64,000 bases of DNA, from positions 62,001 to 126,000 of the forward strand of contig CAKSFR010000006.1 in assembly GCA_934454635.1 (NCBI GenBank), read 5' to 3'. Shown here piece after piece: positions 1 through 64,000 of the stretch. Numbering within the stretch: position 1 is the first letter of the stretch; every line of letters begins with the position of its first letter. The notes under the pieces are model-generated. The model ran no database searches and had not been told where the DNA came from. It worked only from the letters and a program-made list of their open reading frames with translations. The translations under genes and the position numbers were made by a program. This DNA comes from an uncultured Ruminiclostridium sp. (GTDB lineage Bacteria > Bacillota > Clostridia > Oscillospirales > Ruminococcaceae).

Positions 1-2598
1 CGTTGTTCCGATTGCGGATTCGAGAGCGGCGTCAAACTTCACCATTATGCCGTTTTCGGAATCGCCGAACAGCTTCGCAATGTCGTCGCCGTATTCGTTG
101 ATAGCCGCATTGAGTGCGTCCTCATCAAGAATCAGCTTGCCATGTTCTTTATAGTCGGATTCGGTTGTGATTCCCATTTTGGAAAGGCTGAGCGACGAGC
201 CGTCGGCAGCCGTAATGCTTCCCATAAGCGCGGTTCTGAGCTTAGTCATTACCGAGCTGATCGTGGAGTCGTGATAAAGAATACCCTGTTTAGCCTTTTC
301 TTCCCACTTTTCCTCCTGCTTTTCGGAGAGGTCAAGCTCCTCCTTATCCGCGTCCGCGAGGAAGTAGTAGTCCTTGTCGGGCTTCTCGTCGAGGTAATCA
401 TAAACCTCTTCGATGATTTTGTTGTAGTCCTCGACAAATCCCTTTATTACGTCGGCAATGGCGGAATTGTCCTTTTCAACGGTAACGTCGAACTCTGTTC
501 CCGCGGCAACTCCGGAGAAAGTAAACGTTGTTCCGTCAACTTCAAGCGCGTTGGAATCGCTTTCAAGCACGCGTCCGTTTATTTCGACCTCGAGGTTCGT
601 TCCCGCCTCAAAGGTCGAGCCTGCGCCGAGTCCGATCGCGGAGAGGAAGCCCTCTGCGCCGTCCTCAATGTCGATCTTGCTGTTTACGCCGTAATCGCTC
701 GCGGTGATTTTGAATGCGTTGTCAAGCGACGAATAGGTCATTTTTACATTAGCGTCGGAGCCGTTTACCGCGCGCATCATTTCCTTTACGGTCGTTTCGC
801 CGGAGAACGAGAAGTCCTTGCCGTTTATCTTGAACGTGTAATTTCCGTCCGCGTTCGGCTCAATTCCGAGGTCGGAAAGGAGCGTAGAGTTTGAAATCTG
901 CGAAACGGAGGTCTTTACCTCGGAAATTCCGAAGTTGTTGGCGCTGCCCTTGCCTATGCTGATCGAAAAGTCAACCGAGTTTCCGTCGGCGTCCTCTGCG
1001 GTAATTGAAATGTTGTCGATCACCGAGCCTGTTCCGTCGGTGTCGTTAAAGCCGATTTTCAGCTTTACGCCGCTTTCGGTCTCAAGTGCGCCAAGGCTGT
1101 TTTCAATGGACGTTTTGTTGTAGTGGTCAACAATATTCTGGTTGGTTATGTTCAGGCTTTCTTCGGTTACGGTGCATACGTTCTCTTTGTAAGCCGCGTA
1201 TTCATTATATGAAACGGAACCCCAGAGATCGTAGTCGAGCTGATAGCCTTTCTCGGGCTGAACGGAGTTGTAAACTTCCTCATAAGCCTTGTAAATATCG
1301 CCTTCGGTATCGGCAAGCTGCGCAGCCTTCCATGTATCAAGGTCGTCTGTTCCGCCGCCGTCCGTGTATTTTTGATACTCGTCGTTCCAGAAATTCTGAA
1401 CCTTTTCGTCGCGGAGCGCGATCTGCTCGTCCGAAAGCTCGGTTTTGTCGTAATAATAGTCAACAAATCCGTTATAAAGCTCGTTTGTATCGTCGTTATC
1501 ATTAAAATTCGCAGCTTTCCAGTCGTCGAACGAACCCGCGCTGTCGCCTGCTTCTGCTCTGTATTCGTCAAACTTGCCCGCAAGGTACTTGTTGAGGTAG
1601 GTTTCACGCTGCTTTGCTTCCGCCTTGTCGAACTGAGCCTTTTTGAACACTTCTCTGTCGTCGTCGGTCAGCGTGTTCTTCCAGTCAAGGTAAGCATCAT
1701 ACTTTTTCGACTCAACATAGTCGTCCTTGATTTGCTTGTAAAGCTCGGCTTTGAGCGCGTTTTCCTCGGTTACGGGTTCATAAGAACCGTCGTCGTTAAA
1801 TGTAATTCCGTCAAAATAGTCGTTTGCAAGCGTCTGGAACGAAATGATCTTCAGCTCGCCGCCGATACGCACGGAAATAGTGTTGTTGCCCGATTTTATG
1901 TCGGAAAAGTCAAGCGTGGTGGAGCCGGACAATGCGCCTGCGCCGGAAAGCGTAACGCCCTTGCCCGAACGGGAAACGATCTGCCCCGTTCCTGCTTCAA
2001 CGTATACAAGCCCCTTGTTTCCGGTAACTCCCGCAGAGGAATTGCTCTCGCCGAAAGCGTCGCTGAGCGCCTTGTTTACGTTATCGAGAGTTTCGGATTC
2101 GGTCGCGCCGCCGGTAAACGAAATGTTCTTCGTAACATCTCCGACGGTTATGGTAAGACCGTAATTTTCGCCTGCCGAAATAGAAGCGAGGTCAAGCTTT
2201 GCGCCGCTGCTGAGCGAAGCGCCCGTCACGGTCGCCTGCGTCGCGGTCTTGTTTACCTTAACCTTATAGTCGCCCGGAACAGAATTTATTGAGGAAGTGA
2301 TGCTGAATCCCGGGATCTTCTTTTCCTCGCCGTTTACGGTTGTTTTTCCGGTATACTGACTCCACATTGTCGAGCCCTTGAGGTTGGACTTCTTGTTCAG
2401 GATATCGAAATATTTATCCTGTAAATTCGTGAGCTTGGAGATTACGTCGCGGTAAGCCTCCTGCGTCGCTTTATATTTCAAAAGCTGGCGGTTCTGCTTG
2501 GTTATTTTAAGCTTGCTGTTCGCGGTAAGAGCGTTGATAATGGATTCGGTATCAAGACCCGAGTTCATACCGCTCATTCTTAATGTATTGTTAGCCAT
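1..2598 (-). CDS. fliD: Flagellar hook-associated protein 2, filament cap FliD (3' end outside window)
   Basis: FliD caps the growing flagellar filament and catalyses flagellin polymerisation outside the cell. The reading frame is open from ATG at 2598 (AAAGGA upstream) to the window edge, 866 codons without a stop. The N-terminus has the FliD signature MSGMNSGLDTESII, and the last residues seen (KQGILYHDSTISSVMTKL) belong to the FliD C-terminal domain, so little is missing. Two flagellar beta repeats of the same type as in the neighbouring FlgL lie near residues 133 and 225. A charged, Trp/Tyr-rich insertion, about residues 256-478, carries three imperfect units with a DWK or TWKAA core and makes the protein much longer than the usual ~500 residues. 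It is the last visible gene of the leftward operon, 21 bp after csrA. Confidence 0.93.
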   Translation of the reverse strand, partial: MANNTLRMSGMNSGLDTESIINALTANSKLKITKQNRQLLKYKATQEAYRDVISKLTNLQDKYFDILNKKSNLKGSTMWSQYTGKTTVNGEEKKIPGFSITSSINSVPGDYKVKVNKTATQATVTGASLSSGAKLDLASISAGENYGLTITVGDVTKNISFTGGATESETLDNVNKALSDAFGESNSSAGVTGNKGLVYVEAGTGQIVSRSGKGVTLSGAGALSGSTTLDFSDIKSGNNTISVRIGGELKIISFQTLANDYFDGITFNDDGSYEPVTEENALKAELYKQIKDDYVESKKYDAYLDWKNTLTDDDREVFKKAQFDKAEAKQRETYLNKYLAGKFDEYRAEAGDSAGSFDDWKAANFNDNDDTNELYNGFVDYYYDKTELSDEQIALRDEKVQNFWNDEYQKYTDGGGTDDLDTWKAAQLADTEGDIYKAYEEVYNSVQPEKGYQLDYDLWGSVSYNEYAAYKENVCTVTEESLNITNQNIVDHYNKTSIENSLGALETESGVKLKIGFNDTDGTGSVIDNISITAEDADGNSVDFSISIGKGSANNFGISEVKTSVSQISNSTLLSDLGIEPNADGNYTFKINGKDFSFSGETTVKEMMRAVNGSDANVKMTYSSLDNAFKITASDYGVNSKIDIEDGAEGFLSAIGLGAGSTFEAGTNLEVEINGRVLESDSNALEVDGTTFTFSGVAAGTEFDVTVEKDNSAIADVIKGFVEDYNKIIEEVYDYLDEKPDKDYYFLADADKEELDLSEKQEEKWEEKAKQGILYHDSTISSVMTKLRTALMGSITAADGSSLSLSKMGITTESDYKEHGKLILDEDALNAAINEYGDDIAKLFGDSENGIMVKFDAALESAIGTT

Positions 2599-2619
2599 TT
2601 TCAATCATTCCTTTCCGGA

Positions 2620-2844
2620 TTACTTTTTAAGATTAAGCAACGCGGTAAGCGCTTCCTTTGTGAGCTGCTTAGAAGATTCAACATTCGCTTCCTGCGCGCT
2701 TCTGAGTTCGTTTCGGATTATTTTTATATCCTTTGGGGCGGTTATGCCCAGCTTTACGCGGTCCTTTGAAACTTCGAGGACTACGATCTCAATATTATCG
2801 GCGATAATAATGCTTTCCTCGGTTTTTCGTGTTACAACAAGCAT
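2620..2844 (-). CDS. csrA: Carbon storage regulator CsrA, 74 aa
   Basis: CsrA is a small homodimeric RNA-binding protein that blocks translation by binding GGA motifs in leaders; in Bacillus its main target is flagellin mRNA and it is antagonised by FliW. The start MLVVTRKTEESIII and the GITAPKDIKIIR segment are family signatures and the length is normal, with a longer C-terminal tail as in other Firmicutes. Its ATG overlaps the fliW stop (TAATG), so the two are translationally coupled, which fits the known FliW-CsrA partner switch. No flagellin gene lies between csrA and fliD here, unlike in B. subtilis. Confidence 0.97.
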   Translation of the reverse strand: MLVVTRKTEESIIIADNIEIVVLEVSKDRVKLGITAPKDIKIIRNELRSAQEANVESSKQLTKEALTALLNLKK

Positions 2845-3284
2845 TATTTCACCTCCTCCGCCGCATATATAGGATAGCGGAACGGGTAATCATGCGGAAG
2901 AATGACCTGAAGCGCCGTATTATTTGCGGGGTTTATTATTATAGGTGATTTCATGTTGACGGTCGTTTCGCGGAAGTTTTCGGGGATTTTCGCAATGGTG
3001 AGGCTTCGTATTTCGTCGCCGTCCTTAACCTTGAGCAGACGCTTTTCGCTGTCGTTAAGCGTAACCGTATAACCCTCGTCTATGAGCGTAGGGTCGAATA
3101 CGATAAAGCAGAGGTCACTATGGTCGAGCGACTGGAGCCACATGGGATAGGTTCCCTCGCCGAGGGGCGAGATAAGCGCGAAGCGCTTGTCGTCTTCAAA
3201 AGCGAAAACGCCGTTCGGAAAATCGAATATATTTTTCTGTTCAACTTCCATTTCTCCGAAATCGCGGGTATTTATCGTCATCAT
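2844..3284 (-). CDS. fliW: Flagellar assembly factor FliW, 146 aa
   Basis: FliW binds cytoplasmic flagellin or CsrA and thereby couples flagellin synthesis to secretion. The protein has the family length and typical segments: FPNGVFAFEDDKRFALISP near the N-terminus, FIVFDP near residue 62 and a late NMKSPIIINP motif. The start has two consecutive ATG codons; AGGTGA lies 5-8 bases upstream, so either could be used. It sits between the yviE-like gene and csrA and shares one base with csrA, the conserved Firmicutes arrangement. Confidence 0.96.
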   Translation of the reverse strand: MMTINTRDFGEMEVEQKNIFDFPNGVFAFEDDKRFALISPLGEGTYPMWLQSLDHSDLCFIVFDPTLIDEGYTVTLNDSEKRLLKVKDGDEIRSLTIAKIPENFRETTVNMKSPIIINPANNTALQVILPHDYPFRYPIYAAEEVK

Positions 3285-3305
3285 GATTCACCTGTACCTT
3301 TCCGT

Positions 3306-3944
3306 TTATCCTCTTGTGTCAAGCGCGGGCTGATAATCGGGGTCTGCGCTTGGCGGAACGTATATCGGACCGCCGAGGTATTCGATCTCTACGCTGGGCA
3401 TCTGCGAAACGGAAAATTCGACCTTTCCGGGAGTAAATTCATACGGCATCGCCCGTGCGTTTTCCCAGTCGATATTTACGTCGCCGACTTCGTAGTTGAT
3501 ATTCAGCACGCCCTTGTCGAACGTTACATCCGCGCCCGTTTTCGGGAGAAATTCCATTATCGTCTGAATAGTCTGACCCGCGCGGTTGTTCTGCGCGGCG
3601 ATCTGCGAAGCGGTCGCTCCCCGTGCGAGCTGATTGCCCTCCTGAACGATGCGCGCCGTACCCTGATACGCGAGCTTTATACCCTTGTTCGCTTCATGCT
3701 TGATAAGGTCGCCGTTGTTCATCTCGCCGTAGCCCATACTGGAGCGTGCAGCGTAGGTGTCGATATTTATCTTTGACGGCTCGGAATGGATCTTGAGCTG
3801 TCCGTTCTGCGTTTTAATGTCCATTTTGAACGCAAGGTCGGGATTATTCACGCGGGGGTTCTTAAATTCACCCTTTGTAATATTTATTTCTACCTTTATC
3901 GGTACGGTCGTTATACTCAGAAGATTATGGTCTACCATTCCCAT
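3306..3944 (-). CDS. YviE-like flagellar locus protein (DUF6470 type), 212 aa
   Basis: The gene lies between flgL and fliW, exactly the position of yviE in Bacillus, and the product has the features of that poorly characterised family: a beta-rich N-terminus with paired PKI/KIH type strands, a helical middle containing the GYGEMNNGDLIKHEANKG segment and a C-terminal WENARAMPYEFTPG region. No signal peptide or membrane segment is visible. A role in flagellar assembly is inferred only from synteny. The assignment to DUF6470 is from recognition of these segments and position, not from a search. Confidence 0.75.
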   Translation of the reverse strand: MGMVDHNLLSITTVPIKVEINITKGEFKNPRVNNPDLAFKMDIKTQNGQLKIHSEPSKINIDTYAARSSMGYGEMNNGDLIKHEANKGIKLAYQGTARIVQEGNQLARGATASQIAAQNNRAGQTIQTIMEFLPKTGADVTFDKGVLNINYEVGDVNIDWENARAMPYEFTPGKVEFSVSQMPSVEIEYLGGPIYVPPSADPDYQPALDTRG

Positions 3945-3976
3945 ATCGGTTACCCCCTTTTCGTTTTATTGGAAAA

Positions 3977-5776
3977 TTACTTGATATAGTTGAATATCGA
4001 CTGCGGTATCATAGACGCGCCCATCTGGAGAGTCGCGTTATATATCGCTTCAAGAACCTTATAATTGGTTATTTCGGTGGGAATGTCGGTTATTTCGAGG
4101 TCGTTCTGCTTATCCGACATATTCAGGTTTATATCGGTGATTCGATCTAGGTTGAAGTCGATGAACTGGTCGTGAGTACCAAGCTCGGCGATAGCGATAG
4201 AGAGCGAGCCCTGTGCGTCGTAGAGCAGGTCGGCATAGCGTGCGACCATATCCTGATCGCCCTCGCGCAGCAGCTTAGCGCTGTCGAGAAGAATCTGCAC
4301 GATATTGTTGGGATAGCCGCCGCTTTCCTCAAATTCAACAAGTTCTTCGCCGCCTTTTGCGTTTTCAACGTAGATAACGTCGGTCGTGCTGTCGTATTCG
4401 ATAAGCCCGCTGTTGCTCTTTATCTGCGGAACATTCGCTTTGCCGAATGAAGCGGGGGAAGAAAGAGCGTCGTTGATATTCTTTATATTGTCCTCCTCGG
4501 TCGCGCCGGCAATAAACGTTACCTTTGTGCCGTTTACGTTGAGGGTATATTCCTCGCCGTCGGTAAGGTTCGCGAGGTCTATCTTAGCGGTGTCGGCGTC
4601 CTGAGTTATCGAAGCCTGATTTGCATAATCGTCGCTGTTCTTGATTGAAACGGGGTTTCCTGCGGAATCCTTAAAGCCTGTGGCGATAGAGAAATCGACC
4701 TCGTCTCCGAATTTCTTCTGAAGCGCCTTTCTTATGTTGTCGGCGGTAACATTCGGGTCTGCGTCGCCTTTAAAGTCGATAACGCGGGTCTTTCCGTTTG
4801 CGGAAACCTCAAGAGAGTAGAAATTGTTCTCATTCATTGCACTAACGTCAACGCGGTTGTCTGTAATGTCCGCGTTTGCGTAGCTGTAAACCTCGGGCTT
4901 TGTATAGCCGTCTACGTTCTTGAGGTAATTGAACGTTCCCGACGCGTCAATCTCGGGAGTGGACTGAAACGCGTCCTTGAGCTGTTCGTTTATATTGCTT
5001 ATGCTCTTGTCTATGGTGTTTCCGCCGAGAAAAGTTATCGTTTTCTGCTTTGTTCCGAGCGATACGTTCAGCTTATACGAAACGCCTGCGCGGAGCTGAT
5101 CGAGGTTGATCTTAACGTATCTTTTAGTTACGCCGCAGCCGGTGCATTCAACGCCGTTGAATGTTATCGGAAGCGCGGTCTGGTCGTCTATTCTCTCGGT
5201 TGAGTTGTCGATGCTCATGCCGATACCTATGTCAAGATAGGATTTTTCGCTGCTGGGGAAGCTGTACGGGTCGGAAGAAGCGTTTACGGGAACGCCGTTG
5301 TAGGTAACGTATCTGCCCGTTTCGCTGTCGCCCTTTATCTCGAAAGCAACCGTTGTGTTATTGGTTCCGCCGAAAATTTTTCTGTCCGCAACGTCAACGT
5401 TAAGAAGCTGGATCATTTCCTCAGCCTTTTCATCGACTTCCTTTGCGATAATTTCAAGGTCGTCCTGATTTCTCGTGCCGTGCGCGCCCTCGACAAGCTT
5501 TTCATAGGTGAGCTGGATAAGCTCGGAAATCTTCGTCATCGAGCTTTCAGCCGACTGGTATATCGAATCCGCGGATTTGAGGTTCGCCGTGCTTGTGTCA
5601 AGCTCGGAAAGAGCCTTGCGCACGCGCAGAGCCTTTGCCGCGTCAATGGGATTTTCGCTTGCGCGGCAGAACTTGCGGTTCGTTTCTATGCGCTTTTCGG
5701 AATCGAACTTTGTTGAAGCGTTTCTCTCGTAATTTTTAAGAAAATTTCTGCGGATTGTGTTTCCTGCAATTCTCAT
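3977..5776 (-). CDS. flgL: Flagellar hook-associated protein 3 FlgL, 599 aa (enlarged)
   Basis: FlgL joins hook and filament with FlgK. The N-terminal ~140 residues show the flagellin-like helical domain, including RKFCRASENPIDAAKALR, and IFGGTNN; the last ~90 residues form the matching C-terminal helices. In between is a large surface-exposed insert with three copies of a ~50-residue beta module near residues 218, 306 and 394 (pattern: ID-L, G-Y-LNV, FIAGAT, NINDAL). The usual length is about 300 residues, so the insert doubles the protein. Similar modules occur in FliD of the same operon. ATG 5776 is preceded by GAAAGGA. Confidence 0.92.
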   Translation of the reverse strand: MRIAGNTIRRNFLKNYERNASTKFDSEKRIETNRKFCRASENPIDAAKALRVRKALSELDTSTANLKSADSIYQSAESSMTKISELIQLTYEKLVEGAHGTRNQDDLEIIAKEVDEKAEEMIQLLNVDVADRKIFGGTNNTTVAFEIKGDSETGRYVTYNGVPVNASSDPYSFPSSEKSYLDIGIGMSIDNSTERIDDQTALPITFNGVECTGCGVTKRYVKINLDQLRAGVSYKLNVSLGTKQKTITFLGGNTIDKSISNINEQLKDAFQSTPEIDASGTFNYLKNVDGYTKPEVYSYANADITDNRVDVSAMNENNFYSLEVSANGKTRVIDFKGDADPNVTADNIRKALQKKFGDEVDFSIATGFKDSAGNPVSIKNSDDYANQASITQDADTAKIDLANLTDGEEYTLNVNGTKVTFIAGATEEDNIKNINDALSSPASFGKANVPQIKSNSGLIEYDSTTDVIYVENAKGGEELVEFEESGGYPNNIVQILLDSAKLLREGDQDMVARYADLLYDAQGSLSIAIAELGTHDQFIDFNLDRITDINLNMSDKQNDLEITDIPTEITNYKVLEAIYNATLQMGASMIPQSIFNYIK

Positions 5777-5804
5777 CTGTGACCATTCCTTTCAAAGGAG
5801 AAAA

Positions 5805-7421
5805 TTATAATCCTACTCTGCCCGTATTGTTGATAAGACGGTCAAGGCAATCGTCGAGCGCCGTCATCATTCTTGAACTTGCGTTGTACCAATTCTGGTA
5901 GGTGAGCATATTTATGCCCTCTTCGTCGGAGTTTACGCCGGATACCGCTTCGCGGCTGTCGAGAAGGGCTTCCGTCGTATCGTACGCCGAGTCGTACTGA
6001 GCCTCGTTATAGTCGATCTGCTGACCCAGACGGTTGCTGATGAACATGAGGTAGTTGTAGACCGTTCCCTCAAAGTCGCCCTTTCCGCCGAACGAAAGCA
6101 CTGAGGTCTGCATTTTTACAAGCAGCTCGTTTACATGGTCGCCGTCCATGGAAAGCGACCATTCGCCCGTCGTTTTGTCCTGAACCTGACCTATCATCGT
6201 CGCGTCGTCCATCCACGAATTAGCAATTCTGATATTGCTTGCGGTCATGTTTTCGTCCTCGTATTCAAGAAGCCCCTCGTTGCAGGACTTTGTGCAGAAC
6301 ATGAGGCGATTCGGGTCGATAATTTTTCCGTTTTCATCGACCGCGCCGTTGATGTAGTTCATCATATTTGCGAAATCGTTCGCGAACGCGTCGATTGTCG
6401 ATTCGTAATAAGGTATTCCGTAGGAGTCGTTCTGATAGCCCGATTTGTACACGCCGTTTCCGTTGAGCGCGTCAACGTACGCCTTTATTTCACCCGATTT
6501 AAACGTTGCGTCGTCGCCCGACGTCCAGCGCAGAACCGCCGCGTCGTAAGCCGCGTAGTCGCGCAGCAGCTCGGAGGTGTAATCCTCGCTGTTGACGTTC
6601 TTCGTGCTGCCTTTCATATAAATCTGTTCGTACTTTTCGCCGTTTATTATCTCAACGCCGTTCATAAGCACCCGAACAGAGCCGTCCGGATTGTCGTAGA
6701 CCGTTATATTTCCCATATAGGAAAGCTCGTCGAGCAGCATATTTCTCGTGTCGAGCATTTCGTTCGGTCCGTATGAGCCTGTTACCGACTCGCCCTCGCC
6801 AAGCTTGCCCGTTGCCATAACGGAGTATTCCTTGACGATCTTTTTATTCATGTCCACAATGCTCTTTATTGTGGCGTTTGTGTTTTCAATAGTGGTCTGG
6901 AGCGACTCTATGTTCGACTCCTTGAGGTTCTGAAGCTCAACCTGATAGGAATGGAGCAGGTTTGTGATATTATACGCTTCGTTGCGGACGATGCTTGCAA
7001 GCTCGTCGCTGTCGGGCTGCTCCGCATACTTTGAAAGCGCGTCCTTTAGGGTGTCTATTCTTGCGGTAAGTCCCGTGTTGTCGATGTTGTCGAGTACGGT
7101 TTCGACTTCCTTCATAATGTCCGCCGCCGTGCTGTGTTCCGCAACAAAACAGGTAGATTCGCGGTAGCGCTTGTCGATATATGAATCGCGTACCTGATTT
7201 ACGCCGAAAGCCGTTGCGCCCTGTCCCGCGAGGTACATACGCGATGTCCTCGACTGCCAGTTTGAATATTTATTAAGGTACATCGAGCCGACGTCGATAC
7301 GCTGTCTTGTATATCCCTCGGTATGTACGTTAGAGAGGTTTCCTCCCGTTATATCAAGCGTTTTCTGCGCAAGCTGTATCGTGCGCTTTGACACTTCAAG
7401 TCCCAGAAACGAAGAACGCAT
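5805..7421 (-). CDS. flgK: Flagellar hook-associated protein 1 FlgK, 538 aa
   Basis: FlgK is the first hook-filament junction protein. The N-terminus carries the rod/hook family signature LDITGGNLSNVHTEGYTRQR, the C-terminus ends in the matching helical segment around YQNWYNASSRMM and the length is normal for the family. I chose ATG at 7421, which follows GGAAAGGA by ten bases; a TTG two codons upstream is also in frame but sits too near the ribosome binding site. It lies between flgN and flgL, the conserved order, and its secretion chaperone FlgN is encoded immediately upstream. Confidence 0.95.
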   Translation of the reverse strand: MRSSFLGLEVSKRTIQLAQKTLDITGGNLSNVHTEGYTRQRIDVGSMYLNKYSNWQSRTSRMYLAGQGATAFGVNQVRDSYIDKRYRESTCFVAEHSTAADIMKEVETVLDNIDNTGLTARIDTLKDALSKYAEQPDSDELASIVRNEAYNITNLLHSYQVELQNLKESNIESLQTTIENTNATIKSIVDMNKKIVKEYSVMATGKLGEGESVTGSYGPNEMLDTRNMLLDELSYMGNITVYDNPDGSVRVLMNGVEIINGEKYEQIYMKGSTKNVNSEDYTSELLRDYAAYDAAVLRWTSGDDATFKSGEIKAYVDALNGNGVYKSGYQNDSYGIPYYESTIDAFANDFANMMNYINGAVDENGKIIDPNRLMFCTKSCNEGLLEYEDENMTASNIRIANSWMDDATMIGQVQDKTTGEWSLSMDGDHVNELLVKMQTSVLSFGGKGDFEGTVYNYLMFISNRLGQQIDYNEAQYDSAYDTTEALLDSREAVSGVNSDEEGINMLTYQNWYNASSRMMTALDDCLDRLINNTGRVGL

Positions 7422-7443
7422 TTTCAATCAATCCTTTCCAATT

Positions 7444-7920
7444 TCAGACCTCGCCGAAAAAACCTCCGGAGGTGTTGTGTGTTCTTACCTTTACGCCCTT
7501 TCCCGTGTATGTTTCCATAGACGACGGGGGAGCTTTTACCGCTTTCTCCTGAATGGAAAGCTTACGTTCGATAATTTCCGTAATATCAATATTGAGCTGC
7601 TTTATCTTGTCGATATGCTTTTCTGCGTTTTTGCATTCAAGCGTGAGTTTCGCCCGATATTCTTCGGGACATTCCTCGATAAGCTGCTTTGCTTTTTTTC
7701 CGCCCAGCCCCAGCTCTTCAAAAAGCTGAAGCCGTTTCGCTTCAATATCGTTTCCCTCGGCGACGAGCCGCTGTTCCTCGGTAAGGGAATCGAGAAGCCA
7801 TACAAGGTCGTCTGCGATTACCTTTGCTTTCTTTGCGGAAATGAAAGCTTCGAGCGTTTCGAGATGCTGATTTAATTTTTCCATGTTGGCAATTACTGCC
7901 TTAACTGTCTGAACCGTCAT
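7444..7920 (-). CDS. flgN: FlgN-type export chaperone, 158 aa
   Basis: FlgN chaperones FlgK and FlgL to the flagellar secretion apparatus. The protein is predominantly helical and charged, with the FlgN-family type N-terminus (helix of ~40 residues, then EEQRLVAEGNDIEAKR), no signal peptide and no membrane segment. Sequence conservation in this family is low, so the call rests on length, helical character and exact placement between flgM and flgK. It ends 22 bp before flgK. Confidence 0.85.
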   Translation of the reverse strand: MTVQTVKAVIANMEKLNQHLETLEAFISAKKAKVIADDLVWLLDSLTEEQRLVAEGNDIEAKRLQLFEELGLGGKKAKQLIEECPEEYRAKLTLECKNAEKHIDKIKQLNIDITEIIERKLSIQEKAVKAPPSSMETYTGKGVKVRTHNTSGGFFGEV

Positions 7921-7941
7921 TTCCGAACCTCCTTAAAAAAG

Positions 7942-8217
7942 TCAGGCAAAAATCGCGTCCGCGGTATTCTCCGCTTCTGCGGGACAATTTTCCCCGCTGT
8001 ATTTTTCGGCGAGCTGCGCAAGTCTTGCCTTATCGGCGTCTGCGTTTACAGAAGCTGCTGCCTCCGTCTTTGCCGCCTCGAGATAACGACCGAAATCAAA
8101 TTCGATCCTGTCGGAGTTTACTGCTTTTTCGGGAGCCTGCGCCTTTTTGCGCGGAGCTGTTTCTGCGGTTTTCTTATACGCGTTTATTCTTCCCGCGGTT
8201 AAATTGGTTATCTCCAT
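7942..8217 (-). CDS. flgM: Anti-sigma-28 factor FlgM, 91 aa
   Basis: FlgM holds the flagellar sigma factor inactive until the hook is complete and it is exported. The product has the family's disordered N-terminus with a NLTAGRINAYKK start, the DRIEFDFGRYLEAAK segment and a C-terminal helix. I chose ATG at 8217, which follows AAAGGGTGA by eight bases; an upstream in-frame start would add eleven residues but has no ribosome binding site. It is the first gene of the leftward operon and lies about 50 bases from a sigma-D-like promoter, giving the usual autoregulated loop. Confidence 0.87.
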   Translation of the reverse strand: MEITNLTAGRINAYKKTAETAPRKKAQAPEKAVNSDRIEFDFGRYLEAAKTEAAASVNADADKARLAQLAEKYSGENCPAEAENTADAIFA

Positions 8218-8273
8218 ATTCTTTATCACCCTTTCTTCGGAAAAATGCAATAATGATATTACGTTACAATAGT

Positions 8274-8301
8274 TATATCGCGCTTTTGCTGAAAAACTTT
8301 A
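8274..8301 (-). promoter_or_regulatory. Sigma-D (sigma-28) type promoter of the flgM operon
   Basis: On the minus strand TAAA (8301-8298) is followed after exactly 17 bases by CGAT (8280-8277) and then AT, matching TAAA-N15-GCCGATAA in spacing and in the essential bases, with mismatches in the two bases before CGAT. Transcription would start near 8268, about 50 bases before flgM. The match is by eye. Confidence 0.6.
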
Positions 8302-8413
8302 GCTTTTTTTTATTGAAAAACGGGCTTTTTTCGTGTTTTTTTATACCGTCCCCGACATTTGGGTTACGTTTGAGTTACAAATCGCGGCGGCGCGGATTAT
8401 TGCGTGAAAACGC

Positions 8414-8441
8414 TTTACAAAAAATAAAAATCTGCTATAAT
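8414..8441 (+). promoter_or_regulatory. Sigma-A promoter with extended -10
   Basis: TTTACA (8414-8419), 16-base spacer, TGC-TATAAT (8433-8441), 40 bases before the lipoprotein gene at 8482. The divergent flgM promoter lies about 110 bases to the left. Confidence 0.75.
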
Positions 8442-8481
8442 GTAATTACAAACAAAAACATAAACAGGAAAGGAAAGTATT

Positions 8482-9507
8482 ATGAAAAAAACAACGAAGA
8501 AAACGATAGCGATTCTTGCCTCGGCGGCGCTTCTCTGCGCGGGCGGCTGCGCTAATAATCCCGTACAGGAAACGACGTCCGAAACGCACGCTTCTGCGGC
8601 GGATACCGCCGAGACCGAACAGACTTCTCCCGATACCCAGCCGTCGGAAATTGTTTCCGAAACAACCTCCGAAACGGCTGCGGAAGCGACTCCCGAAGAA
8701 ACGACCGCTCAGGTTTCCGAAGATGACAATTCCGGCAAAACTCTGCTCTATACTTTCGGGAACGGCAATGATTTTTATCTTGAGGACGCGGCGGCGCGCT
8801 ATGAGTACATCGTAACGTTCGATTATGCCTACGTTTCGGCGGCGAGCGGAATCTACGACGACTCGTTTATAAGCCCCGACGCATTCGACGCTTCAAATTA
8901 TTCCTACAACGGTGAAATGTCGATAGACGGCGCGGGAGCGCTTACAAAAATAAAAGCGGGCGACGAATTTGGCGGTTATAAGGTGACCTCGGCGATCACA
9001 TCGCTCATGCTGAACGAATACGACGGCAAGACCGACGCGTATCCGTTCAGTCAGGAAATCGTCATAAACGGCGAATATACGCTTTCGGGGCTGCTGATGC
9101 ATTACTGCGGCGATGAATACGGCGTTTCGGCGGGAGATGTAAAGTTTATTCCCGATTCAAGCTCAAAGGGAATACCGCTGCCGTGTGTGCAGTATGCGTT
9201 CTACACGAGCATTTTTGAAAATTTCGGCGGAACGCTCGGCGTTTACACGGATTCGCCGTTTTTTGCACTTGGAAATATCATTTTGGGCGAACTGACAAGC
9301 GCTTCGCTTGATGAAAACGGTAATTGGGTAATGGAAAAAATGGACGAAAAGGTACTGAACGAGCTTTATTCGATTTTCGGTACGGATAAGGAGAACAGAG
9401 CGGTCAGAGCGAACGTGACGTTCTCGGAAATGCAGATCCGGTGGAGCGACCAGTTCGGAATGAACCACAGCATGGTCAAGCCTGTGGAAATTTCGGTTAT
9501 CGGATAA
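8482..9507 (+). CDS. Secreted lipoprotein of unknown function, 341 aa
   Basis: A lipoprotein signal peptide is clear: MKKTTKKT, hydrophobic stretch and lipobox-like CAGGC with Cys at residue 23 or so. It is followed by a ~70-residue Thr/Ser/Glu-rich linker typical of cell-surface proteins in this group. The mature domain (about residues 85-341) is acidic, rich in Tyr and Asp, and contains KAGDEFGGYKVTSA and VINGEYTLSG segments; I do not recognise a family. The ribosome binding site is AGGAAAGGA. The gene stands alone between the flgM promoter and a miniature element at 9568. Confidence 0.8.
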   Translation: MKKTTKKTIAILASAALLCAGGCANNPVQETTSETHASAADTAETEQTSPDTQPSEIVSETTSETAAEATPEETTAQVSEDDNSGKTLLYTFGNGNDFYLEDAAARYEYIVTFDYAYVSAASGIYDDSFISPDAFDASNYSYNGEMSIDGAGALTKIKAGDEFGGYKVTSAITSLMLNEYDGKTDAYPFSQEIVINGEYTLSGLLMHYCGDEYGVSAGDVKFIPDSSSKGIPLPCVQYAFYTSIFENFGGTLGVYTDSPFFALGNIILGELTSASLDENGNWVMEKMDEKVLNELYSIFGTDKENRAVRANVTFSEMQIRWSDQFGMNHSMVKPVEISVIG

Positions 9508-9567
9508 AAAGTTCAAACCGTCTGCAACTTTTTGCGCAGATATGAAGTGTTAATGTTGAAGCGGTTA

Positions 9568-9666
9568 TACTTAGCACCAACTTAAAGCTATGCAAAAATC
9601 GAATATAATCTTGCATATAGAGATTATACGAAGATTTTTTGTCTATAGTTGTGTTGGTGATCAGTA
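9568..9666 (+). mobile_element. Miniature inverted-repeat element, copy 1 (99 bp)
   Basis: Begins TACTTAGCACCAAC and ends GTTGGTGATCAGTA, with the two halves partly complementary, and is flanked by direct TTA (9565-9567 and 9667-9669). It lies 58 bp after the lipoprotein stop and 13 bp before the ECF sigma leader hairpin. It encodes no protein. Confidence 0.9.
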
Positions 9667-9681
9667 TTAAACGCCGAGAAT

Positions 9682-9738
9682 GTAAGAAGCCCGCCGTTTC
9701 CCCCCTTATTTTCGGCGGGGTTCTTACAAAATAAGGGG
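9682..9738 (+). promoter_or_regulatory. Two-state leader of the ECF sigma gene (candidate translational switch)
   Basis: Bases 9682-9696 and 9713-9727 form a 15-bp stem with one mismatch, leaving the ribosome binding site (AAGGGG, 9733-9738) free. The loop of that stem contains CCCCTTATTTT (9702-9712), which is the exact complement of AAAATAAGGGG (9728-9738), i.e. of the ribosome binding site region. The two pairings cannot coexist because no linker is available between the strands, so the leader could switch between open and closed states. The trigger is unknown. Confidence 0.6.
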
Positions 9739-9744
9739 AACAAT

Positions 9745-10275
9745 ATGAGTAATGAAGCGACGGGTCTTTCCCTTGTAACGAGGGAGAGCTTTGACGGCGT
9801 GATGAGAAAATACGCCGATATGGTATACCGCCTTGCTTATTCCCGAACGGGAAATCCGACCGACGCGGAGGATGTTGTACAGGACGTTTTTCTTCGCTAC
9901 ATAAGGGCGGATAAAACCTATAACGACGAGGAGCACCGCAAGGCGTGGCTTATAAAAATAACCGTGAACTGCTCGAAATCGCTGCTTACTACCGCGTGGA
10001 ACAGGCGGCGCAGCGCGGAGGAACAGGACGAGAACCGCGGCGAGAACGACAAGCGGTTTTCCGATATCGAAACAAAATCCGAGGTATACAAGGCGGTGCT
10101 TGAGCTGCCTGTAAAATACCGCACGGTCATACACCTTTTTTATTATGAAGACATGACTGTCGCCCAGATTGCAAAGGCGACGGGGGCGGGAGAATCCGCC
10201 GTAAAATCGCAGCTTTCACGGGCGAGAGGAATGCTTCGCGAAAGCCTGAAAGGAGCTGAGTTTGATGACATTTAA
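9745..10275 (+). CDS. ECF-type RNA polymerase sigma factor, 176 aa
   Basis: This is a two-domain extracytoplasmic-function sigma factor. Region 2 spans about residues 15-85 (YRLAYSRTGNPTDAEDVVQDVF, -10 recognition) and region 4 about residues 115-170 (helix-turn-helix with MTVAQIAKATGAGESAVKSQ, -35 recognition). Its last 11 bases overlap the start of the following membrane protein, the usual organisation for a sigma/anti-sigma pair, so the sigma is probably held inactive at the membrane. Translation may be gated by the leader at 9682-9738. The regulon is unknown. Confidence 0.93.
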   Translation: MSNEATGLSLVTRESFDGVMRKYADMVYRLAYSRTGNPTDAEDVVQDVFLRYIRADKTYNDEEHRKAWLIKITVNCSKSLLTTAWNRRRSAEEQDENRGENDKRFSDIETKSEVYKAVLELPVKYRTVIHLFYYEDMTVAQIAKATGAGESAVKSQLSRARGMLRESLKGAEFDDI

Positions 10276-11431
10276 GGAACAATTGAAAAATGACATAGAC
10301 CGGCTCGGTACGACGGAGAAGTTCAGAAATTCTCTTTCGGAAATGCTTTACGAACAGGCGAATAAGCCAAAGCCGAAGCTGTATATCAGCGCGGTAAGAT
10401 ACGGGGCTGTCGCGGCGGCTGTGTGCCTGCTCGCATTCGGCGCGGTCAAGCTCGGACTGTTCGGCGAAAACTCCGTAGATACGGCTTCGTACGCGGGAAG
10501 CAATGAAGCTGCCGTGCGCGCGGCGGACGCGGCTGAAATACAGGCGGAAACCACTGCGGCGCAGACATACGCATATGCCGAAGAAGCCGAAATCGGCAAT
10601 GGCGATGACTTCAGCGGGGGCGTTATGTATGCCGCGCCCGCTGCCGATGAAATTTATCCCGAGGCTGCCGAAGCTGACGGCGAAAGCAGGGAAGAAGTAT
10701 ATGTCGGAGCGGCTGAGAACAGCGAAAACTATGCCGACGACGAGGTGTCGATCGACAGTATATGCGAAGCGGAAGCGCCTGCCGCCGATGAAGCGGACGA
10801 AAAAAGCGACGCGCCTGCGGACGGCATATTCAGCATGAGCATTTCGGCTGAAAGCGCTGAGCTGAGCGCCTATGATATGCCCGTTTACGGCAAGGAGGCG
10901 ATATACGCCAAAACGACGCTCTACTGCGCTGACAGACCGTGGTATATGTTCGATGAATTGGTGAACGTTATCCGTAAGAACAATTACAGGCTCGCGCGGG
11001 TGACTGTCGGCGGGCAGCTTACCGATGATGAAGCGGCTGAACAGCCGTTTGTTAATTCCGCAAACGAGGGAACGTATTACCGCGCGGAAATCGACGGAGA
11101 AGAAGCTGTGGTTTTCTTTTTCGGCTCGGCGCAGTTGCAGGAGCCTGGCAACCCCGTTTATGCCGAGGGCGACGAGCTTTACTGCGCGCTTGAAGAATAT
11201 AACGGTATCTACCTGATACGCGACTATCCCCTTGGGGACATTTACACGATAAACGGCGAGGAATGCGTTTACCTGCGCTTTCAGTCGTATGATATAAACG
11301 CTCGGCAGCTTCTTTCATCTCGGACGGAGGTTGTTACGACAACGGCGGACAACGCGGCGGTTTATTACTCCGCGTATCGGCTGGAGGATTTTCAAAGAGA
11401 GCTGACGAACGCTGTAGAAAACAATGACTGA
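10265..11431 (+). CDS. Probable membrane-bound anti-sigma factor, 388 aa
   Basis: The ~45-residue cytoplasmic N-terminus (FKEQLKNDIDRLGTTEKF) is followed by one membrane span at about residues 47-67 and a long exported part. The first ~130 exported residues are Ala/Glu/Asp-rich and low in complexity, and the C-terminal ~180 form a folded domain with no family I recognise. I chose ATG at 10265, nine bases after AGGAG, over a TTG one codon upstream. It overlaps the ECF sigma gene, which is the basis for the anti-sigma call; no zinc-binding HxxxCxxC motif is seen. Its TGA stop codon is also the target duplication of the element at 11432. Confidence 0.7.
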   Translation: MTFKEQLKNDIDRLGTTEKFRNSLSEMLYEQANKPKPKLYISAVRYGAVAAAVCLLAFGAVKLGLFGENSVDTASYAGSNEAAVRAADAAEIQAETTAAQTYAYAEEAEIGNGDDFSGGVMYAAPAADEIYPEAAEADGESREEVYVGAAENSENYADDEVSIDSICEAEAPAADEADEKSDAPADGIFSMSISAESAELSAYDMPVYGKEAIYAKTTLYCADRPWYMFDELVNVIRKNNYRLARVTVGGQLTDDEAAEQPFVNSANEGTYYRAEIDGEEAVVFFFGSAQLQEPGNPVYAEGDELYCALEEYNGIYLIRDYPLGDIYTINGEECVYLRFQSYDINARQLLSSRTEVVTTTADNAAVYYSAYRLEDFQRELTNAVENND

Positions 11432-11531
11432 TACTAAGCACCAATAAAACCATAGATAAAAATTCTTGTATAGTCCCTATATGCAAAGATTACACTCGAT
11501 TTTTTGTATAGTTTTTAATTGGTGCTGAGTA
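11432..11531 (-). mobile_element. Miniature inverted-repeat element, copy 2 (100 bp)
   Basis: Begins TACTAAGCACCAAT and ends ATTGGTGCTGAGTA, with TGA on both sides (11429-11431 and 11532-11534). The left TGA is the stop codon of the anti-sigma gene. The internal sequence runs opposite in orientation to copies 1, 3, 4 and 7. Confidence 0.92.
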
Positions 11532-11546
11532 TGATACAATAAAAGT

Positions 11547-11577
11547 GCCGCATGGGAAGCCGTGCGGTATTTTTTTC
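11547..11577 (+). terminator. Rho-independent terminator
   Basis: GCCGCA (11547-11552) pairs with TGCGGT (11563-11568) and is followed by A and seven T-rich bases. It closes the sigma/anti-sigma unit and abuts the next promoter. Confidence 0.8.
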
Positions 11578-11606
11578 TTGACACTTTGCAAGTAATATGC
11601 TACAAT
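11578..11606 (+). promoter_or_regulatory. Strong sigma-A promoter for the GT4 gene
   Basis: TTGACA (11578-11583), 17-base spacer and TGC-TACAAT (11598-11606, extended -10), 75 bases before the start at 11681. Confidence 0.85.
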
Positions 11607-11680
11607 GAGATAACGCGAAAGTGCGTTGATTTAAAAATAAAGTAAAAAGCTAAAAAAGTAAAATAAAGGGTGAGAAAGAT

Positions 11681-12721
11681 ATGGCTAAAGCGACGATAAA
11701 TATGATGTCCAGCGCAACAAAGGTCAAGGGGCAGGGCGTAGGCTCGGCGTATATCGAACAGGTGAACCTTGTGCGCGAGGGGCTTGCGGATAAATTTGAC
11801 GTGTATGAAAACGCGAGAATGAAAGCGGATATTACCCACTATCACACGATAAATCTCGGGTATTATCTCGGCAGAAAGTCGAAAACCAAGAACGGACGTT
11901 CCGTGGGGTATGTCCATATGCTGCCAGAAACGGTTGAAACCAGCCTTAATCTCCCGAAATTCGCAAAGAAGATATTCTATTCCTACATGATAAAATTTTA
12001 CGACAGCATGGAGTATCTCGTGACCGTAAACCCGTATTTTATCGGGCGGCTCGAACACTACGGCGTGAATCGCGACAAGGTGACGTATATCCCGAACTAT
12101 GTTTCGTCTGAGCAGTTTCACCCTGTTTCTCCGGAAGAAAAGGCTGCGCTTCGGGAAAAATACGGCATTCCGAAGGACGGTTTCGTTGCCGTCTGCGCGG
12201 GTCAGCTTCAGGTGCGCAAGGGCTTCTTTGATTTTGTGAAAATTGCAGAGCAGATGCCCGACGTAACGTTCGCGTGGGCGGGGGGCTTCTCTTTCGGCGC
12301 GATAACCGACGGATACAAGGAAATAAACAAAATTATGGAAAATCCGCCCGCAAACCTTAAGCTGCTGGGTATGATCGACCGCGAAAAAATGAACGAGGTT
12401 TATAACCTCGGCGACGTTATGTTCCTCCCGTCCTTCGAAGAGCTTTTCCCTATGACAATTCTCGAAGCAATGTGCGCGCACACGCCCATTCTGCTGCGGA
12501 ACCTTGAAATATATAATGATATCCTGTTTGATTTTTACAGCAAGGCAGAGGACGTTGACGGATTTATTGCCGAGCTGAACCGCCTGCGCGGCGATAAGGA
12601 ATACTATGCGCAGTGCGTGGAAAATTCCCGCCGCGGGAACGAGTTTTATTCAAAGGAACACGTCACAAGGATGTGGGACGAGTTTTATTCAAGGGTGCTT
12701 GCTTCGATCGGGAAGAAATAG
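11681..12721 (+). CDS. GT4 family glycosyltransferase, possibly glycolipid-forming, 346 aa
   Basis: The fold is a two-domain GT-B retaining transferase. The N-terminal acceptor domain (1-150) has KGQGVGSAYIEQVNLV, and the C-terminal donor domain has AGQLQVRKGFFDF, then FLPSFEELFPMTILEAM, which contains the E-x7-E sugar-nucleotide motif of GT4. There is no signal peptide, so it acts at the inner membrane face. The KGQGVGSAY start resembles lipid-linked di- or oligosaccharide synthases, so a membrane glycolipid product is possible, but acceptor and sugar cannot be read from the sequence. It is a single-gene unit with its own promoter. Confidence 0.85.
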   Translation: MAKATINMMSSATKVKGQGVGSAYIEQVNLVREGLADKFDVYENARMKADITHYHTINLGYYLGRKSKTKNGRSVGYVHMLPETVETSLNLPKFAKKIFYSYMIKFYDSMEYLVTVNPYFIGRLEHYGVNRDKVTYIPNYVSSEQFHPVSPEEKAALREKYGIPKDGFVAVCAGQLQVRKGFFDFVKIAEQMPDVTFAWAGGFSFGAITDGYKEINKIMENPPANLKLLGMIDREKMNEVYNLGDVMFLPSFEELFPMTILEAMCAHTPILLRNLEIYNDILFDFYSKAEDVDGFIAELNRLRGDKEYYAQCVENSRRGNEFYSKEHVTRMWDEFYSRVLASIGKK

Positions 12722-12726
12722 TCTTA

Positions 12727-12815
12727 TACCTAGCGCCGATTAAAAATCGTGCAAAAAATCGAGTATGATCTTGCATATATGGGTTATATGAAGATTTTTG
12801 TTTACAGCTTTAGTA
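12727..12815 (+). mobile_element. Miniature inverted-repeat element, copy 3 (89 bp, right end shortened)
   Basis: Begins TACCTAGCGCCGATT and ends AGCTTTAGTA, having lost about ten bases (the ATTGGTGCT part) of the right end. TTA flanks it at 12724-12726 and 12816-12818. It starts five bases after the GT4 stop codon. Confidence 0.85.
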
Positions 12816-12818
12816 TTA

Positions 12819-12850
12819 TGCCCCCGAAAGGCGATGTCTTTTCGGGGGCA
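12819..12850. terminator. Strong hairpin between two miniature elements
   Basis: TGCCCCCGAAA (12819-12829) and TTTCGGGGGCA (12840-12850) form an 11-bp stem. No long T tract follows closely. It lies between convergent genes and probably ends transcription of GT4. Confidence 0.6.
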
Positions 12851-12878
12851 TATCAATATCATAATTTCTCTCTTTTTA

Positions 12879-12952
12879 TACTTAGCGCCAATTAAAAAAT
12901 CGGGTATAATCCTGCATAGGGTTATAGACTATAGTTTTATTGGTGCTTAGTA
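12879..12952 (+). mobile_element. Miniature inverted-repeat element, copy 4 (74 bp, internally deleted)
   Basis: Begins TACTTAGCGCCAATT and ends ATTGGTGCTTAGTA with a shortened middle. TTA flanks at 12876-12878 and 12953-12955. The right TTA, read on the minus strand, is the TAA stop codon of the flavoprotein gene. Confidence 0.9.
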
Positions 12953-13651
12953 TTAGGCTTGCCACGGGCGTTTTTTACCCAGCCAGCCCTTTTCTTCCCA
13001 ATATTTTCTTTCTGCTTCGCCCGAGCCGTTTCCGCTTTTCTGCATGAGCCGCATAATGCCGAACATGAACTTCGTGTTTATGCCGGGGCGGACTTTTTTG
13101 TCCGAGGAAAGCTGTTTTGCGAGCTGCGTCGTCTTTTTGTCTATCTTTTCTTTTTTCTTTTCCGAAACGCCTTTCCAGTTCATCGCCTGAACGCCGAGCG
13201 CATACGTTCTTATGAAAGGTATTCCCCAGTAGAAAAATGTATCGGAGATGTCTTTTGCCGCAGTTTTTGCGCCGCTTCCCGCCGCTGTTGAAATCGCAAG
13301 CGCTTTTTTTGCGAACATACACTCTCTGGGCTTGTGCGGAAGCCAGTATGTATATGTCAGGTCGAGAAAGGCTTTCATTCCGGCAGAGGCGTGCAGACAA
13401 TACGTCGGCGTTGTGAATATCAGAACGTCCGCCAATTCGATTTCTGACATTATCCGCATTTTTTCGGCGTAAAACGGACATTTCGCTTCGTCCTTGATGC
13501 AGGTGTAGCACCCAAGGCAGAAATGCTCCAAATCGCGCGGGAGAAAGAACTCTTTTATTTCCTTTTCACCCGTTATTTTTTCGGCGACCTGTCTGCCTAT
13601 CGTGCAGGTGCTTCCGGCGTGATTCTGACCGTGTACAAGCACAATTTTCAT
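12953..13651 (-). CDS. Flavodoxin-fold NAD(P)H-dependent FMN reductase / iron-sulfur flavoprotein type, 232 aa
   Basis: The N-terminal IVLVHGQNHAGSTCTIG is the FMN phosphate loop of the NADPH-dependent FMN reductase family, and CLGCYTCIKDEAKCPF near residue 48 is the cysteine segment typical of iron-sulfur flavoproteins. FTTPTYCLHASAGMKAFLD is the second flavin-contacting region. It would move electrons to or from FMN; the substrate is unknown. Its ATG overlaps the TetR stop (ATGA), so it is the partner and likely target of that regulator. Its TAA stop lies inside the target duplication of the element at 12879. Confidence 0.88.
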   Translation of the reverse strand: MKIVLVHGQNHAGSTCTIGRQVAEKITGEKEIKEFFLPRDLEHFCLGCYTCIKDEAKCPFYAEKMRIMSEIELADVLIFTTPTYCLHASAGMKAFLDLTYTYWLPHKPRECMFAKKALAISTAAGSGAKTAAKDISDTFFYWGIPFIRTYALGVQAMNWKGVSEKKKEKIDKKTTQLAKQLSSDKKVRPGINTKFMFGIMRLMQKSGNGSGEAERKYWEEKGWLGKKRPWQA

Positions 13652-14271
13652 TTTTGTCCCTCATTCCCATATAATTTGTTGAATTGCCGTATGTGCCGTT
13701 CGATAAGCTCAAGCGCCTCGGCTTCGCGCTGCGGCTCGCGGTCGCACAGCTCAAGCAGCATATATATCGGCGAAAAAAACTGAACGGCGGCAATTTTCGG
13801 GTCGGCGCAGTTCAGCGCTCCGCCCGCCGTCAGCATTTCAAACATACGCGACTGATAGGCGATCGGTCCGTCTAAATACTGCTGTGAATACAGCCGTGCG
13901 ATATCGTCGCTTTTGAACTGCTCGACGGTAAGCATACGGCGAAACGCAGCTGTCCATTCGTCATGCAGGAAAAAGAGGAAAAGCCCCTTTCCCGTTTGTA
14001 TAAGCATTTCCTCCGAACAGCTTCCGAAAAATTCGGCGTCGCTGTCCGCCTGAGTCCCGTTGATATTCAGCGCGCCCGCCTGTCTGACGTAATTTTCCTG
14101 CATTTTTTCAAGAATTGCGTTGAAAATGTCGCGCTTGCTTTTGAAATGGTTATAGAGCGACGGCGCTTTTATGCCGACCGCGCCCGCGATTTCTCCCATT
14201 GACACCGCTTCGTAGCCTTTTTCCGAAAAAAGCGACAGCGCTGCCCAAAGTATCCTGTCCTTTGTATTGAT
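13648..14271 (-). CDS. TetR family regulator, 207 aa, apparently starting at AUC
   Basis: The N-terminal helix-turn-helix domain reads NTKDRILWAALSLFSEKGYE then SMGEIAGAVG and SLYNHFKSK, a complete TetR DNA-binding domain. The C-terminal ligand domain is divergent. No ATG, GTG or TTG exists in frame between the upstream TAA and the start of the domain; AUC at 14269-14271 lies seven bases after a perfect AAGGAGG. The first canonical starts (GTG, then ATG at 14205) would delete the first helix. It is co-transcribed with the flavoprotein from the promoter at 14313 and probably represses itself through the two operators there. Confidence 0.82.
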   Translation of the reverse strand: MNTKDRILWAALSLFSEKGYEAVSMGEIAGAVGIKAPSLYNHFKSKRDIFNAILEKMQENYVRQAGALNINGTQADSDAEFFGSCSEEMLIQTGKGLFLFFLHDEWTAAFRRMLTVEQFKSDDIARLYSQQYLDGPIAYQSRMFEMLTAGGALNCADPKIAAVQFFSPIYMLLELCDREPQREAEALELIERHIRQFNKLYGNEGQK

Positions 14272-14288
14272 AGCAGACCCTCCTTAAA

Positions 14289-14341
14289 CTAACGCTCATT
14301 AGCTTAAGCTTTATTATACACTAATGCTCGTTAGTTGTCAA
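14289..14341 (-). promoter_or_regulatory. Promoter with two TetR operators
   Basis: On the minus strand TTGACA (14341-14336), 17-base spacer and TATAAT (14318-14313) form a perfect promoter. A near-palindrome of form CTAA-GCTC-TTAG fills the spacer (14321-14334), and a second, CTAACGCTCATTAG, lies at 14289-14302 just past the expected start point. Both copies share CTAA and TTAG half-sites, as TetR operators do. Confidence 0.88.
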
Positions 14342-14381
14342 GAGTTATTTAAAAAAATTTTATCGAAAATTTTTAGCGCTA

Positions 14382-14410
14382 TTGAAAAAACTGCGGTTTT
14401 ATGTTATAAT
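14382..14410 (+). promoter_or_regulatory. Sigma-A promoter of the GH5 gene
   Basis: TTGAAA (14382-14387), 17-base spacer, TGT-TATAAT (14402-14410). It is divergent from and about 40 bases away from the TetR promoter, so repression there could affect both. Confidence 0.8.
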
Positions 14411-14477
14411 AAATGCACTGCGGTTATCGAGAATGACTGCGGATTTTCGCAACCCGAAACAGAAAAGGATAAAGCAA

Positions 14478-15665
14478 ATGAAAAAAATGTTTAAAATTAA
14501 GAATATTGCCGTTTCGCTTCTGGCTTTGGCAGTCCTCGCGGGCTGCGGCACAAAGCCCGCCGATGCGGAAACAACGGCAGACACAAGCAGCGTTACGGAA
14601 TCGGCAGAAGCCGCGCCCAAGCTTGAAATTGCCGACAACGCAATAGATTTTGCGGCTTCGCTGAAGCTCGGCTGGAATCTCGGGAACACCCTTGACGCAA
14701 CGGGCGCGAGCGGCATACGCGCGGAAATTTCTTGGGGACAGCCCGTTACCACGAAGGAAATGATACAGCTCGTTAAGGACAGCGGCTTTACCTCGATACG
14801 CATTCCCGTTTCTTGGGGCAGGCACACCGACGCGGATTTCACTATCGAAGCGGAATGGTTCGACCGCGTGAACGAGGTGGTTGACTACGCAGTTGACTGC
14901 GGACTGTATGTTATCATCAATTCACACCACGACTGTGAACAGCAGTACTATTATCCGACCGAGGAATGCTACGACAATTCAGAAAAATACATAAAAGCTA
15001 TCTGGTCGCAGATTGCCGAACGCTTCAAGGATTATGACGAACGCCTTGTATTTGAGGCGATGAACGAGCCGCGACTTAAAGGCACCGACAAGGAGTGGTG
15101 GTTCGACGAAAACGACGCGCAGGGCATTGAGTCCATAAACTGCATAGTAAAGCTCAATCAGGTATTTGTCGATACCGTAAGAGCCGCAGGCGGAAAGAAC
15201 GAAACGCGTTATCTCATGGTGCCGAGCAATGCGGCTTCCCCGGCAAACGCGCTCAACAAGGCGTTTACTATGCCGAACGACCCGCAGAATCGCACAATGC
15301 TTTCGGTTCACGCTTATACGCCCTACAATTTTGCTATGAACGCGGGCGGCTATAAGGTCTGGAAGAGCGGCCGCGACGGAGAGATAAAGGACTTCATGGA
15401 CAGTCTTAACGAAAAGTTCATCAAAAACGGCTACGCAGTCGTTATAGGCGAGTTTGGCGCGACAAACAAGGATAACCCCGAGGACCGCGCGGCGTGGGCG
15501 GAAAACTATACGACTCTTGCGGCGGGATACGGAATGCCGTGCTTTATCTGGGACAATTCGGGAACGAATGTCGGCGCGGAGAACTTCGGACTTCTCGACA
15601 GAAAAAATCTTACCGTTTATTTCCCCGAGCTTCTCGAAGCATACCTAAAGGGATATTCAAAGTAA
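14478..15665 (+). CDS. GH5 family glycoside hydrolase (endoglucanase type), lipoprotein, 395 aa
   Basis: The signal peptide ends in a lipobox (VLAGC), so the enzyme is anchored to the outer membrane face; a short Thr/Glu/Ala-rich linker follows. The catalytic barrel starts with KLGWNLGNTLDA, a hallmark of GH5 cellulases, and has acid/base Glu197 in FEAMNEPRL and nucleophile Glu325 in VIGEFGA, plus SIRIPVSW and INSHHD active-site strands. No dockerin or carbohydrate-binding module is present. I chose ATG 14478 (AAGGA, eight bases); the longer frame reaches a TTG that is really the -35 box. The substrate is probably a beta-1,4-glucan. Confidence 0.92.
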   Translation: MKKMFKIKNIAVSLLALAVLAGCGTKPADAETTADTSSVTESAEAAPKLEIADNAIDFAASLKLGWNLGNTLDATGASGIRAEISWGQPVTTKEMIQLVKDSGFTSIRIPVSWGRHTDADFTIEAEWFDRVNEVVDYAVDCGLYVIINSHHDCEQQYYYPTEECYDNSEKYIKAIWSQIAERFKDYDERLVFEAMNEPRLKGTDKEWWFDENDAQGIESINCIVKLNQVFVDTVRAAGGKNETRYLMVPSNAASPANALNKAFTMPNDPQNRTMLSVHAYTPYNFAMNAGGYKVWKSGRDGEIKDFMDSLNEKFIKNGYAVVIGEFGATNKDNPEDRAAWAENYTTLAAGYGMPCFIWDNSGTNVGAENFGLLDRKNLTVYFPELLEAYLKGYSK

Positions 15666-15727
15666 CCGAAGGTCACGCGGCAATGCGGGTAAATCGCCCG
15701 CCGCAGGCGTGAACAAAAAAGAAAAAC

Positions 15728-15757
15728 AGCCCCGCCGGCAAGACGACGGGGCTTCTT
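15728..15757 (+). terminator. Probable terminator of the GH5 gene
   Basis: AGCCCCG (15728-15734) pairs with CGGGGCT (15747-15753), followed by the short T-rich TCTTC. Confidence 0.6.
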
Positions 15758-15793
15758 CGCAGCAAAATACCGTTAAGTGAAAGGAACACGGAT

Positions 15794-16717
15794 ATGACAG
15801 AACAGGAAACAGTTCAGCGCGCAATAGATTATCTCACAAAGCTCGCCTCGGGGATAAATCCCCTTAACGGCGCAGAAATTCCCGAGGGCGAAACGCTGCG
15901 CGAGCCTCGCATAAGCCGTTGTCTTGAATATGCGGCGGGAAAGCTCGGTTCTCTTATGGAATACCGCGAAAACAGCCGCCCGACAAAAGATTTTTTTATC
16001 CTCGACGTTCAGCGTGAAGCGCTTGAAACGTCAAAAGTGACGGTTACGACAACGCAGCTTGCCGAAAAGATAAACCGAGTGACCGAAGAAAATGAAACGA
16101 AAAAGTTTCAGGCACGTTGGCTTCTCGACTGGCTCACCGCGCAGAGCTTGCTTGAACTGCGCGACGGCAGACGATACACGACCGAGGCGGGAAAGCTCCT
16201 CGGAATAACGGTCGAGCCGTACACGAACCCTGTTACGCAGGCAGTCGTATACTCCGTCCGCTTTACCACGGAGGCGCAGCAGTTTGTGTTTGACAACCTC
16301 GCCGAGATCGTCGGCAGCCGCGCGCAAAATTCCTCCTCAAAATCGCCGCGCAAGCCCGCGTTTTATATCACCGAGCTTCAGAAAGGGCAGCTTTCGCCGC
16401 TTCCGCAGAGCTGTTCGGTTTCGCAGCTTGCCGCGGAGATAAACCGCGTGACCGAAGAGAATGAAACGCTTAAATTCAAGCCTGCGTGGATAAACAGTTG
16501 GCTTCTTCAAATCGGAATGCTTGAAAATCGCGATGGTGATAAAATCGCGTCGCTGTCGGGAAACGCCCTCGGCATTTCCTCGTCGGAACGCACAAACGAA
16601 CGCGGCACATACATTGCCAACAGCTACACTCCCGAGGCGCAGAGCTTCATTCTCGACAATCTCGACGCGGTGCTTGCCTGCGCAGCGGAGCAGGAGGAGC
16701 AGGCGGCTCGGAAGTAG
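15794..16717 (+). CDS. Internally duplicated protein of unknown function, 307 aa
   Basis: The first ~85 residues form a small helical domain with GINPLNGAEIPEG and RISRCLEYAAGKL, a module I have seen described only as uncharacterised. It is followed by two copies of a ~100-residue winged-helix-like unit, residues ~90-180 and ~205-300, each with QLA-xxINRVTEENET, a W-x-x-xWL segment, LE-RDG and TPEAQ/TTEAQ. No signal peptide or membrane span is visible. The unit repeats suggest a two-fold binding protein, possibly for nucleic acid; no function is assigned. AAAGGAA precedes the ATG. Confidence 0.8.
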   Translation: MTEQETVQRAIDYLTKLASGINPLNGAEIPEGETLREPRISRCLEYAAGKLGSLMEYRENSRPTKDFFILDVQREALETSKVTVTTTQLAEKINRVTEENETKKFQARWLLDWLTAQSLLELRDGRRYTTEAGKLLGITVEPYTNPVTQAVVYSVRFTTEAQQFVFDNLAEIVGSRAQNSSSKSPRKPAFYITELQKGQLSPLPQSCSVSQLAAEINRVTEENETLKFKPAWINSWLLQIGMLENRDGDKIASLSGNALGISSSERTNERGTYIANSYTPEAQSFILDNLDAVLACAAEQEEQAARK

Positions 16718-16731
16718 GGCGGCGAGCGGGC

Positions 16732-16755
16732 GATTTGCGGAGCAAATCGCGCGAG
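16732..16755 (+). repeat. 24-bp palindromic repeat, copy 1
   Basis: GATTTGC-gga-GCAAATC, followed by GCGCGAG. An identical 24-base copy is at 16862-16885. The hairpin has a three-base loop, as in the larger arrays at 17031 and 37184. Confidence 0.85.
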
Positions 16756-16861
16756 CCGCAGGTTTGCGGGAGCAGGGCTGCGGGAACGCGGCGTTTCGGC
16801 GGAGCGGGAGAGGGAAGCGGAGAATGAGAAAGCCGCGGCGGCAGCCGATGGGGGGCGAGCA

Positions 16862-16885
16862 GATTTGCGGAGCAAATCGCGCGAG
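16862..16885 (+). repeat. 24-bp palindromic repeat, copy 2
   Basis: Identical to 16732-16755 and in the same orientation, in the GC-rich gap (16718-16935) before the broken DUF998 gene. I see no gene in that gap. Confidence 0.85.
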
Positions 16886-17030
16886 GCCCTCAGGAGGCTG
16901 CCGCATTGATATAGAGCATGGGAAAGGACGCGAAAATGAACGATTTAATTGGCAGTCTTGTTTTTAATGTGATTTTATTAACAACTATACTTGGCGAGTT
17001 TGTACTTCCTTGGATTTTGAAGCGTTTTTA

Positions 17031-17220
17031 TACTATTTTTCAATCTTCCTATAGACAACGTCTATAGGAAGATTCGCCGCTTCTGCGAAGCGGCGTGGCG
17101 GCGTAGCCGCCGAAAAAGCCGTACAATACTAATTCCGTCAAAGCCGTCGGCTTTGACATACCGCTTTTTAAGCGGTAATCAATATATAGACATTGTCTAT
17201 ATATTGATTAGGAATTAGTA
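17031..17220 (+). mobile_element. 190-bp six-hairpin element inserted in DUF998
   Basis: Starts TACTATTTTTCAATC and ends GGAATTAGTA, flanked by direct TTA (17028-17030, 17221-17223). It holds six perfect hairpins, each with a three-base loop: 17042-17074 (15 bp), 17075-17095 (9), 17097-17111 (6), 17137-17157 (9), 17159-17177 (8) and 17176-17210 (16). The outermost two share ATAGAC/GTCTAT around the loop. TACTAATTCC at 17127 is the inverted copy of the right end, so the last three hairpins form a nested unit. Confidence 0.88.
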
Positions 17221-17466
17221 TTACAAAGGCTACAACAGCAAAACAATGGTTATGAGCGTTTTGGGGAGTCCCGAAAGCCCTGTGAGAATAATTTACAATA
17301 TTTGGCTCGTGTGGTTAGGCGCTTTTTTACTGTTTACTTCAATTTTGCTTTTTGAGGTCATTAACGCTGTTTCAAGTATACCGGCTGTACTAACTTTAAT
17401 TTCAATTTCCGCTTTTGCAATAGGCGCAGGGATACTGTCGGGATTGTTTAGTGTAAATGAGTCTAA

Positions 17467-17566
17467 TACTAATCACCAATAAAACTATAGACAAAAAATC
17501 TTCGTATAACCCCTATATGCAAGATTATACTCGATTTTTTGTATAGTTTTTAATCGGTGCTAAGTA
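17467..17566 (-). mobile_element. Miniature inverted-repeat element, copy 5 (100 bp), inside DUF998
   Basis: Begins TACTAATCACCAAT and ends ATCGGTGCTAAGTA, with TAA on both sides (17464-17466, 17567-17569). Deleting the element and one TAA joins GAG-TCT to AAA-GAA in frame. Because the host sequence is recoverable, this copy proves the target duplication. Confidence 0.95.
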
Positions 17567-17891
17567 TAAAGAAAAAGTTACTGCGGCTTCAAAAATTCAT
17601 GGCGCAGGTTCCGCGCTGGGTTTTATGGCGTTATTATTTTTCCCGTTGTTATGGGGAATTTTCTCGTTCAGGTGCGGCGACGTTATACAGGGCGCGGTTT
17701 GTACGACCGCATTCGTGTTAGCTGTTTTATTTTTTGTATTTTTCATTATGGGTGACAAAGAAAGGTTCAAAGAAACAGTTTTCTCATACGCAGGTTTATG
17801 GGAAAGACTAAGCTTATTCTTTATGTACGTTCCGTTTCTGTATATAGCAATACATAATTTGCTTATGTTCTGAATTATCAGCAAATGAAAA

Positions 17892-17923
17892 AATAACCCG
17901 AGAAAAGCCCTCGGGTTATTTTT
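17892..17923. terminator. Bidirectional terminator
   Basis: AATAACCCGAG (17892-17902) pairs with CTCGGGTTATT (17910-17920), with A tracts on the left and T on the right, between the convergent DUF998 and lipoprotein genes. Confidence 0.85.
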
Positions 17924-17938
17924 ATGACGGTTTCGCTA

Positions 17939-18484
17939 TTATATTGAAAAATCAAATTCGGTTTCTTCCGTCTGCTCCGAAACCGGCAATTCCTTGAAAT
18001 CCGACAGCGATACCGAAATATTTCGCCCGCTGAGCTTAAGTTCGGCGGGATTTCCAGCTTCGTCCAGAGTAAGCGTGTAAAGCGAATGTTCGGATTCGCC
18101 CGTTACCGTTAAAATCCCACCGCTTTCCGTGCAGTTTCCCTGAGCGGCGGAGTCCATCGCGTCGGCGATAAGGCACGCGGCGGAAACAGTGCTCTCCGAG
18201 CAGTCAGCCTCGCCCTCAAGACCGTACATAGACAGCTTTGTTTCACCGTCTTTCAGCGACACTATAAGTCCCTCAAGCGCATACGGCTCGGTAACGCATA
18301 GTTCCCAGCTGTCTGCACCGAAACGCCGAAGCTGCGCCTTACAGCTTTCTCCGTCAAAAGAAATATCCGCCTGCGCCGAGAACGATTTGTCCAGCTTCGG
18401 CGCGGGCGCTCCGGGAACTGCCGCCGAACAGCCCGCGCACGTCAGACCGAGAAATAAAAAAGAACAGATAAATATTTTTTTCAT
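17939..18484 (-). CDS. Small lipoprotein of unknown function, 181 aa
   Basis: Signal peptide MKKIFICSFLFLGLTCAGC with lipobox Cys19. The mature part is beta-rich and acidic, with alternating SFSAQADISFDG, LRRFGADSWEL and TLTLDEAGNPAEL segments, a pattern like LolA/LppX-type or outer-leaflet lipoproteins, but no family is recognised with confidence. It ends 15 bp before the bidirectional terminator. It stands alone; the 149-bp inverted-repeat element at 18524 lies upstream. Confidence 0.78.
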   Translation of the reverse strand: MKKIFICSFLFLGLTCAGCSAAVPGAPAPKLDKSFSAQADISFDGESCKAQLRRFGADSWELCVTEPYALEGLIVSLKDGETKLSMYGLEGEADCSESTVSAACLIADAMDSAAQGNCTESGGILTVTGESEHSLYTLTLDEAGNPAELKLSGRNISVSLSDFKELPVSEQTEETEFDFSI

Positions 18485-18523
18485 AGCTTTTCCCTTTCGC
18501 AGATGAAAATGTACAAAAGGTCG

Positions 18524-18672
18524 CCTCTAAAAACCTCGTTTGAGTGAAAATGTGTATAGCACACCTCCTGCTTCGTCAAACCTCCTCGTAAGGCATACAG
18601 CCTTATTTCGTCGGCTTTCCTCGCATTCGGCGCACTCTACCCATTTTCCCTTTTCAAACCGGTTTTTAGAGG
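18524..18672. repeat. 149-bp inverted-repeat element
   Basis: The ends CCTCTAAAAACC (18524-18535) and GGTTTTTAGAGG (18661-18672) are perfect complements, and the complementarity continues imperfectly for about 30 bases (GTTTGA, GAAAATG). The middle contains small hairpins such as AAGGC-ATACA-GCCTT. A 35-bp relic with similar ends is at 55388-55422. It fills the gap between the lipoprotein and nnr; no gene is seen. Confidence 0.7.
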
Positions 18673-18699
18673 TTCCCAAAAGCAAAAAGGGAATACGCT

Positions 18700-20223
18700 T
18701 TACATATTCTCTGCAAGCTGTGCGATAAGATCTCGCGGCAGAATACCGTAAAGCGGCTTGCTTTTTCCGAGCTTATCCGCGGCAAGTCCGTGCAGGTAAA
18801 CGCCCAGAACCGCACCGTAGAACAGATCGACGCCCTGCGCAATAAGCGACGCGATGATTCCTGTGAGAACATCGCCGCTTCCGCCTTTGGCAAGTCCTGC
18901 GTTTCCGGTCGTGTTGACAAACGCCTCGCCCGTAGGAGCTGCAATCACCGTGTTTACGCCTTTAAGCACAGTAACAGCGCCGAACTCTGCGGCGAAAGCT
19001 TTTGCTGCGGAAATTCGGTCGGACTGTATCTGTGCAACCGTTTTTCCCGTCATTCTTGCAAATTCCGCCGGGTGCGGCGTTACGATAACGCCCTTTTTGC
19101 TTTCTTTCAATACATTTATATTCGGCGAGATCGCATTTAGTCCATCTGCGTCCACAATTACGGGACAATCTGCGTTTTTTATGACAAATTCTGTCGCGTC
19201 GGCGGTTTCTACGCTGTTTCCAAGTCCGCAGCCTATCGAAATCGCCGAAAATTTTCCGTCTGTAAGAAAACGCTTCAGTTCGGCGGTTCCGTTTGAATTG
19301 AGAAAGCCGTCGTCGCCGCAGTCGAGTGGAAGATACGTCGTTTCGGGTACAGCCGAAGCGATAGCGTTCACCACGCGCGCGGGCGTGGCGAGCGTGCAAA
19401 GCCCCACTCCCATATGGAGCGCCGCGTCGGTCGAGAGCAGAGCCGCTCCCGTGTACCGCGCGCTCCCCGCAATGTTCAGCAGGCTTCCGTAGCTGCCCTT
19501 ATGTGAAACCGTTTTTCGCTCGGGGATAAATTCGCGTATCATTTCGTCGGTCAATACCGCTTCGCAGCCGTCGTAGCAGCTTTGCGGTATGCCGATGTCG
19601 GCAAGGAGAAGCACGCCGCAGTGTTCAAAGCACGGGTGAGAATAAAGCCCCTTTTTTACAGCGCCGAGGGTTATCGTAAAATCGGGACGGAATGCGTTTT
19701 CGGCGATTTCGCCCGTGTCGCTGTTGCAGCCGCTCGGAACGTCAATGGAAATTTTCATCGCGCCGCATTCTTCGTTTATAAAGCGGAACAGGTCGGAAAG
19801 GCTCTCGTCAAGCTGACCGTGGAAGCCCGTGCCGAAAACGCAGTCGATTACCATTTCACTGTTTTCAAGAACGCGCTTTACGTTCTCCTTCTGATGTGTG
19901 TAAAGGCTCACGTTAAGCCCCGTTTCGTATATTGAATAGCAGAGCCTTGCGCACTCGGACTTCGGCAGGTCGGAAACGAATATAAGCACGGCGTTTGCGC
20001 CCGCTTCAAGCAGCAGGTCGGTTATAACAATGCCGTCGCCGCCGTTATTTCCGCGTCCCGAAAGTACGACGACGTTTTTGTCCTTAACGCCGTCGGTAAG
20101 CTGGGTTATGCGGTTAAAGCACGCCTGCCCCGCGTTTTTCATAAGCTGAAGATACGGGATACCGCTTTCGTCTGCGTTCTTTTCCGCCCGCTTCATCTGT
20201 TCATTTGTTACGGCAAGCCGCAT
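18700..20223 (-). CDS. nnr: Bifunctional NAD(P)H-hydrate epimerase / ADP-dependent dehydratase, 507 aa
   Basis: This enzyme repairs hydrated NADH and NADPH. The N-terminal epimerase domain (YjeF_N, 1-210) has VVVLSGRGNNGGDGIV and SIDVPSGCNSDTGE. The C-terminal dehydratase domain (carbohydrate-kinase fold, ~220-507) has KGSYGSLLNIAGS, VIVTPHPAEFARMTG and the catalytic/anion-hole segment NAGLAKGGSGDVLTGIIA. Length and domain order are as in the fused bacterial form. It follows the ADP-ribosylglycohydrolase gene by 16 bp, so both are probably in one transcript concerned with nucleotide housekeeping. Confidence 0.96.
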   Translation of the reverse strand: MRLAVTNEQMKRAEKNADESGIPYLQLMKNAGQACFNRITQLTDGVKDKNVVVLSGRGNNGGDGIVITDLLLEAGANAVLIFVSDLPKSECARLCYSIYETGLNVSLYTHQKENVKRVLENSEMVIDCVFGTGFHGQLDESLSDLFRFINEECGAMKISIDVPSGCNSDTGEIAENAFRPDFTITLGAVKKGLYSHPCFEHCGVLLLADIGIPQSCYDGCEAVLTDEMIREFIPERKTVSHKGSYGSLLNIAGSARYTGAALLSTDAALHMGVGLCTLATPARVVNAIASAVPETTYLPLDCGDDGFLNSNGTAELKRFLTDGKFSAISIGCGLGNSVETADATEFVIKNADCPVIVDADGLNAISPNINVLKESKKGVIVTPHPAEFARMTGKTVAQIQSDRISAAKAFAAEFGAVTVLKGVNTVIAAPTGEAFVNTTGNAGLAKGGSGDVLTGIIASLIAQGVDLFYGAVLGVYLHGLAADKLGKSKPLYGILPRDLIAQLAENM

Positions 20224-20239
20224 TGCGCCACCTCCTTGC

Positions 20240-21334
20240 TTAATCTTTATATGCTTTTATTTCTGCGCATTTCACATACTTGTTAGCTCTGTCCGGACAC
20301 ATACGACCGTCTTGGTACAAGTCATCGGCAATTTCGAGGATAACATCGGCGATTTCAAGTTTTTCCTTGAATTTTGCGGGGATTTTTTCATAGCCCAGAT
20401 ATGTTCCGACAATATTTCCCGCGACTGCGCCCGTCGAATCGCTGTCGCCCTCGTGGTTCACTGCCGCAGTAATGCATTTTTCAAAATCCCCGCTGTATTT
20501 TACGGCGCAGTAGACCGCTATTGCAAGCATTTCCTCCGCGACCCAGCCCTCGCCGAGCGAATGAATTGCGGCAATATCATCGGTTTCGCTTTCCGCAAGC
20601 TTCAGCGCGCGCGTCATAATTTCGGTAAATTCCCCGATATGCTCAGAATCTGCAAACATTTTTTTCATTGCGGCAATCGAGTCGGCGGCGGCTTCCTTTA
20701 TGCTCATTCTCTCATTTTTCGTGAGCAGAGAAATGATATGCACCAGCGCGGCGGCGGGGATATATCCAAGCTCATGCCCGTGCGTAAGAGCAGCGGACTG
20801 CGCGCCGATAAGGTCGATTTCATCCTGCGGCAGTCCTTGCTTTGCAAGGTACAGTCCAATAGGCGCAGCGCGCATTACTCCTCCGCAGCCCTTACTGTGA
20901 TTTATCGGCTTTTCAAGGCTTCCGTTGCAGCCCTTTTTAATGGAGGTAATGCAGGTGTTGCCCGGAGCGCGTCTGCTGTGCAGCTCCGGAATACACATAA
21001 GCCATGTTACGCATTCGTGTTTTTTCGCGGAAGGTTCCTGCGTTTCAAGCCACTCTTCATAGCATTTTGCTATATAAACGGAATAGCCGCCGAAAATTCC
21101 GCGCTCTCTTGCGCGGGTCGAGCCGAGCAGCAGTCCCGCAGCGGTGAAAAGCGACATCTGCGTATCGTCAGAAATCAGAGCCTTGTCATTTACGAAGCTA
21201 TACGAGGTTATCCCATTTTCACCATGCTTTGAGAAAATCTGCTGTTCGGGCATAAATTCAACCGCATAGCCCAGTGCGTCTCCTGCCGCACCGCCTATCA
21301 TACAGCCGCGGAATTTATCGTTCAGCTTATCCAT
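20240..21334 (-). CDS. ADP-ribosylglycohydrolase (DraG) family protein, 364 aa
   Basis: The family removes ADP-ribose from proteins, nucleic acids or small molecules with two Mg ions. Metal-binding motifs are present at both ends: GGAAGDALGYAVEF, SDDTQMSLFTA (residue ~60) and NHEGDSDSTGAVAGNI (~residue 310). The target is unknown. I chose ATG at 21334, which overlaps galE by eight bases; an ATG four codons upstream (21346) is equally possible. The gene sits between galE and nnr on the same strand. Confidence 0.9.
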   Translation of the reverse strand: MDKLNDKFRGCMIGGAAGDALGYAVEFMPEQQIFSKHGENGITSYSFVNDKALISDDTQMSLFTAAGLLLGSTRARERGIFGGYSVYIAKCYEEWLETQEPSAKKHECVTWLMCIPELHSRRAPGNTCITSIKKGCNGSLEKPINHSKGCGGVMRAAPIGLYLAKQGLPQDEIDLIGAQSAALTHGHELGYIPAAALVHIISLLTKNERMSIKEAAADSIAAMKKMFADSEHIGEFTEIMTRALKLAESETDDIAAIHSLGEGWVAEEMLAIAVYCAVKYSGDFEKCITAAVNHEGDSDSTGAVAGNIVGTYLGYEKIPAKFKEKLEIADVILEIADDLYQDGRMCPDRANKYVKCAEIKAYKD

Positions 21335-22325
21335 TGTTTTTCGCATAATTCCATGCGTCGCGGCACATCTGCTCAAGTCCGCGCTCAGCCTTCCAGCCAA
21401 GCTCTTTTTCAGCCTTTTCGGGAACGCAGTAGCACTCCGCCGCGTCGCCCGCTCTGCGCTCCGCAATGTCGAACGGGATCGTCAGACCGTTTACGCGCTC
21501 GAAAGTGCGGATGATTTCAAGGACGGAATAGCCGTTGCCCGTGCCGAGGTTATAAGGGATAGCGCCTTTCTTTTCGCGCACGCTCTTGACTGCCGCGAGG
21601 TGTCCTTTCGCGAGGTCTACGACGTGGATATAGTCGCGCACGCAGGTTCCGTCGGGCGTGGGATAGTCGTTTCCGAACACTTTCAGGCGTTCCTGCTTGC
21701 CGCGCGCAACGTTAAGTATTATCGGCATGAGATTGTTCGGGATACCGTTCGGGTCCTCGCCTATCTTACCGCTTTCATGCGCACCGATAGGGTTGAAATA
21801 TCGCAGCAGGGCAATGCTCCACTCGTCGTCCGCAGCGCATATGTCGCGGCTCATGTCCTCGATCATCAGCTTCGTTCTGCCGTAGGGATTGATAGCGGAG
21901 AGGGGGAAGTCCTCGCGAACGGGAACCGTTTCGGGGATTCCGTAAACTGTCGCCGACGAACTGAAAATAAGCTTCTTGCAGCCGTGCTTTTTCATAGTAT
22001 TGAGCAGGACGAATGTTCCGCCGAGGTTGTTCGTGAAGTACATCAGCGGTTTTTTTACGCTCTCGCCGACCGCCTTATAGCCCGCGAAGTGAATGACCGC
22101 TTCAATGTTGTTTTCAGAGAAAATGCGCTCCATGTCTGCTTCGCTGCACATATCCGCTTCATAGAACGGGAAATCGCGCCCGCTTATCTCTTTTATAAGC
22201 TCCACGGCGTGCGGTTTCGAGTTGTAAAAGTTGTCCATTACCACAATGTCCTCGCCCGCGCCGAGCAGCTCAATGCAGGTATGCGAGCCGATATAGCCCG
22301 CTCCTCCGGTTACTAAAATTGCCAT
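21327..22325 (-). CDS. galE: UDP-glucose 4-epimerase GalE, 332 aa
   Basis: GalE interconverts UDP-glucose and UDP-galactose. It has the Rossmann motif VTGGAGYIGSH at the N-terminus, the catalytic SSSATVYG and YGRTK (Ser and Tyr-x3-Lys) around residues 122-150, and the sugar-nucleotide-binding RYFNPIGAH. The length is typical. AAAGGCGG precedes the ATG. It overlaps the ADP-ribosylglycohydrolase gene and could supply UDP-galactose for surface glycans or glycolipids. Confidence 0.97.
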   Translation of the reverse strand: MAILVTGGAGYIGSHTCIELLGAGEDIVVMDNFYNSKPHAVELIKEISGRDFPFYEADMCSEADMERIFSENNIEAVIHFAGYKAVGESVKKPLMYFTNNLGGTFVLLNTMKKHGCKKLIFSSSATVYGIPETVPVREDFPLSAINPYGRTKLMIEDMSRDICAADDEWSIALLRYFNPIGAHESGKIGEDPNGIPNNLMPIILNVARGKQERLKVFGNDYPTPDGTCVRDYIHVVDLAKGHLAAVKSVREKKGAIPYNLGTGNGYSVLEIIRTFERVNGLTIPFDIAERRAGDAAECYCVPEKAEKELGWKAERGLEQMCRDAWNYAKNNG

Positions 22326-22394
22326 AATTATTCCGCCTTTCTTACACTTATATGTTGTTTTTTACACTTTTTTGTTTTTAAACGCTGTACAAAA

Positions 22395-22727
22395 TTATTC
22401 CCAGTCCTTCCAGACCTCGGGGCAATACCCGACGGTCGCCTTTGCGCCGTTTCTGACGATAGGCGTTCTGAACAAAGCGGGGCATTCCGCGAGTTTTTCG
22501 CGTTTCCCGGCGTCGAGCAGGTATTTGTACTCAAAATATTCCTTGCTTTTTTCGTCAACCAGCGCGTCAAGCCCGCCGACCGCCTTTTCAACGCTTTCAA
22601 GCTCGCGGCGGCTCAGCCCTTTTTCGAGAATGTCAACGCGCTGAACGGGAATGCGGCGCTCCTTGAAATAGCGCTCCGCTTTTTTAGTGTCGAAGCACTT
22701 GCCTTTGCCGAAGATCTGTATGTTCAC
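22395..22727 (-). CDS. ArsC/Spx family thioredoxin-fold protein, 110 aa
   Basis: A small thioredoxin-like protein with FGKGKCFDTKKAERYF at the N-terminus (one redox Cys followed by x3-Lys), FRTPIVRNG late in the chain and the family's usual length. True arsenate reductases have C-x5-R; that Arg is absent here, so it is more likely an uncharacterised YffB/ArsC-like reductase than an arsenic resistance enzyme. It overlaps the preceding gene by four bases and ends the leftward fabD-aroE-aroK run. Confidence 0.8.
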   Translation of the reverse strand: MNIQIFGKGKCFDTKKAERYFKERRIPVQRVDILEKGLSRRELESVEKAVGGLDALVDEKSKEYFEYKYLLDAGKREKLAECPALFRTPIVRNGAKATVGYCPEVWKDWE

Positions 22728-23275
22728 GCGTTTTCACCGTCCTTTTCGGGGACTTCCTCATCGGTTTCCGGTTCGGATTCATTCAGCAGGCGGTTCATTT
22801 CAAGCCTGATATCCTTAACGCGCTTATCGGTAAATCTCACCATTGAAATGCAGAGATATGCGCGGACGATCGACGCGGTAAACGATATCATCAGCGCGTT
22901 GGAAAGGCTGAAATCCGCCGTAAACAGCAGGCAGTACGAAATTATCAGAAAGTCGATAAGAAGCGTGGCGATAACGCCCCAGAACGTTGCCCAAACGCCG
23001 CGCGGCTTACAGAAAAAGCCCTTTGCGCCCGCGCGCTCCAGCCCTTTTTCAATGTAAAAGCGCAGGCAGGTGTCGCACATATCCTTTTTATATGAATGGT
23101 AATAATTCAGCGTATATTCGCCGTCTTTTTCCGAAAGCAGGAACAGCGGCGCGCCCTTTAGCTTATACAGACTGAGTTCCTTTTGCTTTTCTATCGCCGA
23201 ATCCAGCCTTTTTTTCAGCTCGTCGGCGGAAAAAGCGCTTTCCTGCTCATACGGGATACGGATAAATTTTTTCAT
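22724..23275 (-). CDS. Two-span membrane protein of unknown function, 183 aa
   Basis: The first ~100 residues are cytoplasmic, with a helical SAIEKQKELSLYKLKG segment and a CDTC pair; two membrane spans follow at about residues 95-118 and 123-145, then an acidic C-terminal tail (SEPETDEEVPEKDGEN). I recognise no family. It overlaps both neighbours by four bases (ATGA), so it is tightly co-translated with the amidohydrolase and the ArsC-like gene. Confidence 0.75.
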   Translation of the reverse strand: MKKFIRIPYEQESAFSADELKKRLDSAIEKQKELSLYKLKGAPLFLLSEKDGEYTLNYYHSYKKDMCDTCLRFYIEKGLERAGAKGFFCKPRGVWATFWGVIATLLIDFLIISYCLLFTADFSLSNALMISFTASIVRAYLCISMVRFTDKRVKDIRLEMNRLLNESEPETDEEVPEKDGENA

Positions 23276-24465
23276 GCGTGAACGCCCCCTTCGCCGTTGT
23301 TCATTATCAGCTTCCCGCCCATGACTACTGCGGCGGGAGCGTTTGAAAGCTCATAAAAGCTGCCGCGGAACAGCGCGATATCCGCGTCCTTTCCCGCTTC
23401 AAGACTTCCTACGCGATTTTCTATCCCGCAGATTCTCGCGGGGTTTATCGTTATCGCGCGCAGCGCTTCCGCTTCGCTCATTCCGCCGCGTATCGCAAGC
23501 CCCGCCATTGCGGGGAGATACTGTATCGGATTTTCGGGGTGGTCGGTGCAGAGCGCGACGAGCATTCCGTTTTCCGCGAGGACTGCCGCGTTCGATATGC
23601 TTGCGTTTTTCAGTTCGGGCTTGCAGCGGTCGCCGAAAATCGGCCCCGCAACTATCTGCGTCCCCGAGGGGAGTTCGTCCGCTATAAGATGTCCCTCGGT
23701 CGCGTGGATAAGGACATAATCAAGTCCAAACTCCTCCGAAAGGCGTATCGCCGTGAAGATATCGTCCGCCCTATGACAATGAAAATGCGCCTTTATTTCG
23801 CGGCGGAGCAGAGGTATAAGCGCTTCGCATTTCATATCGAAATCGGGGCGGCTCGTTTCGTCGTCCGTGCCCTTTGTGCGCTCGTATTCGGCACAGTCCT
23901 CCATATAGCGCTTGGCGGTGAGGAGCTGTTCGCGAATAACCGCGGCGGTAGCCATACGGGTCGTCGGCGCTTCGTTCTTGTCGTGATACACGCTTTTCGG
24001 GTTTTCACCGAGCGCCAGCTTCATCGCGAGCGGATATTTCACAATGCGGTGGTCTGCGCGCTTGCTCCCGTAGGTTTTCATGGCGAGAAACGTCCCGCCG
24101 ACGGGATTTGCGCTGCCCATTCCCGTTATCACAGTTCCCACGCCGCCGGCGGCGGCTTCCTCAAAACAAAAATCCATAGGATTCACCGCGTCTATCGCGC
24201 GCAGGTGAGGCGTGGCGGGGTCGGTTTCCTCGTTTCCGTCGTCGCCCTCGAAGCCCAGCCCGTCCGCAAACATTCCGATATGGCAGTGCGCGTCCACAAA
24301 GGCGGGATAAGCCGTAAGCCCCGCCGCGTCAAAGCCGTCCTCGGGGATTTTTCCGAGAGTATCCATAGACCCGAGGGAGAGTATTTTATCTCCCGAAATT
24401 TCGATATATCCGTTTTCTATCGTTTCCGAGGTGACGGGAACGATCCTGACGTTGTAAATAATCAT
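23272..24465 (-). CDS. Amidohydrolase (HutI/dihydroorotase-like), 397 aa
   Basis: A metal-dependent amidohydrolase of the composite-domain type. The N-terminal small beta domain leads to PAFVDAHCHIGMF (first metal site). KAHFHCHRADD and YVLIHATEG supply further His ligands, and ALCTDHPENP the catalytic Asp. RICGIENRVGSLEAGKDADI is the characteristic end. The substrate cannot be told from the sequence. It lies directly after aroK and overlaps the next gene by four bases. Confidence 0.88.
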   Translation of the reverse strand: MIIYNVRIVPVTSETIENGYIEISGDKILSLGSMDTLGKIPEDGFDAAGLTAYPAFVDAHCHIGMFADGLGFEGDDGNEETDPATPHLRAIDAVNPMDFCFEEAAAGGVGTVITGMGSANPVGGTFLAMKTYGSKRADHRIVKYPLAMKLALGENPKSVYHDKNEAPTTRMATAAVIREQLLTAKRYMEDCAEYERTKGTDDETSRPDFDMKCEALIPLLRREIKAHFHCHRADDIFTAIRLSEEFGLDYVLIHATEGHLIADELPSGTQIVAGPIFGDRCKPELKNASISNAAVLAENGMLVALCTDHPENPIQYLPAMAGLAIRGGMSEAEALRAITINPARICGIENRVGSLEAGKDADIALFRGSFYELSNAPAAVVMGGKLIMNNGEGGVHA

Positions 24466-24957
24466 TTATTTCACCATTTTTAATATTTCGTTGACGATAT
24501 CCGAATCCTTGCCGTTTGCGCCGATTATCGCGGAGGAATTTTTGCGGTAAATTAAGCGGCGGGCGCTGTAAAGCTCCTCGAGCTGTTCGGGAGTGTTCTT
24601 CATCACCAGAGGTCGGCGGGTATCGCCCTTTATACGGGCGTAGCAGGTCGCGAACGAAGCGTCGAGAAACACCACTTTTCCCGCATTCCGCGCGGCTTCG
24701 GCGGTGTTCGGGTTGATTATCGCGCCGCCGCCTGTCGCGACAACGCAGTTTTCGGGCATTTCGCGGATATATTTCGCTTCCGCGGCGCGGAAATACGGCT
24801 CGCCGTGCTTTTCAAATATTTCCGCTATCGTCATGCCCTCGCGCTGTTCTATGTAGCTGTCGAGGTCGATGAAATCGCAGCCCAGACGTTTCGCAAGCTG
24901 CCGCCCGATATGGGATTTTCCGCAGCCCATGAAGCCGCAGAGGTAAATGCTTTTCAT
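24466..24957 (-). CDS. aroK: Shikimate kinase AroK, 163 aa
   Basis: Phosphorylates shikimate in aromatic amino acid synthesis. The P-loop GFMGCGKSHIG, the shikimate-binding DLDSYIE, FRAAEAKYI and ATGGGA motifs and the lid RRPL are all in place. It overlaps aroE by four bases, so the two consecutive pathway steps are coupled. A second, more divergent kinase of this family is at 39123-39635. Confidence 0.95.
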   Translation of the reverse strand: MKSIYLCGFMGCGKSHIGRQLAKRLGCDFIDLDSYIEQREGMTIAEIFEKHGEPYFRAAEAKYIREMPENCVVATGGGAIINPNTAEAARNAGKVVFLDASFATCYARIKGDTRRPLVMKNTPEQLEELYSARRLIYRKNSSAIIGANGKDSDIVNEILKMVK

Positions 24958-25781
24958 ACAAGCTCCTCCATGTCCGAGATAAGGCGGTTCAGGTCGGTGT
25001 TTTCAAAGTGCGCACCGTACCATATCTCGTGCGCGGCGGCAGCCTGTAAAACCAGCATAGCCATGCCGTTCATTGCCTTTGCGCCGTTTTCGCGCGCGGT
25101 TTTGGTGAGCAGTGTTTCGCGGGGGTTATACACCGCGTCGAATACGAAGTCCGTTTTTTTGAGCAGCTCTGCGCCGCACGGCATTCTGTCCGTTTTCGGG
25201 AACATTCCGATAGGCGTTGCGTTTATGAGCAGGTCGAAGCGTCCGTCGGTATCGTTTATCGGGCTGCCCGTTATCTTTACCCTTGCGTCGGGCTTCAGCG
25301 CCGCGATCTCGCGTTTTACTTCCTCCGCCTTGTCACGGTCTGAATCCAGAACGGATATGGTAAGCTCGCCGCCCGAAAGCGCCGTTTCGATCGCCATCAT
25401 TCTGCCTACGCCGCCGCAGCCGATAAGCAGCGCCTTTGAATCAAGACTTGCGCCGAGAAGCTCTATTGATTTCACAAAACCGAGAACGTCCGTGTTATAG
25501 CCGACCTTTTCCTTGCCGACCTTAACGCAGTTCACCGAGCCGTAGCGCTTTGCGCCGCCGTCGAGCCTGTCGCAGTAATCGATTATCGCGACCTTATGGG
25601 GGATAGTGATATTAAAGCCGCAAAGCGACGAGAGCCAATCATATTCGGCTGTCAGCTCCTCGGGGCTTATTTCTTTTTTTTCGTATTCCGCAGCAGTCCC
25701 CGTAAGAGAGAAAAGGCGGCTGTGTATCTGCGGTGAGAGCGAATGCCCGAGCGGGAATCCGATAAGCGCGTATCTGTCCAT
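24954..25781 (-). CDS. aroE: Shikimate dehydrogenase AroE, 275 aa
   Basis: Reduces dehydroshikimate with NADPH. It has GFPLGHSLSPQIH (shikimate site), NITIPHKV with the catalytic Lys, NTDVLGF, the nucleotide-binding IGCGGVGRMMA and the C-terminal NGMAMLVLQA signature. Length is normal. It lies 30 bp after fabD and overlaps aroK. Confidence 0.97.
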   Translation of the reverse strand: MDRYALIGFPLGHSLSPQIHSRLFSLTGTAAEYEKKEISPEELTAEYDWLSSLCGFNITIPHKVAIIDYCDRLDGGAKRYGSVNCVKVGKEKVGYNTDVLGFVKSIELLGASLDSKALLIGCGGVGRMMAIETALSGGELTISVLDSDRDKAEEVKREIAALKPDARVKITGSPINDTDGRFDLLINATPIGMFPKTDRMPCGAELLKKTDFVFDAVYNPRETLLTKTARENGAKAMNGMAMLVLQAAAAHEIWYGAHFENTDLNRLISDMEELV

Positions 25782-25811
25782 TTTATAATCCTTTCTTTTG
25801 TTTTATGCCGA

Positions 25812-26711
25812 TCAAGCGTCGCTTGCAGCGGCAGTAACGTCTGTAAGAGTCTTTTTTACAAGTCCCGTGAGCGTTTTTCCTGGACCGCATTCCGTAAAAA
25901 CGGAAATGCCGTCATTTTTCATTGCGGCAAGTTCCTTTGTGAAAAGTACGGGCGAACAGATGTGCTTTGCGAGCAGCCCCGACATACCCGAAAAGTCGGT
26001 AAGACGCCCGCCCGTAACGTTGGAATAAAAAGCTTTTTCGGGGACGCTGAACTTTACCGAGGAGATGAGCGCGCCAAATTCATCTGCGGCTTCTTTCATG
26101 TGCTGCGAATGGAAGGCTGCGGCGACGGCAAGCGGCACTATGCGCTTTGCACCTGCGGCAGTGAGCTTCTCGGAAGCCTTTGCGATACCCGCCTCGCTGC
26201 CTGCGATAACGGTCTGCTGGAGAGAGTTGTAATTTACGGGAACGACGTAATCTCCCGCTTCGGCGACCTCCGCGCAGACATTCTCGATAAGCGAAACGTC
26301 CGGAGAAAGCACGGCTGCCATCTTTCCGCCGTTCTTCTGCGCCGCTTTTTCCATGCACGCTGCGCGCTTTTTTATAAGCTCAAAGCCCATGGGCATATCC
26401 ACGATCCCCGAGCAGACCATTGCGGCGTATTCTCCGAGAGAATGACCTGCGACCGCGTCGAAGCTGCCTCCCTCGTCTGTGTATTTCTTCGCGCAGAGAA
26501 GCGACATTGTGAAGATAACGGGCTGAGAAACGCTTGTTTTTGCGAGTTCCTCCGCAGAAGCGGTGAACATGGCGTTTTTAACGTCAAAGCCGAGTATGTC
26601 GCTGCCTGCCTCGAAAATCGCGTCGTATGCCGCAGGATTTTCGCGATAGATCTTTTCACCCATTCCGGGATACTGTGAGCCCTGACCCGAGAACAGCAAA
26701 GCCTTTTCCAT
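25812..26711 (-). CDS. fabD: Malonyl-CoA:ACP transacylase FabD, 299 aa
   Basis: Loads malonyl groups onto acyl carrier protein. The N-terminal LLFSGQGSQYPGMG, the nucleophile motif GHSLGEYAA and the catalytic His in AAAFHSQHM are present. I chose ATG at 26711, preceded by AAAGGACGG; the frame extends ten codons upstream without a ribosome binding site. Unusually, fabD is not in the rightward fab operon but is transcribed away from fabH, at the head of the aromatic-synthesis genes. Confidence 0.96.
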   Translation of the reverse strand: MEKALLFSGQGSQYPGMGEKIYRENPAAYDAIFEAGSDILGFDVKNAMFTASAEELAKTSVSQPVIFTMSLLCAKKYTDEGGSFDAVAGHSLGEYAAMVCSGIVDMPMGFELIKKRAACMEKAAQKNGGKMAAVLSPDVSLIENVCAEVAEAGDYVVPVNYNSLQQTVIAGSEAGIAKASEKLTAAGAKRIVPLAVAAAFHSQHMKEAADEFGALISSVKFSVPEKAFYSNVTGGRLTDFSGMSGLLAKHICSPVLFTKELAAMKNDGISVFTECGPGKTLTGLVKKTLTDVTAAASDA

Positions 26712-26780
26712 AAATTTCCGTCCTTTCGGAATATTCGCCAAATTTTCACGGTTTATTTCGGTAAATTGCCCCGTGCCGCC

Positions 26781-26809
26781 TTGACAAACATGGCAAATAT
26801 TGATATAAT
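26781..26809 (+). promoter_or_regulatory. Promoter of the fatty acid operon
   Basis: TTGACA (26781-26786), 17-base spacer, TATAAT (26804-26809). A TGAC-N6-GTCA palindrome at about 26822-26835 lies just downstream and could be an operator. The leader to fabH is about 115 bases. Confidence 0.85.
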
Positions 26810-26929
26810 AAAATTTGAAACTGACGTGAATGTCAATTATGTTCGCAAAAAGATTTTTACGGTATGCGGATAAAACAATCCGTTCTTATTATATACTATT
26901 TACGGAACAAAATCAAGGAGAAAATGCCA

Positions 26930-27922
26930 ATGCGCGGAATAAAAATTTCAGGAACGGGAATATATCTCCCCGAAACGGTCGTCAAAAATGATGATTTTGC
27001 CCGTTATGTCGAAACGAACGACGAGTGGATCTCGTCGCGGACAGGCATAAGCGAACGTCGTTTTTCGCCGGACGTAATGAACTATCAAATGGCGGCTGAG
27101 GCGGCTAAAAAAGCTCTCGAAAACAGCGGAACAAAGGCGGAGGAAATAGATCTTATCCTTGTTTCGACCTGCTCGCCGGAATTTTTCTATCCGAACACCG
27201 CGTGCCTCGTGCAGCATGAAATAGGCGCGGTAAATTCTGCGGCGTATGACATCAGCGCAGCCTGCACGGGCTTTATCTGCGCTCTGGACGCTGCGAGCCG
27301 CTATCTTACCGACGGGGATTACAAAAAAGTTCTCGTTATCGCGAGCGAACGCCTTTCCAACCACATAGATTTCACCGACCGTTCCACTTGCGTTCTGTTT
27401 GGCGACGGCGCTGCCGCGGCGGTTGTAGAGCACTCCGAAAAGCCGATGTATTCCTATTTAAATGCAAAGGGCGACCCTTTCGAGAGCCTTTACTGCCACA
27501 TTGATTTAAAGCCGAACTGTCCTTTTCACCGCGAAAAGGAGCTTCCCGCATACCTCGATACCGAAAACAAGCGCAGATATATCCAGATGAACGGAAAAGA
27601 GGTCTATAAATTCGCGGTTGACGCAATGGCGACGGCGATGGCTAAAACGCTGGAAAAGGCGGGGCTTACCGCCGACGATATCGACCTTGTTATCCCTCAT
27701 CAGGCGAATATCCGCATAATCCAGAGCGCAATGAAGCAGATGAAGCTTCCGGACGAGAAGGTTTATATCAACATTCAGAAGCGTGCGAACACTTCGAGCG
27801 TGTGCATACCTACCTGTCTTGACGAGCTTAACCGCGCGGGAAGACTCAAGACGGGCATGAAGATATGCCTTGTCGGATTCGGCGCGGGACTTACCAGCGG
27901 CGCGATAATCTACGAAATCTAA
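26930..27922 (+). CDS. fabH: Beta-ketoacyl-ACP synthase III FabH, 330 aa
   Basis: Starts fatty acid synthesis by condensing acetyl-CoA with malonyl-ACP. Catalytic Cys112 (AACTGF), His257 (PHQAN) and Asn287 (ANTSS) are in their usual places. ATG 26930 is nine bases from AGGAG; another ATG two codons upstream is only three bases from it. It opens the rightward operon, so the initiating enzyme is first. Confidence 0.95.
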   Translation: MRGIKISGTGIYLPETVVKNDDFARYVETNDEWISSRTGISERRFSPDVMNYQMAAEAAKKALENSGTKAEEIDLILVSTCSPEFFYPNTACLVQHEIGAVNSAAYDISAACTGFICALDAASRYLTDGDYKKVLVIASERLSNHIDFTDRSTCVLFGDGAAAAVVEHSEKPMYSYLNAKGDPFESLYCHIDLKPNCPFHREKELPAYLDTENKRRYIQMNGKEVYKFAVDAMATAMAKTLEKAGLTADDIDLVIPHQANIRIIQSAMKQMKLPDEKVYINIQKRANTSSVCIPTCLDELNRAGRLKTGMKICLVGFGAGLTSGAIIYEI

Positions 27923-27944
27923 GCAAAAAGAAAGGAACGACACT

Positions 27945-28877
27945 ATGCAGACGAAAATAACCGAGCTTCTCGGAATAAAGTATCCGATTTTACAGGGCGG
28001 CATGGCGTGGATAGCCGAAAGCACCCTCGCTTCTGCGGTTTCAAACGCGGGCGGCGCAGGAATTATCGCGGGCGGCTCGGCCCCCGCTTCTTATATCCGC
28101 GACCAGATACGCCGCGCAAAGGAGCTTACCGACAAGCCCTTCGGCGTAAATATAATGCTTATGTCGCCTAATGCGGACGACCTCGCGCAGCTCGTTATCG
28201 ACGAGAAGATCCCGTTTATCACGACGGGCGCGGGAAATCCCGGAAAATATATGGAGAAGTGGCTCGAAGCGGGAATCAAGGTCATTCCCGTTGTTCCGAG
28301 CGTTGCGCTTGCAAAGCGCATGGAGCGTTCGGGCGCGGCGGCGGTTATCGCCGAGGGTACCGAAAGCGGCGGACATATCGGCGAAAATACGACCATGTGC
28401 CTTGTTCCGCAGGTCGTTGACGCGGTGAATATCCCCGTTATCGCGGCGGGAGGAATCGCAGACGGACGCGGAATCGCGGCTTCGTTCATGCTCGGCGCAG
28501 AGGGCGTTCAGGTCGGAACGCGCTTCCTCGCGTGTGAAGAGTGTCAGATACACCCGACATATAAGGAGCTTGTTATCGACGCAAAGGACACCGACAGCAT
28601 TGTTACAGGAAGAATGACGGGTCACCCCTGCCGCAATGTCAAGACAAAATTCGCGAAGAAGCTCCAGAGCTTTGAAAAAGAGGGCGGAACTCCCGAGGAA
28701 TTTGAGCAGATCACGGTCGGCTCGCTAAGAAAGGCGGTTCAGGACGGAAATCTCGACGAAGGCTCGTTCCTTTGCGGAGCAATCGCGGGAATGATAACCG
28801 AAATAAAGCCCGCAAAGGCTATTATAGAAGAAATGTTTGAGCAGGCGGAAAAACTTTTGGAAAGGAAGAACGGCTGA
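27945..28877 (+). CDS. fabK: Enoyl-ACP reductase II FabK, 310 aa
   Basis: An FMN-dependent TIM-barrel reductase that performs the last step of each elongation cycle; it replaces FabI in many Firmicutes. LLGIKYPILQGGMAWI, EGTESGGHIGE (catalytic His region), IAAGGIADGRGI and GAEGVQVGTRFL are the FMN-binding and family motifs. AAAGGAA precedes the ATG, 22 bp after fabH. Being FabK, it would be expected to be insensitive to triclosan. Confidence 0.95.
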   Translation: MQTKITELLGIKYPILQGGMAWIAESTLASAVSNAGGAGIIAGGSAPASYIRDQIRRAKELTDKPFGVNIMLMSPNADDLAQLVIDEKIPFITTGAGNPGKYMEKWLEAGIKVIPVVPSVALAKRMERSGAAAVIAEGTESGGHIGENTTMCLVPQVVDAVNIPVIAAGGIADGRGIAASFMLGAEGVQVGTRFLACEECQIHPTYKELVIDAKDTDSIVTGRMTGHPCRNVKTKFAKKLQSFEKEGGTPEEFEQITVGSLRKAVQDGNLDEGSFLCGAIAGMITEIKPAKAIIEEMFEQAEKLLERKNG

Positions 28878-28878
28878 T

Positions 28879-29619
28879 ATGGCAACGGCACTTATTACAG
28901 GCGCGTCCCAGGGCATAGGCGAATGCATAGCGAAAAGACTTGCGGAGGACGGCTACAATATCGTTATAAATTACTACCCGAGCGAATCCGACAGGGAAAA
29001 GGCGGAGGGAGTTGCGGCGGCGTGCCGCGAAAAGGGCGTTGAGGCGGAGATTTTTGCCACGGACGTTTCCTCTTATGAGCAGTGTGAAACCATGGTAAAG
29101 GCGGTCAAGGATCGTTTCGGCGGTATCGACGCGCTTGTAAACAACGCAGGTATTACAAAGGACACGCTTTTATCGCTCATGAGCGAGGAGCAGTACGATT
29201 CCGTTATCGCGGTAAATCAGAAGTCCGTATTCAATATGATGAAGCCCGTGGTAAAGCTGATGATAAAGCAGAAGCACGGAGCGATCGTAAATATGGCGTC
29301 GGTAGCGGGACTTTACGGCAATCCCGGTCAGTTCAATTACAGCGCTTCAAAGGCTGCGATAATCGCAATGACGAAAACGGCGGCTAAGGAAGTCGGCGCA
29401 CGCAATATCCGCGTAAACGCGGTCGCGCCCGGACTTATCAAAACGCCGATGACCGACGTTCTTACGCCCGAGCAGAAGGACAAGATCTTTGCGCAGATCG
29501 CGCTTCGCAGATTCGGCGAGGTAAGCGAGATAGCGTCGGTCGTTTCGTTCCTGCTCTCGGAAAACGCGTCGTACGTTACCGGTCAGGTCATCGAAATAAG
29601 CGGCGGACTTTCAATGTAA
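28879..29619 (+). CDS. fabG: 3-oxoacyl-ACP reductase FabG, 246 aa
   Basis: A short-chain dehydrogenase with TGASQGIGE (NADPH binding), NNAGIT, the catalytic Ser in MASVAG and Tyr-x3-Lys in YSASKAA, and the C-terminal GQVIEISGG. I chose ATG 28879, one base after the fabK stop, with AAAGGAAGA upstream inside fabK; the longer frame adds a basic stretch not found in the family. Length is then exactly typical. Confidence 0.96.
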   Translation: MATALITGASQGIGECIAKRLAEDGYNIVINYYPSESDREKAEGVAAACREKGVEAEIFATDVSSYEQCETMVKAVKDRFGGIDALVNNAGITKDTLLSLMSEEQYDSVIAVNQKSVFNMMKPVVKLMIKQKHGAIVNMASVAGLYGNPGQFNYSASKAAIIAMTKTAAKEVGARNIRVNAVAPGLIKTPMTDVLTPEQKDKIFAQIALRRFGEVSEIASVVSFLLSENASYVTGQVIEISGGLSM

Positions 29620-29635
29620 AAAGAAAGGAATAAAT

Positions 29636-30871
29636 ATGAGCAGAGTAGTTATCACGGGACTCGGAGTTGTAAGCCCTATCGGGAACACCGTTGCGGATTT
29701 CTGGGGAAATATCGTCGCTAACCGCCACGGCTTTACGCTTGACGAATGGTTTCCGGGACAGACGGAAGAAAAAAATGTCGTCGCAAAAGTCAAGGACTTT
29801 GACGTAAGCAAATATGTAGACAAAAAATCCGCGCGCAGAATGGACATTCTCACTCAGTACGCGGTTTACGCTTCAATGCAGGCTCTCGAGGACGCGGGAA
29901 CCGATTTTTCCGACCTTGACCCTTATCGCTGCGGCGTTATAATCGGCTCGGGAATCGGCGGTATTCAGACTGCCGAGGAGCAGATACTCACTTATCACAA
30001 CAAGAACAACTCCCGCGTTTCCGTTTTCACTATCCCGATGATGATAGGAAATATGGCTGCGGGAACGGTTTCTATAAAAACAGGCTTTAGGGGCGCGAAC
30101 TACTGCACCGTTTCAGCCTGCGCTTCGGGAACTCACGCTATCGGCGAGGCTTTCCGCGCGATAAAGTACGGTTATCTTGACTGCGCGGTCGCGGGAGGCG
30201 TTGAGGCGTGCCAGATGGGCTTTGCGCTTGCGGGCTTCAACAATATGCACGCGGTAACGCGCAGCACCGACCCCGACAGAGCTTCCATTCCGTTTGATAA
30301 GGAGCGTTCGGGCTTTGTTCTCGGCGACGGCTCGGGAATAGTTATTCTCGAAGAATATGAACACGCTAAGAAGCGCGGCGCGAAAATTTATGCGGAAATC
30401 GCGGGATACGGCGCGACCTGTGACGCGTATCACGAAACAAGTCCCGACCCCGAGGGTCGCGGCGGCGCAAAGGCAATGGAATTTGCCGTAAAGGAAGCGG
30501 GAGTTTCTCCCGAAACGATAAATTACTGCAACGCACACGGAACTTCCACGGCTATTAACGACAGAACCGAAACAGCCGCGCTTAAAATCACGTTTGGCGA
30601 ACACGCGCGCGATATGGTCATAAACTCCACGAAGTCCATGACGGGACATCTTCTCGGCGCGGCGGGCGGCGTTGAAGCCATTGCAACGGTTTTACAGATG
30701 AAGAACGATCTTGTTCACGCAACGGTCGGTCTGAAGGTTGACGACGAGGAATGCGACCTTGATTACTGCAAGGGCGGCAATCGTGAAATGAAGATAACCG
30801 GCGCGATAAGCAACTCGCTCGGCTTCGGCGGACACAACGCAACGCTGTGCTTCCTGCCCGTTAACGACTGA
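29636..30871 (+). CDS. fabF: Beta-ketoacyl-ACP synthase II FabF, 411 aa
   Basis: Elongating condensing enzyme. The catalytic Cys lies in VSACASGTHAIG; the two His are in NAHGTST and KSMTGHLLGAAGG. The C-terminal SNSLGFGGHNA is typical. It follows fabG by 16 bp with AAAGGAA upstream. Confidence 0.97.
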   Translation: MSRVVITGLGVVSPIGNTVADFWGNIVANRHGFTLDEWFPGQTEEKNVVAKVKDFDVSKYVDKKSARRMDILTQYAVYASMQALEDAGTDFSDLDPYRCGVIIGSGIGGIQTAEEQILTYHNKNNSRVSVFTIPMMIGNMAAGTVSIKTGFRGANYCTVSACASGTHAIGEAFRAIKYGYLDCAVAGGVEACQMGFALAGFNNMHAVTRSTDPDRASIPFDKERSGFVLGDGSGIVILEEYEHAKKRGAKIYAEIAGYGATCDAYHETSPDPEGRGGAKAMEFAVKEAGVSPETINYCNAHGTSTAINDRTETAALKITFGEHARDMVINSTKSMTGHLLGAAGGVEAIATVLQMKNDLVHATVGLKVDDEECDLDYCKGGNREMKITGAISNSLGFGGHNATLCFLPVND

Positions 30872-30884
30872 AAGGAGATTTTTT

Positions 30885-31358
30885 ATGCAGTATGAGTATG
30901 ATCAGTTGACCGGAGCTGTAAAAGAATTTATTCAGATAATGAAAGAAAGCGAGCTCGACTATTTCAGAGTTAAAAACGATAAATTTGAGATCGAACTCGG
31001 CGAAAAGCGCTCCCCCATGCCCCCTATGCCTCCCGTGATGGCAATGCCGGGCGTGCCTGCCGCTCCCGTTCAGACTGCCCCCGCCGCTCAGGCGCCGCAG
31101 GCTGAACCCAAAAAAGAAGTAAGCGGAACTTTCGTTAAGTCGCCGATAGTCGGCACGTTCTATTCCTCGCCCGCGCCCGGAAAAGCGCCGTTTGTAAGCG
31201 TGGGAAGCACGGTCAATAAGGGCGATGTGCTGTTTATTATCGAGAGCATGAAGCTTATGAACGAGGTAACGAGCGAAACAAGCGGACGCGTTGCGGAAAT
31301 TCTCGTTTCCGACGGCGACGCGGTTGAATATGACCAGCCAATTCTGCGGCTTGAATAA
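30885..31358 (+). CDS. accB: Biotin carboxyl carrier protein AccB, 157 aa
   Basis: The carrier subunit of acetyl-CoA carboxylase. A helical N-terminus is followed by a Pro/Ala-rich swinging linker (about residues 45-80), then the biotinyl domain with Lys123 in ESMKLMNEV. AAAGGAG precedes the ATG. It is separated from accC by fabZ, as in Clostridia. Confidence 0.96.
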   Translation: MQYEYDQLTGAVKEFIQIMKESELDYFRVKNDKFEIELGEKRSPMPPMPPVMAMPGVPAAPVQTAPAAQAPQAEPKKEVSGTFVKSPIVGTFYSSPAPGKAPFVSVGSTVNKGDVLFIIESMKLMNEVTSETSGRVAEILVSDGDAVEYDQPILRLE

Positions 31359-31370
31359 GGGGGAAGAAGC

Positions 31371-31796
31371 ATGAAAATGAATCAGGAACAGATAAAGGAA
31401 ATTATCCCGCACCGTGACCCGTTTCTGCTTATCGACGAGATCGAGGAGATTGAGCCGGGCAAGCGCGTTGTCGCGTACAAGCACGTTAAAGCGGACGATT
31501 TCTGGTTTAAGGGACATTTTCCCGATTATCCCGTAGTGCCGGGCGTTCTCATTCTCGAAATGATGGCACAGGCAGGCGCGGTTTCTATGCTTATGCTCCC
31601 CGAAAATAAGGGAAAGCTCGGATTTTTCGGCGGAGTTAAGGAAGCGAAATTCCGCAGACAGGTAGTCCCGGGGGATACGCTGCGCCTTGAGGTCGAAATA
31701 ATCAAGGTAAAGGGACCCGTAGGCGTAGGAAAGGGAATTGCGACCGTAAACGGCGAAAAAGCGTGCGTTGCGGAGATTTCGTTTGCGATAAAATAA
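31371..31796 (+). CDS. fabZ: 3-hydroxyacyl-ACP dehydratase FabZ, 141 aa
   Basis: Hot-dog fold dehydratase. [12 protein letters not shown] holds the catalytic His and [20 protein letters not shown] the catalytic Glu helix. Thirteen bp after accB and 21 bp before accC. Confidence 0.97.
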
Positions 31797-31817
31797 GGCG
31801 CTCCCAAGGAGTTTGTT

Positions 31818-33161
31818 ATGTTTGATAAAATTTTGATAGCGAACCGCGGCGAGATCGCGATACGCATTATACGCGCGTGCCGCGAACTGGGCATTGAAAC
31901 CGTCGCGGTGTATTCGACCGCAGACAGGCAGGCGCTCCACGCGCAGATAGCCGATCAGGCGGTCTGTATAGGCGGACCGAGAAGCTCCGACAGCTACCTT
32001 AACACGCGCGCGATACTTGCTGCGTGCGAAATAACTGGTGCAAAGGCTATTCACCCCGGCTTCGGATTTCTTTCTGAAAACAGCCGATTCGTGCGTCTTT
32101 GCGACAAGTGCGGTATAAAGTGGATAGGCCCTAACGCTGCCGCAATGGAGGCTATGGGCGATAAGGCGAACGCCAAAATCGCAATGATGAAGGCGGGAGT
32201 TCCCGTTGTGCGCGGCTCTGAGGGCGTTGTAAAGGATCTGGACGAGGCGAAGGCAATCTCCGCCGATATAGGCTATCCCGTTCTCGTTAAGGCGAGCGCG
32301 GGCGGCGGCGGGCGAGGAATCCGCCGTGCGGACAGCGAAAAGGAGCTTGAAGCGGCGGTTACTGCGGCAAAGCAGGAAGCGCTTCAGTTCTTCGGAAACG
32401 ACGACGTTTATATAGAAAAATTTATCGTGAATCCGCGCCATGTCGAAATACAGATACTTGCGGACGAGCACGGCAACGCCGTTCATCTCGGCGAACGCGA
32501 TTGCTCGTGCCAGCGCCGTAATCAGAAAGTCCTTGAAGAAAGTCCCAGCCCGATAATGACTCCCGAGCTGCGCGAAAAAATGGGCGAGGCTGCGCTCCGT
32601 GCGGCGAAGGTCTACGGCTACTATAACGCGGGAACGGTCGAATTTCTTGTGGATAAGGATTTGAATTTCTATTTCATGGAAATGAACGCGCGTATTCAGG
32701 TAGAACACCCCGTAACCGAAATGGTAACGGGAATCGACCTTATAAAAGAACAGATAAGAATTGCCATGGGGCTTCCGCTTTCGTACCGTCAGGAAGATGT
32801 TTCGCTGACGGGTCATGTTATCGAATGCAGAATAAACGCGGAGGATCCGAAACAGGGCTTTCGCCCGTGTCCGGGAAAGATTCAGTCTATCCATATGCCC
32901 GGCGGATTCGGCGTGCGGCTTGATACCGCGGTTTATCAGGGATATGAGATCCCGCCGTATTATGACAGCATGATTGCGAAGCTTATTGTCAAGGGCAGGG
33001 ATCGCAGCGAAGCGATAACGAAAATGAAGGTCGCGCTTTCGGAAATGTTGATAGAGGGAATACAGACGAACATTGATTTTCAGCTTAATTTGCTGCGCGA
33101 TAAGGAATTTGAAAGCGGAATTTTCGACATTGGATTCCTTAATCGCAAGGATCTGAGCTAA
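31818..33161 (+). CDS. accC: Biotin carboxylase AccC, 447 aa
   Basis: The ATP-dependent biotin carboxylase subunit. [20 protein letters not shown] opens it, the glycine-rich [12 protein letters not shown] binds ATP, and [15 protein letters not shown] holds metal and bicarbonate ligands. Length is normal. A small GCGGC-taa-GCCGC hairpin (33174-33186) separates it from accD. Confidence 0.97.
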
Positions 33162-33211
33162 AAAGGGTTCAGCGCGGCTAAGCCGCATTTCCCGTACATA
33201 TCGGAGGTAAA

Positions 33212-34111
33212 ATGGCACTTGAGGATTTATTTAAAGTGGTTAAGGACCGCTTTAAAGAGGATAAAAAAATCGAAAAAAAGACGGACAGCGTAGAGATCCC
33301 GAAAGATCTGCTGTTCAAGTGTCCGCGCTGCGGTACAATAGTGTATCGTGAGGATTTTCTGAAAAATAAGCAGGTCTGCTCGTCTTGTGGTTATCACGCG
33401 CGCATAAATTACCGCGAACGGCTCTCGATGACTGCCGACGCGGACAGTTTTGTTGAATTCGACGCGGGAATGACGTCGCTTAATCCGATAGATTTCCCAG
33501 GATATGAAGAGAAAGTCGCGGCTCTGCGCGAAAAGTGCGGAATGAACGAAGCGGTCGTTACGGGAACCTGCACGATACGCGGATATAAGACCGTTATAGG
33601 CATTATGGACAGCAATTTCATGATGGCAAGCATGGGCAGCGTTGTCGGCGAGAAAATAACGCGCGCGTTTGAGTTTGCCACTAAAAATAAAATGCCCGTT
33701 ATTCTGTTTACGGCGTCGGGCGGCGCGAGAATGCAGGAGGGAATCGTTTCGCTTATGCAGATGGCGAAAACGTCGGGCGCTATCGCGCGGCACAACGAAG
33801 CGGGGCAGCTTTATGTAACGGTCATGACCGACCCGACAACGGGCGGCGTTACCGCGTCTTTCGCGAGTCTTGGCGACATTATAATTGCCGAGCCGAAGGT
33901 TCTTATCGGCTTTGCGGGGCGGCGCGTAATTCAGGACACGATAAAGCAGCAGCTCCCCGACGATTTCCAGTCGGCGGAATTTATGCTTGAAAACGGGTTC
34001 GCGGATATGATCGTGGACAGAAAAAATATGCGTTCGGTACTGGCAAAAATCCTCAAAATGCATAATTATATAAAAGCGGATAAAATTCCGGGAAAGGACG
34101 AAGCAGTATGA
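33212..34111 (+). CDS. accD: Acetyl-CoA carboxylase carboxyltransferase beta subunit AccD, 299 aa
   Basis: Transfers the carboxyl group from biotin to acetyl-CoA, with AccA. The N-terminal four-Cys zinc ribbon is CPRCGTIVY then CSSCGYH (residues ~35-58), and the crotonase-like core has TASGGARMQEG and PTTGGVTASFA. GGAGG precedes the ATG. It overlaps accA by four bases, fitting a 1:1 complex. Confidence 0.97.
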   Translation: MALEDLFKVVKDRFKEDKKIEKKTDSVEIPKDLLFKCPRCGTIVYREDFLKNKQVCSSCGYHARINYRERLSMTADADSFVEFDAGMTSLNPIDFPGYEEKVAALREKCGMNEAVVTGTCTIRGYKTVIGIMDSNFMMASMGSVVGEKITRAFEFATKNKMPVILFTASGGARMQEGIVSLMQMAKTSGAIARHNEAGQLYVTVMTDPTTGGVTASFASLGDIIIAEPKVLIGFAGRRVIQDTIKQQLPDDFQSAEFMLENGFADMIVDRKNMRSVLAKILKMHNYIKADKIPGKDEAV

Positions 34112-34911
34112 GTAATCTCAGTGCATCGGAGCGGCTTGCCGTTATCCGTACAAAGGATCGTCCTACCGTTATGGACTATATTCCCGCTGTTTTTAATAAC
34201 TTTCTTGAAATGCATGGCGATCGCTTCTACGGCGATGACGCCGCTATAATCGGCGGTATCGCTACGCTTGATTCGATACCCGTGACGGTTATCGCGCAGG
34301 TAAAGGGAAGAAATCTCGAGGAAAATAAGCGCACAAACTTCTCTATGCCGCACCCGGAGGGATACCGTAAGGCGCTGCGGCTTGCAAAACAGGCGGAGAA
34401 GTTTCACCGCCCCGTGATATGTCTGGTCGATACCCCCGGCGCTTTCTGCGGGGTTGAAGCAGAAAAGCGCGGACAGGGCGAAGCTATCGCGAAAAATCTG
34501 ATGGAATTTATGACGCTTAAAACTCCTGTAGTTTCAGTCGTTCTCGGCGAGGGCGGAAGCGGCGGAGCGCTTGCTCTGGCTGTATGCGACGAGTTGGCAA
34601 TGCTCGAAAACGCGCTCTATTCCGTAATTTCTCCGCGCGGCTTTGCATCGATTCTCTGGAAAGACGCAAGCAGGGAAAGCGAGGCTGCCGAGCTGATGAA
34701 AATTACGGCGGAGGATCTGCTTCGTTTCGGCGTTTGCGAGAAAATTATAAGCGAGCCTGCGGGCGGCGCACATAACGATCCCGAGCTTATGGCGGCAAAT
34801 CTCTCGGAATATCTGACCGAGGCTGTTCCGCGCCTTATGAAAAAGGACACTGCCGAGCTGCTTGACGCGAGGTATGAGAAGTTTCGTAAGATAGGGATGT
34901 TCTGTGAGTAA
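34108..34911 (+). CDS. accA: Acetyl-CoA carboxylase carboxyltransferase alpha subunit AccA, 267 aa
   Basis: Partner of AccD. The core motifs are FYGDDAAIIGGIA, VDTPGAFCGVEAEKRGQ and LGEGGSGGALALAV, plus YSVISPRGFASILWKD. It lacks the long N-terminal helix of proteobacterial AccA, as is usual in Firmicutes. The next gene, acpP, has its own promoter 100 bases downstream. Confidence 0.97.
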   Translation: MSNLSASERLAVIRTKDRPTVMDYIPAVFNNFLEMHGDRFYGDDAAIIGGIATLDSIPVTVIAQVKGRNLEENKRTNFSMPHPEGYRKALRLAKQAEKFHRPVICLVDTPGAFCGVEAEKRGQGEAIAKNLMEFMTLKTPVVSVVLGEGGSGGALALAVCDELAMLENALYSVISPRGFASILWKDASRESEAAELMKITAEDLLRFGVCEKIISEPAGGAHNDPELMAANLSEYLTEAVPRLMKKDTAELLDARYEKFRKIGMFCE

Positions 34912-35011
34912 CCAAGAGATATTGAAGCTGCACAAAAAAAGCCTTTTTTTGCGCATAATATATAGCAAATGGCAAAAATTTTAAAAAAATCAAAATTTTT
35001 AATAAAAGCTA

Positions 35012-35040
35012 TTGATTTTTTATTTTTTATCATTTATAAT
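35012..35040 (+). promoter_or_regulatory. Promoter of acpP
   Basis: TTGATT (35012-35017), 17-base spacer, TATAAT (35035-35040), 60 bases before the ATG. A separate promoter fits the high level of acyl carrier protein needed. Confidence 0.75.
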
Positions 35041-35100
35041 GGTAAAAGTCAAGGCATTATAAGCCAGTTCAATTATTAAGATATACGGAGGACAAGTAAA

Positions 35101-35331
35101 ATGATTTTTGAAAAGGTTAGAAGTATTATTGTTGACCAGCTCGACGTTGATGAAGAAAAGGTTACCATGAACGCTAATATCCAGGACGATCTCGGTGCGG
35201 ATTCGCTTGATATTGTTGACCTCGTAATGAGCTTTGAGGACGAATTTGACCTCGAGATTCCGGACGATCAGGTGGAGAACATCAAGACTGTCGGCGACGT
35301 TGTAAAATACATTGAAGAAAAGACCGAATAA
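35101..35331 (+). CDS. acpP: Acyl carrier protein, 76 aa
   Basis: Carries the growing acyl chain on a phosphopantetheine arm attached to Ser35 in [13 protein letters not shown]. Small, very acidic and four-helical; length typical. ACGGAGGA precedes the ATG. It ends the fatty acid gene block. Confidence 0.97.
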
Positions 35332-35344
35332 TTCACAAAAAAGA

Positions 35345-35373
35345 AAAGCTCCCTTATATGGGGAGCTTTTTTG
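35345..35373. terminator. Bidirectional terminator after acpP
   Basis: AAAGCTCCC (35345-35353) pairs with GGGAGCTTT (35361-35369), with T and A tracts on the two sides, between convergent genes. Confidence 0.9.
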
Positions 35374-35384
35374 TTGCCTTAATT

Positions 35385-36002
35385 TCAGCCATTGAGGTTC
35401 GCGATCGCTTCCTTGAGCGTGTTTTCAAGGGATTCGGACTCGTAGAAGCAGATAAGGTATACATATCCGCCGTCGCTGCCGACAATGGTCTTTTCAGCGC
35501 TTTCCTGCTGTTCGGGGTAGAAAGCTACCTCGTTGATAAGCTGGTCCTTACGCTTGTTCAGAAATTCGAGGGCTGCGTCTTCCTGTCCTGCCTTGGGCTT
35601 TGCAACGGTGATCTCAAAAAGATGAACGCTTATGACATTTGTTATAACGCTGTATTCATCGAACAGGTCGAGATCGTAGTTCATTACGTCCTTGAGCATT
35701 TCATCGTCTGCCTGCATTGTGGAGTAGTCCTTGATCTCGTCGTTTTTCAGCACCGCGTCTGTCAGCTTCTGGCAGTCGGTCTGCTCAGCCGCGTCTACGT
35801 CGTCAGCGGCAGGCTCATCTGTCGTGGGCTGGGATTCGGGTGCGTCCTCGGGAGAGGTCGTGCCGCTTGTAAGCTCGGTAGTTGTGGTAGATTCGGCGGT
35901 CGTCGTAGTGGTTGTCGCGTCGGCGCTGTTATTGTTTGAGCAGGCGCTCATCGAAAGCAGCAGGGAAGCTGCAAGAAGCGTCGAGATGATTTTCTTTTTC
36001 AT
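35385..36002 (-). CDS. DUF4358-type lipoprotein, 205 aa
   Basis: Signal peptide with lipobox LSMSAC, then a Thr/Glu/Ser-rich linker (residues ~22-75). The C-terminal domain (~80-205) has VISVHLFEITVAKPKAGQ, a NKRKDQLINEVAFYPEQQ helix and VGSDGGYVYLICFYE, which resemble the DUF4358 family found in Clostridia, function unknown. It stands alone, with the GH26 gene upstream in the same direction. Confidence 0.75.
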   Translation of the reverse strand: MKKKIISTLLAASLLLSMSACSNNNSADATTTTTTAESTTTTELTSGTTSPEDAPESQPTTDEPAADDVDAAEQTDCQKLTDAVLKNDEIKDYSTMQADDEMLKDVMNYDLDLFDEYSVITNVISVHLFEITVAKPKAGQEDAALEFLNKRKDQLINEVAFYPEQQESAEKTIVGSDGGYVYLICFYESESLENTLKEAIANLNG

Positions 36003-36031
36003 AAAATTCTCCTTTGTCTTTGTGCATCATT

Positions 36032-37153
36032 TTATTTTTGTTCATTCCGAAATTTTTCGGGAAGCCCGCTGTTTCCCTTATAGAACGGAAGTCTGTCAAG
36101 CGTAATGCAGTACGGATTCTGAAACGCTTTCATTAAGAACACTTCGTTCAGATACTTTTGGTTGCAATACGGCTGATTTTTTTTGTTAAAAACAGGTTTC
36201 CAGCCTTCAACGGCGTAAACGAAGCTTCCCCACCACGGAAGCCACCATAGCCATTTTACGCCTTCGCGCTTCAATTCATCGGGGTCTGGAATAAATCCGC
36301 ACTCGCTGAGCGCCGCCATTTTTCCGTTCGTATATGATGTTACGTTGTCAAAGCGCGGTTTCTGGGAACTGTGGTCGTTGGGAATTTCGCTGTAAATATC
36401 CTCGCCGCAGATATCGAACGTGTTGGGATGAACAGCCATATCCTTATCTTGTCCGTTCCAGACCCAGATTATGTTGCTGAGCTTATGGAAATTCTCAAAA
36501 CGGTCAAAAATCATATACCAAAGCTTTTTATATGCGGCAACGCTTTCTTCGGGGCTGTCTTCGCGTCTGCCCCACCAGAACCATGAACCGTTTGCCTCGT
36601 GAAGCGGGCGGAACAGTACGGGAATATCTTCCTGTTCAAATCGGCGCAAAACGGCTGCCGCTTTATCAATTCTTGTTACTGCAAAGTCGTATTCTTTTGT
36701 TCCGGGAGTTACCGCGCGGAGCAGGTCAAAAGAGGTTTTATGGTCGTAGCTGGTTGTTTTGTAGTAAAACGACCATGTGCAGTTTTCTGTGTTGTCCATG
36801 TCATCGGGGGCGTACCAGTGCCAGCAGAGTGTAATGATGCAGCCGGTGTCTTTTGCCCATTTTATTGCACGATTTACCTGATCGTCGCCCTTTTTCTTAT
36901 CCATATCCATAAGGTCATATCCGCGGACTGCGGGAAGCTTTCCCGTTGCGTTGAAATATACGACGTCCTCAAGCTCCTCTTGCTGAAGGTACTGCTGTCC
37001 TGCAAGAATGTGCCTGCCGTAAATGCTTTTCAGGTAATCGAAAAGGCGTTTGGCGGATTCTCCCGCGTTGCGTGAAACAAGTTTATCGGGATTTACCGGT
37101 CTGCTGTTTAAATCGCGCATGAGCGCGTCAAAATCGGTTGTATATGTGTTCAT
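36032..37153 (-). CDS. GH26 beta-mannanase family protein without a signal peptide, 373 aa
   Basis: Cleaves beta-1,4-mannan or mixed-link glucan. The acid/base Glu186 is in FRPLHEANGSWFWW, the nucleophile Glu284 in AALSECGFIP; TLCWHWYAP and WVWNGQD line the cleft. I chose ATG 37153 (AAAGGAAC upstream). Read further upstream, the frame only runs through the GC-rich repeat. With this start there is no signal peptide, so the enzyme would be cytoplasmic and act on imported mannooligosaccharides, unusual for GH26. Confidence 0.9.
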   Translation of the reverse strand: MNTYTTDFDALMRDLNSRPVNPDKLVSRNAGESAKRLFDYLKSIYGRHILAGQQYLQQEELEDVVYFNATGKLPAVRGYDLMDMDKKKGDDQVNRAIKWAKDTGCIITLCWHWYAPDDMDNTENCTWSFYYKTTSYDHKTSFDLLRAVTPGTKEYDFAVTRIDKAAAVLRRFEQEDIPVLFRPLHEANGSWFWWGRREDSPEESVAAYKKLWYMIFDRFENFHKLSNIIWVWNGQDKDMAVHPNTFDICGEDIYSEIPNDHSSQKPRFDNVTSYTNGKMAALSECGFIPDPDELKREGVKWLWWLPWWGSFVYAVEGWKPVFNKKNQPYCNQKYLNEVFLMKAFQNPYCITLDRLPFYKGNSGLPEKFRNEQK

Positions 37154-37183
37154 GATGTTCCTTTCTTTTGTGTGGTGGGAGTG

Positions 37184-37280
37184 GGCGCGCCGTGTTTTGC
37201 GCGGGCTTTGCCCGCGCGAAAGCCTGCGGCGAAGCCGCAGGGCGCAAGCTTGCGCTAAGCGCAAGTTTGCGCGGCGCGCC
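37184..37280 (+). repeat. 97-bp GC-rich multi-hairpin repeat, copy A
   Basis: Bounded by GGCGCGCC at both ends. Inside are GCGCGGGC-ttt-GCCCGCGC, CCTGCGGC-gaa-GCCGCAGG and CTTGCGC-taa-GCGCAAG, all with three-base loops. Copy B at 37463 is identical except for one base. Confidence 0.92.
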
Positions 37281-37462
37281 CGTTTGAATGTAGCAGAAAG
37301 TGTGCGGGTTTAAGGTTTCATATAGGGTAAGCGGTGCGTCGAATCAAGCAGCGCAAGAGAAGCTTCAGGCGCAATGGGAAAAGGTTCATGATTCGGGGCA
37401 AACCCTCGCCCGCTCCGCTCGCCGCTTCTCCGAAGCGCCTCGGGAGAGCGCTCGGGTTTGCC

Positions 37463-37559
37463 GGCGCGCCGTGTTTTGCGCGGGCTTTGCCCGCGCAAAA
37501 GCCTGCGGCGAAGCCGCAGGGCGCAAGCTTGCGCTAAGCGCAAGTTTGCGCGGCGCGCC
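37463..37559 (+). repeat. 97-bp GC-rich multi-hairpin repeat, copy B
   Basis: Same orientation as copy A, one difference (A for G after the first hairpin). The 557-base gap 37154-37711 holds only these two copies, a 182-base unique stretch between them and the miniature element at 37611; I see no gene in it. Confidence 0.92.
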
Positions 37560-37610
37560 GCTCCCACTCCGCAAATATCGCCGAAGCCCGCAAGCCTCGG
37601 CGCCGCCTTA

Positions 37611-37711
37611 TACTAAGCACCAATAAAACCATAGATAAAAAATTCTGGTATAACCTATACATTCAAAGATCACACTCGATTTTTTGTATAGTTTTTAATT
37701 GGTGCTGAGTA
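37611..37711 (-). mobile_element. Miniature inverted-repeat element, copy 6 (101 bp)
   Basis: Begins TACTAAGCACCAAT and ends ATTGGTGCTGAGTA; TTA flanks at 37608-37610 and 37712-37714. The right TTA, read on the minus strand, is the TAA stop of the DUF4956 gene. It is nearly identical to copy 2. Confidence 0.93.
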
Positions 37712-38389
37712 TTAGTTCATATACTCGCCGCTGTATTCAAGCAGCGTTACGGAGGACACGCCGTCAATTTCCTGAAATCTGGAAATGTGCGAGGTGTCGT
37801 TATTTTTCACCTTTACTTCAATGGTGAGCTCGTTTGAGCCGCCTGTTTTGGTCTTGTTCTTTAAGCGGTATTTCATCGCGCCGAGAACTGCATTAACGTT
37901 GGATTCGGCGTTATCGGTGTAGTGAACTATGAGCAGGTAGTTGCGCTTCTGGGTCTTTATCGCGCTGAACACTATGTATATCGCGGCGATAAGAATCGTT
38001 CCGAAAACCGCTGCGAAATAAAGTCCCGCACCTGCGGTTATGCCCGCTGCGATAGACCAGAAAAGGAATCCGATGTCGAGCGGATCCTTTATCGCCGCAC
38101 GGAAGCGCACGATAGAGAGCGCGCCGACCATACCGAGTGAGAGAACAACGTTTGAACTGATAGTCATGATGATGAAGCCTGTGATTGAGGTTATCATTAC
38201 GAGAAGAATGTTGAAATTGTCGCTGTAAACGACTCCGCGGTAGCAGAAGCGGTATACCAGATAGATGATTATTCCGCAGACGAGCGCGGAGAGCATTGCG
38301 GCAATCATTCCCGCAGGAGTAAGCGCGGTGAAATTCAGTGCGTCCTTGAAAAGCTGTAAAGTGTCGTCGATTATGCTTAATATTTTCAT
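37712..38389 (-). CDS. DUF4956 family membrane protein, 225 aa
   Basis: Four membrane spans in the first ~145 residues, with the family motif LGMVGALSIVRFRAAIKDPLD between spans, followed by a ~80-residue cytoplasmic ferredoxin-like domain ending in DGVSSVTLLEYSGE. DUF4956 proteins are regularly encoded next to VTC-domain proteins, as here (24 bp), and the pair is thought to act in polyphosphate or phosphate-related membrane processes; the role is unproven. The stop codon coincides with the element's target duplication. Confidence 0.88.
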   Translation of the reverse strand: MKILSIIDDTLQLFKDALNFTALTPAGMIAAMLSALVCGIIIYLVYRFCYRGVVYSDNFNILLVMITSITGFIIMTISSNVVLSLGMVGALSIVRFRAAIKDPLDIGFLFWSIAAGITAGAGLYFAAVFGTILIAAIYIVFSAIKTQKRNYLLIVHYTDNAESNVNAVLGAMKYRLKNKTKTGGSNELTIEVKVKNNDTSHISRFQEIDGVSSVTLLEYSGEYMN

Positions 38390-38412
38390 TTTATTTTATC
38401 CTTTCGCGGATT

Positions 38413-39126
38413 TTATATTCCGAAACGGAGCTGTTTTGCCTTATCGCTGCACAAAATAAATTTAGAAACAGAGTCGTAATCAAGCGGAACGCCCGAGAGG
38501 ATCTGCTCTATAAATCCGGGCAGAAAATTGTCGTATTTTACTTCGAGAAGTATGTCGCCCTGCTCAAACACCGGCGAAAAAACCGCTTTTTCGTCAAACA
38601 TATCAAATGTGTTTGCGCAGACGGAAAGCCCGCTGTCGAATGTCAGGCGAACGTTTCCCGCGTCGCACAGATACGGTTCGCGGTAATAGTCAACGATTAC
38701 CGCAGGCTTTTGCAGAACGGCGGAGGTTGAATAGAAAAAGTCCTCCGCCGCTGTGCCGAGAAAGCGCTCGTCGGCAAGAAACGACGTTTTTCCGTTTAAA
38801 ATATCGGTGTATTCGCCGCGCGTAAGAAGCGCGCTTTTTTTATACCCTACGTTATTTTCCTTGCATTTTTCTTCAAGGCGTATAAAAGATGGGTCAAGGT
38901 CGTATGTGCGTATGCGGAATTTTTTTCGGTAGAGCATTCCGTTCATTTTTTCGCGGTATGCAGTTTCGTAAACGTCGTCAAAGTAAAGGCTCGTTATGCG
39001 GTATCCCCCGCTTTGGGCGTGTTCGTCGGGCTTCATTACCGCGCGGAAGCGCTGCCGCAGAACCTCGTATGTACCGCGAGAAACCCAGTATTTCAGCTCG
39101 TGGCGGTATTGTCTGTTGTATCTCAT
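38413..39126 (-). CDS. VTC-domain protein (polyphosphate polymerase-like), 237 aa
   Basis: The VTC tunnel-fold domain covers the whole protein: RHELKYWVSRG at the start, YRITSLYFDD, KFRIRTYD, RLEEKCKENN, a YYREPY motif and LLEVKYDNFLP, with the basic and acidic residues that bind nucleotide and metal. Eukaryotic Vtc4 makes polyphosphate with this domain; the bacterial form's activity is inferred. It overlaps the shikimate-kinase-like gene by four bases. Confidence 0.88.
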   Translation of the reverse strand: MRYNRQYRHELKYWVSRGTYEVLRQRFRAVMKPDEHAQSGGYRITSLYFDDVYETAYREKMNGMLYRKKFRIRTYDLDPSFIRLEEKCKENNVGYKKSALLTRGEYTDILNGKTSFLADERFLGTAAEDFFYSTSAVLQKPAVIVDYYREPYLCDAGNVRLTFDSGLSVCANTFDMFDEKAVFSPVFEQGDILLEVKYDNFLPGFIEQILSGVPLDYDSVSKFILCSDKAKQLRFGI

Positions 39127-39635
39127 AAGCCTCCTGCGCCTGAAATTTCTTCGATTATCTTTGCGACAACGTCCTCAATATGCATATTGTCGCACTTTAC
39201 GCGGTAATCGGCGTATTTTTCATAGTACGGGCTTCGCTCGCGGAATATATCCTCGATCGTCATGCCCTTTTTTGCGGCTATCCCGCGCGTTTTTATGTTG
39301 GTAAGGCGGCAGATAAGCTCCTCGCAGCTCACTTCAAGATAAACGCATATCCCGCGCCGCTTGAGATGCTCCATGCCCTTTTCGCAGAACACCGCGCTTC
39401 CGCCCGTGGCAAGAACGGTGTTGTTTTCGGCGGTCACCGAAAGCAGCGCACGTTCCTCAAATTCGCGGAAACGCTCCGTCCCGTATTTGTCCACAAGAGT
39501 TTGCAGTTTTTCATTCTGCTGAAGCTGAATTATAAGGTCGGTGTCGATAAAATCCATACCGAGCGTTTTTGCAAGGATAACCCCGACTGTGCTTTTTCCG
39601 CAGCCGGGCATTCCCGTTAAAATAATATTTTCCAT
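39123..39635 (-). CDS. Second shikimate kinase family protein, 170 aa
   Basis: P-loop TGMPGCGKSTVG, DTDLIIQ, FREFEERAL and ATGGSAVF follow the shikimate kinase pattern, but the third glycine of ATGGGA is Ser and the lid (NIKTRGIAAKKG) lacks the usual RRPL, so the substrate may differ. I chose ATG 39635; upstream there is only a TTG and no good ribosome binding site, suggesting coupling to the preceding APH gene. The classic AroK is at 24466. Confidence 0.82.
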   Translation of the reverse strand: MENIILTGMPGCGKSTVGVILAKTLGMDFIDTDLIIQLQQNEKLQTLVDKYGTERFREFEERALLSVTAENNTVLATGGSAVFCEKGMEHLKRRGICVYLEVSCEELICRLTNIKTRGIAAKKGMTIEDIFRERSPYYEKYADYRVKCDNMHIEDVVAKIIEEISGAGGL

Positions 39636-39646
39636 TTTGTTTAATT

Positions 39647-40543
39647 TTAATACCAAGTGGGGATAAATCCCTCAAATTCGTTGTATTCGCGAACGGTTTT
39701 TTCTGCGAAGCGCACCGCCTCGTCAAGCGCTACGCGCCCGTAGGGGTATGCGTCGCAGATCCCTCTGATAATGTCCGCAGCGGTGTAGAACGCCATAAGC
39801 GCAAAGAAATCGCCCGGAATAGTTCCGCCGAAATAGCCGTTTATTTGTCCGCGAGAAAACGGCACGCTGCACGAACGACGTATGCACTGAAAATCCATAT
39901 ACGGGTCGCCCCAGCACCAGCGGTCGAAGTCGATGACCCCGTAGCCGCCGTTCTTGTCGAGTATAAGATTGCCCGAACGAAAGTCGCCGTGAACGGCTGT
40001 CTGCGGTCTGTTTTTGAGCAGGTCGCGGCGTTCGCGCAGAAATGAAATCGTTTTATCTGAGCCGCGGAACGTAAGGTGGAAGCTTTCAAAACGCTTCAGC
40101 ATTTCGTCAAGACGCTCGGCGAAATATATGTCCCACGGGAGGATATCGTCGGGAGCGCGGACGGTGTGGATATATTTAAGGAGCTGTCCCGCTTTTTCGC
40201 CGTATCTTGCCTGTTCGGGGGTGTGCAGGTTCAGAATCCTGCCGTCTGCGTCAACGCCTTCGACCCACGAATAGATCGTGTACGCAAGCTTGTCCCCGCC
40301 GCACGCCGCGACCTCAATGGGGACGTTCATATTCAGACCGAGCGTGTCGAAAATATATTTAGCGAAAATAGCGCTGTCGCGGTGGCGCTTATAGTTGGAA
40401 ATATCGCTTGTCCGCAGGATAAGCTGTATGCCGTTGTTGCGGATAATGTGATATTTGTTCTCGCCCGAGCGTCCAAGGTCTATCGGCGTTATTTCAAGCC
40501 AGTTCGGATAATCCGCAATGTCGTGAAGTTCTTCAAAATCCAC
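39647..40543 (-). CDS. Aminoglycoside phosphotransferase (APH) fold kinase, 298 aa
   Basis: Protein-kinase-like small-molecule kinase: VHGDFRSGNLILD is the catalytic loop and GVIDFDRWCWGDPYMD the metal-binding motif. The N-terminal lobe has LILRTSD in place of the ATP-binding Lys strand. Family members phosphorylate sugars, choline or antibiotics; nothing here points to resistance. It lies in the alr-PHP-APH-kinase-VTC run. Confidence 0.82.
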   Translation of the reverse strand: MDFEELHDIADYPNWLEITPIDLGRSGENKYHIIRNNGIQLILRTSDISNYKRHRDSAIFAKYIFDTLGLNMNVPIEVAACGGDKLAYTIYSWVEGVDADGRILNLHTPEQARYGEKAGQLLKYIHTVRAPDDILPWDIYFAERLDEMLKRFESFHLTFRGSDKTISFLRERRDLLKNRPQTAVHGDFRSGNLILDKNGGYGVIDFDRWCWGDPYMDFQCIRRSCSVPFSRGQINGYFGGTIPGDFFALMAFYTAADIIRGICDAYPYGRVALDEAVRFAEKTVREYNEFEGFIPTWY

Positions 40544-40590
40544 ACGGAAGCCCCCTTTCTACCTAATTATAATATAAAATATGCAAAAAA

Positions 40591-41268
40591 TCAAGCGCCG
40601 TGCGTATCGAAAATGCTGTATTTTCCGTTTTTTATCAGCTCGATAAAGTGCGCGCCGCTTTGTATTTTTTCATCAGTTTCAATTCCGCAGAGCCGCTCCT
40701 GTTCGCCCGAATGGTTGTCGCTGCCCGCAGTCGGCATAAGCGAATAGTGTTTTGCGTAAAACGCTGCGATTTCGTTCGCCTCGTCGGGATTGCAGCCGTT
40801 GATTATTTCGCAGCCCGTGCATTTTCTCGGGAAAAGTCTTATCATTGAGATATAGCTTGCCTCGCGGAAAGGGTGCGCCTGAACGATCATTCCGCCCTCG
40901 CTCGCAACAAGGTCGCAATAGCTGTTCGGGTCCATTTTAAGCAGCAGTGGGTGAGCAAGCAGCCACTGCTTGTCCAGCCCGTAGGTGAGCAGGTCTGCGC
41001 CCATATAGGAATATTCCCAGCCGAAGAATACGTCTACGCCAAGCTCGTCGCCCACGCGCTTCGCATTCTCGTAGCCGAGGCAGAAGCGCTCAACGCGTTC
41101 GTTCCACGGCAGTGAAGCGGGAACGCAGGTGTTTCCGTTGAAGAAGTGGTCTGTCACGAAAACACCCGTAAATCCGCGGCTTTTATAGAATTTTACCTGC
41201 TTTTCGGCGCTCGCGCTTGCGCAGGCGCTTGTTTCGGCAGTGTGGAAATGCGTTTCGTATCGGTACAT
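40591..41268 (-). CDS. PHP-domain metal-dependent phosphoesterase, 225 aa
   Basis: Metal ligands of the PHP fold are visible in ETHFHTAET, VTDHFF, FFGWEYS, IVQAHPF and the late AGSDNHSG. Such stand-alone PHP proteins hydrolyse phosphomonoesters or nucleotides; the substrate is unknown. It begins 16 bp after alr. Confidence 0.88.
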   Translation of the reverse strand: MYRYETHFHTAETSACASASAEKQVKFYKSRGFTGVFVTDHFFNGNTCVPASLPWNERVERFCLGYENAKRVGDELGVDVFFGWEYSYMGADLLTYGLDKQWLLAHPLLLKMDPNSYCDLVASEGGMIVQAHPFREASYISMIRLFPRKCTGCEIINGCNPDEANEIAAFYAKHYSLMPTAGSDNHSGEQERLCGIETDEKIQSGAHFIELIKNGKYSIFDTHGA

Positions 41269-41283
41269 TTTTAAGCTCCTTGA

Positions 41284-42408
41284 TTATTCTATCGGTTCGC
41301 CGTTTCTTACCCCGACGCGCGGAATACGCGCGCTGACACGGCAGAGAAGCTCATACCCGATCGTTCCCAGACTGTCCGCAATGTTATCGACCATAATTTC
41401 GGGTATTGAATCTGAGTATATTTCGGCAATATCTCCGACGGAAACGTTCTTTCCCGTAACGTCCACGATTGTCTGATCCATGCATATCCGCCCGCATATC
41501 GGGCAGCGCTGACCGTTAATGCAGACCGCGCCCTTTCCCGAAAGCGCGCGCGAATACCCGTCGGCATAGCCTATCGGGATCACCGCAAGGCGCATGGGCG
41601 CTTCTGAAACGAACGTTCTTCCGTAGCTTACGGGGACTCCTGCGGGAATATCCTTGAGCTGGCAGACGCGCGCGCGCAGCCGCATTACGGGCGTGAGCGA
41701 TATAGGCAGCTTTTCGGCGGTGTTGGGCATACAGCCGTAGGTGATAATGCCGCTGCGCACGATCTCGCCGCCGAAATCGCTGTGATAGAGTATTCCGCCG
41801 CTGTTCTGCGAATAGACGGGAATGCCTACCTTCTTTGCTTTTTCGCCTATTTTGTTCAGTTTTTCCTGCTGTCCGCGTGTGTATTCGTCGTCGTCGGGGT
41901 CTGTGCTGTCGGCGCAGGCGAAGTGCGTATAAACGCCCTCTACCGACAGTCCCGGCAGAGCGAGTATCTCCGAAAGCTCCTCGGGGGTATCGATACCGAT
42001 ACGGGTCATGCCGGTGTTAGCCTTGACATGGACGCGGATTTTCACGCCGTTTTCAAGCGCGTAGTCGGAAAGGCTTTTCGCAAAGCCCGTTTCGCCGACC
42101 GTCTGAATAAGGTTATGCGATATAAGTTCGGAGAACTGCTCCTCGTCGCAGTAGCCGAAAATCAGGATTTCGGCTTCGGGGAGGATCTCGCGCAGCTCCA
42201 GCGCTTCAGCCATGCATGAAACCGCGAAATATTTTACGCCGATACGAAAAAGCTCAGGCGCGGCAATTTTTACGCCGTGACCGTAGGCGTTAGCCTTAAC
42301 GACCGCCATTATTGTTTTTCCGGGCGCGGCTGCGCGAATTGCTTCAACATTCGCGTCAAGCGCGTTGAGATTTATCTCAGCCCATGCTCTATGTAATAAT
42401 TTCTTCAC
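41284..42408 (-). CDS. alr: Alanine racemase, 374 aa
   Basis: PLP enzyme making D-alanine for peptidoglycan. The PLP Lys lies in AVVKANAYGHG near the N-terminus, the catalytic Tyr in VSYGRTFVSE, and GYADGYSRALSGKG and CMDQTIVDV are family motifs. Length is typical. It is the first gene of the leftward run that ends at DUF4956. Confidence 0.97.
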   Translation of the reverse strand: MKKLLHRAWAEINLNALDANVEAIRAAAPGKTIMAVVKANAYGHGVKIAAPELFRIGVKYFAVSCMAEALELREILPEAEILIFGYCDEEQFSELISHNLIQTVGETGFAKSLSDYALENGVKIRVHVKANTGMTRIGIDTPEELSEILALPGLSVEGVYTHFACADSTDPDDDEYTRGQQEKLNKIGEKAKKVGIPVYSQNSGGILYHSDFGGEIVRSGIITYGCMPNTAEKLPISLTPVMRLRARVCQLKDIPAGVPVSYGRTFVSEAPMRLAVIPIGYADGYSRALSGKGAVCINGQRCPICGRICMDQTIVDVTGKNVSVGDIAEIYSDSIPEIMVDNIADSLGTIGYELLCRVSARIPRVGVRNGEPIE

Positions 42409-42457
42409 TGAAATGCTCCTGTAAATGAATTACGGAAACTCTTTTCACGGTTTCCTA

Positions 42458-42486
42458 TTGAATTTTTTAAAAAAATGTGTTAAAAT
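42458..42486 (+). promoter_or_regulatory. Promoter of the LCP-like gene
   Basis: TTGAAT (42458-42463), 17-base spacer, TGT-TAAAAT (42478-42486), in the divergent region between alr and 42598. Confidence 0.65.
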
Positions 42487-42597
42487 AAGAAATAATAATG
42501 CTTCAAAGACTCTTATCCTATTTATTATATACTTTTTACTCCGAAATTTCAACTGTTTTACGGGTTTATTTTTACAATTTGTTTGAAAGGTGCTGAA

Positions 42598-43575
42598 ATG
42601 CCAATGGGTGTCAAGAGAAAAAGCAACTGGTATATCTACGTTATTACTCTTATCGTTTCGTTTATCGTTCTGGGCTTTTTTGTGAGCAGTATATGGGATT
42701 CGCTTTTCCCCGCGTCGAAGGACGCAGGCTCATATACCGTCGGAGGCGCGGACTATCGGCCGAGCGCGGAGGTTCAGACGACCGTTCTTCTTATGCTTTC
42801 AGAAATGAAGGCGGGAACTCCGAAATATTATATGCTCATGCACTATTACCCGCGGCAGGATTCCGTGGTTTTTGCAGCGCTCCCCGAAAATATGCGCGTG
42901 GAATACGGCGGGAACACGGGCAGTCTTTACGAAATGTACGACAACTTCGGCGCGGCTGCCGTCATGGGCGGAATAAAGAACACGCTAGGCATAGAGTGCG
43001 ACAACTATATAAAGTTCGACCGCCTTTCGTTTATTGACTTTGTTGACCTGACAGGAACAGTTTATGTGAATGTTCCGTCGGATATTACCGAACAGAAGGT
43101 CGAAACCGTTCTTGTTACCGAAATTGTTGATGTTGACGGGGAAGAGCAGGAGGTAACGCGGCAGAAGCAGGAAACCGTTGATAAGGTGATTTTCCCTGCG
43201 GGAACGCAGTACTTCGACGGCGAAACGCTCTACAGCTATCTTGTTTATCCTTTCGGAAAGGGCGCGGATTATACGCTTGCGATACACGGCTCGGCGGCTA
43301 TGAATATGGTGAACCGAAATTTCCGAAACCTTTCCTCGACCGAGCTTCAGACGCGCGCCGAAAAGCTTCTCGGCAGCACGGATACGGACTTCACGTTCAG
43401 CGATTATACCGATTATCAGTCCGTACTTCTTTATACAAGCGAGAACAGCATAAATCCCTGCGAATATTACATACCCTACGGAGAAACTGACGGCGGATAT
43501 TTCGTTATCGCGGCGAACTCGATAAACACGATACGCGACCGCTTCGGAATGACGCAGTTAGAGGCGGCGCAGTAG
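42598..43575 (+). CDS. LytR-CpsA-Psr-like membrane-anchored protein, 325 aa
   Basis: A short basic N-terminus and one membrane span (about residues 10-32) put the rest outside. The exported domain resembles LCP transferases, which attach teichoic acids or polysaccharides to peptidoglycan: LPENMRVEYGG, GAAAVMGGIKNTLGIECDNY and FIDFVDLTGTVYVNVPSDI follow the LCP order. Some catalytic Arg/Asp positions look changed, so it may be a divergent or inactive member. ATG 42598 follows AAAGG by seven bases; a second ATG is two codons on. Confidence 0.72.
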   Translation: MPMGVKRKSNWYIYVITLIVSFIVLGFFVSSIWDSLFPASKDAGSYTVGGADYRPSAEVQTTVLLMLSEMKAGTPKYYMLMHYYPRQDSVVFAALPENMRVEYGGNTGSLYEMYDNFGAAAVMGGIKNTLGIECDNYIKFDRLSFIDFVDLTGTVYVNVPSDITEQKVETVLVTEIVDVDGEEQEVTRQKQETVDKVIFPAGTQYFDGETLYSYLVYPFGKGADYTLAIHGSAAMNMVNRNFRNLSSTELQTRAEKLLGSTDTDFTFSDYTDYQSVLLYTSENSINPCEYYIPYGETDGGYFVIAANSINTIRDRFGMTQLEAAQ

Positions 43576-43604
43576 AAAGAACGGTGAACCCGGCAGGTGT
43601 TCAA

Positions 43605-43660
43605 AAAAAGAAAATAAAAAGAAAACAGCACGCAGTTTATACTGCGTGCTGTTGCTGTTT
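43605..43660. terminator. Bidirectional terminator
   Basis: AACAGCACGCAGT (43624-43636) and ACTGCGTGCTGTT (43641-43653) pair over 13 bp, with A-rich DNA to the left and T-rich to the right, ending both the LCP-like gene and rpsB-tsf. Confidence 0.92.
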
Positions 43661-43666
43661 TTTGAA

Positions 43667-44587
43667 TTACTTAACCATGGAAGCAACTTCGGAAGCGAAG
43701 TCGTCAACCTTCTTTTCAATGCCTTCGCCCTTTTCAAGACGAGCAAAAGCAACGACCTTTACGTTCTTGCCAACCGATGCGATGTGCTTAGCAACAGTTA
43801 CAGAGGGATCCTTAACGAAAGGCTGGTCGAGCAGGCAGATTTCTTCTGCGAACTTTCTCATTCTGCCTTCAACGATCTTTTCGAGAACGTTTTCGGGCTT
43901 GGGCTTCTTGGATTCAGCGTTTTCCTGCTTAACAAGGGCAAGCTGAACTTCCTTTTCAGCGTCGATTACGGAAGCGGGAACGTCAGCCTGGGAAATATAC
44001 TGAGGAGCGCTTGCGGTAATCTGGAGAAGAAGATCCTTAGCGAGAGCCTTAACTGCGTCGTCCTCGCTGTTATCGGATTCAAGCTTGATGATAGAACCGA
44101 TAATGGAACCGCCGCCGTTGTGAACGTATTCATAAATGTCGCCTGTCATTCTTACGAAGCGGCGGATCTGGATATTTTCACCGATAGTAGCAATTCTTTC
44201 GGTAAGAATATCGCCGATCTTTTCGGATTCGCCCGAGGGAACGATTTCCTTAAGGTCGTCGACGCTTGCTACGTCGTTTTCGAGGATAGTATCGGCAACC
44301 AACTCAACAAATTCAATAAATCTGTCGGTCTTTGCTGCGAAGTCGGTTTCAACGTTGACTTCAACGGCAACGCCGACCTTCTTAGCCTTATCTACCTTTG
44401 TATATACAAGTCCTTCAGCGGCAATTCTGCCGGACTTCTTAGCTGCCTTTGCAAGACCCTTTTCGCGAAGATACTTTATAGCGGCGTCAACATCGCCGTT
44501 TGTTTCTTCAAGCGCTCTCTTGCAGTCCATCATACCGCAGTTTGTGAGTTCCTTTAACTGCTTTACGTCCTGTGCTGTAATAGCCAT
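43667..44587 (-). CDS. tsf: Elongation factor Ts, 306 aa
   Basis: Guanine nucleotide exchange factor for EF-Tu. The N-terminal UBA-like domain has VKQLKELTNCGMMDCKRAL, then YLREKG and the core with VEVNVETDFAAKTDRF, the EF-Tu contact. Length is normal. It follows rpsB by 33 bp as in most bacteria. Confidence 0.98.
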   Translation of the reverse strand: MAITAQDVKQLKELTNCGMMDCKRALEETNGDVDAAIKYLREKGLAKAAKKSGRIAAEGLVYTKVDKAKKVGVAVEVNVETDFAAKTDRFIEFVELVADTILENDVASVDDLKEIVPSGESEKIGDILTERIATIGENIQIRRFVRMTGDIYEYVHNGGGSIIGSIIKLESDNSEDDAVKALAKDLLLQITASAPQYISQADVPASVIDAEKEVQLALVKQENAESKKPKPENVLEKIVEGRMRKFAEEICLLDQPFVKDPSVTVAKHIASVGKNVKVVAFARLEKGEGIEKKVDDFASEVASMVK

Positions 44588-44620
44588 TGCAATTTTCTCC
44601 TTTATATTATTCCTGAGTAA

Positions 44621-45364
44621 TTATTCAGCGTTTGCTTCTGTAGCAGGCTCTGCTTCTTCGCCGGTAACTTCAGCTTCAGCGGTACCCTGGCGAGCAGCGA
44701 TAATAGCGTCAGCCATTGCGCCTGCGATAAGCTTAACCGCGCGGATAGCGTCGTCGTTTCCGGGAATTACATAGTCGATTTCATCGGGGTCGCAGTTTGT
44801 ATCTACGATAGCGACAACCGGGATACCGAGCTTCTTTGCTTCAGCAACCGCGATCTTTTCCTTGCGGGGGTCAACTACGAATAAAGCGCCGGGGAGCTTC
44901 TTCATGTTCTTGATGCCGCCCATGAACTTTTCAAGCTTTTCGATTTCGAGGTTGAGCTGTGTAACTTCTTTCTTGGGGAGCAGGTCGAATGTTCCGTCTG
45001 CTTCCATAGCTCTGAGCTGTTCAAGACGCTTGATTCTGTTCTGAATGGTCTTGAAGTTGGTCATCATACCGCCGAGCCATCTTGCGTTTACATAGTGAGC
45101 GTTTGCACGTTCAGCTTCTTCCTTAACGGAATCGGCAGCCTGCTTCTTTGTTCCTACGAAAAGAACCTCGCCGCCCTCGGACGCAACGTTGAAGATGAAG
45201 TTATAAGCTTCGTCGAGCTTCTTAACCGTCTTCTGAAGGTCGATGATGTAGATGCCGTTTCTTTCTGTGAAAATGTACGGAGCCATTTTCGGGTTCCAGC
45301 GTCTTGTCTGGTGACCGAAATGTACACCGGCTTCAAGAAGCTGCTTCATTGATACTACTGCCAT
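44621..45364 (-). CDS. rpsB: 30S ribosomal protein S2, 247 aa
   Basis: S2 starts [19 protein letters not shown] and has [18 protein letters not shown] and [19 protein letters not shown] chose ATG 45364, eight bases after AGGAGG. The C-terminus carries a Glu/Ala-rich tail. Codon use is strongly biased, as expected for a highly expressed gene. Confidence 0.98.
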
Positions 45365-45515
45365 GGTAGTGTCCTCCTGTTTTTTTGGTTTTTGTTCCTC
45401 CGACGCGCTCGCCGACCCAAGCCGCTTTCGCGGCACCGCAGGGACGTATACCCGCCGTGTGGATTGTCGATAATGCCGACCTAATTATTATATCATACTT
45501 CCCTCTTTTTTACAA
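45365..45515 (-). promoter_or_regulatory. rpsB promoter and structured leader
   Basis: On the minus strand TTGTAA (45515-45510), 17-base spacer and TGA-TATAAT (45495-45487) give an extended -10 promoter. The ~115-base leader includes a GCCGC-gaaa-GCGGC hairpin (a GNRA tetraloop) and could be an S2-binding autoregulatory leader, which is inferred from position only. Confidence 0.65.
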
Positions 45516-45530
45516 CAATTTTCTTTTCGG

Positions 45531-45818
45531 CTATTTAAACAAATTTTTGAGCTTTCCACCGAAGCTTTTTGTTTGATTGGGAAAATCGCAGCTTACCAGA
45601 ATGGCGTCCTCGCCTATTATTTCAATGTCGCTCCAGCAGACCGTAAGGTCCTCCTCTCTGCCGAACAGACCGAAAAAGCGGCTTTTTCCGCATATCACAA
45701 GCTTGCATATTTTCGCCGTGCACGAATCAAACTCGATATCGTCCGCATACCCCATTCGCCTGCCGCTGCGGATATTTATGATTTCCTTGCATTTCAGATC
45801 CTCGTATCTGCAAATCAT
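45531..45818 (-). CDS. YlmC/YmxH family PRC-barrel protein, 95 aa
   Basis: A single PRC-barrel domain: DLKCKEIINIRSGRRMGYADDIEFD, KLVICG and DIEIIGEDAILV are the family pattern. YlmC/YmxH proteins are conserved in spore-forming Firmicutes, often with unknown role. AGGTGTCG precedes the ATG. It suggests, but does not prove, that the host or its ancestors sporulate. Confidence 0.85.
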   Translation of the reverse strand: MICRYEDLKCKEIINIRSGRRMGYADDIEFDSCTAKICKLVICGKSRFFGLFGREEDLTVCWSDIEIIGEDAILVSCDFPNQTKSFGGKLKNLFK

Positions 45819-45991
45819 AACGACACCTCCCGCTATTTTTATTAAGGTATGCGGGATACGTCCGACAAATGCATAATTATACTTTATTATGTCGATTTCT
45901 TATGCGAAACCGCAATGCCAAAGTATAAAATGAAAAAAAGAGGCAAACATAAAAAAGCGGCGATGCCGAAATACATTTAAGGAGAAAATTT

Positions 45992-46177
45992 ATGAAAGTC
46001 AACATTATTCCCGGCTGTATAGCCTGTGAGACCTGCGTTTCGATATGTCCCGACGTGTTTGAAATAGGCGACGGTGGGCTTGCGGTCGTTAAGAATACGG
46101 ATGTTCCCGCCGAGCATGAGATTGCCGTTTTCGACGCTGCCGAATCCTGTCCCGTGAGCGTTATCAAGACAAAATAA
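45992..46177 (+). CDS. Ferredoxin, single 4Fe-4S type, 61 aa
   Basis: Small electron carrier. Cysteines in CIACETCVSICP and the distant SCPV follow the single-cluster ferredoxin pattern (three close ligands plus one remote; the remaining Cys may form a disulfide). Acidic, and length normal. AAGGAG precedes the ATG. It is transcribed alone. Confidence 0.92.
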   Translation: MKVNIIPGCIACETCVSICPDVFEIGDGGLAVVKNTDVPAEHEIAVFDAAESCPVSVIKTK

Positions 46178-46283
46178 AGCGCTTCTGCAACGCAAAAGTT
46201 CTTTTTTTATCGTAATTTGGCACGGTTTTTGGTCACGGTAAATCTTTTTTTTTAACATTTTGCACTAACTTTCCGTAAACGGC

Positions 46284-46312
46284 TTGAAATGGCGGCGGGA
46301 TTGTGTTATAAT
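46284..46312 (+). promoter_or_regulatory. Promoter of the SCP2-like gene
   Basis: TTGAAA (46284-46289), 17-base spacer, TGT-TATAAT (46304-46312, extended -10), 52 bases before the ATG. Confidence 0.82.
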
Positions 46313-46363
46313 ACGGTCAGTAAAAAGACCTGCATTTTTTGCAACGGAAAGGAAGGATACTCA

Positions 46364-47005
46364 ATGACATACGAAAAGATTTTTGCAGATTTAAAGAAAA
46401 CAATGATGAAGGCAGACGCGTCCGCTTTAGAGGGCAGCTTTGCTTTCCAGTGCTGCATCGAGGGTGAAGGTGCAGGTACGTTTTATATTGCTTTCGCAGA
46501 CGGCGTTTTAAGCGTTGAACCTTATGACTACGCAGACAACACCGCAACTTTCAAGGCTTCCGCAGACACCTACAAGAGCATTGTTTCAGGTAAGACCGAC
46601 GTTGCCGACGCTGTTGCTTCCGGCGCGCTCGTTGTTGAAGGAAACGAAGCTTCCTGCGCTGACATTCTCGGTTTCTTCGCAGGCAAGAAGGCTGCAAAGA
46701 AGCCCGCAGAAAAGGCTGCCGCTCCCAAGGCTGCAAAGCCCGCAGCTAAGAAGCCTGCTGCAAAGAAGCCCGAGGCAAAGCCTGCTGCTAAGATCGAAGC
46801 TCCCAAGGCTGCCGTTAAGGCTGAGGCTCCAAAGGCTGAAGCAAAGCCTGCTGTAAAGGCAGAAGCACCCAAGGCTCCCGCTAAGGCAGAAGCACCCAAG
46901 GCTCCCGCTAAGGCAGAAGCACCCAAGGCTCCCGCTAAGGCAGAAGCACCCAAGGCTGCTAAGCCCGCAGCAAAGGCTCCCGCAAAGAAGAACGGCAAGA
47001 AGTAA
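46364..47005 (+). CDS. SCP2-like domain fused to a histone H1-like Lys/Ala/Pro tail, 213 aa
   Basis: Residues 1-105 look like a small sterol-carrier/SCP2-type hydrophobic-pocket domain (FADLKKTMMKADAS, FYIAFADGVLSVEP, VSGKTDVADAVASGALVVEG). The rest, 106-213, is a very basic tail of Lys, Ala, Pro and Glu, with three perfect copies of the 27-base unit that encodes KAEAPKAPA. Such tails bind nucleic acid or acidic polymers in other bacteria; combined with SCP2 this is unusual. Codon use is strongly biased (AAG, GCT), suggesting high expression. ATG 46364 follows AAGGAAGGA. Confidence 0.75.
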   Translation: MTYEKIFADLKKTMMKADASALEGSFAFQCCIEGEGAGTFYIAFADGVLSVEPYDYADNTATFKASADTYKSIVSGKTDVADAVASGALVVEGNEASCADILGFFAGKKAAKKPAEKAAAPKAAKPAAKKPAAKKPEAKPAAKIEAPKAAVKAEAPKAEAKPAVKAEAPKAPAKAEAPKAPAKAEAPKAPAKAEAPKAAKPAAKAPAKKNGKK

Positions 47006-47027
47006 AAATACAAACGATATAAATGCG

Positions 47028-47063
47028 AAAGCCTCCGAATTAACGTTCGGAGGCTTTTGGTTT
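47028..47063 (+). terminator. Terminator after the SCP2-like gene
   Basis: AAAGCCTCCGAA (47028-47039) pairs with TTCGGAGGCTTT (47046-47057), followed by TGGTTTT. Confidence 0.88.
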
Positions 47064-47137
47064 TGCGTGGGCGGAGGTTATTAAAACGCCGCAGAATGCT
47101 GATTTCGTCAAAGCGGAAGACCTTGGCAGAATCGGTA

Positions 47138-48175
47138 TTATTCGCTGCCAAGCTCGGATTTCAGACGTTCATATTCGTTGTTGATAATCTGCATCATTTC
47201 GGTATCTCCGGCTTCCGTATCGGGATGATATGCTTTGGCTAGGCTTTTGTATCTTTTGTTGAGCTTTTCGAGCGTGTCGCAGCCTTGGAAAAATGACAAG
47301 CTGTGTTGACTGTTATCGCCCTGAACAGCTTCGTTCGCTGTACTTTCAAGTTTGAGAATTTCTTCATATACCGGTGTTAAATCCGCTATGTATTGTTGGA
47401 TTTCAACCGAAAACTGCTCTAACTTTTTTATTGTCACACCCCTGTCTATTATATTATCTGAGGTAAAGTTTTTTTGCATAGCCTTACTTTCAGTTTCGGT
47501 ATATTTCAAGTAACGCCGGGTTTCTGAAATGAAACTTTCAAGTTTTTTATCCTCTAGTTTTGCGCGGTGATATGTATCAATTATTTTTTCAACAAGGTCT
47601 TTTGCTTCACAGTAATATTCATCGTACTCATTTTTTCTTTCAATGAAATTTTCGTTGCTGAACATACTGTCTGTATCCGGCCGAGTATCTGATGGCAAAA
47701 ATTCAGGCTCTTCATCGTCGTCATCACTGCCTAAGACCGGATCCATGTAAGCTTTGCTCGCTTCGTTGCTCCAGTAATAATCTGCAGTTCCTTTTAGGTG
47801 CAGACCTATAAATAAAACGCAGGCAAGGACCAGTATTGCCCAAAACCAAACGGGTTCTTTATCTCTGAGAGCTGTCATGAATCCGACGCCGTTTTCGTCA
47901 ATGACCTTGGTTTCCAGCACATAGTATATGCCTGAAACCCATGTAAGTCCAAGAATGGTTTGAACAATTATACCTACTATGCGAAATCTCGTAAGCCAGT
48001 ATAGGAATAAAACTATAGCGGCACCGATTAGGAAAGAAAATACAACATGAATGCTGAAAATCGAGAATGAAAACAGGTATATTGAAAGCGCTATTATTGC
48101 TATAGCGTCATATACGACCATGCTGCAACAGCCTATGCCTACGCGCTGCGATATTGAAACGTTATTTTTTGACAT
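47138..48175 (-). CDS. Membrane-anchored protein with C-terminal J domain, 345 aa
   Basis: Four membrane spans occupy the first ~125 residues, then an acidic linker and a long coiled, charged region (~160-285). The last ~60 residues form a J domain with the HPD tripeptide in LNKRYKSLAKAYHPDTEAGD, the element that activates Hsp70 (DnaK). No Gly/Phe or zinc-finger parts exist, so it is a class III J-protein that would recruit DnaK to the membrane. Codon use is AT-richer than its neighbours, hinting at acquisition. Confidence 0.82.
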   Translation of the reverse strand: MSKNNVSISQRVGIGCCSMVVYDAIAIIALSIYLFSFSIFSIHVVFSFLIGAAIVLFLYWLTRFRIVGIIVQTILGLTWVSGIYYVLETKVIDENGVGFMTALRDKEPVWFWAILVLACVLFIGLHLKGTADYYWSNEASKAYMDPVLGSDDDDEEPEFLPSDTRPDTDSMFSNENFIERKNEYDEYYCEAKDLVEKIIDTYHRAKLEDKKLESFISETRRYLKYTETESKAMQKNFTSDNIIDRGVTIKKLEQFSVEIQQYIADLTPVYEEILKLESTANEAVQGDNSQHSLSFFQGCDTLEKLNKRYKSLAKAYHPDTEAGDTEMMQIINNEYERLKSELGSE

Positions 48176-48342
48176 ATTTATCCTCCGACATGAAAGTAAT
48201 TTCTAATAACAAAAGAACGCATTACAAGTATACAATATATTTTTTATAAAAGCAATATACAAAATACACAAATTATTTGTAATATTGAATCGGCATAATA
48301 AGCTGCTATATTGGGCGAAATAGAATTTTAAGGTGCAGTAAA

Positions 48343-48384
48343 AGTAAAAAAAATAAAAGCCCGATCGTAGTCGAACTTTTATTT
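48343..48384 (-). terminator. Terminator of the tRNA operon
   Basis: On the minus strand AAATAAAAG and CTTTTATTT flank a smaller TCG/CGA stem, followed by eight T residues. Confidence 0.7.
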
Positions 48385-48400
48385 ACGCTGAAAATTCAGA

Positions 48401-48485
48401 TGGTGGAAGCGGGTGGATTCGGACCACCGAAGCGAAACGCAACAGATTTACAGTCTGCCCCCTTTGGCCACTCGGGAACGCTTCC
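48401..48485 (-). tRNA. tRNA-Tyr (anticodon GUA)
   Basis: On the minus strand GGAAGCG pairs with CGCTTCC; the anticodon loop reads CTGTAAA, a long variable arm is present and CCA is encoded. It shares a promoter with tRNA-Thr, which lies 77 bp upstream. Confidence 0.96.
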
Positions 48486-48562
48486 GCATATTAAGTTCTT
48501 GTTGCCAAGAACGTTCCTGCTGAAATCAGCAGTCAATTTATATCACCGTATAAAACGGAGAA

Positions 48563-48638
48563 TGGAGCTGGTGGACGGACTCGAACCCCCGACCTGCTGA
48601 TTACAAATCAGCTGCTCTACCAACTGAGCTACACCAGC
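48563..48638 (-). tRNA. tRNA-Thr (anticodon UGU)
   Basis: On the minus strand GCTGGTG pairs with CACCAGC; the anticodon loop reads TTTGTAA, the T loop GTTCGAGTC is standard and CCA is encoded. Confidence 0.97.
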
Positions 48639-48656
48639 GCTCTTGATTGCTTAATT

Positions 48657-48685
48657 ATTATATCACGCAGGGACGGGTTTGTCAA
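48657..48685 (-). promoter_or_regulatory. Promoter of the tRNA-Thr/tRNA-Tyr operon
   Basis: On the minus strand TTGACA (48685-48680), 17-base spacer, TGA-TATAAT (48665-48657), about 19 bases upstream of tRNA-Thr. Confidence 0.9.
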
Positions 48686-48778
48686 GCATTATTTTTATTT
48701 TTTTAAAAATTGTTATTTTTCAACAAAAAATTCGATTTCTCACGGCAAAAACAACGCACAGTGTACACAAAAACGCAA

Positions 48779-49744
48779 TCAAATAAAAAATCCCGCTAAC
48801 ATTGCCGCAAGTCCGAAAAGAAAAGCGGGGTTTTTCAGAATTATTGCCGCACATTCGCTGCCGCGCGGAGCAGAAGCAGTCTTTTCAAATTTAAGCAGCC
48901 CCATTATCAGCGCCGCAGCTATTGCGACAAGCCCCGCCGGGAACATGAAAGCCGAAACCGCGGACACAGCCTGCGTAAACACGTTTTCTTCAGGTGCATA
49001 ATTCGAGAATGTCACGATAAAATTATTCAGCGCGTGCAGGATTATCGTCGGGATAATCGAGTTTCTGCGTATCGCGATAACGGCGTAGAAAAAACCAAGC
49101 AGAGCCGCATACGCGAACTGGTCAAAATTCCCGTGATAAAGCCCGAAAACAAGTCCGCTCATGAGAGCGGCGGCAAGATCACCGAATTTCCTTATGGGTT
49201 TAAGCAGCAGCTCGCGAAAGACATATTCCTCGCAAATAGGCGCAATAATGCAGATACACACCGCGAAAAAGGCGAACTGCGCCGTGTTCGCGGGGTTCAT
49301 TCCCTCGAACGCTTCGGGTATTTTGCCCGTACCGAAAATGCGGTCGATAACCCTGTTGATAAGCTGCGTCAGAAGCGTGCCCAGCGAGCCCGCGCTTACT
49401 CCCGCGAGAAACAGGATAACGCTCTCAAGCGGCTTTTTTGCATACCGGGTCTGCGGAATAAAGTCGGCGCATTCTTTTCTGAACATTGCGGTGAGAATTA
49501 TCAGCGGGAACGTGTATGCCGAGATCTCGTTGAGAAGCATTGCCATTATATAGTAGGCGTCGCTTTCGTCGGGTGTCACGCCGATGAGCACAAAAATGAT
49601 AAACGAAAAGAAAAAGGGCGCGAGAACGGAGTTTATCACAAGCACAAGCATTCCCAGCCCGAAGCGGTACGCCGAGTTTTTCAGCTCCGAAATATTATGC
49701 GCTGTATTTGACGATATATCGTTATTTTTTCCGAAAAGCTGCAC
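48779..49744 (-). CDS. CPBP family intramembrane metalloprotease, 321 aa
   Basis: Membrane protein with about eight spans. CAAX-protease/bacteriocin-processing motifs: EEYVFRELLL (Glu-Glu-x3-Arg), FGLYHGNFDQF and a final ILHALNNFI supply the metal-binding Glu and His. It starts with GTG at 49744 after GGGGGAG. It is 24 bp downstream of a second CPBP gene; such pairs may process peptides or protect against bacteriocins, but the substrate is unknown. Confidence 0.9.
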   Translation of the reverse strand: MQLFGKNNDISSNTAHNISELKNSAYRFGLGMLVLVINSVLAPFFFSFIIFVLIGVTPDESDAYYIMAMLLNEISAYTFPLIILTAMFRKECADFIPQTRYAKKPLESVILFLAGVSAGSLGTLLTQLINRVIDRIFGTGKIPEAFEGMNPANTAQFAFFAVCICIIAPICEEYVFRELLLKPIRKFGDLAAALMSGLVFGLYHGNFDQFAYAALLGFFYAVIAIRRNSIIPTIILHALNNFIVTFSNYAPEENVFTQAVSAVSAFMFPAGLVAIAAALIMGLLKFEKTASAPRGSECAAIILKNPAFLFGLAAMLAGFFI

Positions 49745-49768
49745 GGCGCTCCCCCCTATTTTTTAATA

Positions 49769-50836
49769 TTATGAAAACAGTCCGCCGATAAGCTTCGCCG
49801 ATACGCCCGCAAATGCGTCTATTATAAGCAGTACGGCGATAAGCGACGGCGCGGTAAAAATCAGAATACACGCTTTTTTTGCGTTTGAAACCTCGCCCCA
49901 GACCTTTGGCACTTTATATCTTCTGATTTGTTTTATTTTCATTACAGCGTGTATCACGCCGATAAACATGAGCAGAAGCGCGCAAACGACGAATATCCCG
50001 AAAAACACCACGGGGAACATTTCGTTGTCGGGAATTTCTTCGTTTCCGCCGCTTAAAACGTAATTCTGAACGGCAGGCGTCGTCATAAGCAGCAGGAGAA
50101 TGCCCGAAATGCTGTTGAAAATGGCATGGATTATCGTTGTGGCGAAAACCGAGTTTGTGACGTTCGCGATATAGCCGAGAGCAATGCCGATCGCGGCGGC
50201 ATAGAAGCACTGGCTGAAATTCCCGTGATACAGCCCGAAAAGAATGCCCGTAACGAATATCGAAAGCCCGTTCCCGTAGGGCTTCAGCGCGTCCATAAGC
50301 ACTCCGCGGAAGATAAATTCCTCAAAAACAGGCGCGATTACCGCGAGCGTGAAAAGCAGATACCACGCGCTCGCCATGTTCGGCGGCTGAATCGAGGACA
50401 TTGTGTTGAACGAATCGTTCAGATCGCTTCCCGCAGTGACAAGAAACGAAATCACGATCGTGGCTATGTTTACGAGCTGTCCAAGCCCGTAAACCGCCGT
50501 GAAATTTCCGACCGCCTTCGCGCAGCGCTTCGGCACGCGGTAAACCGCTTTCAGCTTAGCGCAGCCGTTCCTGAAAAAGCCGAACATTCCCGCCGCTATC
50601 ACCGACGGGAGGATTTGCAGGAAAAGCGCCGAAAGCATGAGATGACCGATATAGAGCGCGGTTTCGGACAATTTCCCGCCGAAAAATACGAGAAAGGCGC
50701 TTATCGCTGCCTGTGCGACGGCGCGCAAAGCAAAGCTGACCGCCACAAAAAGTCCTGTTTTGAATGCGGTTTTTCGGTATTCGGTCATGCAGTCGGGAGC
50801 GGAAAGTTCGGTTCCGAGATTTTCGTTTTCTGTCAT
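49769..50836 (-). CDS. CPBP family intramembrane metalloprotease, 355 aa
   Basis: A paralogue of the downstream gene with the same motifs: EEFIFRGVLMDAL, FGLYHGNFSQC and TTIIHAIFNS, in about eight spans. I chose ATG 50836, nine bases after GGAGA; the longer frame lacks a ribosome binding site. It begins 14 bp after the glmU stop, so the three genes form one leftward transcript. Confidence 0.9.
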   Translation of the reverse strand: MTENENLGTELSAPDCMTEYRKTAFKTGLFVAVSFALRAVAQAAISAFLVFFGGKLSETALYIGHLMLSALFLQILPSVIAAGMFGFFRNGCAKLKAVYRVPKRCAKAVGNFTAVYGLGQLVNIATIVISFLVTAGSDLNDSFNTMSSIQPPNMASAWYLLFTLAVIAPVFEEFIFRGVLMDALKPYGNGLSIFVTGILFGLYHGNFSQCFYAAAIGIALGYIANVTNSVFATTIIHAIFNSISGILLLLMTTPAVQNYVLSGGNEEIPDNEMFPVVFFGIFVVCALLLMFIGVIHAVMKIKQIRRYKVPKVWGEVSNAKKACILIFTAPSLIAVLLIIDAFAGVSAKLIGGLFS

Positions 50837-50850
50837 TTTTGTTCTCCGAT

Positions 50851-52233
50851 TCAGATTTTGCGTTTGCGGCGGGAATTTTTCTCCCAATGCTCGATAATTT
50901 TCGTGTCGGTGCGTTCTACGGCAAGGCTGTCTGCGGGGACGTTGCCTGTAATCGTAGAGCCTGCGCCGGTCGTTGCGTTTTCGCCTATTTCAACAGGCGC
51001 GACGAGGTTTGTGTTGCAGCCGATGAACGCGTGATTTCCGATAACTGTGCGGAATTTGTTTATTCCGTCGTAGTTCGCGGTAACGCAGCCGCAGCCGAAA
51101 TTTACGTCCTGTCCAACATCGCTGTCGCCGACGTAGGTGAGGTGCGCGACGCAGGTCTTTTCGCCGATGACGGAATTTTTCACCTCGACGAAATCGCCGA
51201 TTTTAACTCCGTCGCGGATAGTTGTTCCCGGGCGGATATGTACGAACGGTCCGATTTTGACGTTATTTCCGAGCTTGGAGTCGTACGCCTGAACATTGTT
51301 GAGAGCGGTATCGCCGCCGACCTCGGTGTTCTCGATAAGACTGTTAGGTCCGATAACGCAGCCTTTTCCGATCTCGGTTTCTCCGCGGAGTATCGTGTTC
51401 GGATAAATGAGCGTTTCAGCGCCGATTTTCACGTTTTTGCCGATTATTATTCCGTCGGTGCAGATAAATTCGACCCCGTTTGCCATGTGCTTTTCGATAA
51501 CCCGTTCGCGCGCGATTTTATTCAGCGCGAGGAGGTTAGCGCGGGTGTTCGCTCCCAGCACTATATCGGGATTTTCCGCGCGGAATATGCCCGCTTTTAA
51601 GCCTGCGGCGCGGATTATGCCGATAGTGTCGGTCAGATAATATTCGCCGTTCGCGTTCGCCGTTCCGAGCTGAGGGAGCGCCTTTGAGAGCGCGGCAGCG
51701 CTGAACCAATAGACTCCGGAATTTATCTCGCATATTGCGCGCTGAGCCTCGGAGCAGTCCTTCTGTTCGGTTATTCCGAGAAATTCGCCGTTTTCGCCGC
51801 GGATTATCCGACCGTAGCCCGTTGGGTCGTCAACCTCGGCGGTGACGACCGTCACCGAATTTCCGCCTGCCTTGTGCGCTTCAAGTGAGGCACGGATCGT
51901 CTGCGCGTCGATAAAAGGCGCGTCGCCGTACAGAATCAGCACATTTTCGCTTTCCTCGATAAGCGGCATCGCCTGCATCACGGCGTGACCCGTGCCTTTG
52001 CGCTGTGTCTGTAAAAATGTGCGGGAAAAACCCTTTTTGTTCATGTATTCGGTTACGAGTTCTGCGCCGCTTCCAACGACAACGCCGATATTTTCGGCGG
52101 AAAAGCCTGCCTCCGAAACGCTGTCGAGAACCCAGCCGAGCATAGGCTCTTCAAGAACGCGGCAAAGCACTTTCGGCTGCGAGGATTTCATTCTCGTGCC
52201 TTCTCCTGCCGCTAAAACAATCGCACTGTTCAT
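50851..52233 (-). CDS. glmU: Bifunctional GlmU (GlcN-1-P acetyltransferase / GlcNAc-1-P uridyltransferase), 460 aa
   Basis: Makes UDP-GlcNAc for peptidoglycan. The N-terminal pyrophosphorylase domain starts AIVLAAGEGTRMKSSQPKVL, with QRKGTGHAVMQA and LYGDAPF. The C-terminal half (~250-460) is a left-handed beta-helix of hexapeptide repeats with HLTYVGDSDVG and FGCGCVTANYDG active-site loops. ATG 52233 follows AAAGGAAAG; length is typical. Confidence 0.97.
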   Translation of the reverse strand: MNSAIVLAAGEGTRMKSSQPKVLCRVLEEPMLGWVLDSVSEAGFSAENIGVVVGSGAELVTEYMNKKGFSRTFLQTQRKGTGHAVMQAMPLIEESENVLILYGDAPFIDAQTIRASLEAHKAGGNSVTVVTAEVDDPTGYGRIIRGENGEFLGITEQKDCSEAQRAICEINSGVYWFSAAALSKALPQLGTANANGEYYLTDTIGIIRAAGLKAGIFRAENPDIVLGANTRANLLALNKIARERVIEKHMANGVEFICTDGIIIGKNVKIGAETLIYPNTILRGETEIGKGCVIGPNSLIENTEVGGDTALNNVQAYDSKLGNNVKIGPFVHIRPGTTIRDGVKIGDFVEVKNSVIGEKTCVAHLTYVGDSDVGQDVNFGCGCVTANYDGINKFRTVIGNHAFIGCNTNLVAPVEIGENATTGAGSTITGNVPADSLAVERTDTKIIEHWEKNSRRKRKI

Positions 52234-52416
52234 AGTCAATCTTTCCTTTTCTGCGGGCAAAATCCCCGCGTAATTATATATATTCCTCATACCTTATATT
52301 ATTGCACATTGCGGCAGAATAATCAATAGCAAAATTCAAAATATTCCTTTTTGTGATTATACTGTATCAAAATGGCAAAAAAATGTACGGCACAGGCGGG
52401 TAAACACGGCTTATTT

Positions 52417-52450
52417 TGTGCAATAAAGCGAAAATACGCCTTATTGCACA
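52417..52450. promoter_or_regulatory. 14-bp inverted repeat upstream of the Thr-rich surface protein
   Basis: TGTGCAATAAAGCG (52417-52430) and CGCCTTATTGCACA (52437-52450) pair with one mismatch around a six-base loop, ending ten bases before the -35 box. A third TTATTGCACA occurs at 52299-52308. The 304-base gap 52234-52537 holds these sites and the promoter only. Confidence 0.65.
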
Positions 52451-52459
52451 CTTTGTGGA

Positions 52460-52489
52460 TTGACAAAAGCAGTATTATTGTGATATGAT
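52460..52489 (+). promoter_or_regulatory. Promoter of the Thr-rich surface protein
   Basis: TTGACA (52460-52465), 18-base spacer, TATGAT (52484-52489). Confidence 0.78.
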
Positions 52490-52537
52490 AAAAATATATT
52501 TTTGTGATGATGAATGTTTGGAGGAAGAATATCGGCT

Positions 52538-53650
52538 ATGAAAATGAAGAGAATTATTTTATCGGCTGTTTCTGCGGCTGTAGCTGCCGCCGCTTGTACG
52601 ATCGCGTCCGGAGCATACATTTCTGTTCCGAGTTCGAGCAATTCCGGTCTTGTCGCAACAAACCAGAGCTGGAAGCTCGTAATAAACGGTAGCTATAACG
52701 TTGATTATACCAAAGCGGGCGCGCTTCAATTTGTTACTAAGGTTTCGGATATAAAGGCTTATGAAAAGGATAAGACTGCGGGCGTCTACGGCGATACCGA
52801 AAAGGCATTTGCCGATTTTTCCGGCTGTATCGCGCTTGGCGCAAACGACTGGTTCCAGTATGATTATTCGGGCATTGACGGCGCTGCGGGAGATAACGTT
52901 TCCGCTGCAAGCGTTACGTTAGGAGATAACGGAACCGTTGTTTTCAGCGCAGACCTGCACGGAAAAAATATTACAAACGAAGCTCAGGCGTGGACGGCGG
53001 TAAGCTTCAGCGAATGGGGAAATGCGTCCGCCGATTACAGCGTCGCGGTTGTCAGCGCAACGCTCTATGACCTGAGCGGCAATGTGCTTATTTCATTTGA
53101 CGGAAACGGAAATTGTCTGGCTAATGCCGCTGCGGAAACTCAAGCGGAAACGACTGTTCCCGAAACGACGCCGGAAACAACGACCACCACGACCGTTCCC
53201 GAAACGACCACCACAACAACTACCACAACGACTGCGGCGACAACAACTACTACAACTACTACAACGACCGCAGCGACTACTACAACCACCGAGGCGACCA
53301 CGACAACTACGGAAGCAGTGACCACGACGGAAGAAATCACGACCGAGGAAACGACCGAGGAAGCTGCGGAAGAAACGACCGAGGAAGCGGAAGAGGCTGT
53401 CGCGACAGAAGAAGTAACGACAACAACGGCTGCCGAAACGACAACCACAACCACCGAGGCTGAAACTACGGCAGCGACCGAAATAAGCGAAGAAACGGCG
53501 CCGACAACGGCTGCGCCCGCAGCAGCGGCTCAGTCCGCAGGCATTACGTCGAAGAGCGATTCGCTTATGATAGTGCTTATCGCGGCAGGCGTAGTTATCG
53601 TCGGAGCGCTCGTCGGCTTTGTAATTGTAGCGGCAAGACGTAAAAAGTAA
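52538..53650 (+). CDS. Cell-surface protein with Thr-rich stalk and C-terminal membrane anchor, 370 aa
   Basis: Signal peptide (residues 1-~30), then a ~170-residue globular beta domain (SWKLVINGSYNVDYTKAG, FQYDYSGIDGA, AWTAVSFSEWGN), then about 130 residues made almost wholly of Thr with Glu, Ala and Pro, and a final membrane span followed by RRKK. No LPxTG motif is seen, so it is probably held by the membrane span. The domain could be carbohydrate-binding but is not recognised. ATG 52538 lies twelve bases from GGAGG. Confidence 0.8.
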   Translation: MKMKRIILSAVSAAVAAAACTIASGAYISVPSSSNSGLVATNQSWKLVINGSYNVDYTKAGALQFVTKVSDIKAYEKDKTAGVYGDTEKAFADFSGCIALGANDWFQYDYSGIDGAAGDNVSAASVTLGDNGTVVFSADLHGKNITNEAQAWTAVSFSEWGNASADYSVAVVSATLYDLSGNVLISFDGNGNCLANAAAETQAETTVPETTPETTTTTTVPETTTTTTTTTTAATTTTTTTTTTAATTTTTEATTTTTEAVTTTEEITTEETTEEAAEETTEEAEEAVATEEVTTTTAAETTTTTTEAETTAATEISEETAPTTAAPAAAAQSAGITSKSDSLMIVLIAAGVVIVGALVGFVIVAARRKK

Positions 53651-53668
53651 CCCGAAAGGAATGATATT

Positions 53669-53812
53669 ATGAATATGGCATTTGAAGCAGCGCGCATCGC
53701 GGGCGTATCCTCGCCCATCTCCCCCGTAACGATCGTTATAATCGTTGTTGCGGCGGTCGCGGTTGCCGCTTGCGTAGTTCTTTCTATTCTCGCAAAGAAG
53801 AAAAAGAAATAA
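53669..53812 (+). CDS. Small single-span membrane protein, 47 aa
   Basis: Translates as MNMAFEAARIAGVSSP, then a hydrophobic stretch of about 24 residues and a KKKKK end. AAAGGA lies eight bases before the ATG, and it starts 18 bp after the Thr-rich protein, so the two are probably co-transcribed. The size, orientation and tail resemble the anchor of its neighbour; it could be a partner. It is too short for family assignment. Confidence 0.72.
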   Translation: MNMAFEAARIAGVSSPISPVTIVIIVVAAVAVAACVVLSILAKKKKK

Positions 53813-53819
53813 GTCTGTT

Positions 53820-53849
53820 CCCCCGCAGGGCGCGGGGGTCGGCTTTTTG
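53820..53849 (+). terminator. Terminator after the small membrane protein
   Basis: CCCCCGC (53820-53826) pairs with GCGGGGG (53832-53838), followed by TCGGCTTTTT. Confidence 0.65.
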
Positions 53850-53930
53850 CCGAAAATTGACGGATTATGGCGAATTTCGGAGAATTTTCCGCGCCGTGAC
53901 CGATAACCCGAAAAAGAAAGGGTCAGATCA

Positions 53931-54617
53931 ATGGAATTTTTTCAGAGCATTCAGCAGGATTTTTACAAGTGCTTTATACGCGAGGACAGATATAAGCTGT
54001 TCCTCGACGGTATCGGCGTAACGATAAAGATTTCGCTCCTAGCGATAGTCATAGGCGTTGCAATAGGTCTGCTCATCGCGCTTTGCAGCCTTTCAAACAA
54101 GAAGTTCCTGCGCGGGATAGGCAAGGTTTACACCGACGTTATCCGCGGAACGCCGTCCGTTACGCAGCTTATGATAATTTACTTCGTAATTTTCGCGTCG
54201 GTACATATCGACAAGTGGATAATAGCGGCGATCGCGTTCGGAATAAATTCGGGCGCATACGTTTCCGAGATAATCCGCGCGGGTATCCTTTCTATTGATA
54301 AGGGACAGACCGAAGCGGGACGTTCTCTCGGACTGAGCGGCAGCCAGACAATGATACGCATTGTTATCCCGCAGGCGGTCAAGAATATTTTCCCCGCTTT
54401 GTGCAACGAATTTATCGTTCTGATAAAGGAAACGGCGATCGTCGGATATGTCGGGCTTATGGATATTCAGAAAGCGGGCGACTTTATCAAGAGCGCGACC
54501 TTTGAACCGTTTATGCCGCTTGTCGGAACTGCGGTGATCTATTTCGTAATTATAAAGGCGCTTACGATAGGGCTGCGCGTGATTGAAAAGAAGCTCAGAA
54601 AATCCGAGATAAGATAA
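53931..54617 (+). CDS. Polar amino acid ABC transporter permease, 228 aa
   Basis: About five membrane spans with the HisM-type start LDGIGVTIKISLLAIVIG, the IRGTPSVTQLMIIYF segment and the EAA loop AGRSLGLSGSQTMIRIVIPQA that docks the ATPase. It is the first of three consecutive transporter genes. Confidence 0.95.
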   Translation: MEFFQSIQQDFYKCFIREDRYKLFLDGIGVTIKISLLAIVIGVAIGLLIALCSLSNKKFLRGIGKVYTDVIRGTPSVTQLMIIYFVIFASVHIDKWIIAAIAFGINSGAYVSEIIRAGILSIDKGQTEAGRSLGLSGSQTMIRIVIPQAVKNIFPALCNEFIVLIKETAIVGYVGLMDIQKAGDFIKSATFEPFMPLVGTAVIYFVIIKALTIGLRVIEKKLRKSEIR

Positions 54618-54629
54618 GGGGGAAGCGGA

Positions 54630-55355
54630 ATGATAAAGGTAAACAATCTGCATATGTCGTTCGGCGACCTGCACGTTCTCAACGGTATAAACGAGCATAT
54701 TTCACAAGGCGAGGTCGTTGTTATAATCGGACCTTCCGGCTCGGGAAAAAGCACCTTCCTGCGTTGTCTGAATCTTCTTGAAACGCCGACGGAGGGCGAA
54801 ATTTACATTGACGACGAGCTTATAAACACCCCGAAAGCCGACGTAAACAGAATGCGGCAGAAAATGGGAATGGTTTTTCAGCAGTTCAATCTTTTCCCGC
54901 ACCTTAAAATAATGGACAACATCACGCTTGCGCCCGTTCTGCTGAAGAAAATGACAAAGGAACAGGCTGAAAATAAAGGCAAAGAGCTGCTCGCGAGGGT
55001 AGGGCTTTCCGAAAAGGCGGACGCTTATCCGAATCAGCTTTCGGGCGGACAGAAGCAGAGAGTCGCGATTGCGCGCGCGCTTGCAATGGAGCCTGAAATA
55101 ATGCTTTTTGACGAACCCACTTCCGCGCTCGACCCCGAAATGGTCGGCGAGGTTCTCGACGTTATGAAGGATCTGGCAAATTCGGGAATGACGATGGTGG
55201 TAGTTACGCACGAAATGGGATTTGCGCGCGAAGTCGGAACACGGCTTCTGTTTATGGATCAGGGCAATATTCTTGAACAGGGCGTGCCCGAAGAGGTTTT
55301 TGAAAATCCCCAAAACGAGCGCACAGTCAGATTTTTAAGTAAAGTTCTGAAATAA
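54630..55355 (+). CDS. Polar amino acid ABC transporter ATP-binding protein, 241 aa
   Basis: Walker [15 protein letters not shown], signature [14 protein letters not shown], Walker [18 protein letters not shown] and the switch His in VVTHEMGFA. GlnQ-like, 240 residues. It follows the permease by 12 bp. Confidence 0.96.
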
Positions 55356-55357
55356 AC

Positions 55358-55372
55358 GCAGACAAAGTCTGC
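55358..55372 (+). repeat. Small three-base-loop hairpin between transporter genes
   Basis: GCAGAC-aaa-GTCTGC, two bases after the ATPase stop. It may stabilise or end part of the transcript so that the binding protein is made in excess. It also fits the triloop hairpin class seen elsewhere. Confidence 0.6.
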
Positions 55373-55387
55373 ATTTATAAATACGGA

Positions 55388-55422
55388 ACTCCAAAAACCT
55401 CCTTTACGGCAGTTTTTAGAGT
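55388..55422. repeat. Relic of the 149-bp inverted-repeat element
   Basis: ACTCCAAAAACC and AGTTTTTAGAGT pair imperfectly, with the ends resembling those of 18524-18672 and TCCAAAA following as there. The middle is deleted. Confidence 0.5.
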
Positions 55423-55453
55423 ATCCAAAATAAAAATTAAGGAGAAAACTAAA

Positions 55454-56260
55454 ATGAAACTCAGAAAAATTCTCGCATTGGCAGCAGCAGCTCTCATGGC
55501 TGTATCAGTTGCAGGCTGTTCCGAAAAGAAGTCGGACGACGCAGCTTCAACAACCTCCGGCGCGGCTCAGGAAAACACCGCTTCCGCAGGAACTATCAAG
55601 TTCGGTACGAACGCGGAATTTCCGCCCTTTGAATTTGTTGCCGCAAACGGTGTTATCGACCAGTACGACGGTATCGACATGGCTATCGCTAAGCAGATCG
55701 CTGACGACAACAACATGACTCCCGTAATTGAAAATATGGAGTTCGATTCACTGCTCATCGCTCTTCAGAACGGTCAGATAGACGCAGTTATCTCGGGTAT
55801 GACAGCTACCGATGAGAGAAGAGAATCCGTTGATTTCTCGACAACATATTACACCGCAAAGCAGGTCATGATAGTTAAGGAAGATTCCACTATCGAAAAG
55901 GCTTCCGATATGGCTGACAAGAAGATCGTTGTAATTCAGGGCTATACGGGCGAAACCTGCGTTAAGGATTTCGGCTATCCTTATGAAGCGTTCAAGAAGG
56001 GTACAGAAGCTATCCTTGAGCTTATCAACGGCAAGTGCGACGTTGTTGTTATCGACTCCGCAACGGCTCTCAAGTACGTTGGCGACAACGAGGGTCTGAA
56101 GATCGTTGAAGATAACGACGCTTTCGAGTCCGAGGAATACGGAATTGCAGTTGCAAAGGGCAACACAGAAATGCTCGACAAAATCAACGCTACCGTTGAG
56201 AAAATGCTTGCTGACGGCACTATCAACGAGCTTTCCGCAAAGTATGCAGAGGCTGAATAA
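55454..56260 (+). CDS. Polar amino acid ABC transporter substrate-binding lipoprotein, 268 aa
   Basis: Lipoprotein signal with SVAGC (Cys22). The mature protein is a two-lobed type II binding protein: IKFGTNAEFPPFEF at the start, GIDMAIAKQIAD, DAVISGMTATDERRESVDFS, and the late YGIAVAKGNTEM. The motif set is that of glutamine/polar amino acid binders; exact specificity is open. AAGGAG precedes the ATG. Codon use is more biased than in the permease, fitting higher expression. Confidence 0.95.
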   Translation: MKLRKILALAAAALMAVSVAGCSEKKSDDAASTTSGAAQENTASAGTIKFGTNAEFPPFEFVAANGVIDQYDGIDMAIAKQIADDNNMTPVIENMEFDSLLIALQNGQIDAVISGMTATDERRESVDFSTTYYTAKQVMIVKEDSTIEKASDMADKKIVVIQGYTGETCVKDFGYPYEAFKKGTEAILELINGKCDVVVIDSATALKYVGDNEGLKIVEDNDAFESEEYGIAVAKGNTEMLDKINATVEKMLADGTINELSAKYAEAE

Positions 56261-56274
56261 TAATTAAAGCGATA

Positions 56275-56313
56275 AAAAACTCGGGACGGCGAAAAACCGT
56301 TCCGAGTTTTTGT
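56275..56313. terminator. Bidirectional terminator
   Basis: AAAAACTCGGGACGG (56275-56289) pairs with CCGTTCCGAGTTTTT (56297-56311) with one mismatched step, between convergent genes. Confidence 0.9.
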
Positions 56314-56323
56314 TTTTGCTGGA

Positions 56324-56827
56324 TTATTCCCAGTGAAATTTCGTGAGCGAGCCTTTGTTTTTCAGCTCGGGGAAGCCCCACTGCCGCAGCACCTCATATA
56401 CGCCTATTGCAACGCTGTTCGAGAGGTTAAGGCTGCGCGCCGCTTCGTTGTCGATCATCGGGATACGCACGCAGCGCTCCTTATTTTCGTAGAGAAGCTG
56501 TTCGGGCAGCCCTTGATCCTCACGTCCGAAAACGATATACACGCGGTCGCGGTACTGCACGTCGCAGTAGTTGTTCAGCGCCTTTGTGCTGAAATATCGG
56601 AAGTCGCCGTTCGGATTTTTCGAGAAAAAGTCACCCAGATTTTCGTAATAGGTTATGTCGAGCAGGTGCCAGTAGTCAAGTCCGGCACGTTTTAGCTGCC
56701 TGTCGTCAATTTCAAAGCCCATGGGCTTTACGATATGAAGCCTTGCGCCCGTGAGCGCGCAGGTGCGCGCGATGTTGCCCGTGTTTTGCGGTATGCGCGG
56801 TTCAACAAGAACGATATTGAGTTCCAT
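56324..56827 (-). CDS. trmL: tRNA (cytidine(34)-2'-O)-methyltransferase TrmL, 167 aa
   Basis: SPOUT-fold enzyme that methylates the wobble base of tRNA-Leu. LVEPRIPQNTGNIARTCALTG at the start, LKRAGLDYW and the knot region with FGREDQGLP, RIPM and SLNLSNSVAI are diagnostic. Length is typical. Confidence 0.96.
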   Translation of the reverse strand: MELNIVLVEPRIPQNTGNIARTCALTGARLHIVKPMGFEIDDRQLKRAGLDYWHLLDITYYENLGDFFSKNPNGDFRYFSTKALNNYCDVQYRDRVYIVFGREDQGLPEQLLYENKERCVRIPMIDNEAARSLNLSNSVAIGVYEVLRQWGFPELKNKGSLTKFHWE

Positions 56828-56844
56828 AATCTGCCTTTCGATAA

Positions 56845-56874
56845 TAAACCCGCTGAACGTTTAAGAACAGCGGG
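56845..56874 (-). terminator. Terminator of the collagen-like operon
   Basis: On the minus strand CCCGCTG (56874-56868) pairs with CAGCGGG (56855-56849), followed by TTTATT. Confidence 0.7.
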
Positions 56875-56884
56875 TAAGCTTATT

Positions 56885-58657
56885 TTATTTTCTTCTGCCT
56901 CTTTTGCGGCCGGATTTCTTAACGAGAAGAACCGAACCTGCTGCGGCTGCCGGAATAATAAGACCTATTGCAATACCCGTGTTCGGGTTTACAACGCCGC
57001 CCTTTCCGTAGGTCGTATTTGATGGGTCAAGCGTAACATCTCCCGCAGTCGGAGTGTTATTATCTGTGTTGGAGGGAACCTGTCCGTATGTGCCGTTTAC
57101 ATATACGACCTGTCCGTCCTTTCCGTCGCGTCCGTCTGCGCCGTCTTTACCGTCCTTGCCGTCTGCGCCGTCCTGACCGTCTTCGCCGGGTTCGCCGTCC
57201 TCGCCCTTGAGCGATTCGAGCCACTGAGCGAGAGTGCCTTTATAGCCCTGTTCCTGAGCAAGTTCATAGGCGGACTTTCCGTTTGCGCCTTCCTTGCCGG
57301 TAATATTCTTGATGAAATTATCTACGCTTCCGTAGTTTCTCTTTGCCCAGCCCTCAAAGCTTACGGAGCTGATAAAATTATCCATGCTGCCATAGTTGCG
57401 CTTTGCCCATTCTTCAAAGGATTCGCCGTCTGCGCCGTCCTTGCCGTTAGTACCGTTTACGCCGTCTTTACCGTTAGTACCGTTTATACCGTCCTTGCCG
57501 TCTGCGCCGTCCTTACCGTCTGCGCCGTCCTGACCCTTGAGCATATCGCGAATCGAACTGTCGTTTTCAATAAGATTTTTTACGACCTCGACAATCTGGC
57601 TGTTGGGAACCTGATATGCTGCAAGCTTGTCGTTGATTACCGCGATTGCGTTTTCGAGGTTATCAATCTGACCCGTGTAGCGGCTGTCGCTGAGAACGGC
57701 TGCCACTAACTCTCCGCGGTGGTTTGTGAAATAGCTTTCAATCAGTTTGTTCACGTCGTCCTCGGTAAGCAGCTTGTCCGGAATGCTGCTCTCCATATCA
57801 TTTTTTACCTGATTGACATAATCAACGAGCGTGCCCGTATCGCTGTCCGAAAGCCCTATATATTCCTTTATAAGGCGTTCAAGAATATTCATTACCTGCT
57901 TTTTCGAGTAGTATGCGTCGTCCTTGGCTTCATACTTTATTCTGATACCGTGCTGAGATGTGCTGTCAAGAGTGAAGCTTAGGTCGTGACCGGAGTTAAG
58001 GGTCGTAGTCGGAGAAGAATCGACCCTGTCGCTGAGATTGATTTTGTACATATAATATTTAAGCGAATCTGCAAAAATCGAATCGTTGACCAGCTTGTTC
58101 CAACCGAGAAGCGTGCGGAAATCAGCAGCATAGAGCTTATAGTCGAAGCTTCCGATGTTCGGGTTTGCGGAGGAACGCTTTATATCAATATAAGAATTTC
58201 CGTCGGAGTCTGTTCCCTTTGAGAAAGAAAGAGTAAGAAAGAAATAATCGTTTGAAGCCATTGCATTGCTGATATTACTTGCCTGACTGCCAGAAAGGGA
58301 GGTGTTATATGCAAATCCGATAGAGTTGTTTGAAATTTTAAAGTTGAGAGTCAGACTGCGGTATTTCGCGAGCTCGCGAAGCTCGTCCTTTGTCATTACC
58401 ACAAAATTACCCGCCGCAGGAGAAAGCTCGATAGTGCGGTTCACTATAACTCCGTTGTCAATAAGCGCAAGGTACTGTACAAGCGTATAGCCGGTAGCAC
58501 TGCGAATATAGCTGTCAAGGGTGATGAAGTCGCCGATCGGCTGATCGTCGGAAGTGCCGACAGACGGCTGCGCCCCCGCTGTAAATCCGAACGCGGGCAC
58601 CGTTCCGAACACGATGATTGCCGCTAGCGCCGAGCAGAGTGTTTTTCTGAGTTTCAT
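56885..58657 (-). CDS. Collagen-like surface protein, 590 aa
   Basis: Signal peptide ending near AGA (residue ~29), a ~340-residue N-terminal region rich in Ser/Asn, then Gly-x-y triplets of the type GADGKDGADGKDG in two blocks (about 375-410 and 490-525). Between the blocks are two copies of a WAKRNYGS-DNFI unit and the motif KSAYELAQEQGYKGTLAQWL common in bacterial collagen-like proteins. The C-terminus has NPNTG, a membrane span and RKRGRRK, like a sortase substrate with a variant motif. It is the last gene of the operon headed by the BY-kinase, 18 bp after its neighbour. Confidence 0.9.
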   Translation of the reverse strand: MKLRKTLCSALAAIIVFGTVPAFGFTAGAQPSVGTSDDQPIGDFITLDSYIRSATGYTLVQYLALIDNGVIVNRTIELSPAAGNFVVMTKDELRELAKYRSLTLNFKISNNSIGFAYNTSLSGSQASNISNAMASNDYFFLTLSFSKGTDSDGNSYIDIKRSSANPNIGSFDYKLYAADFRTLLGWNKLVNDSIFADSLKYYMYKINLSDRVDSSPTTTLNSGHDLSFTLDSTSQHGIRIKYEAKDDAYYSKKQVMNILERLIKEYIGLSDSDTGTLVDYVNQVKNDMESSIPDKLLTEDDVNKLIESYFTNHRGELVAAVLSDSRYTGQIDNLENAIAVINDKLAAYQVPNSQIVEVVKNLIENDSSIRDMLKGQDGADGKDGADGKDGINGTNGKDGVNGTNGKDGADGESFEEWAKRNYGSMDNFISSVSFEGWAKRNYGSVDNFIKNITGKEGANGKSAYELAQEQGYKGTLAQWLESLKGEDGEPGEDGQDGADGKDGKDGADGRDGKDGQVVYVNGTYGQVPSNTDNNTPTAGDVTLDPSNTTYGKGGVVNPNTGIAIGLIIPAAAAGSVLLVKKSGRKRGRRK

Positions 58658-58675
58658 ATTTTTTACCAGCCTTTC

Positions 58676-59215
58676 TTACTTTGAAGGATGTTGGAGCATC
58701 TGTATTCTTATTTTGCAGTAAAAACGTGATTGTTTTGCGCTTTTTCGCAGGAATATCCCCGCGAGAAACAGCGCGGCTTCCGCACCGAAGAAAAATGTGC
58801 ATAAAACAATCCTGTCCGGTTCAAGCGCGTACAGCGGAACGAAAACGCAGTCGGTCACGAGCGAGCATAGCTGTGTGAGCAGCTCGTCAAGCGCGCCTGT
58901 ACGCGTATCGCGTGCGCCGAGAAGCAGCAGCGGCAGGAACCGCAGAACTGCGGAATATACGGGAAAAAGCCATTGCCGCATGAAGCCCGCAAGCAGTGCG
59001 GCGCTGAGCCATACCGCAAGCATTACCCAAAATCCGAGGTAATAGACCCATTCAAACGGCGCGCCGAACAGGAGAAATGCACAGGCGAACGTCGCGGCGG
59101 CATGAACGGCGATATTTTCACCGGTACCTGTCGCAAAAGCGGCGCGTATCCTTTTTTCGGCAAAACGTGCGGCGAGCGGGTGAGCAGCGATAAAGGAATC
59201 GGTTTTTAAGCCCAT
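58676..59215 (-). CDS. Multi-span membrane protein, 179 aa
   Basis: About four membrane spans between residues 38 and 155, with a basic N-terminus and a C-terminal KQSRFYCKIRIQ tail. No family is recognised. It overlaps the upstream membrane protein by ten bases and precedes the collagen-like gene by 18 bp, so it is part of that export or surface unit. Confidence 0.72.
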   Translation of the reverse strand: MGLKTDSFIAAHPLAARFAEKRIRAAFATGTGENIAVHAAATFACAFLLFGAPFEWVYYLGFWVMLAVWLSAALLAGFMRQWLFPVYSAVLRFLPLLLLGARDTRTGALDELLTQLCSLVTDCVFVPLYALEPDRIVLCTFFFGAEAALFLAGIFLRKSAKQSRFYCKIRIQMLQHPSK

Positions 59216-60219
59216 TCAAACACCCCCGTCTGCACCAGTATGAAGCCGTACCAAGCTGCGATGATGAGCGCGGCGGCAGCCGTGTACACAATTTTCGCGC
59301 TTTTTTCATTTTCGCGGAAAGTCATGACGGCAAGCCTTTTTCCTATCGGGAAAAGCTCTCCGCATACGGAGAGAACCGAGGGAAGCCCGAGCATTGCGGC
59401 AAGCGGCATAAAGCGAATATCGGAAACGCTCGGCAGCGACACAACAGCCGCCGCAAAAAGCGTAATTATCATAGTTTCGGAATAATCCCTGTCTGAGTGC
59501 ATCTTGCGCGTGAGCGCCGCGAAAATGAACAGCAGGAAAAAAGCTGCGGGGACAAGCGGAGATATTCCGTTTTGAGGGAATGACTGCGCTGAAGCGGACA
59601 TATACTGGAAAAGGACGTCCCCGGGATTTATAAACAAAAGTGCGGCGCCCGCAAACAGACCTGCGATAAGCAGGGGAATCCCGACGGGGAAAAGCAGCAC
59701 CGGATAAAAAGCGAGAAGAAGCAGCGCTTCGGGGCAGAAGCACACGGCAAGCAGCAAAAGAGCGGCGTATCGCGAAAATCGCCTTTGCGAAGCGTATTTA
59801 AAAGCGTACATACAAAGCGCCGCAGCGCAGAATATCACGGGTTCATGTACAAAATAAAGCCAAAATCCGCTTGCTGCGAATATCGCTGCCGAAAAAGACG
59901 GGCAAGATGAACGGTAGGCATAGCGTGAAACTGAAACCGCGAAAACTGCGGACAGAACGGCGTATATTGCTGTACTGTCGGGGAAAATCAGCGCCAGCAG
60001 ACGCGCGGGATAGGAAAATCCGATCGGCAGAGCGCTTGCGCTTCCCTCTAAAATAAGCTCGTACTGCGCCGCGATATCGGGCGATACAGAGCCGAGGCAA
60101 ACAAAAGTGCAGAAAAAGATTACAGCGCCCGCAGCGGAGCATATAAGAGCTTTTTTCTTCAGCGCCGAGCACGCTGCGAGCAGCAGCGGCAGCGCAATAC
60201 ACGTCGCGGCAGCAATCAT
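59206..60219 (-). CDS. Polytopic membrane protein, EpsG/O-antigen-polymerase-like topology, 337 aa
   Basis: About ten spans, with aromatic-rich loops such as ASGFWLYFVHEPVIFC and a late DIRFMPLAAMLG. The topology and its position next to a BY-kinase resemble EpsG-type polysaccharide polymerases, but I see no motif that proves it. It overlaps the kinase by four bases. Confidence 0.68.
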   Translation of the reverse strand: MIAAATCIALPLLLAACSALKKKALICSAAGAVIFFCTFVCLGSVSPDIAAQYELILEGSASALPIGFSYPARLLALIFPDSTAIYAVLSAVFAVSVSRYAYRSSCPSFSAAIFAASGFWLYFVHEPVIFCAAALCMYAFKYASQRRFSRYAALLLLAVCFCPEALLLLAFYPVLLFPVGIPLLIAGLFAGAALLFINPGDVLFQYMSASAQSFPQNGISPLVPAAFFLLFIFAALTRKMHSDRDYSETMIITLFAAAVVSLPSVSDIRFMPLAAMLGLPSVLSVCGELFPIGKRLAVMTFRENEKSAKIVYTAAAALIIAAWYGFILVQTGVFEWA

Positions 60220-60959
60220 TCGTCTTCTTCCTCATCAGGGTCGGCTTCCTCCGCCGCAAGAGCGTTGCGGTAATCGGAAACCTCGTCGCGCAGGTCGGAG
60301 CAGTGCGTTTTTACCGCGCCGATAAGATTGGCTTTCGCGAGAGAAAGCGTGAGAAGCGCTTTTTTCAGATCGGCGTGAGTCGTCTTATTCTCGCGTATAA
60401 CGAGGACAACGCCTGCGGTATATCCCCCGAACAGCAGCGCGTCGTTTGCAACGCACAGCGGCGGGGTATCGATCACAATATAGTGGTAATAGCTGTAAAG
60501 CATTCGTATCAGCCGTTCCATTTTTTGTCCTCCGAGCAGGTCGGCAGGATTTTCGGGAACAGCGCCCGACGGCATAACATGGAAATTTCGGAGAACCTCC
60601 CGGCAGATAGCGCTGTACACGTCGCTTTCACCGCTTAAAGCAGTGCTTAAACCGAAGCGGTTTTTAAGGCGGAACAGCTCATGCAGGCTCGGTCGGCGCA
60701 AATCCGCATCAATAAGCAGGACGCGCTTATCAAGCTGACTGAACGCTATTGCGAGATTGGCTGCCGTGGTTGTCTTTCCCTCGCTTTTGCACTGGCTTGT
60801 GACAACTACGGAGCAAAGAGAACGCGAGGACATTGCCGAAAGCAGGTTCGCACGGATATTCTTGTAGACCTCGGAAATAACGGGCGGAGTATTTTCGTTA
60901 AGGATAAACTGCCTCGTGATTATATCTTCGCCGAAGCTTTCATATAAAGGCAATTTCAT
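60216..60959 (-). CDS. CpsD/CapB-type bacterial tyrosine kinase, 247 aa
   Basis: BY-kinases control polysaccharide chain length and surface processes. Walker A is QCKSEGKTTTAANLA, A' VLLIDADLRRPSLHELF and B YIVIDTPPL. The C-terminus is acidic (EEADPDEEEDE), with only one nearby Tyr rather than the usual Tyr cluster, and no CpsC-like membrane partner is next to it. I chose ATG 60959, close to AAAGGGG; a TTG nine codons upstream is an alternative. Confidence 0.88.
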   Translation of the reverse strand: MKLPLYESFGEDIITRQFILNENTPPVISEVYKNIRANLLSAMSSRSLCSVVVTSQCKSEGKTTTAANLAIAFSQLDKRVLLIDADLRRPSLHELFRLKNRFGLSTALSGESDVYSAICREVLRNFHVMPSGAVPENPADLLGGQKMERLIRMLYSYYHYIVIDTPPLCVANDALLFGGYTAGVVLVIRENKTTHADLKKALLTLSLAKANLIGAVKTHCSDLRDEVSDYRNALAAEEADPDEEEDE

Positions 60960-61002
60960 ACCCCTTTCCCGCACATGGCTGTGCAATCATATACACTATA
61001 TT

Positions 61003-61031
61003 ATTATACATATTTTTGTTGTTTTTGTCAA
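61003..61031 (-). promoter_or_regulatory. Promoter of the BY-kinase/collagen-like operon
   Basis: On the minus strand TTGACA (61031-61026), 17-base spacer, TATAAT (61008-61003), about 45 bases before the kinase. Confidence 0.88.
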
Positions 61032-61150
61032 TATTTAAGAGCCGATTTTTCAAAATAATTCCGCAAAAAGCGTCGGATATAACGGCGGCAGCCTGTTCAA
61101 AATAAAGAAAAGCACATTTGCGCTAAACTATTGAAACGGGAGGCACTGCC

Positions 61151-61516
61151 GTGAATGAGAAAAAATCCAAAAGACTGAGTTCTGCGCTTGCGGGCGCGGT
61201 AAGCGGGGTCATGAACGGGCTTTTCGGCTCGGGCGGAGGCGCGGTCGCGGTACCGCTTTTGGAACGGACGGGACTTGAACCGCGAAAAAGCCACGCAACA
61301 TCCGTCGCGCTGATATTTTTTCTGAGCATTTCCGCCACAATCGGCTATTTTCTGGGTGGAAACCTGAACGCGGGGCTTGTTCTTCCGCTTCTTCCGGGAG
61401 GATTTTTCGGTGCTGTCCTCGGTTCGATCCTGCTCAAAAAAATAGACAACGGACTGCTTAGGCGGATATTCGGCGGGCTGCTAATAATCGCGGCGGGGAG
61501 AATGCTGCTGAAATGA
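61151..61516 (+). CDS. Half-size TauE/SafE family membrane protein, N-terminal half type, 121 aa
   Basis: The TauE/SafE family exports sulfite or other organic anions and normally has two repeats of four spans in one ~250-residue chain. This protein is one repeat: NGLFGSGGGAVAVPLLE motif, RKSHATSVALIF and about four spans. It starts with GTG after GGGAGG and overlaps the next gene by four bases, so the two halves should be made together as a heterodimer. Confidence 0.85.
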   Translation: MNEKKSKRLSSALAGAVSGVMNGLFGSGGGAVAVPLLERTGLEPRKSHATSVALIFFLSISATIGYFLGGNLNAGLVLPLLPGGFFGAVLGSILLKKIDNGLLRRIFGGLLIIAAGRMLLK

Positions 61517-61878
61517 ACCTGCTTATCGGATTTCTTGCGGGACTTATCGCTTCAATGGGGCTTGGCGGCGGCTTTGTCATGATAATTTACCTGACCGTTT
61601 TCAGACAGTGCCCGCAGCTTGAGGCTCAGGGCGCAAATCTGCTGTTTTTTCTGCCGATAGCGCTGCTCTCGATGTTTCTTCACACTCGCAGCGGGCTTAT
61701 CGACTGGCGCAGAATACCGCTCGCGGCGGCAGCGGGCATAGTCGGCGCGCTTATAGGCACGTTTCTGGGCGCGGCGCTTGATGAAAACCTGCTTCGAAAG
61801 CTGTTCGCCGTGCTTCTGCTCGTCACGGGGCTGCGTGAGCTTTTTCACGCCCGAAAAGTGAAAAGCACGGCGCAGTAG
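61513..61878 (+). CDS. Half-size TauE/SafE family membrane protein, C-terminal half type, 121 aa
   Basis: The second half of the same transporter: FLAGLIASMGLGGGFVMIIYL repeats the glycine motif, then QGANLLFFLPIALLSM. It is the same length as its partner and coupled by ATGA. Each half has the full repeat unit, so this is a natural split rather than a frameshift: the frames differ, but both have proper starts. Confidence 0.85.
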   Translation: MNLLIGFLAGLIASMGLGGGFVMIIYLTVFRQCPQLEAQGANLLFFLPIALLSMFLHTRSGLIDWRRIPLAAAAGIVGALIGTFLGAALDENLLRKLFAVLLLVTGLRELFHARKVKSTAQ

Positions 61879-61964
61879 CGCGGCGCCCCGCCTTTTGAAA
61901 GCTTTCTGCTATACCGCACGCCGGAAACGGCGGCTCGTTATGCTCGGCGAAGCCCCTGCGGCGC

Positions 61965-62046
61965 CTGCGCGCACGCCGAAGGCGTGCGCGCAGAGCTGCG
62001 GCGCGAAGCGCCGCAGCAGCCTGCGGGCGGCTTTGCCGCCCGCAGG
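61965..62046 (+). repeat. Tandem array of three perfect three-base-loop hairpins
   Basis: 61965-61993 is a 13-bp stem with loop gaa; 61996-62016 a 9-bp stem with loop gaa; 62020-62046 a 12-bp stem with loop ttt. All stems are perfect and spaced by two or three bases. It lies in the 255-base gap between the TauE pair and the AGCS gene; no gene is seen there. Confidence 0.9.
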
Positions 62047-62133
62047 GGCGCGCAGCGGAGTGCGGTTGGCGCCGTTTCGGGCGTGCGGGAGGAAAACGAC
62101 ATAGAGAAAGGCGCCGCCGTGGGAAAGGAAACG

Positions 62134-63852
62134 ATGATGACGGAATTTATCACACAGCTTAACGGGAAAATAAACGGCGTAGTGTGGGGAACGCCAATGC
62201 TTGTGCTGCTTATAGGGACGGGGATATATCTCAGCATAAGACTGCGCTTTTTTCAGATAACAAGATTCGGTATGTGGTTCAGGGAAACCGCGCTTTCGCT
62301 TTTTCACAGGGATACCGTAAAAAGCAGTGAAAGCAAGGCGATATCGCAGTTTCAGGCGATGTCTGCCGCTCTTGCCGCAGCTCTCGGTACGGGGAATATC
62401 GCGGGGGTTGCTACCGCTCTTGCCGCAGGAGGACCGGGAGCGGTGCTTTGGATGTGGGTGTCGGCGATTTTCGGAATGATGACGGGTTTTTCCGAGAATG
62501 TCCTTGGGATACTTTTCCGTAAGAGAAATAAAGCTGGCGAGTGGTCGGGCGGAGCGATGTATTATCTGCGTGACGGGGTCGGACAAAAGCGCGGGCTGAA
62601 ATGGCTCGGAAAGCCTCTTGCGGCGCTGTTTGCCCTTTTTTGTATGCTGGCTTCGTTCGGCATAGGAAATATGACGCAGGTCAATTCGATCGCCGACGCT
62701 ATGCGTTCCGAGTTTGGAGTTCCCACCCTTGCTACGGGTGTGGTTCTGGCGGCAATTTCCGCGCTCGTTATCGTCGGAGGAATAAAGCGGATAGGGCGCG
62801 TTACGGAGAAGCTCGTCCCCGCAATGGCGGTTCTGTACATAGCCGCGTGCGTTGCGGTTCTGGCTATGAATTTCACCCGTATTCCGCAAATCATTTCCGC
62901 AATTGTATCAAGCGCGTTCGGATTCAGTCAGGTCACGGGCGGGGTAAGCGGTTATCTGGTAATGAACGCGGTTTCGGTCGGATTTCGGCGCGGAGTTTTC
63001 TCGAACGAGGCGGGACTCGGCTCGTCCGTTGCGGTAAACGCTTCGTCTGACGTTACCGAGCCGGTAAAACAGGGAATGTGGGCTGTTTTTGAGATTTTTT
63101 TTGACACTATAGTTATGTGCACGCTTACGGCGCTGGTTCTTCTTTCCGCCTCGGGAACCAAGAATACGTTTGAAACGGCTTTGCAGAATGTTTCGGAACA
63201 ACCGCAGTATTTCTGCATTTCGGAAAATATGTCTTTAATAAGCGGCGAACCTATTCCTTTGCTTGAGCTTGCCGCTGAGGATTCACCGTCGGGGACATAT
63301 ACCGAGCTTCAGGCGAAAACATCTTACGGTCAGCCTTTCACAATAAAATTGAAAAGAAAATCCGACGAACGCGGCTGCAATTATATAAATCTTATGCAGA
63401 TACGCGGAATCGCCGCAAAAAATCCCGACGGAACGCTGATTTTGAACGAAAAAGGCGAAACGATAATAAGCGCGGCGGAGCTTTCCGCCGTAAACGGCGC
63501 AAGCCTTGTTTCGTATGTTTTCGGGCAGTGCTTCGGAAATTTCGCGGGCAAGCTGCTTGCGGTCATGGTGCTTCTTTTTGCGTTTTCGACCGTTATCGGC
63601 TGGTCGTTTAACGGGGCAAAATCAGCGGAATATCTTTTCGGAACAAAAAGCGTTTCGCTTTACAGAGCGGTTTATGTTGCGTTTGTGCTGCTCGGAAGCA
63701 CGGTAAGCCTTACTCTTGCGTGGGACATTTCGGACACGCTGAATGGGCTTATGGCTGTCCCGAATCTTATAGGCGTGCTTATTCTTTCCGGAAATGTCAG
63801 CCGCGAGCTTTTCAGTTTTTGTCGCAGAAAAGGCGAACGTGCTAGGCGTTAG
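62134..63852 (+). CDS. Sodium/alanine (AGCS) symporter with a ~110-residue insert, 572 aa
   Basis: Na+-coupled amino acid importer. The family motif GALGTGNIAGVATAL-like segment (AALGTGNIAGVATALAAGG) is near residue 85, followed by GGAMYYLRDG, NEAGLGSSVAVNASS and a late GWSFNGAKSAEYLFG. Between GTKNTF and FGQCFGNFAGK (about residues 345-465) there is an extra Ser/Glu/Lys-rich extramembrane domain (YTELQAKTSYGQPFTIKLK, MQIRGIAAKNPDGTL) that makes it longer than the usual ~450-470. I chose ATG 62134 after GGAAAGGA; the longer frame runs through the hairpin array. Confidence 0.9.
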   Translation: MMTEFITQLNGKINGVVWGTPMLVLLIGTGIYLSIRLRFFQITRFGMWFRETALSLFHRDTVKSSESKAISQFQAMSAALAAALGTGNIAGVATALAAGGPGAVLWMWVSAIFGMMTGFSENVLGILFRKRNKAGEWSGGAMYYLRDGVGQKRGLKWLGKPLAALFALFCMLASFGIGNMTQVNSIADAMRSEFGVPTLATGVVLAAISALVIVGGIKRIGRVTEKLVPAMAVLYIAACVAVLAMNFTRIPQIISAIVSSAFGFSQVTGGVSGYLVMNAVSVGFRRGVFSNEAGLGSSVAVNASSDVTEPVKQGMWAVFEIFFDTIVMCTLTALVLLSASGTKNTFETALQNVSEQPQYFCISENMSLISGEPIPLLELAAEDSPSGTYTELQAKTSYGQPFTIKLKRKSDERGCNYINLMQIRGIAAKNPDGTLILNEKGETIISAAELSAVNGASLVSYVFGQCFGNFAGKLLAVMVLLFAFSTVIGWSFNGAKSAEYLFGTKSVSLYRAVYVAFVLLGSTVSLTLAWDISDTLNGLMAVPNLIGVLILSGNVSRELFSFCRRKGERARR

Positions 63853-63880
63853 GCAAGAATAATTTAAGCTCTTGCTTTTA

Positions 63881-63971
63881 TACTCAGCACCAATTAAAAG
63901 CTATACAAAAAATCGAGTGAAAGTATGGATTATACCAGAATTTTTATCTATAGCTTTATTGGTGCTTAGTA
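63881..63971 (+). mobile_element. Miniature inverted-repeat element, copy 7 (91 bp)
   Basis: Begins TACTCAGCACCAATT and ends ATTGGTGCTTAGTA; TTA flanks at 63878-63880 and 63972-63974. It starts 28 bp after the AGCS stop. After it only 26 bases remain in the window. Confidence 0.92.
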
Positions 63972-64000
63972 TTACGCATTATTCACAGACACCTGCGGCG

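Follow-up and report, generated by a model that had tools for sequence, protein, structure and literature searches.

Why do hairpins with loops of exactly three bases recur in the gaps between genes of a clostridial genome? In a 64,000-nt stretch of DNA from an uncultured Ruminiclostridium sp. (hereafter, the window), an earlier note made from the sequence alone recorded such triloop hairpins at several places. From their constant loop size and differing stems, it proposed a common generating or processing mechanism that acts on structure rather than sequence. Our preferred reading, to which we give a probability of roughly 0.53, is that the hairpins do the work in small, non-coding, transposon-derived elements, dispersed between the genes of some gut Clostridia, that are selected for DNA structure and resemble both MITEs and REP/BIME. 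Here, we describe the evidence for this reading and for its alternatives.

Triloop hairpins in the window

The window contains 19 perfect inverted repeats with arms of at least 9 bp and loops of 3–15 nt. Nine of these have a loop of 3 nt, against a mean of 0.6 in five dinucleotide shuffles of the window; the remaining ten have loops of 4, 6, 7, 9, 10, 14 or 15 nt. Triloop hairpins also exceed the shuffle at arm lengths of 7 bp (11 vs 3.0) and 8 bp (6 vs 1.6). The peak at loop 3 is absent from shuffled sequence and hence not a product of chance, but loop size is not constant, since other sizes occur in the window too.

The individual hairpins fared differently. Those at 17042–17210 are present, with the six loops claimed, as are those at 61965–62046, at 16730 (recorded as 16732) and at 16862. 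The 97-bp repeats do carry three hairpins each, but their stems are not all perfect: the TAA hairpin is perfect over 7 bp, with a G.T pair next, and the first hairpin of the copy at 37184 is perfect over 8 bp, compared with 12 in the twin copy. Two further hairpins, at 33174 (5-bp arms) and 55358 (6-bp arms), are no more than chance, because simple arithmetic predicts ~62 and ~16 triloop hairpins with such arms per 64 kb. Moreover, the hairpins are not independent of one another but grouped in threes within outer inverted repeats (Table 1). By a simple hairpin-plus-T-run rule, none of the nine triloop hairpins with arms of at least 9 bp resembles a terminator, and the only Rfam matches in the window are two tRNAs.

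Table 1. Hairpin elements of the window and their parts
Feature	Position	Strand	Description
Single hairpin	16730..16750	+	core GATTTGC-GGA-GCAAATC; 9-bp arms
Second GATTTGC-GGA-GCAAATC hairpin	16862..16878	+	7-bp arms
Target-site duplication, left copy	17028..17030	read on +	TTA
Six-hairpin transposon-like element	17031..17220	-	190 bp; ends, 3-bp duplication, related copies, covariation of HP1, HP2, HP3 and HP6
Element order, 5' to 3'		-	TACTAATTCC, HP1-HP2-HP3, internal GGAATTAGTATT, HP4-HP5-HP6, 3' end ..AATAGTA
HP6	17042..17074	-	15-bp arms; loop AAC; core TATAGAC-NNN-GTCTATA
HP5	17075..17095	-	9-bp arms; loop TGC
HP4	17097..17111	-	6-bp arms; loop GTA
HP3	17137..17157	-	9-bp arms; loop GTC
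HP2	17159..17177	-	8-bp arms; loop TTT
HP1	17176..17210	-	16-bp arms; loop ATT (+ strand); core TATAGAC-NNN-GTCTATA
Target-site duplication, right copy	17221..17223	read on +	TTA
Left outer inverted repeat, around paired 97-bp arrays	37175..37191		GTGGGAGTGGGCGCGCC
97-bp three-hairpin array, copy 1	37184..37280	-	ends GGCGCGCC; loops TTT, GAA, TAA on +
Inverted repeat between 97-bp arrays	37397..37462		GGCAAACCC..GGGTTTGCC; encloses a single triloop hairpin (loop TCC, arms 6 bp)
97-bp three-hairpin array, copy 2	37463..37559	-	99% identity to copy 1
Right outer inverted repeat	37552..37567		GGCGCGCCGCTCCCAC
Left closing stem, GC-rich array	61914..61932	+	19 nt, 95% complementary to 62070-62088
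Three near-abutting triloop hairpins	61965..62046	+	61965-61993 (13 bp, GAA), 61995-62017 (10 bp, GAA), 62020-62046 (12 bp, TTT)
Right closing stem, GC-rich array	62070..62088	-	

A transposon-like element with six hairpins

The element at 17031–17220 has three features of a MITE: terminal inverted repeats, a target-site duplication and dispersed copies at unrelated sites. Its terminal repeats, TACTAATTCC and, reversed, TACTATTTTTC, are imperfect and common to several genomes, and its termini (TACT..AGTA) are bordered by the TTA/TTA duplication. HP2 closes with a T-A pair, whereas every other array hairpin in the window closes with C-G.

Related copies with differing stems occur in four genomes (G021, G052, G062 and G039), together with shorter forms that consist of HP1 alone or of HP1–3. 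The pattern AATACTAATTCC is found in 25 of 71 genus genomes, with 31 matches in G039 and 14 in G052, and the flanking DNA differs among the 14 G039 loci read. Matches to the end pattern in three genomes (G039, G052 and G062) yielded 20 loci, which were scored for a duplication by an exact rule. A matching 3-bp duplication borders 13 of them (12 TAA, one CAA), a count tilted towards TAA by a search pattern in which two of those bases were preset; most of the seven loci without one are truncated at contig ends. A second MITE of the window (TACTNAGCACCAAT) is present in only one of the 71 genomes.

The copies retain pairing while their stems diverge. In an alignment of eight elements from five genomes (A2, with HP4 and HP5 left unscored), 96.3% of cells are paired, compared with 82.8% in shuffles. 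Two-sided changes affect 24 of 55 pairs (12.7 in shuffles) and 58 cells, as opposed to seven one-sided changes; in 29 of 500 shuffles, though, further pair types are as numerous.

The element comprises two hairpin triplets and was probably inserted by transposition, as a non-autonomous transposon or MITE that duplicates a 3-bp TNA target. A presumptive transposase was sought through its domains: PF01609 gave four matches in three of the four genomes, with the element ends absent from the fetched loci, and PF13586 gave no match in the four genomes searched. Nor did searches of the relatives for PF01609, PF13586 and PF01797 link to the hairpins any hairpin-recognising enzyme of the kind suggested earlier. 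An empty site was sought from one flank only, among relatives too distant for the purpose.

A GC-rich family with three hairpins

Relatives also carry a dispersed GC-rich family, in which a closing repeat surrounds hairpins A-B-C. Candidate arrays had to contain a terminal CGGC-NNN-GCCG motif with no more than 3–4 mismatches per hairpin. A score cut removed five spurious partitions, begun at an inner hairpin, from 45, leaving 40 arrays, among them two badly partitioned ones (L183 and L184). The loop is 3 nt in 118 of 120 hairpins; there are 55 distinct stems, and the 1,282 stem pairs include two G.T and ten other mismatches. In an alignment of 17 arrays (A1), 91.1% of cells are paired, and two-sided changes affect 23 of 44 pairs and 73 cells, against five one-sided changes; seven of 500 shuffles, however, equal the number of further pair types. 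Caps are also constrained: closing pairs are C-G in 142 of 145 array hairpins, loops are GNA or TNC in 114, and GC adjoins the loop on the 5' arm in 107. Orthologues were counted separately in the 145-cap and 40-array sets. ViennaRNA assigns the same energy to all 32 strand-symmetric triloop classes, with RNA and DNA parameters alike, and is therefore uninformative on loop bias.

In ~1.23 Mb from the window and relatives, partly picked near pattern matches, 23 abutting arrays have loops of 3 nt (one of them, L094, looks accidental), and none has loops of 4, 5, 6 or 7 nt. The triloop rule is strict in this family only, because six-hairpin copies in G039, G062 and G021 include loops of 4 or 5 nt or broken hairpins, and 33 of the 48 loops of that element, window included, are 3 nt. 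The earlier emphasis on structure over sequence is thus upheld for stems, which stay paired through two-sided changes with G.T near absent, and for loop size in the GC-rich family, but loop size is looser among the six-hairpin relatives.

Model R1, derived from the relatives, matches three of 247 genomes sampled across the taxonomic family; the listed matches do not include two array-bearing genomes, G067 and G069. A genome picked for its R1 match (G225) has the one two-hairpin array that turned up. For 19 additional genomes of the taxonomic family, the stretches inspected, of which three were very short or unreadable, contained no array; four fetched stretches (L167, L168, L187 and L191) had no readable bases, and a plasmid collection queried with one array gave no match. 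The window's own GC arrays fit R1 weakly: E = 0.0055 for copy 1 of the 97-bp array, on the minus strand, E = 0.00098 for copy 2, and a non-significant score over 61940–62043 (E 0.32). The GATTTGC-GGA-GCAAATC core at 16730–16750 recurs within the relatives' arrays.

DNA or RNA structure?

Both families point to a shared unit, a closing inverted repeat with three abutting hairpins whose loops are mostly 3 nt. Each DNA strand could then fold as a cloverleaf, with a closing stem and three arms, and the duplex could form a cruciform. On this view, the GC-rich arrays are a second family built to the same plan, vertically inherited at several loci. Pairing is strongly selected, most probably on the DNA itself, because pairs are near-exclusively Watson–Crick, stem changes are two-sided and orientation to genes is not fixed.

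Two-sided changes would also fit a role of the triplets as folded transcripts that stabilise mRNA, offer a site to RNase III or regulate, much as has been proposed for BOX or Correia elements. Some arrays do lie ~50–150 nt from a predicted stop codon, and RNA folding has been predicted for pneumococcal repeats (PMC3049150). However, G.T accounts for only the two pairs noted above; in a survey of REPs, GT pairing was often observed and read as a sign of transcription (PMC3733652). Among 30 arrays with scored gene context (orthologues again counted separately), 12 lie between convergent genes, 12 between tandem genes and six, at four distinct loci, between divergent predicted genes, the last of which counts against an RNA role. 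The occurrence of caps both as GNA and in the complementary form and the lack of Rfam matches beyond the tRNAs likewise argue against RNA, and we consider this explanation unlikely, while taking it seriously.

Comparison with known repeats

Bacterial MITEs such as Correia/NEMIS, RUP, ERIC, RPE and CIR are, like the elements here, short, non-coding and foldable, with terminal inverted repeats and a target duplication (PMC2229807). The elements here differ in that each closing repeat encloses three triloop hairpins that abut, the duplication is TNA and stems diverge between species by two-sided changes. Streptococcal BOX elements share a modular three-part design (PMC3049150); however, boxB varies in copy number, whereas the arrays contain three different hairpins in fixed order (a comparison by design, not sequence). 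Mitochondrial double-hairpin elements and sponge RHE are alike by description, with conserved stems, loop-only substitutions and triple-hairpin regions in Igernella, but are organellar, and loops with a stated size are 7 bp (PMC2800124).

The arrays also recall REP/BIME, intergenic palindromic modules with short loops that are joined into larger structures (PMC3733652), and could on these grounds be palindromes spread by RAYT, a Y1 HUH transposase. Mosaic combinations fit such an origin, as do the 2–3-nt loops of many GTAG REP families (PMC3733652). By contrast, the arrays have almost no G.T and a fixed number of three hairpins, and no GTAG or CGTC tag stands at the stem base in 17 GC arrays, which leave no room for one because their hairpins abut. 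The RAYT domain (PF01797) is missing from five of six relatives' genomes and interrupted by an internal stop in the sixth, making a RAYT origin scarcely probable.

The DNA mini-hairpin d(GCGAAGC) is very stable, and this extraordinary stability is described as extending to GNA loops in general. Array caps, mostly GC-GNA-GC or its complement, are alike, although the mini-hairpin is a physical motif and no repeat family. A search of open-licence papers did not find a family of triplet triloops.

Loops change while stems are nearly frozen

Two relatives, G067 and G069, share 12 orthologous arrays, in which 40 of 105 loop sites differ, as opposed to two of 721 stem sites. This stem label is limited to hairpins with perfect arms; one imperfect hairpin was scored as "other" (2/26 sites differ). 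Terminal hairpins differ at 9 of 383 sites and pooled flanks at 772 of 6408, with flank differences of 4.1–7.7% at seven loci and of 15–32% at five, the latter probably due to indels. Changed loops (18 of 35) are in excess both against 6.6% per site (P ~1e-5) and against the pooled 12% flank rate (P = 0.013), and the stem deficit persists under either reference. With stems nearly frozen, selection on pairing is needed.

Loop differences could also reflect assembly or library errors at palindromes, given that the relatives are draft assemblies and some arrays (L056 and L059) lie at contig ends. Against this, 17 of the 18 changed loops are still GNA, TNC, AAA or TTT, unlike random error, and those hairpins have stems with almost no errors, so that an artefact is very improbable. 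Under the preferred reading, tips would be kept small and capped as C-NNN-G, for the most part with GNA or TNC loops, and would otherwise change fast. Loop flips occur, but exact reverse-complements among changed loops (5/18, 0.28) are not in excess over re-pairings of the same loops (mean 0.21, P = 0.13). A putative empty site (G067 L160, compared with G069 L157:5226) retains one terminal hairpin, having lost 86 bp between CCCGC repeats by deletion.

A different source of perfect stems would be fold-back (snap-back) synthesis, in which a 3' end reading GC-NNN-GC folds back across a 3-nt loop to form two base pairs and is extended. Hairpins would be made and re-perfected in this way, and arrays would be products of mutation and not of selection. 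The GC and C-G cap preferences of the arrays are as expected, solitary triloop hairpins in array-bearing genomes also prefer C-G over G-C closing (41 to 7), and one-sided intermediates are few. Furthermore, a 2-bp hairpin of extraordinary stability melts at 76.5 C (PMC10527192), and human Pol theta carries out stem-loop synthesis when two base pairs form at the 3' terminus (PMC11292364). The stem freeze counts against this explanation, because drift with arm-to-arm copying should alter stems at about the flank rate, and no two-sided stem change was seen among the 12 orthologous arrays. Triplet number and A-B-C order are also constant, and solitary triloop hairpins are not in excess (see below). 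As a full account we regard fold-back as improbable; snap-back synthesis as a maker or corrector of stems is possible.

A broader and rather doubtful generalization is a class of elements whose defining property would be their DNA shape, in which a closing stem bears exactly three ultra-stable triloop arms with hypervariable tips and is read by a host or mobile-element factor. Its Watson–Crick-perfect stems would arise by selection, fold-back copying or both, in at least two sequence families, one strict and one loose. In few natural DNA elements can selection on DNA shape be told apart from selection that acts on sequence or on RNA. The genomes examined here contain dozens of arrays whose stems, loops and flanks differ at distinct rates, with G.T intermediates near absent, making testable both the in-vivo use of extruded DNA hairpins and the role of hairpin tips as mutational hot spots.

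Loop length outside the arrays

Solitary hairpins with arms of at least 7 bp were counted per 100 kb. Loop 3 and loop 4 occur at 15.9 vs 18.0 in genus genomes without GC arrays (440 kb; 17.3 vs 18.9 in 525 kb once five omitted stretches are added), 13.6 vs 17.4 in other family genomes (287 kb), 10.0 vs 22.0 in E. coli K-12 (50 kb) and 19.8 vs 18.7 in array-bearing genomes (566 kb). Beyond the arrays, then, the window and its relatives have no clear peak at 3, and a genome-wide loop-3 process was rejected. The common hairpin-generating mechanism proposed earlier gives way to inherited, dispersed elements of fixed architecture: the loop-3 peak of the window stems from dispersed three-hairpin elements. 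One of the stretches first omitted (L117, in G059) contains no abutting array and has 12 loop-3 and four loop-4 hairpins in 20 kb.

Three-base loops and abutting hairpins

The window (64 kb, 50% GC) contains 19 perfect inverted repeats whose arms are 9 bp or longer and whose loops span 3–15 nt. Nine of these have a 3-nt loop, against a mean of 0.6 in shuffled sequence. Two of the hairpins listed in the earlier note, with arms of 5 bp (33174) and 6 bp (55358), are at chance level, and outside arrays a peak at three is not clear. The arrays were surveyed in about 1.23 Mb of sequence from the window, relatives and other genomes of the genus, part of it chosen by pattern matches. There, hairpins whose arms are 7 bp or longer abut one another only when the loop is 3 nt (23 arrays, 18 of them triplets); no abutting arrays were found for loops of 4, 5, 6 or 7 nt, despite 211, 132, 129 and 111 such hairpins, respectively. 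One stretch (L117, G059:C1:1-20000) has 12 solitary loop-3 hairpins of this arm length without an abutting array, some of them repeated (tgtggggagcAGA and ccccctccc, twice each). The relatives' genomes are drafts, and all comparisons are of assembled sequence; the closest relatives found for the window are two Ruminiclostridium sp. MAGs (76% protein identity, one gene).

A transposon-like six-hairpin element

Six of the window hairpins (HP1–HP6) are parts of a single element, which reads on the minus strand as TACTAATTCC, three hairpins, GGAATTAGTATT, three further hairpins and AATAGTA, with an identical three bases adjoining both ends. The pattern AATACTAATTCC is present in 25 of the 71 genomes of the relatives' genus, with 31 matches in G039 and 14 in G052. 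Long copies with different stem sequences and a TAA duplication occur in G021, G052, G062 and G039, several hairpins being imperfect in those of G021 and G062. There are also shorter forms, with three hairpins or one, including a one-hairpin copy with a CAA duplication in G039. One-hairpin derivatives in that genome include L035–L038, L041 and L042. In some (e.g., L037 and L042), the 5′ arm is HP1-like and the 3′ arm HP6-like, as if by deletion between the similar HP1 and HP6.

Eight elements from five genomes were aligned for covariation, scoring the closing repeat, HP1, HP2, HP3 and HP6; HP4 and HP5 aligned too poorly to be scored. Pairing is seen in 96.3% of cells (35–39% in slid controls), and two-sided changes occur at 24 of the 55 pairs. 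The constant loop size claimed in the earlier note holds for all six hairpins of the window element but not across copies, where 33 of 48 loops are 3 nt under a strict perfect-arm rule; the exceptions include HP4 in three copies (4 nt) and HP2 in two (4 or 5 nt).

A GC-rich family of three-hairpin arrays

A second family is built to the same plan. The hairpin GATTTGC-GGA-GCAAATC occurs twice in the window and at six places in 4 of the 71 genomes, five of these places being within three abutting triloop hairpins. In G002 (L055), two such hairpins adjoin a third with a 4-nt loop. The triplets of G067, G068, G069 and G035 are flanked by inverted copies of GGCGGCGAAGCCGC, some with changes, and have the order A-B-C or its reverse complement. 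Matches to a BLAST query, counting partial and overlapping ones, number 16 in G067, 18 in G069, 4 in G068 and 1 in G035. Paired arrays in L087:13286-15736 lie ~265 bp apart, with a spacer partly common to the pairs; the 97-bp repeats in the window are spaced similarly, at 279 bp.

Across 17 arrays, 91.1% of cells are paired, with two-sided changes in 23 of 44 pairs. A covariance model of the family matches the window's 97-bp repeats with E = 0.001 and 0.0055 and its third array with E = 0.32, values that suggest, rather than show, that the window arrays belong to the family. When 40 arrays were partitioned, demanding the terminal motif but not perfect stems, 118 of 120 hairpins had a 3-nt loop (4 nt at L158:1593 and in L182, G068:C8:44655), and the 1,282 stem pairs included 2 G.T and 10 other mismatches. 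Among 145 array hairpins, a count that includes orthologues and some terminal hairpins, 114 loops are GNA or TNC and 22 are AAA or TTT, and 142 hairpins have a C-G closing pair; of the 215 triloop hairpins that stand alone in these genomes, 54 have GNA/TNC loops and 91 are C-G closed.

Features of the window by position (MITE-like: copies with TACTNAGCACC-like ends)
Feature	Position	Strand
MITE-like copy	about 9567-9667	
MITE-like copy	about 11431-11532	
MITE-like copy	about 12727-12815	
MITE-like copy	about 12878-12953	
Six-hairpin element	17031-17220	-
MITE-like copy	about 17466-17567	
97-bp repeats	37184, 37463	
MITE-like copy	about 37610-37712	
ORF with repeats	56885-58657	-
Third GC-rich array	61940-62043	
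MITE-like copy	about 63880-63972	

Change in orthologous arrays and possible mechanisms

Between G067 and G069, 12 orthologous arrays differ at 40 of 105 loop sites, 2 of 721 stem sites, 9 of 383 terminal-hairpin sites and 772 of 6408 flank sites (4.1–7.7% in seven loci, 15–32% in five). Against 6.6% per site, the probability is about 6e-19 for the stems and about 1e-5 for the 18 of 35 loops that changed (0.013 against the pooled 12%). At one locus in G068, the stems have changed on both sides, from CATTTGAC..GTCAAATG to CGTTTGAC..GTCAAACG. Together, these counts and this change indicate that pairing is guarded in the short term and that stems drift in the longer term through paired changes. 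Array stems could arise and be repaired through fold-back synthesis with priming at GC-NNN-GC, but the stems frozen in orthologues require selection too. Exact reverse complements make up 5 of the 18 loop changes, which is not a significant excess over expectation. In G067 (L160, about 11890), relative to G069 (L157:5226), a precise 86-bp deletion between CCCGC repeats has removed a complete hairpin triplet, leaving one terminal hairpin.

The simplest account is an element that derives from a transposon and for which the folded form of the DNA is important. DNA is favored over RNA as the relevant form because of the near absence of G.T pairs, the GNA-type caps and the varied gene-pair positions. 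Thirty arrays lie in 6 divergent, 12 convergent and 12 tandem gaps; all gaps over 60 bp divide into 47, 45 and 109, respectively. The title of a reference cited in PMC11292364 calls the DNA structure of d(GCGAAGC) “extraordinarily stable”, and a 2-bp example of a stable DNA mini-hairpin given in PMC10527192 has a Tm of 76.5 °C.

Judged by sequence, the hairpin elements appear to work like MITEs and REP/BIMEs. The six-hairpin element shares terminal repeats and a target duplication with MITEs, whereas, on tag and RAYT, the hairpin elements do not qualify as REPs. In sponge mitochondrial hairpin elements, as described in PMC2800124, stems are conserved and substitutions fall only in loops, as in the arrays. 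A search of the relatives' genomes for RAYT and two DDE families found none linked to the hairpin elements.

Other features of the window

A distinct MITE-like family of about 75–105 bp has TACTNAGCACC-like ends, each copy having, as judged by eye, a matching 3-bp TNA duplication (TTA, TGA or TAA). Such ends match 12 times against 0.84 expected, the 12727 copy being too degenerate to match, and a longer end pattern is present in only 1 of the 71 genomes. The repeats of the minus-strand ORF are spaced 9 bp apart, and its match to a collagen-like adhesin is far under the curated cut-off.
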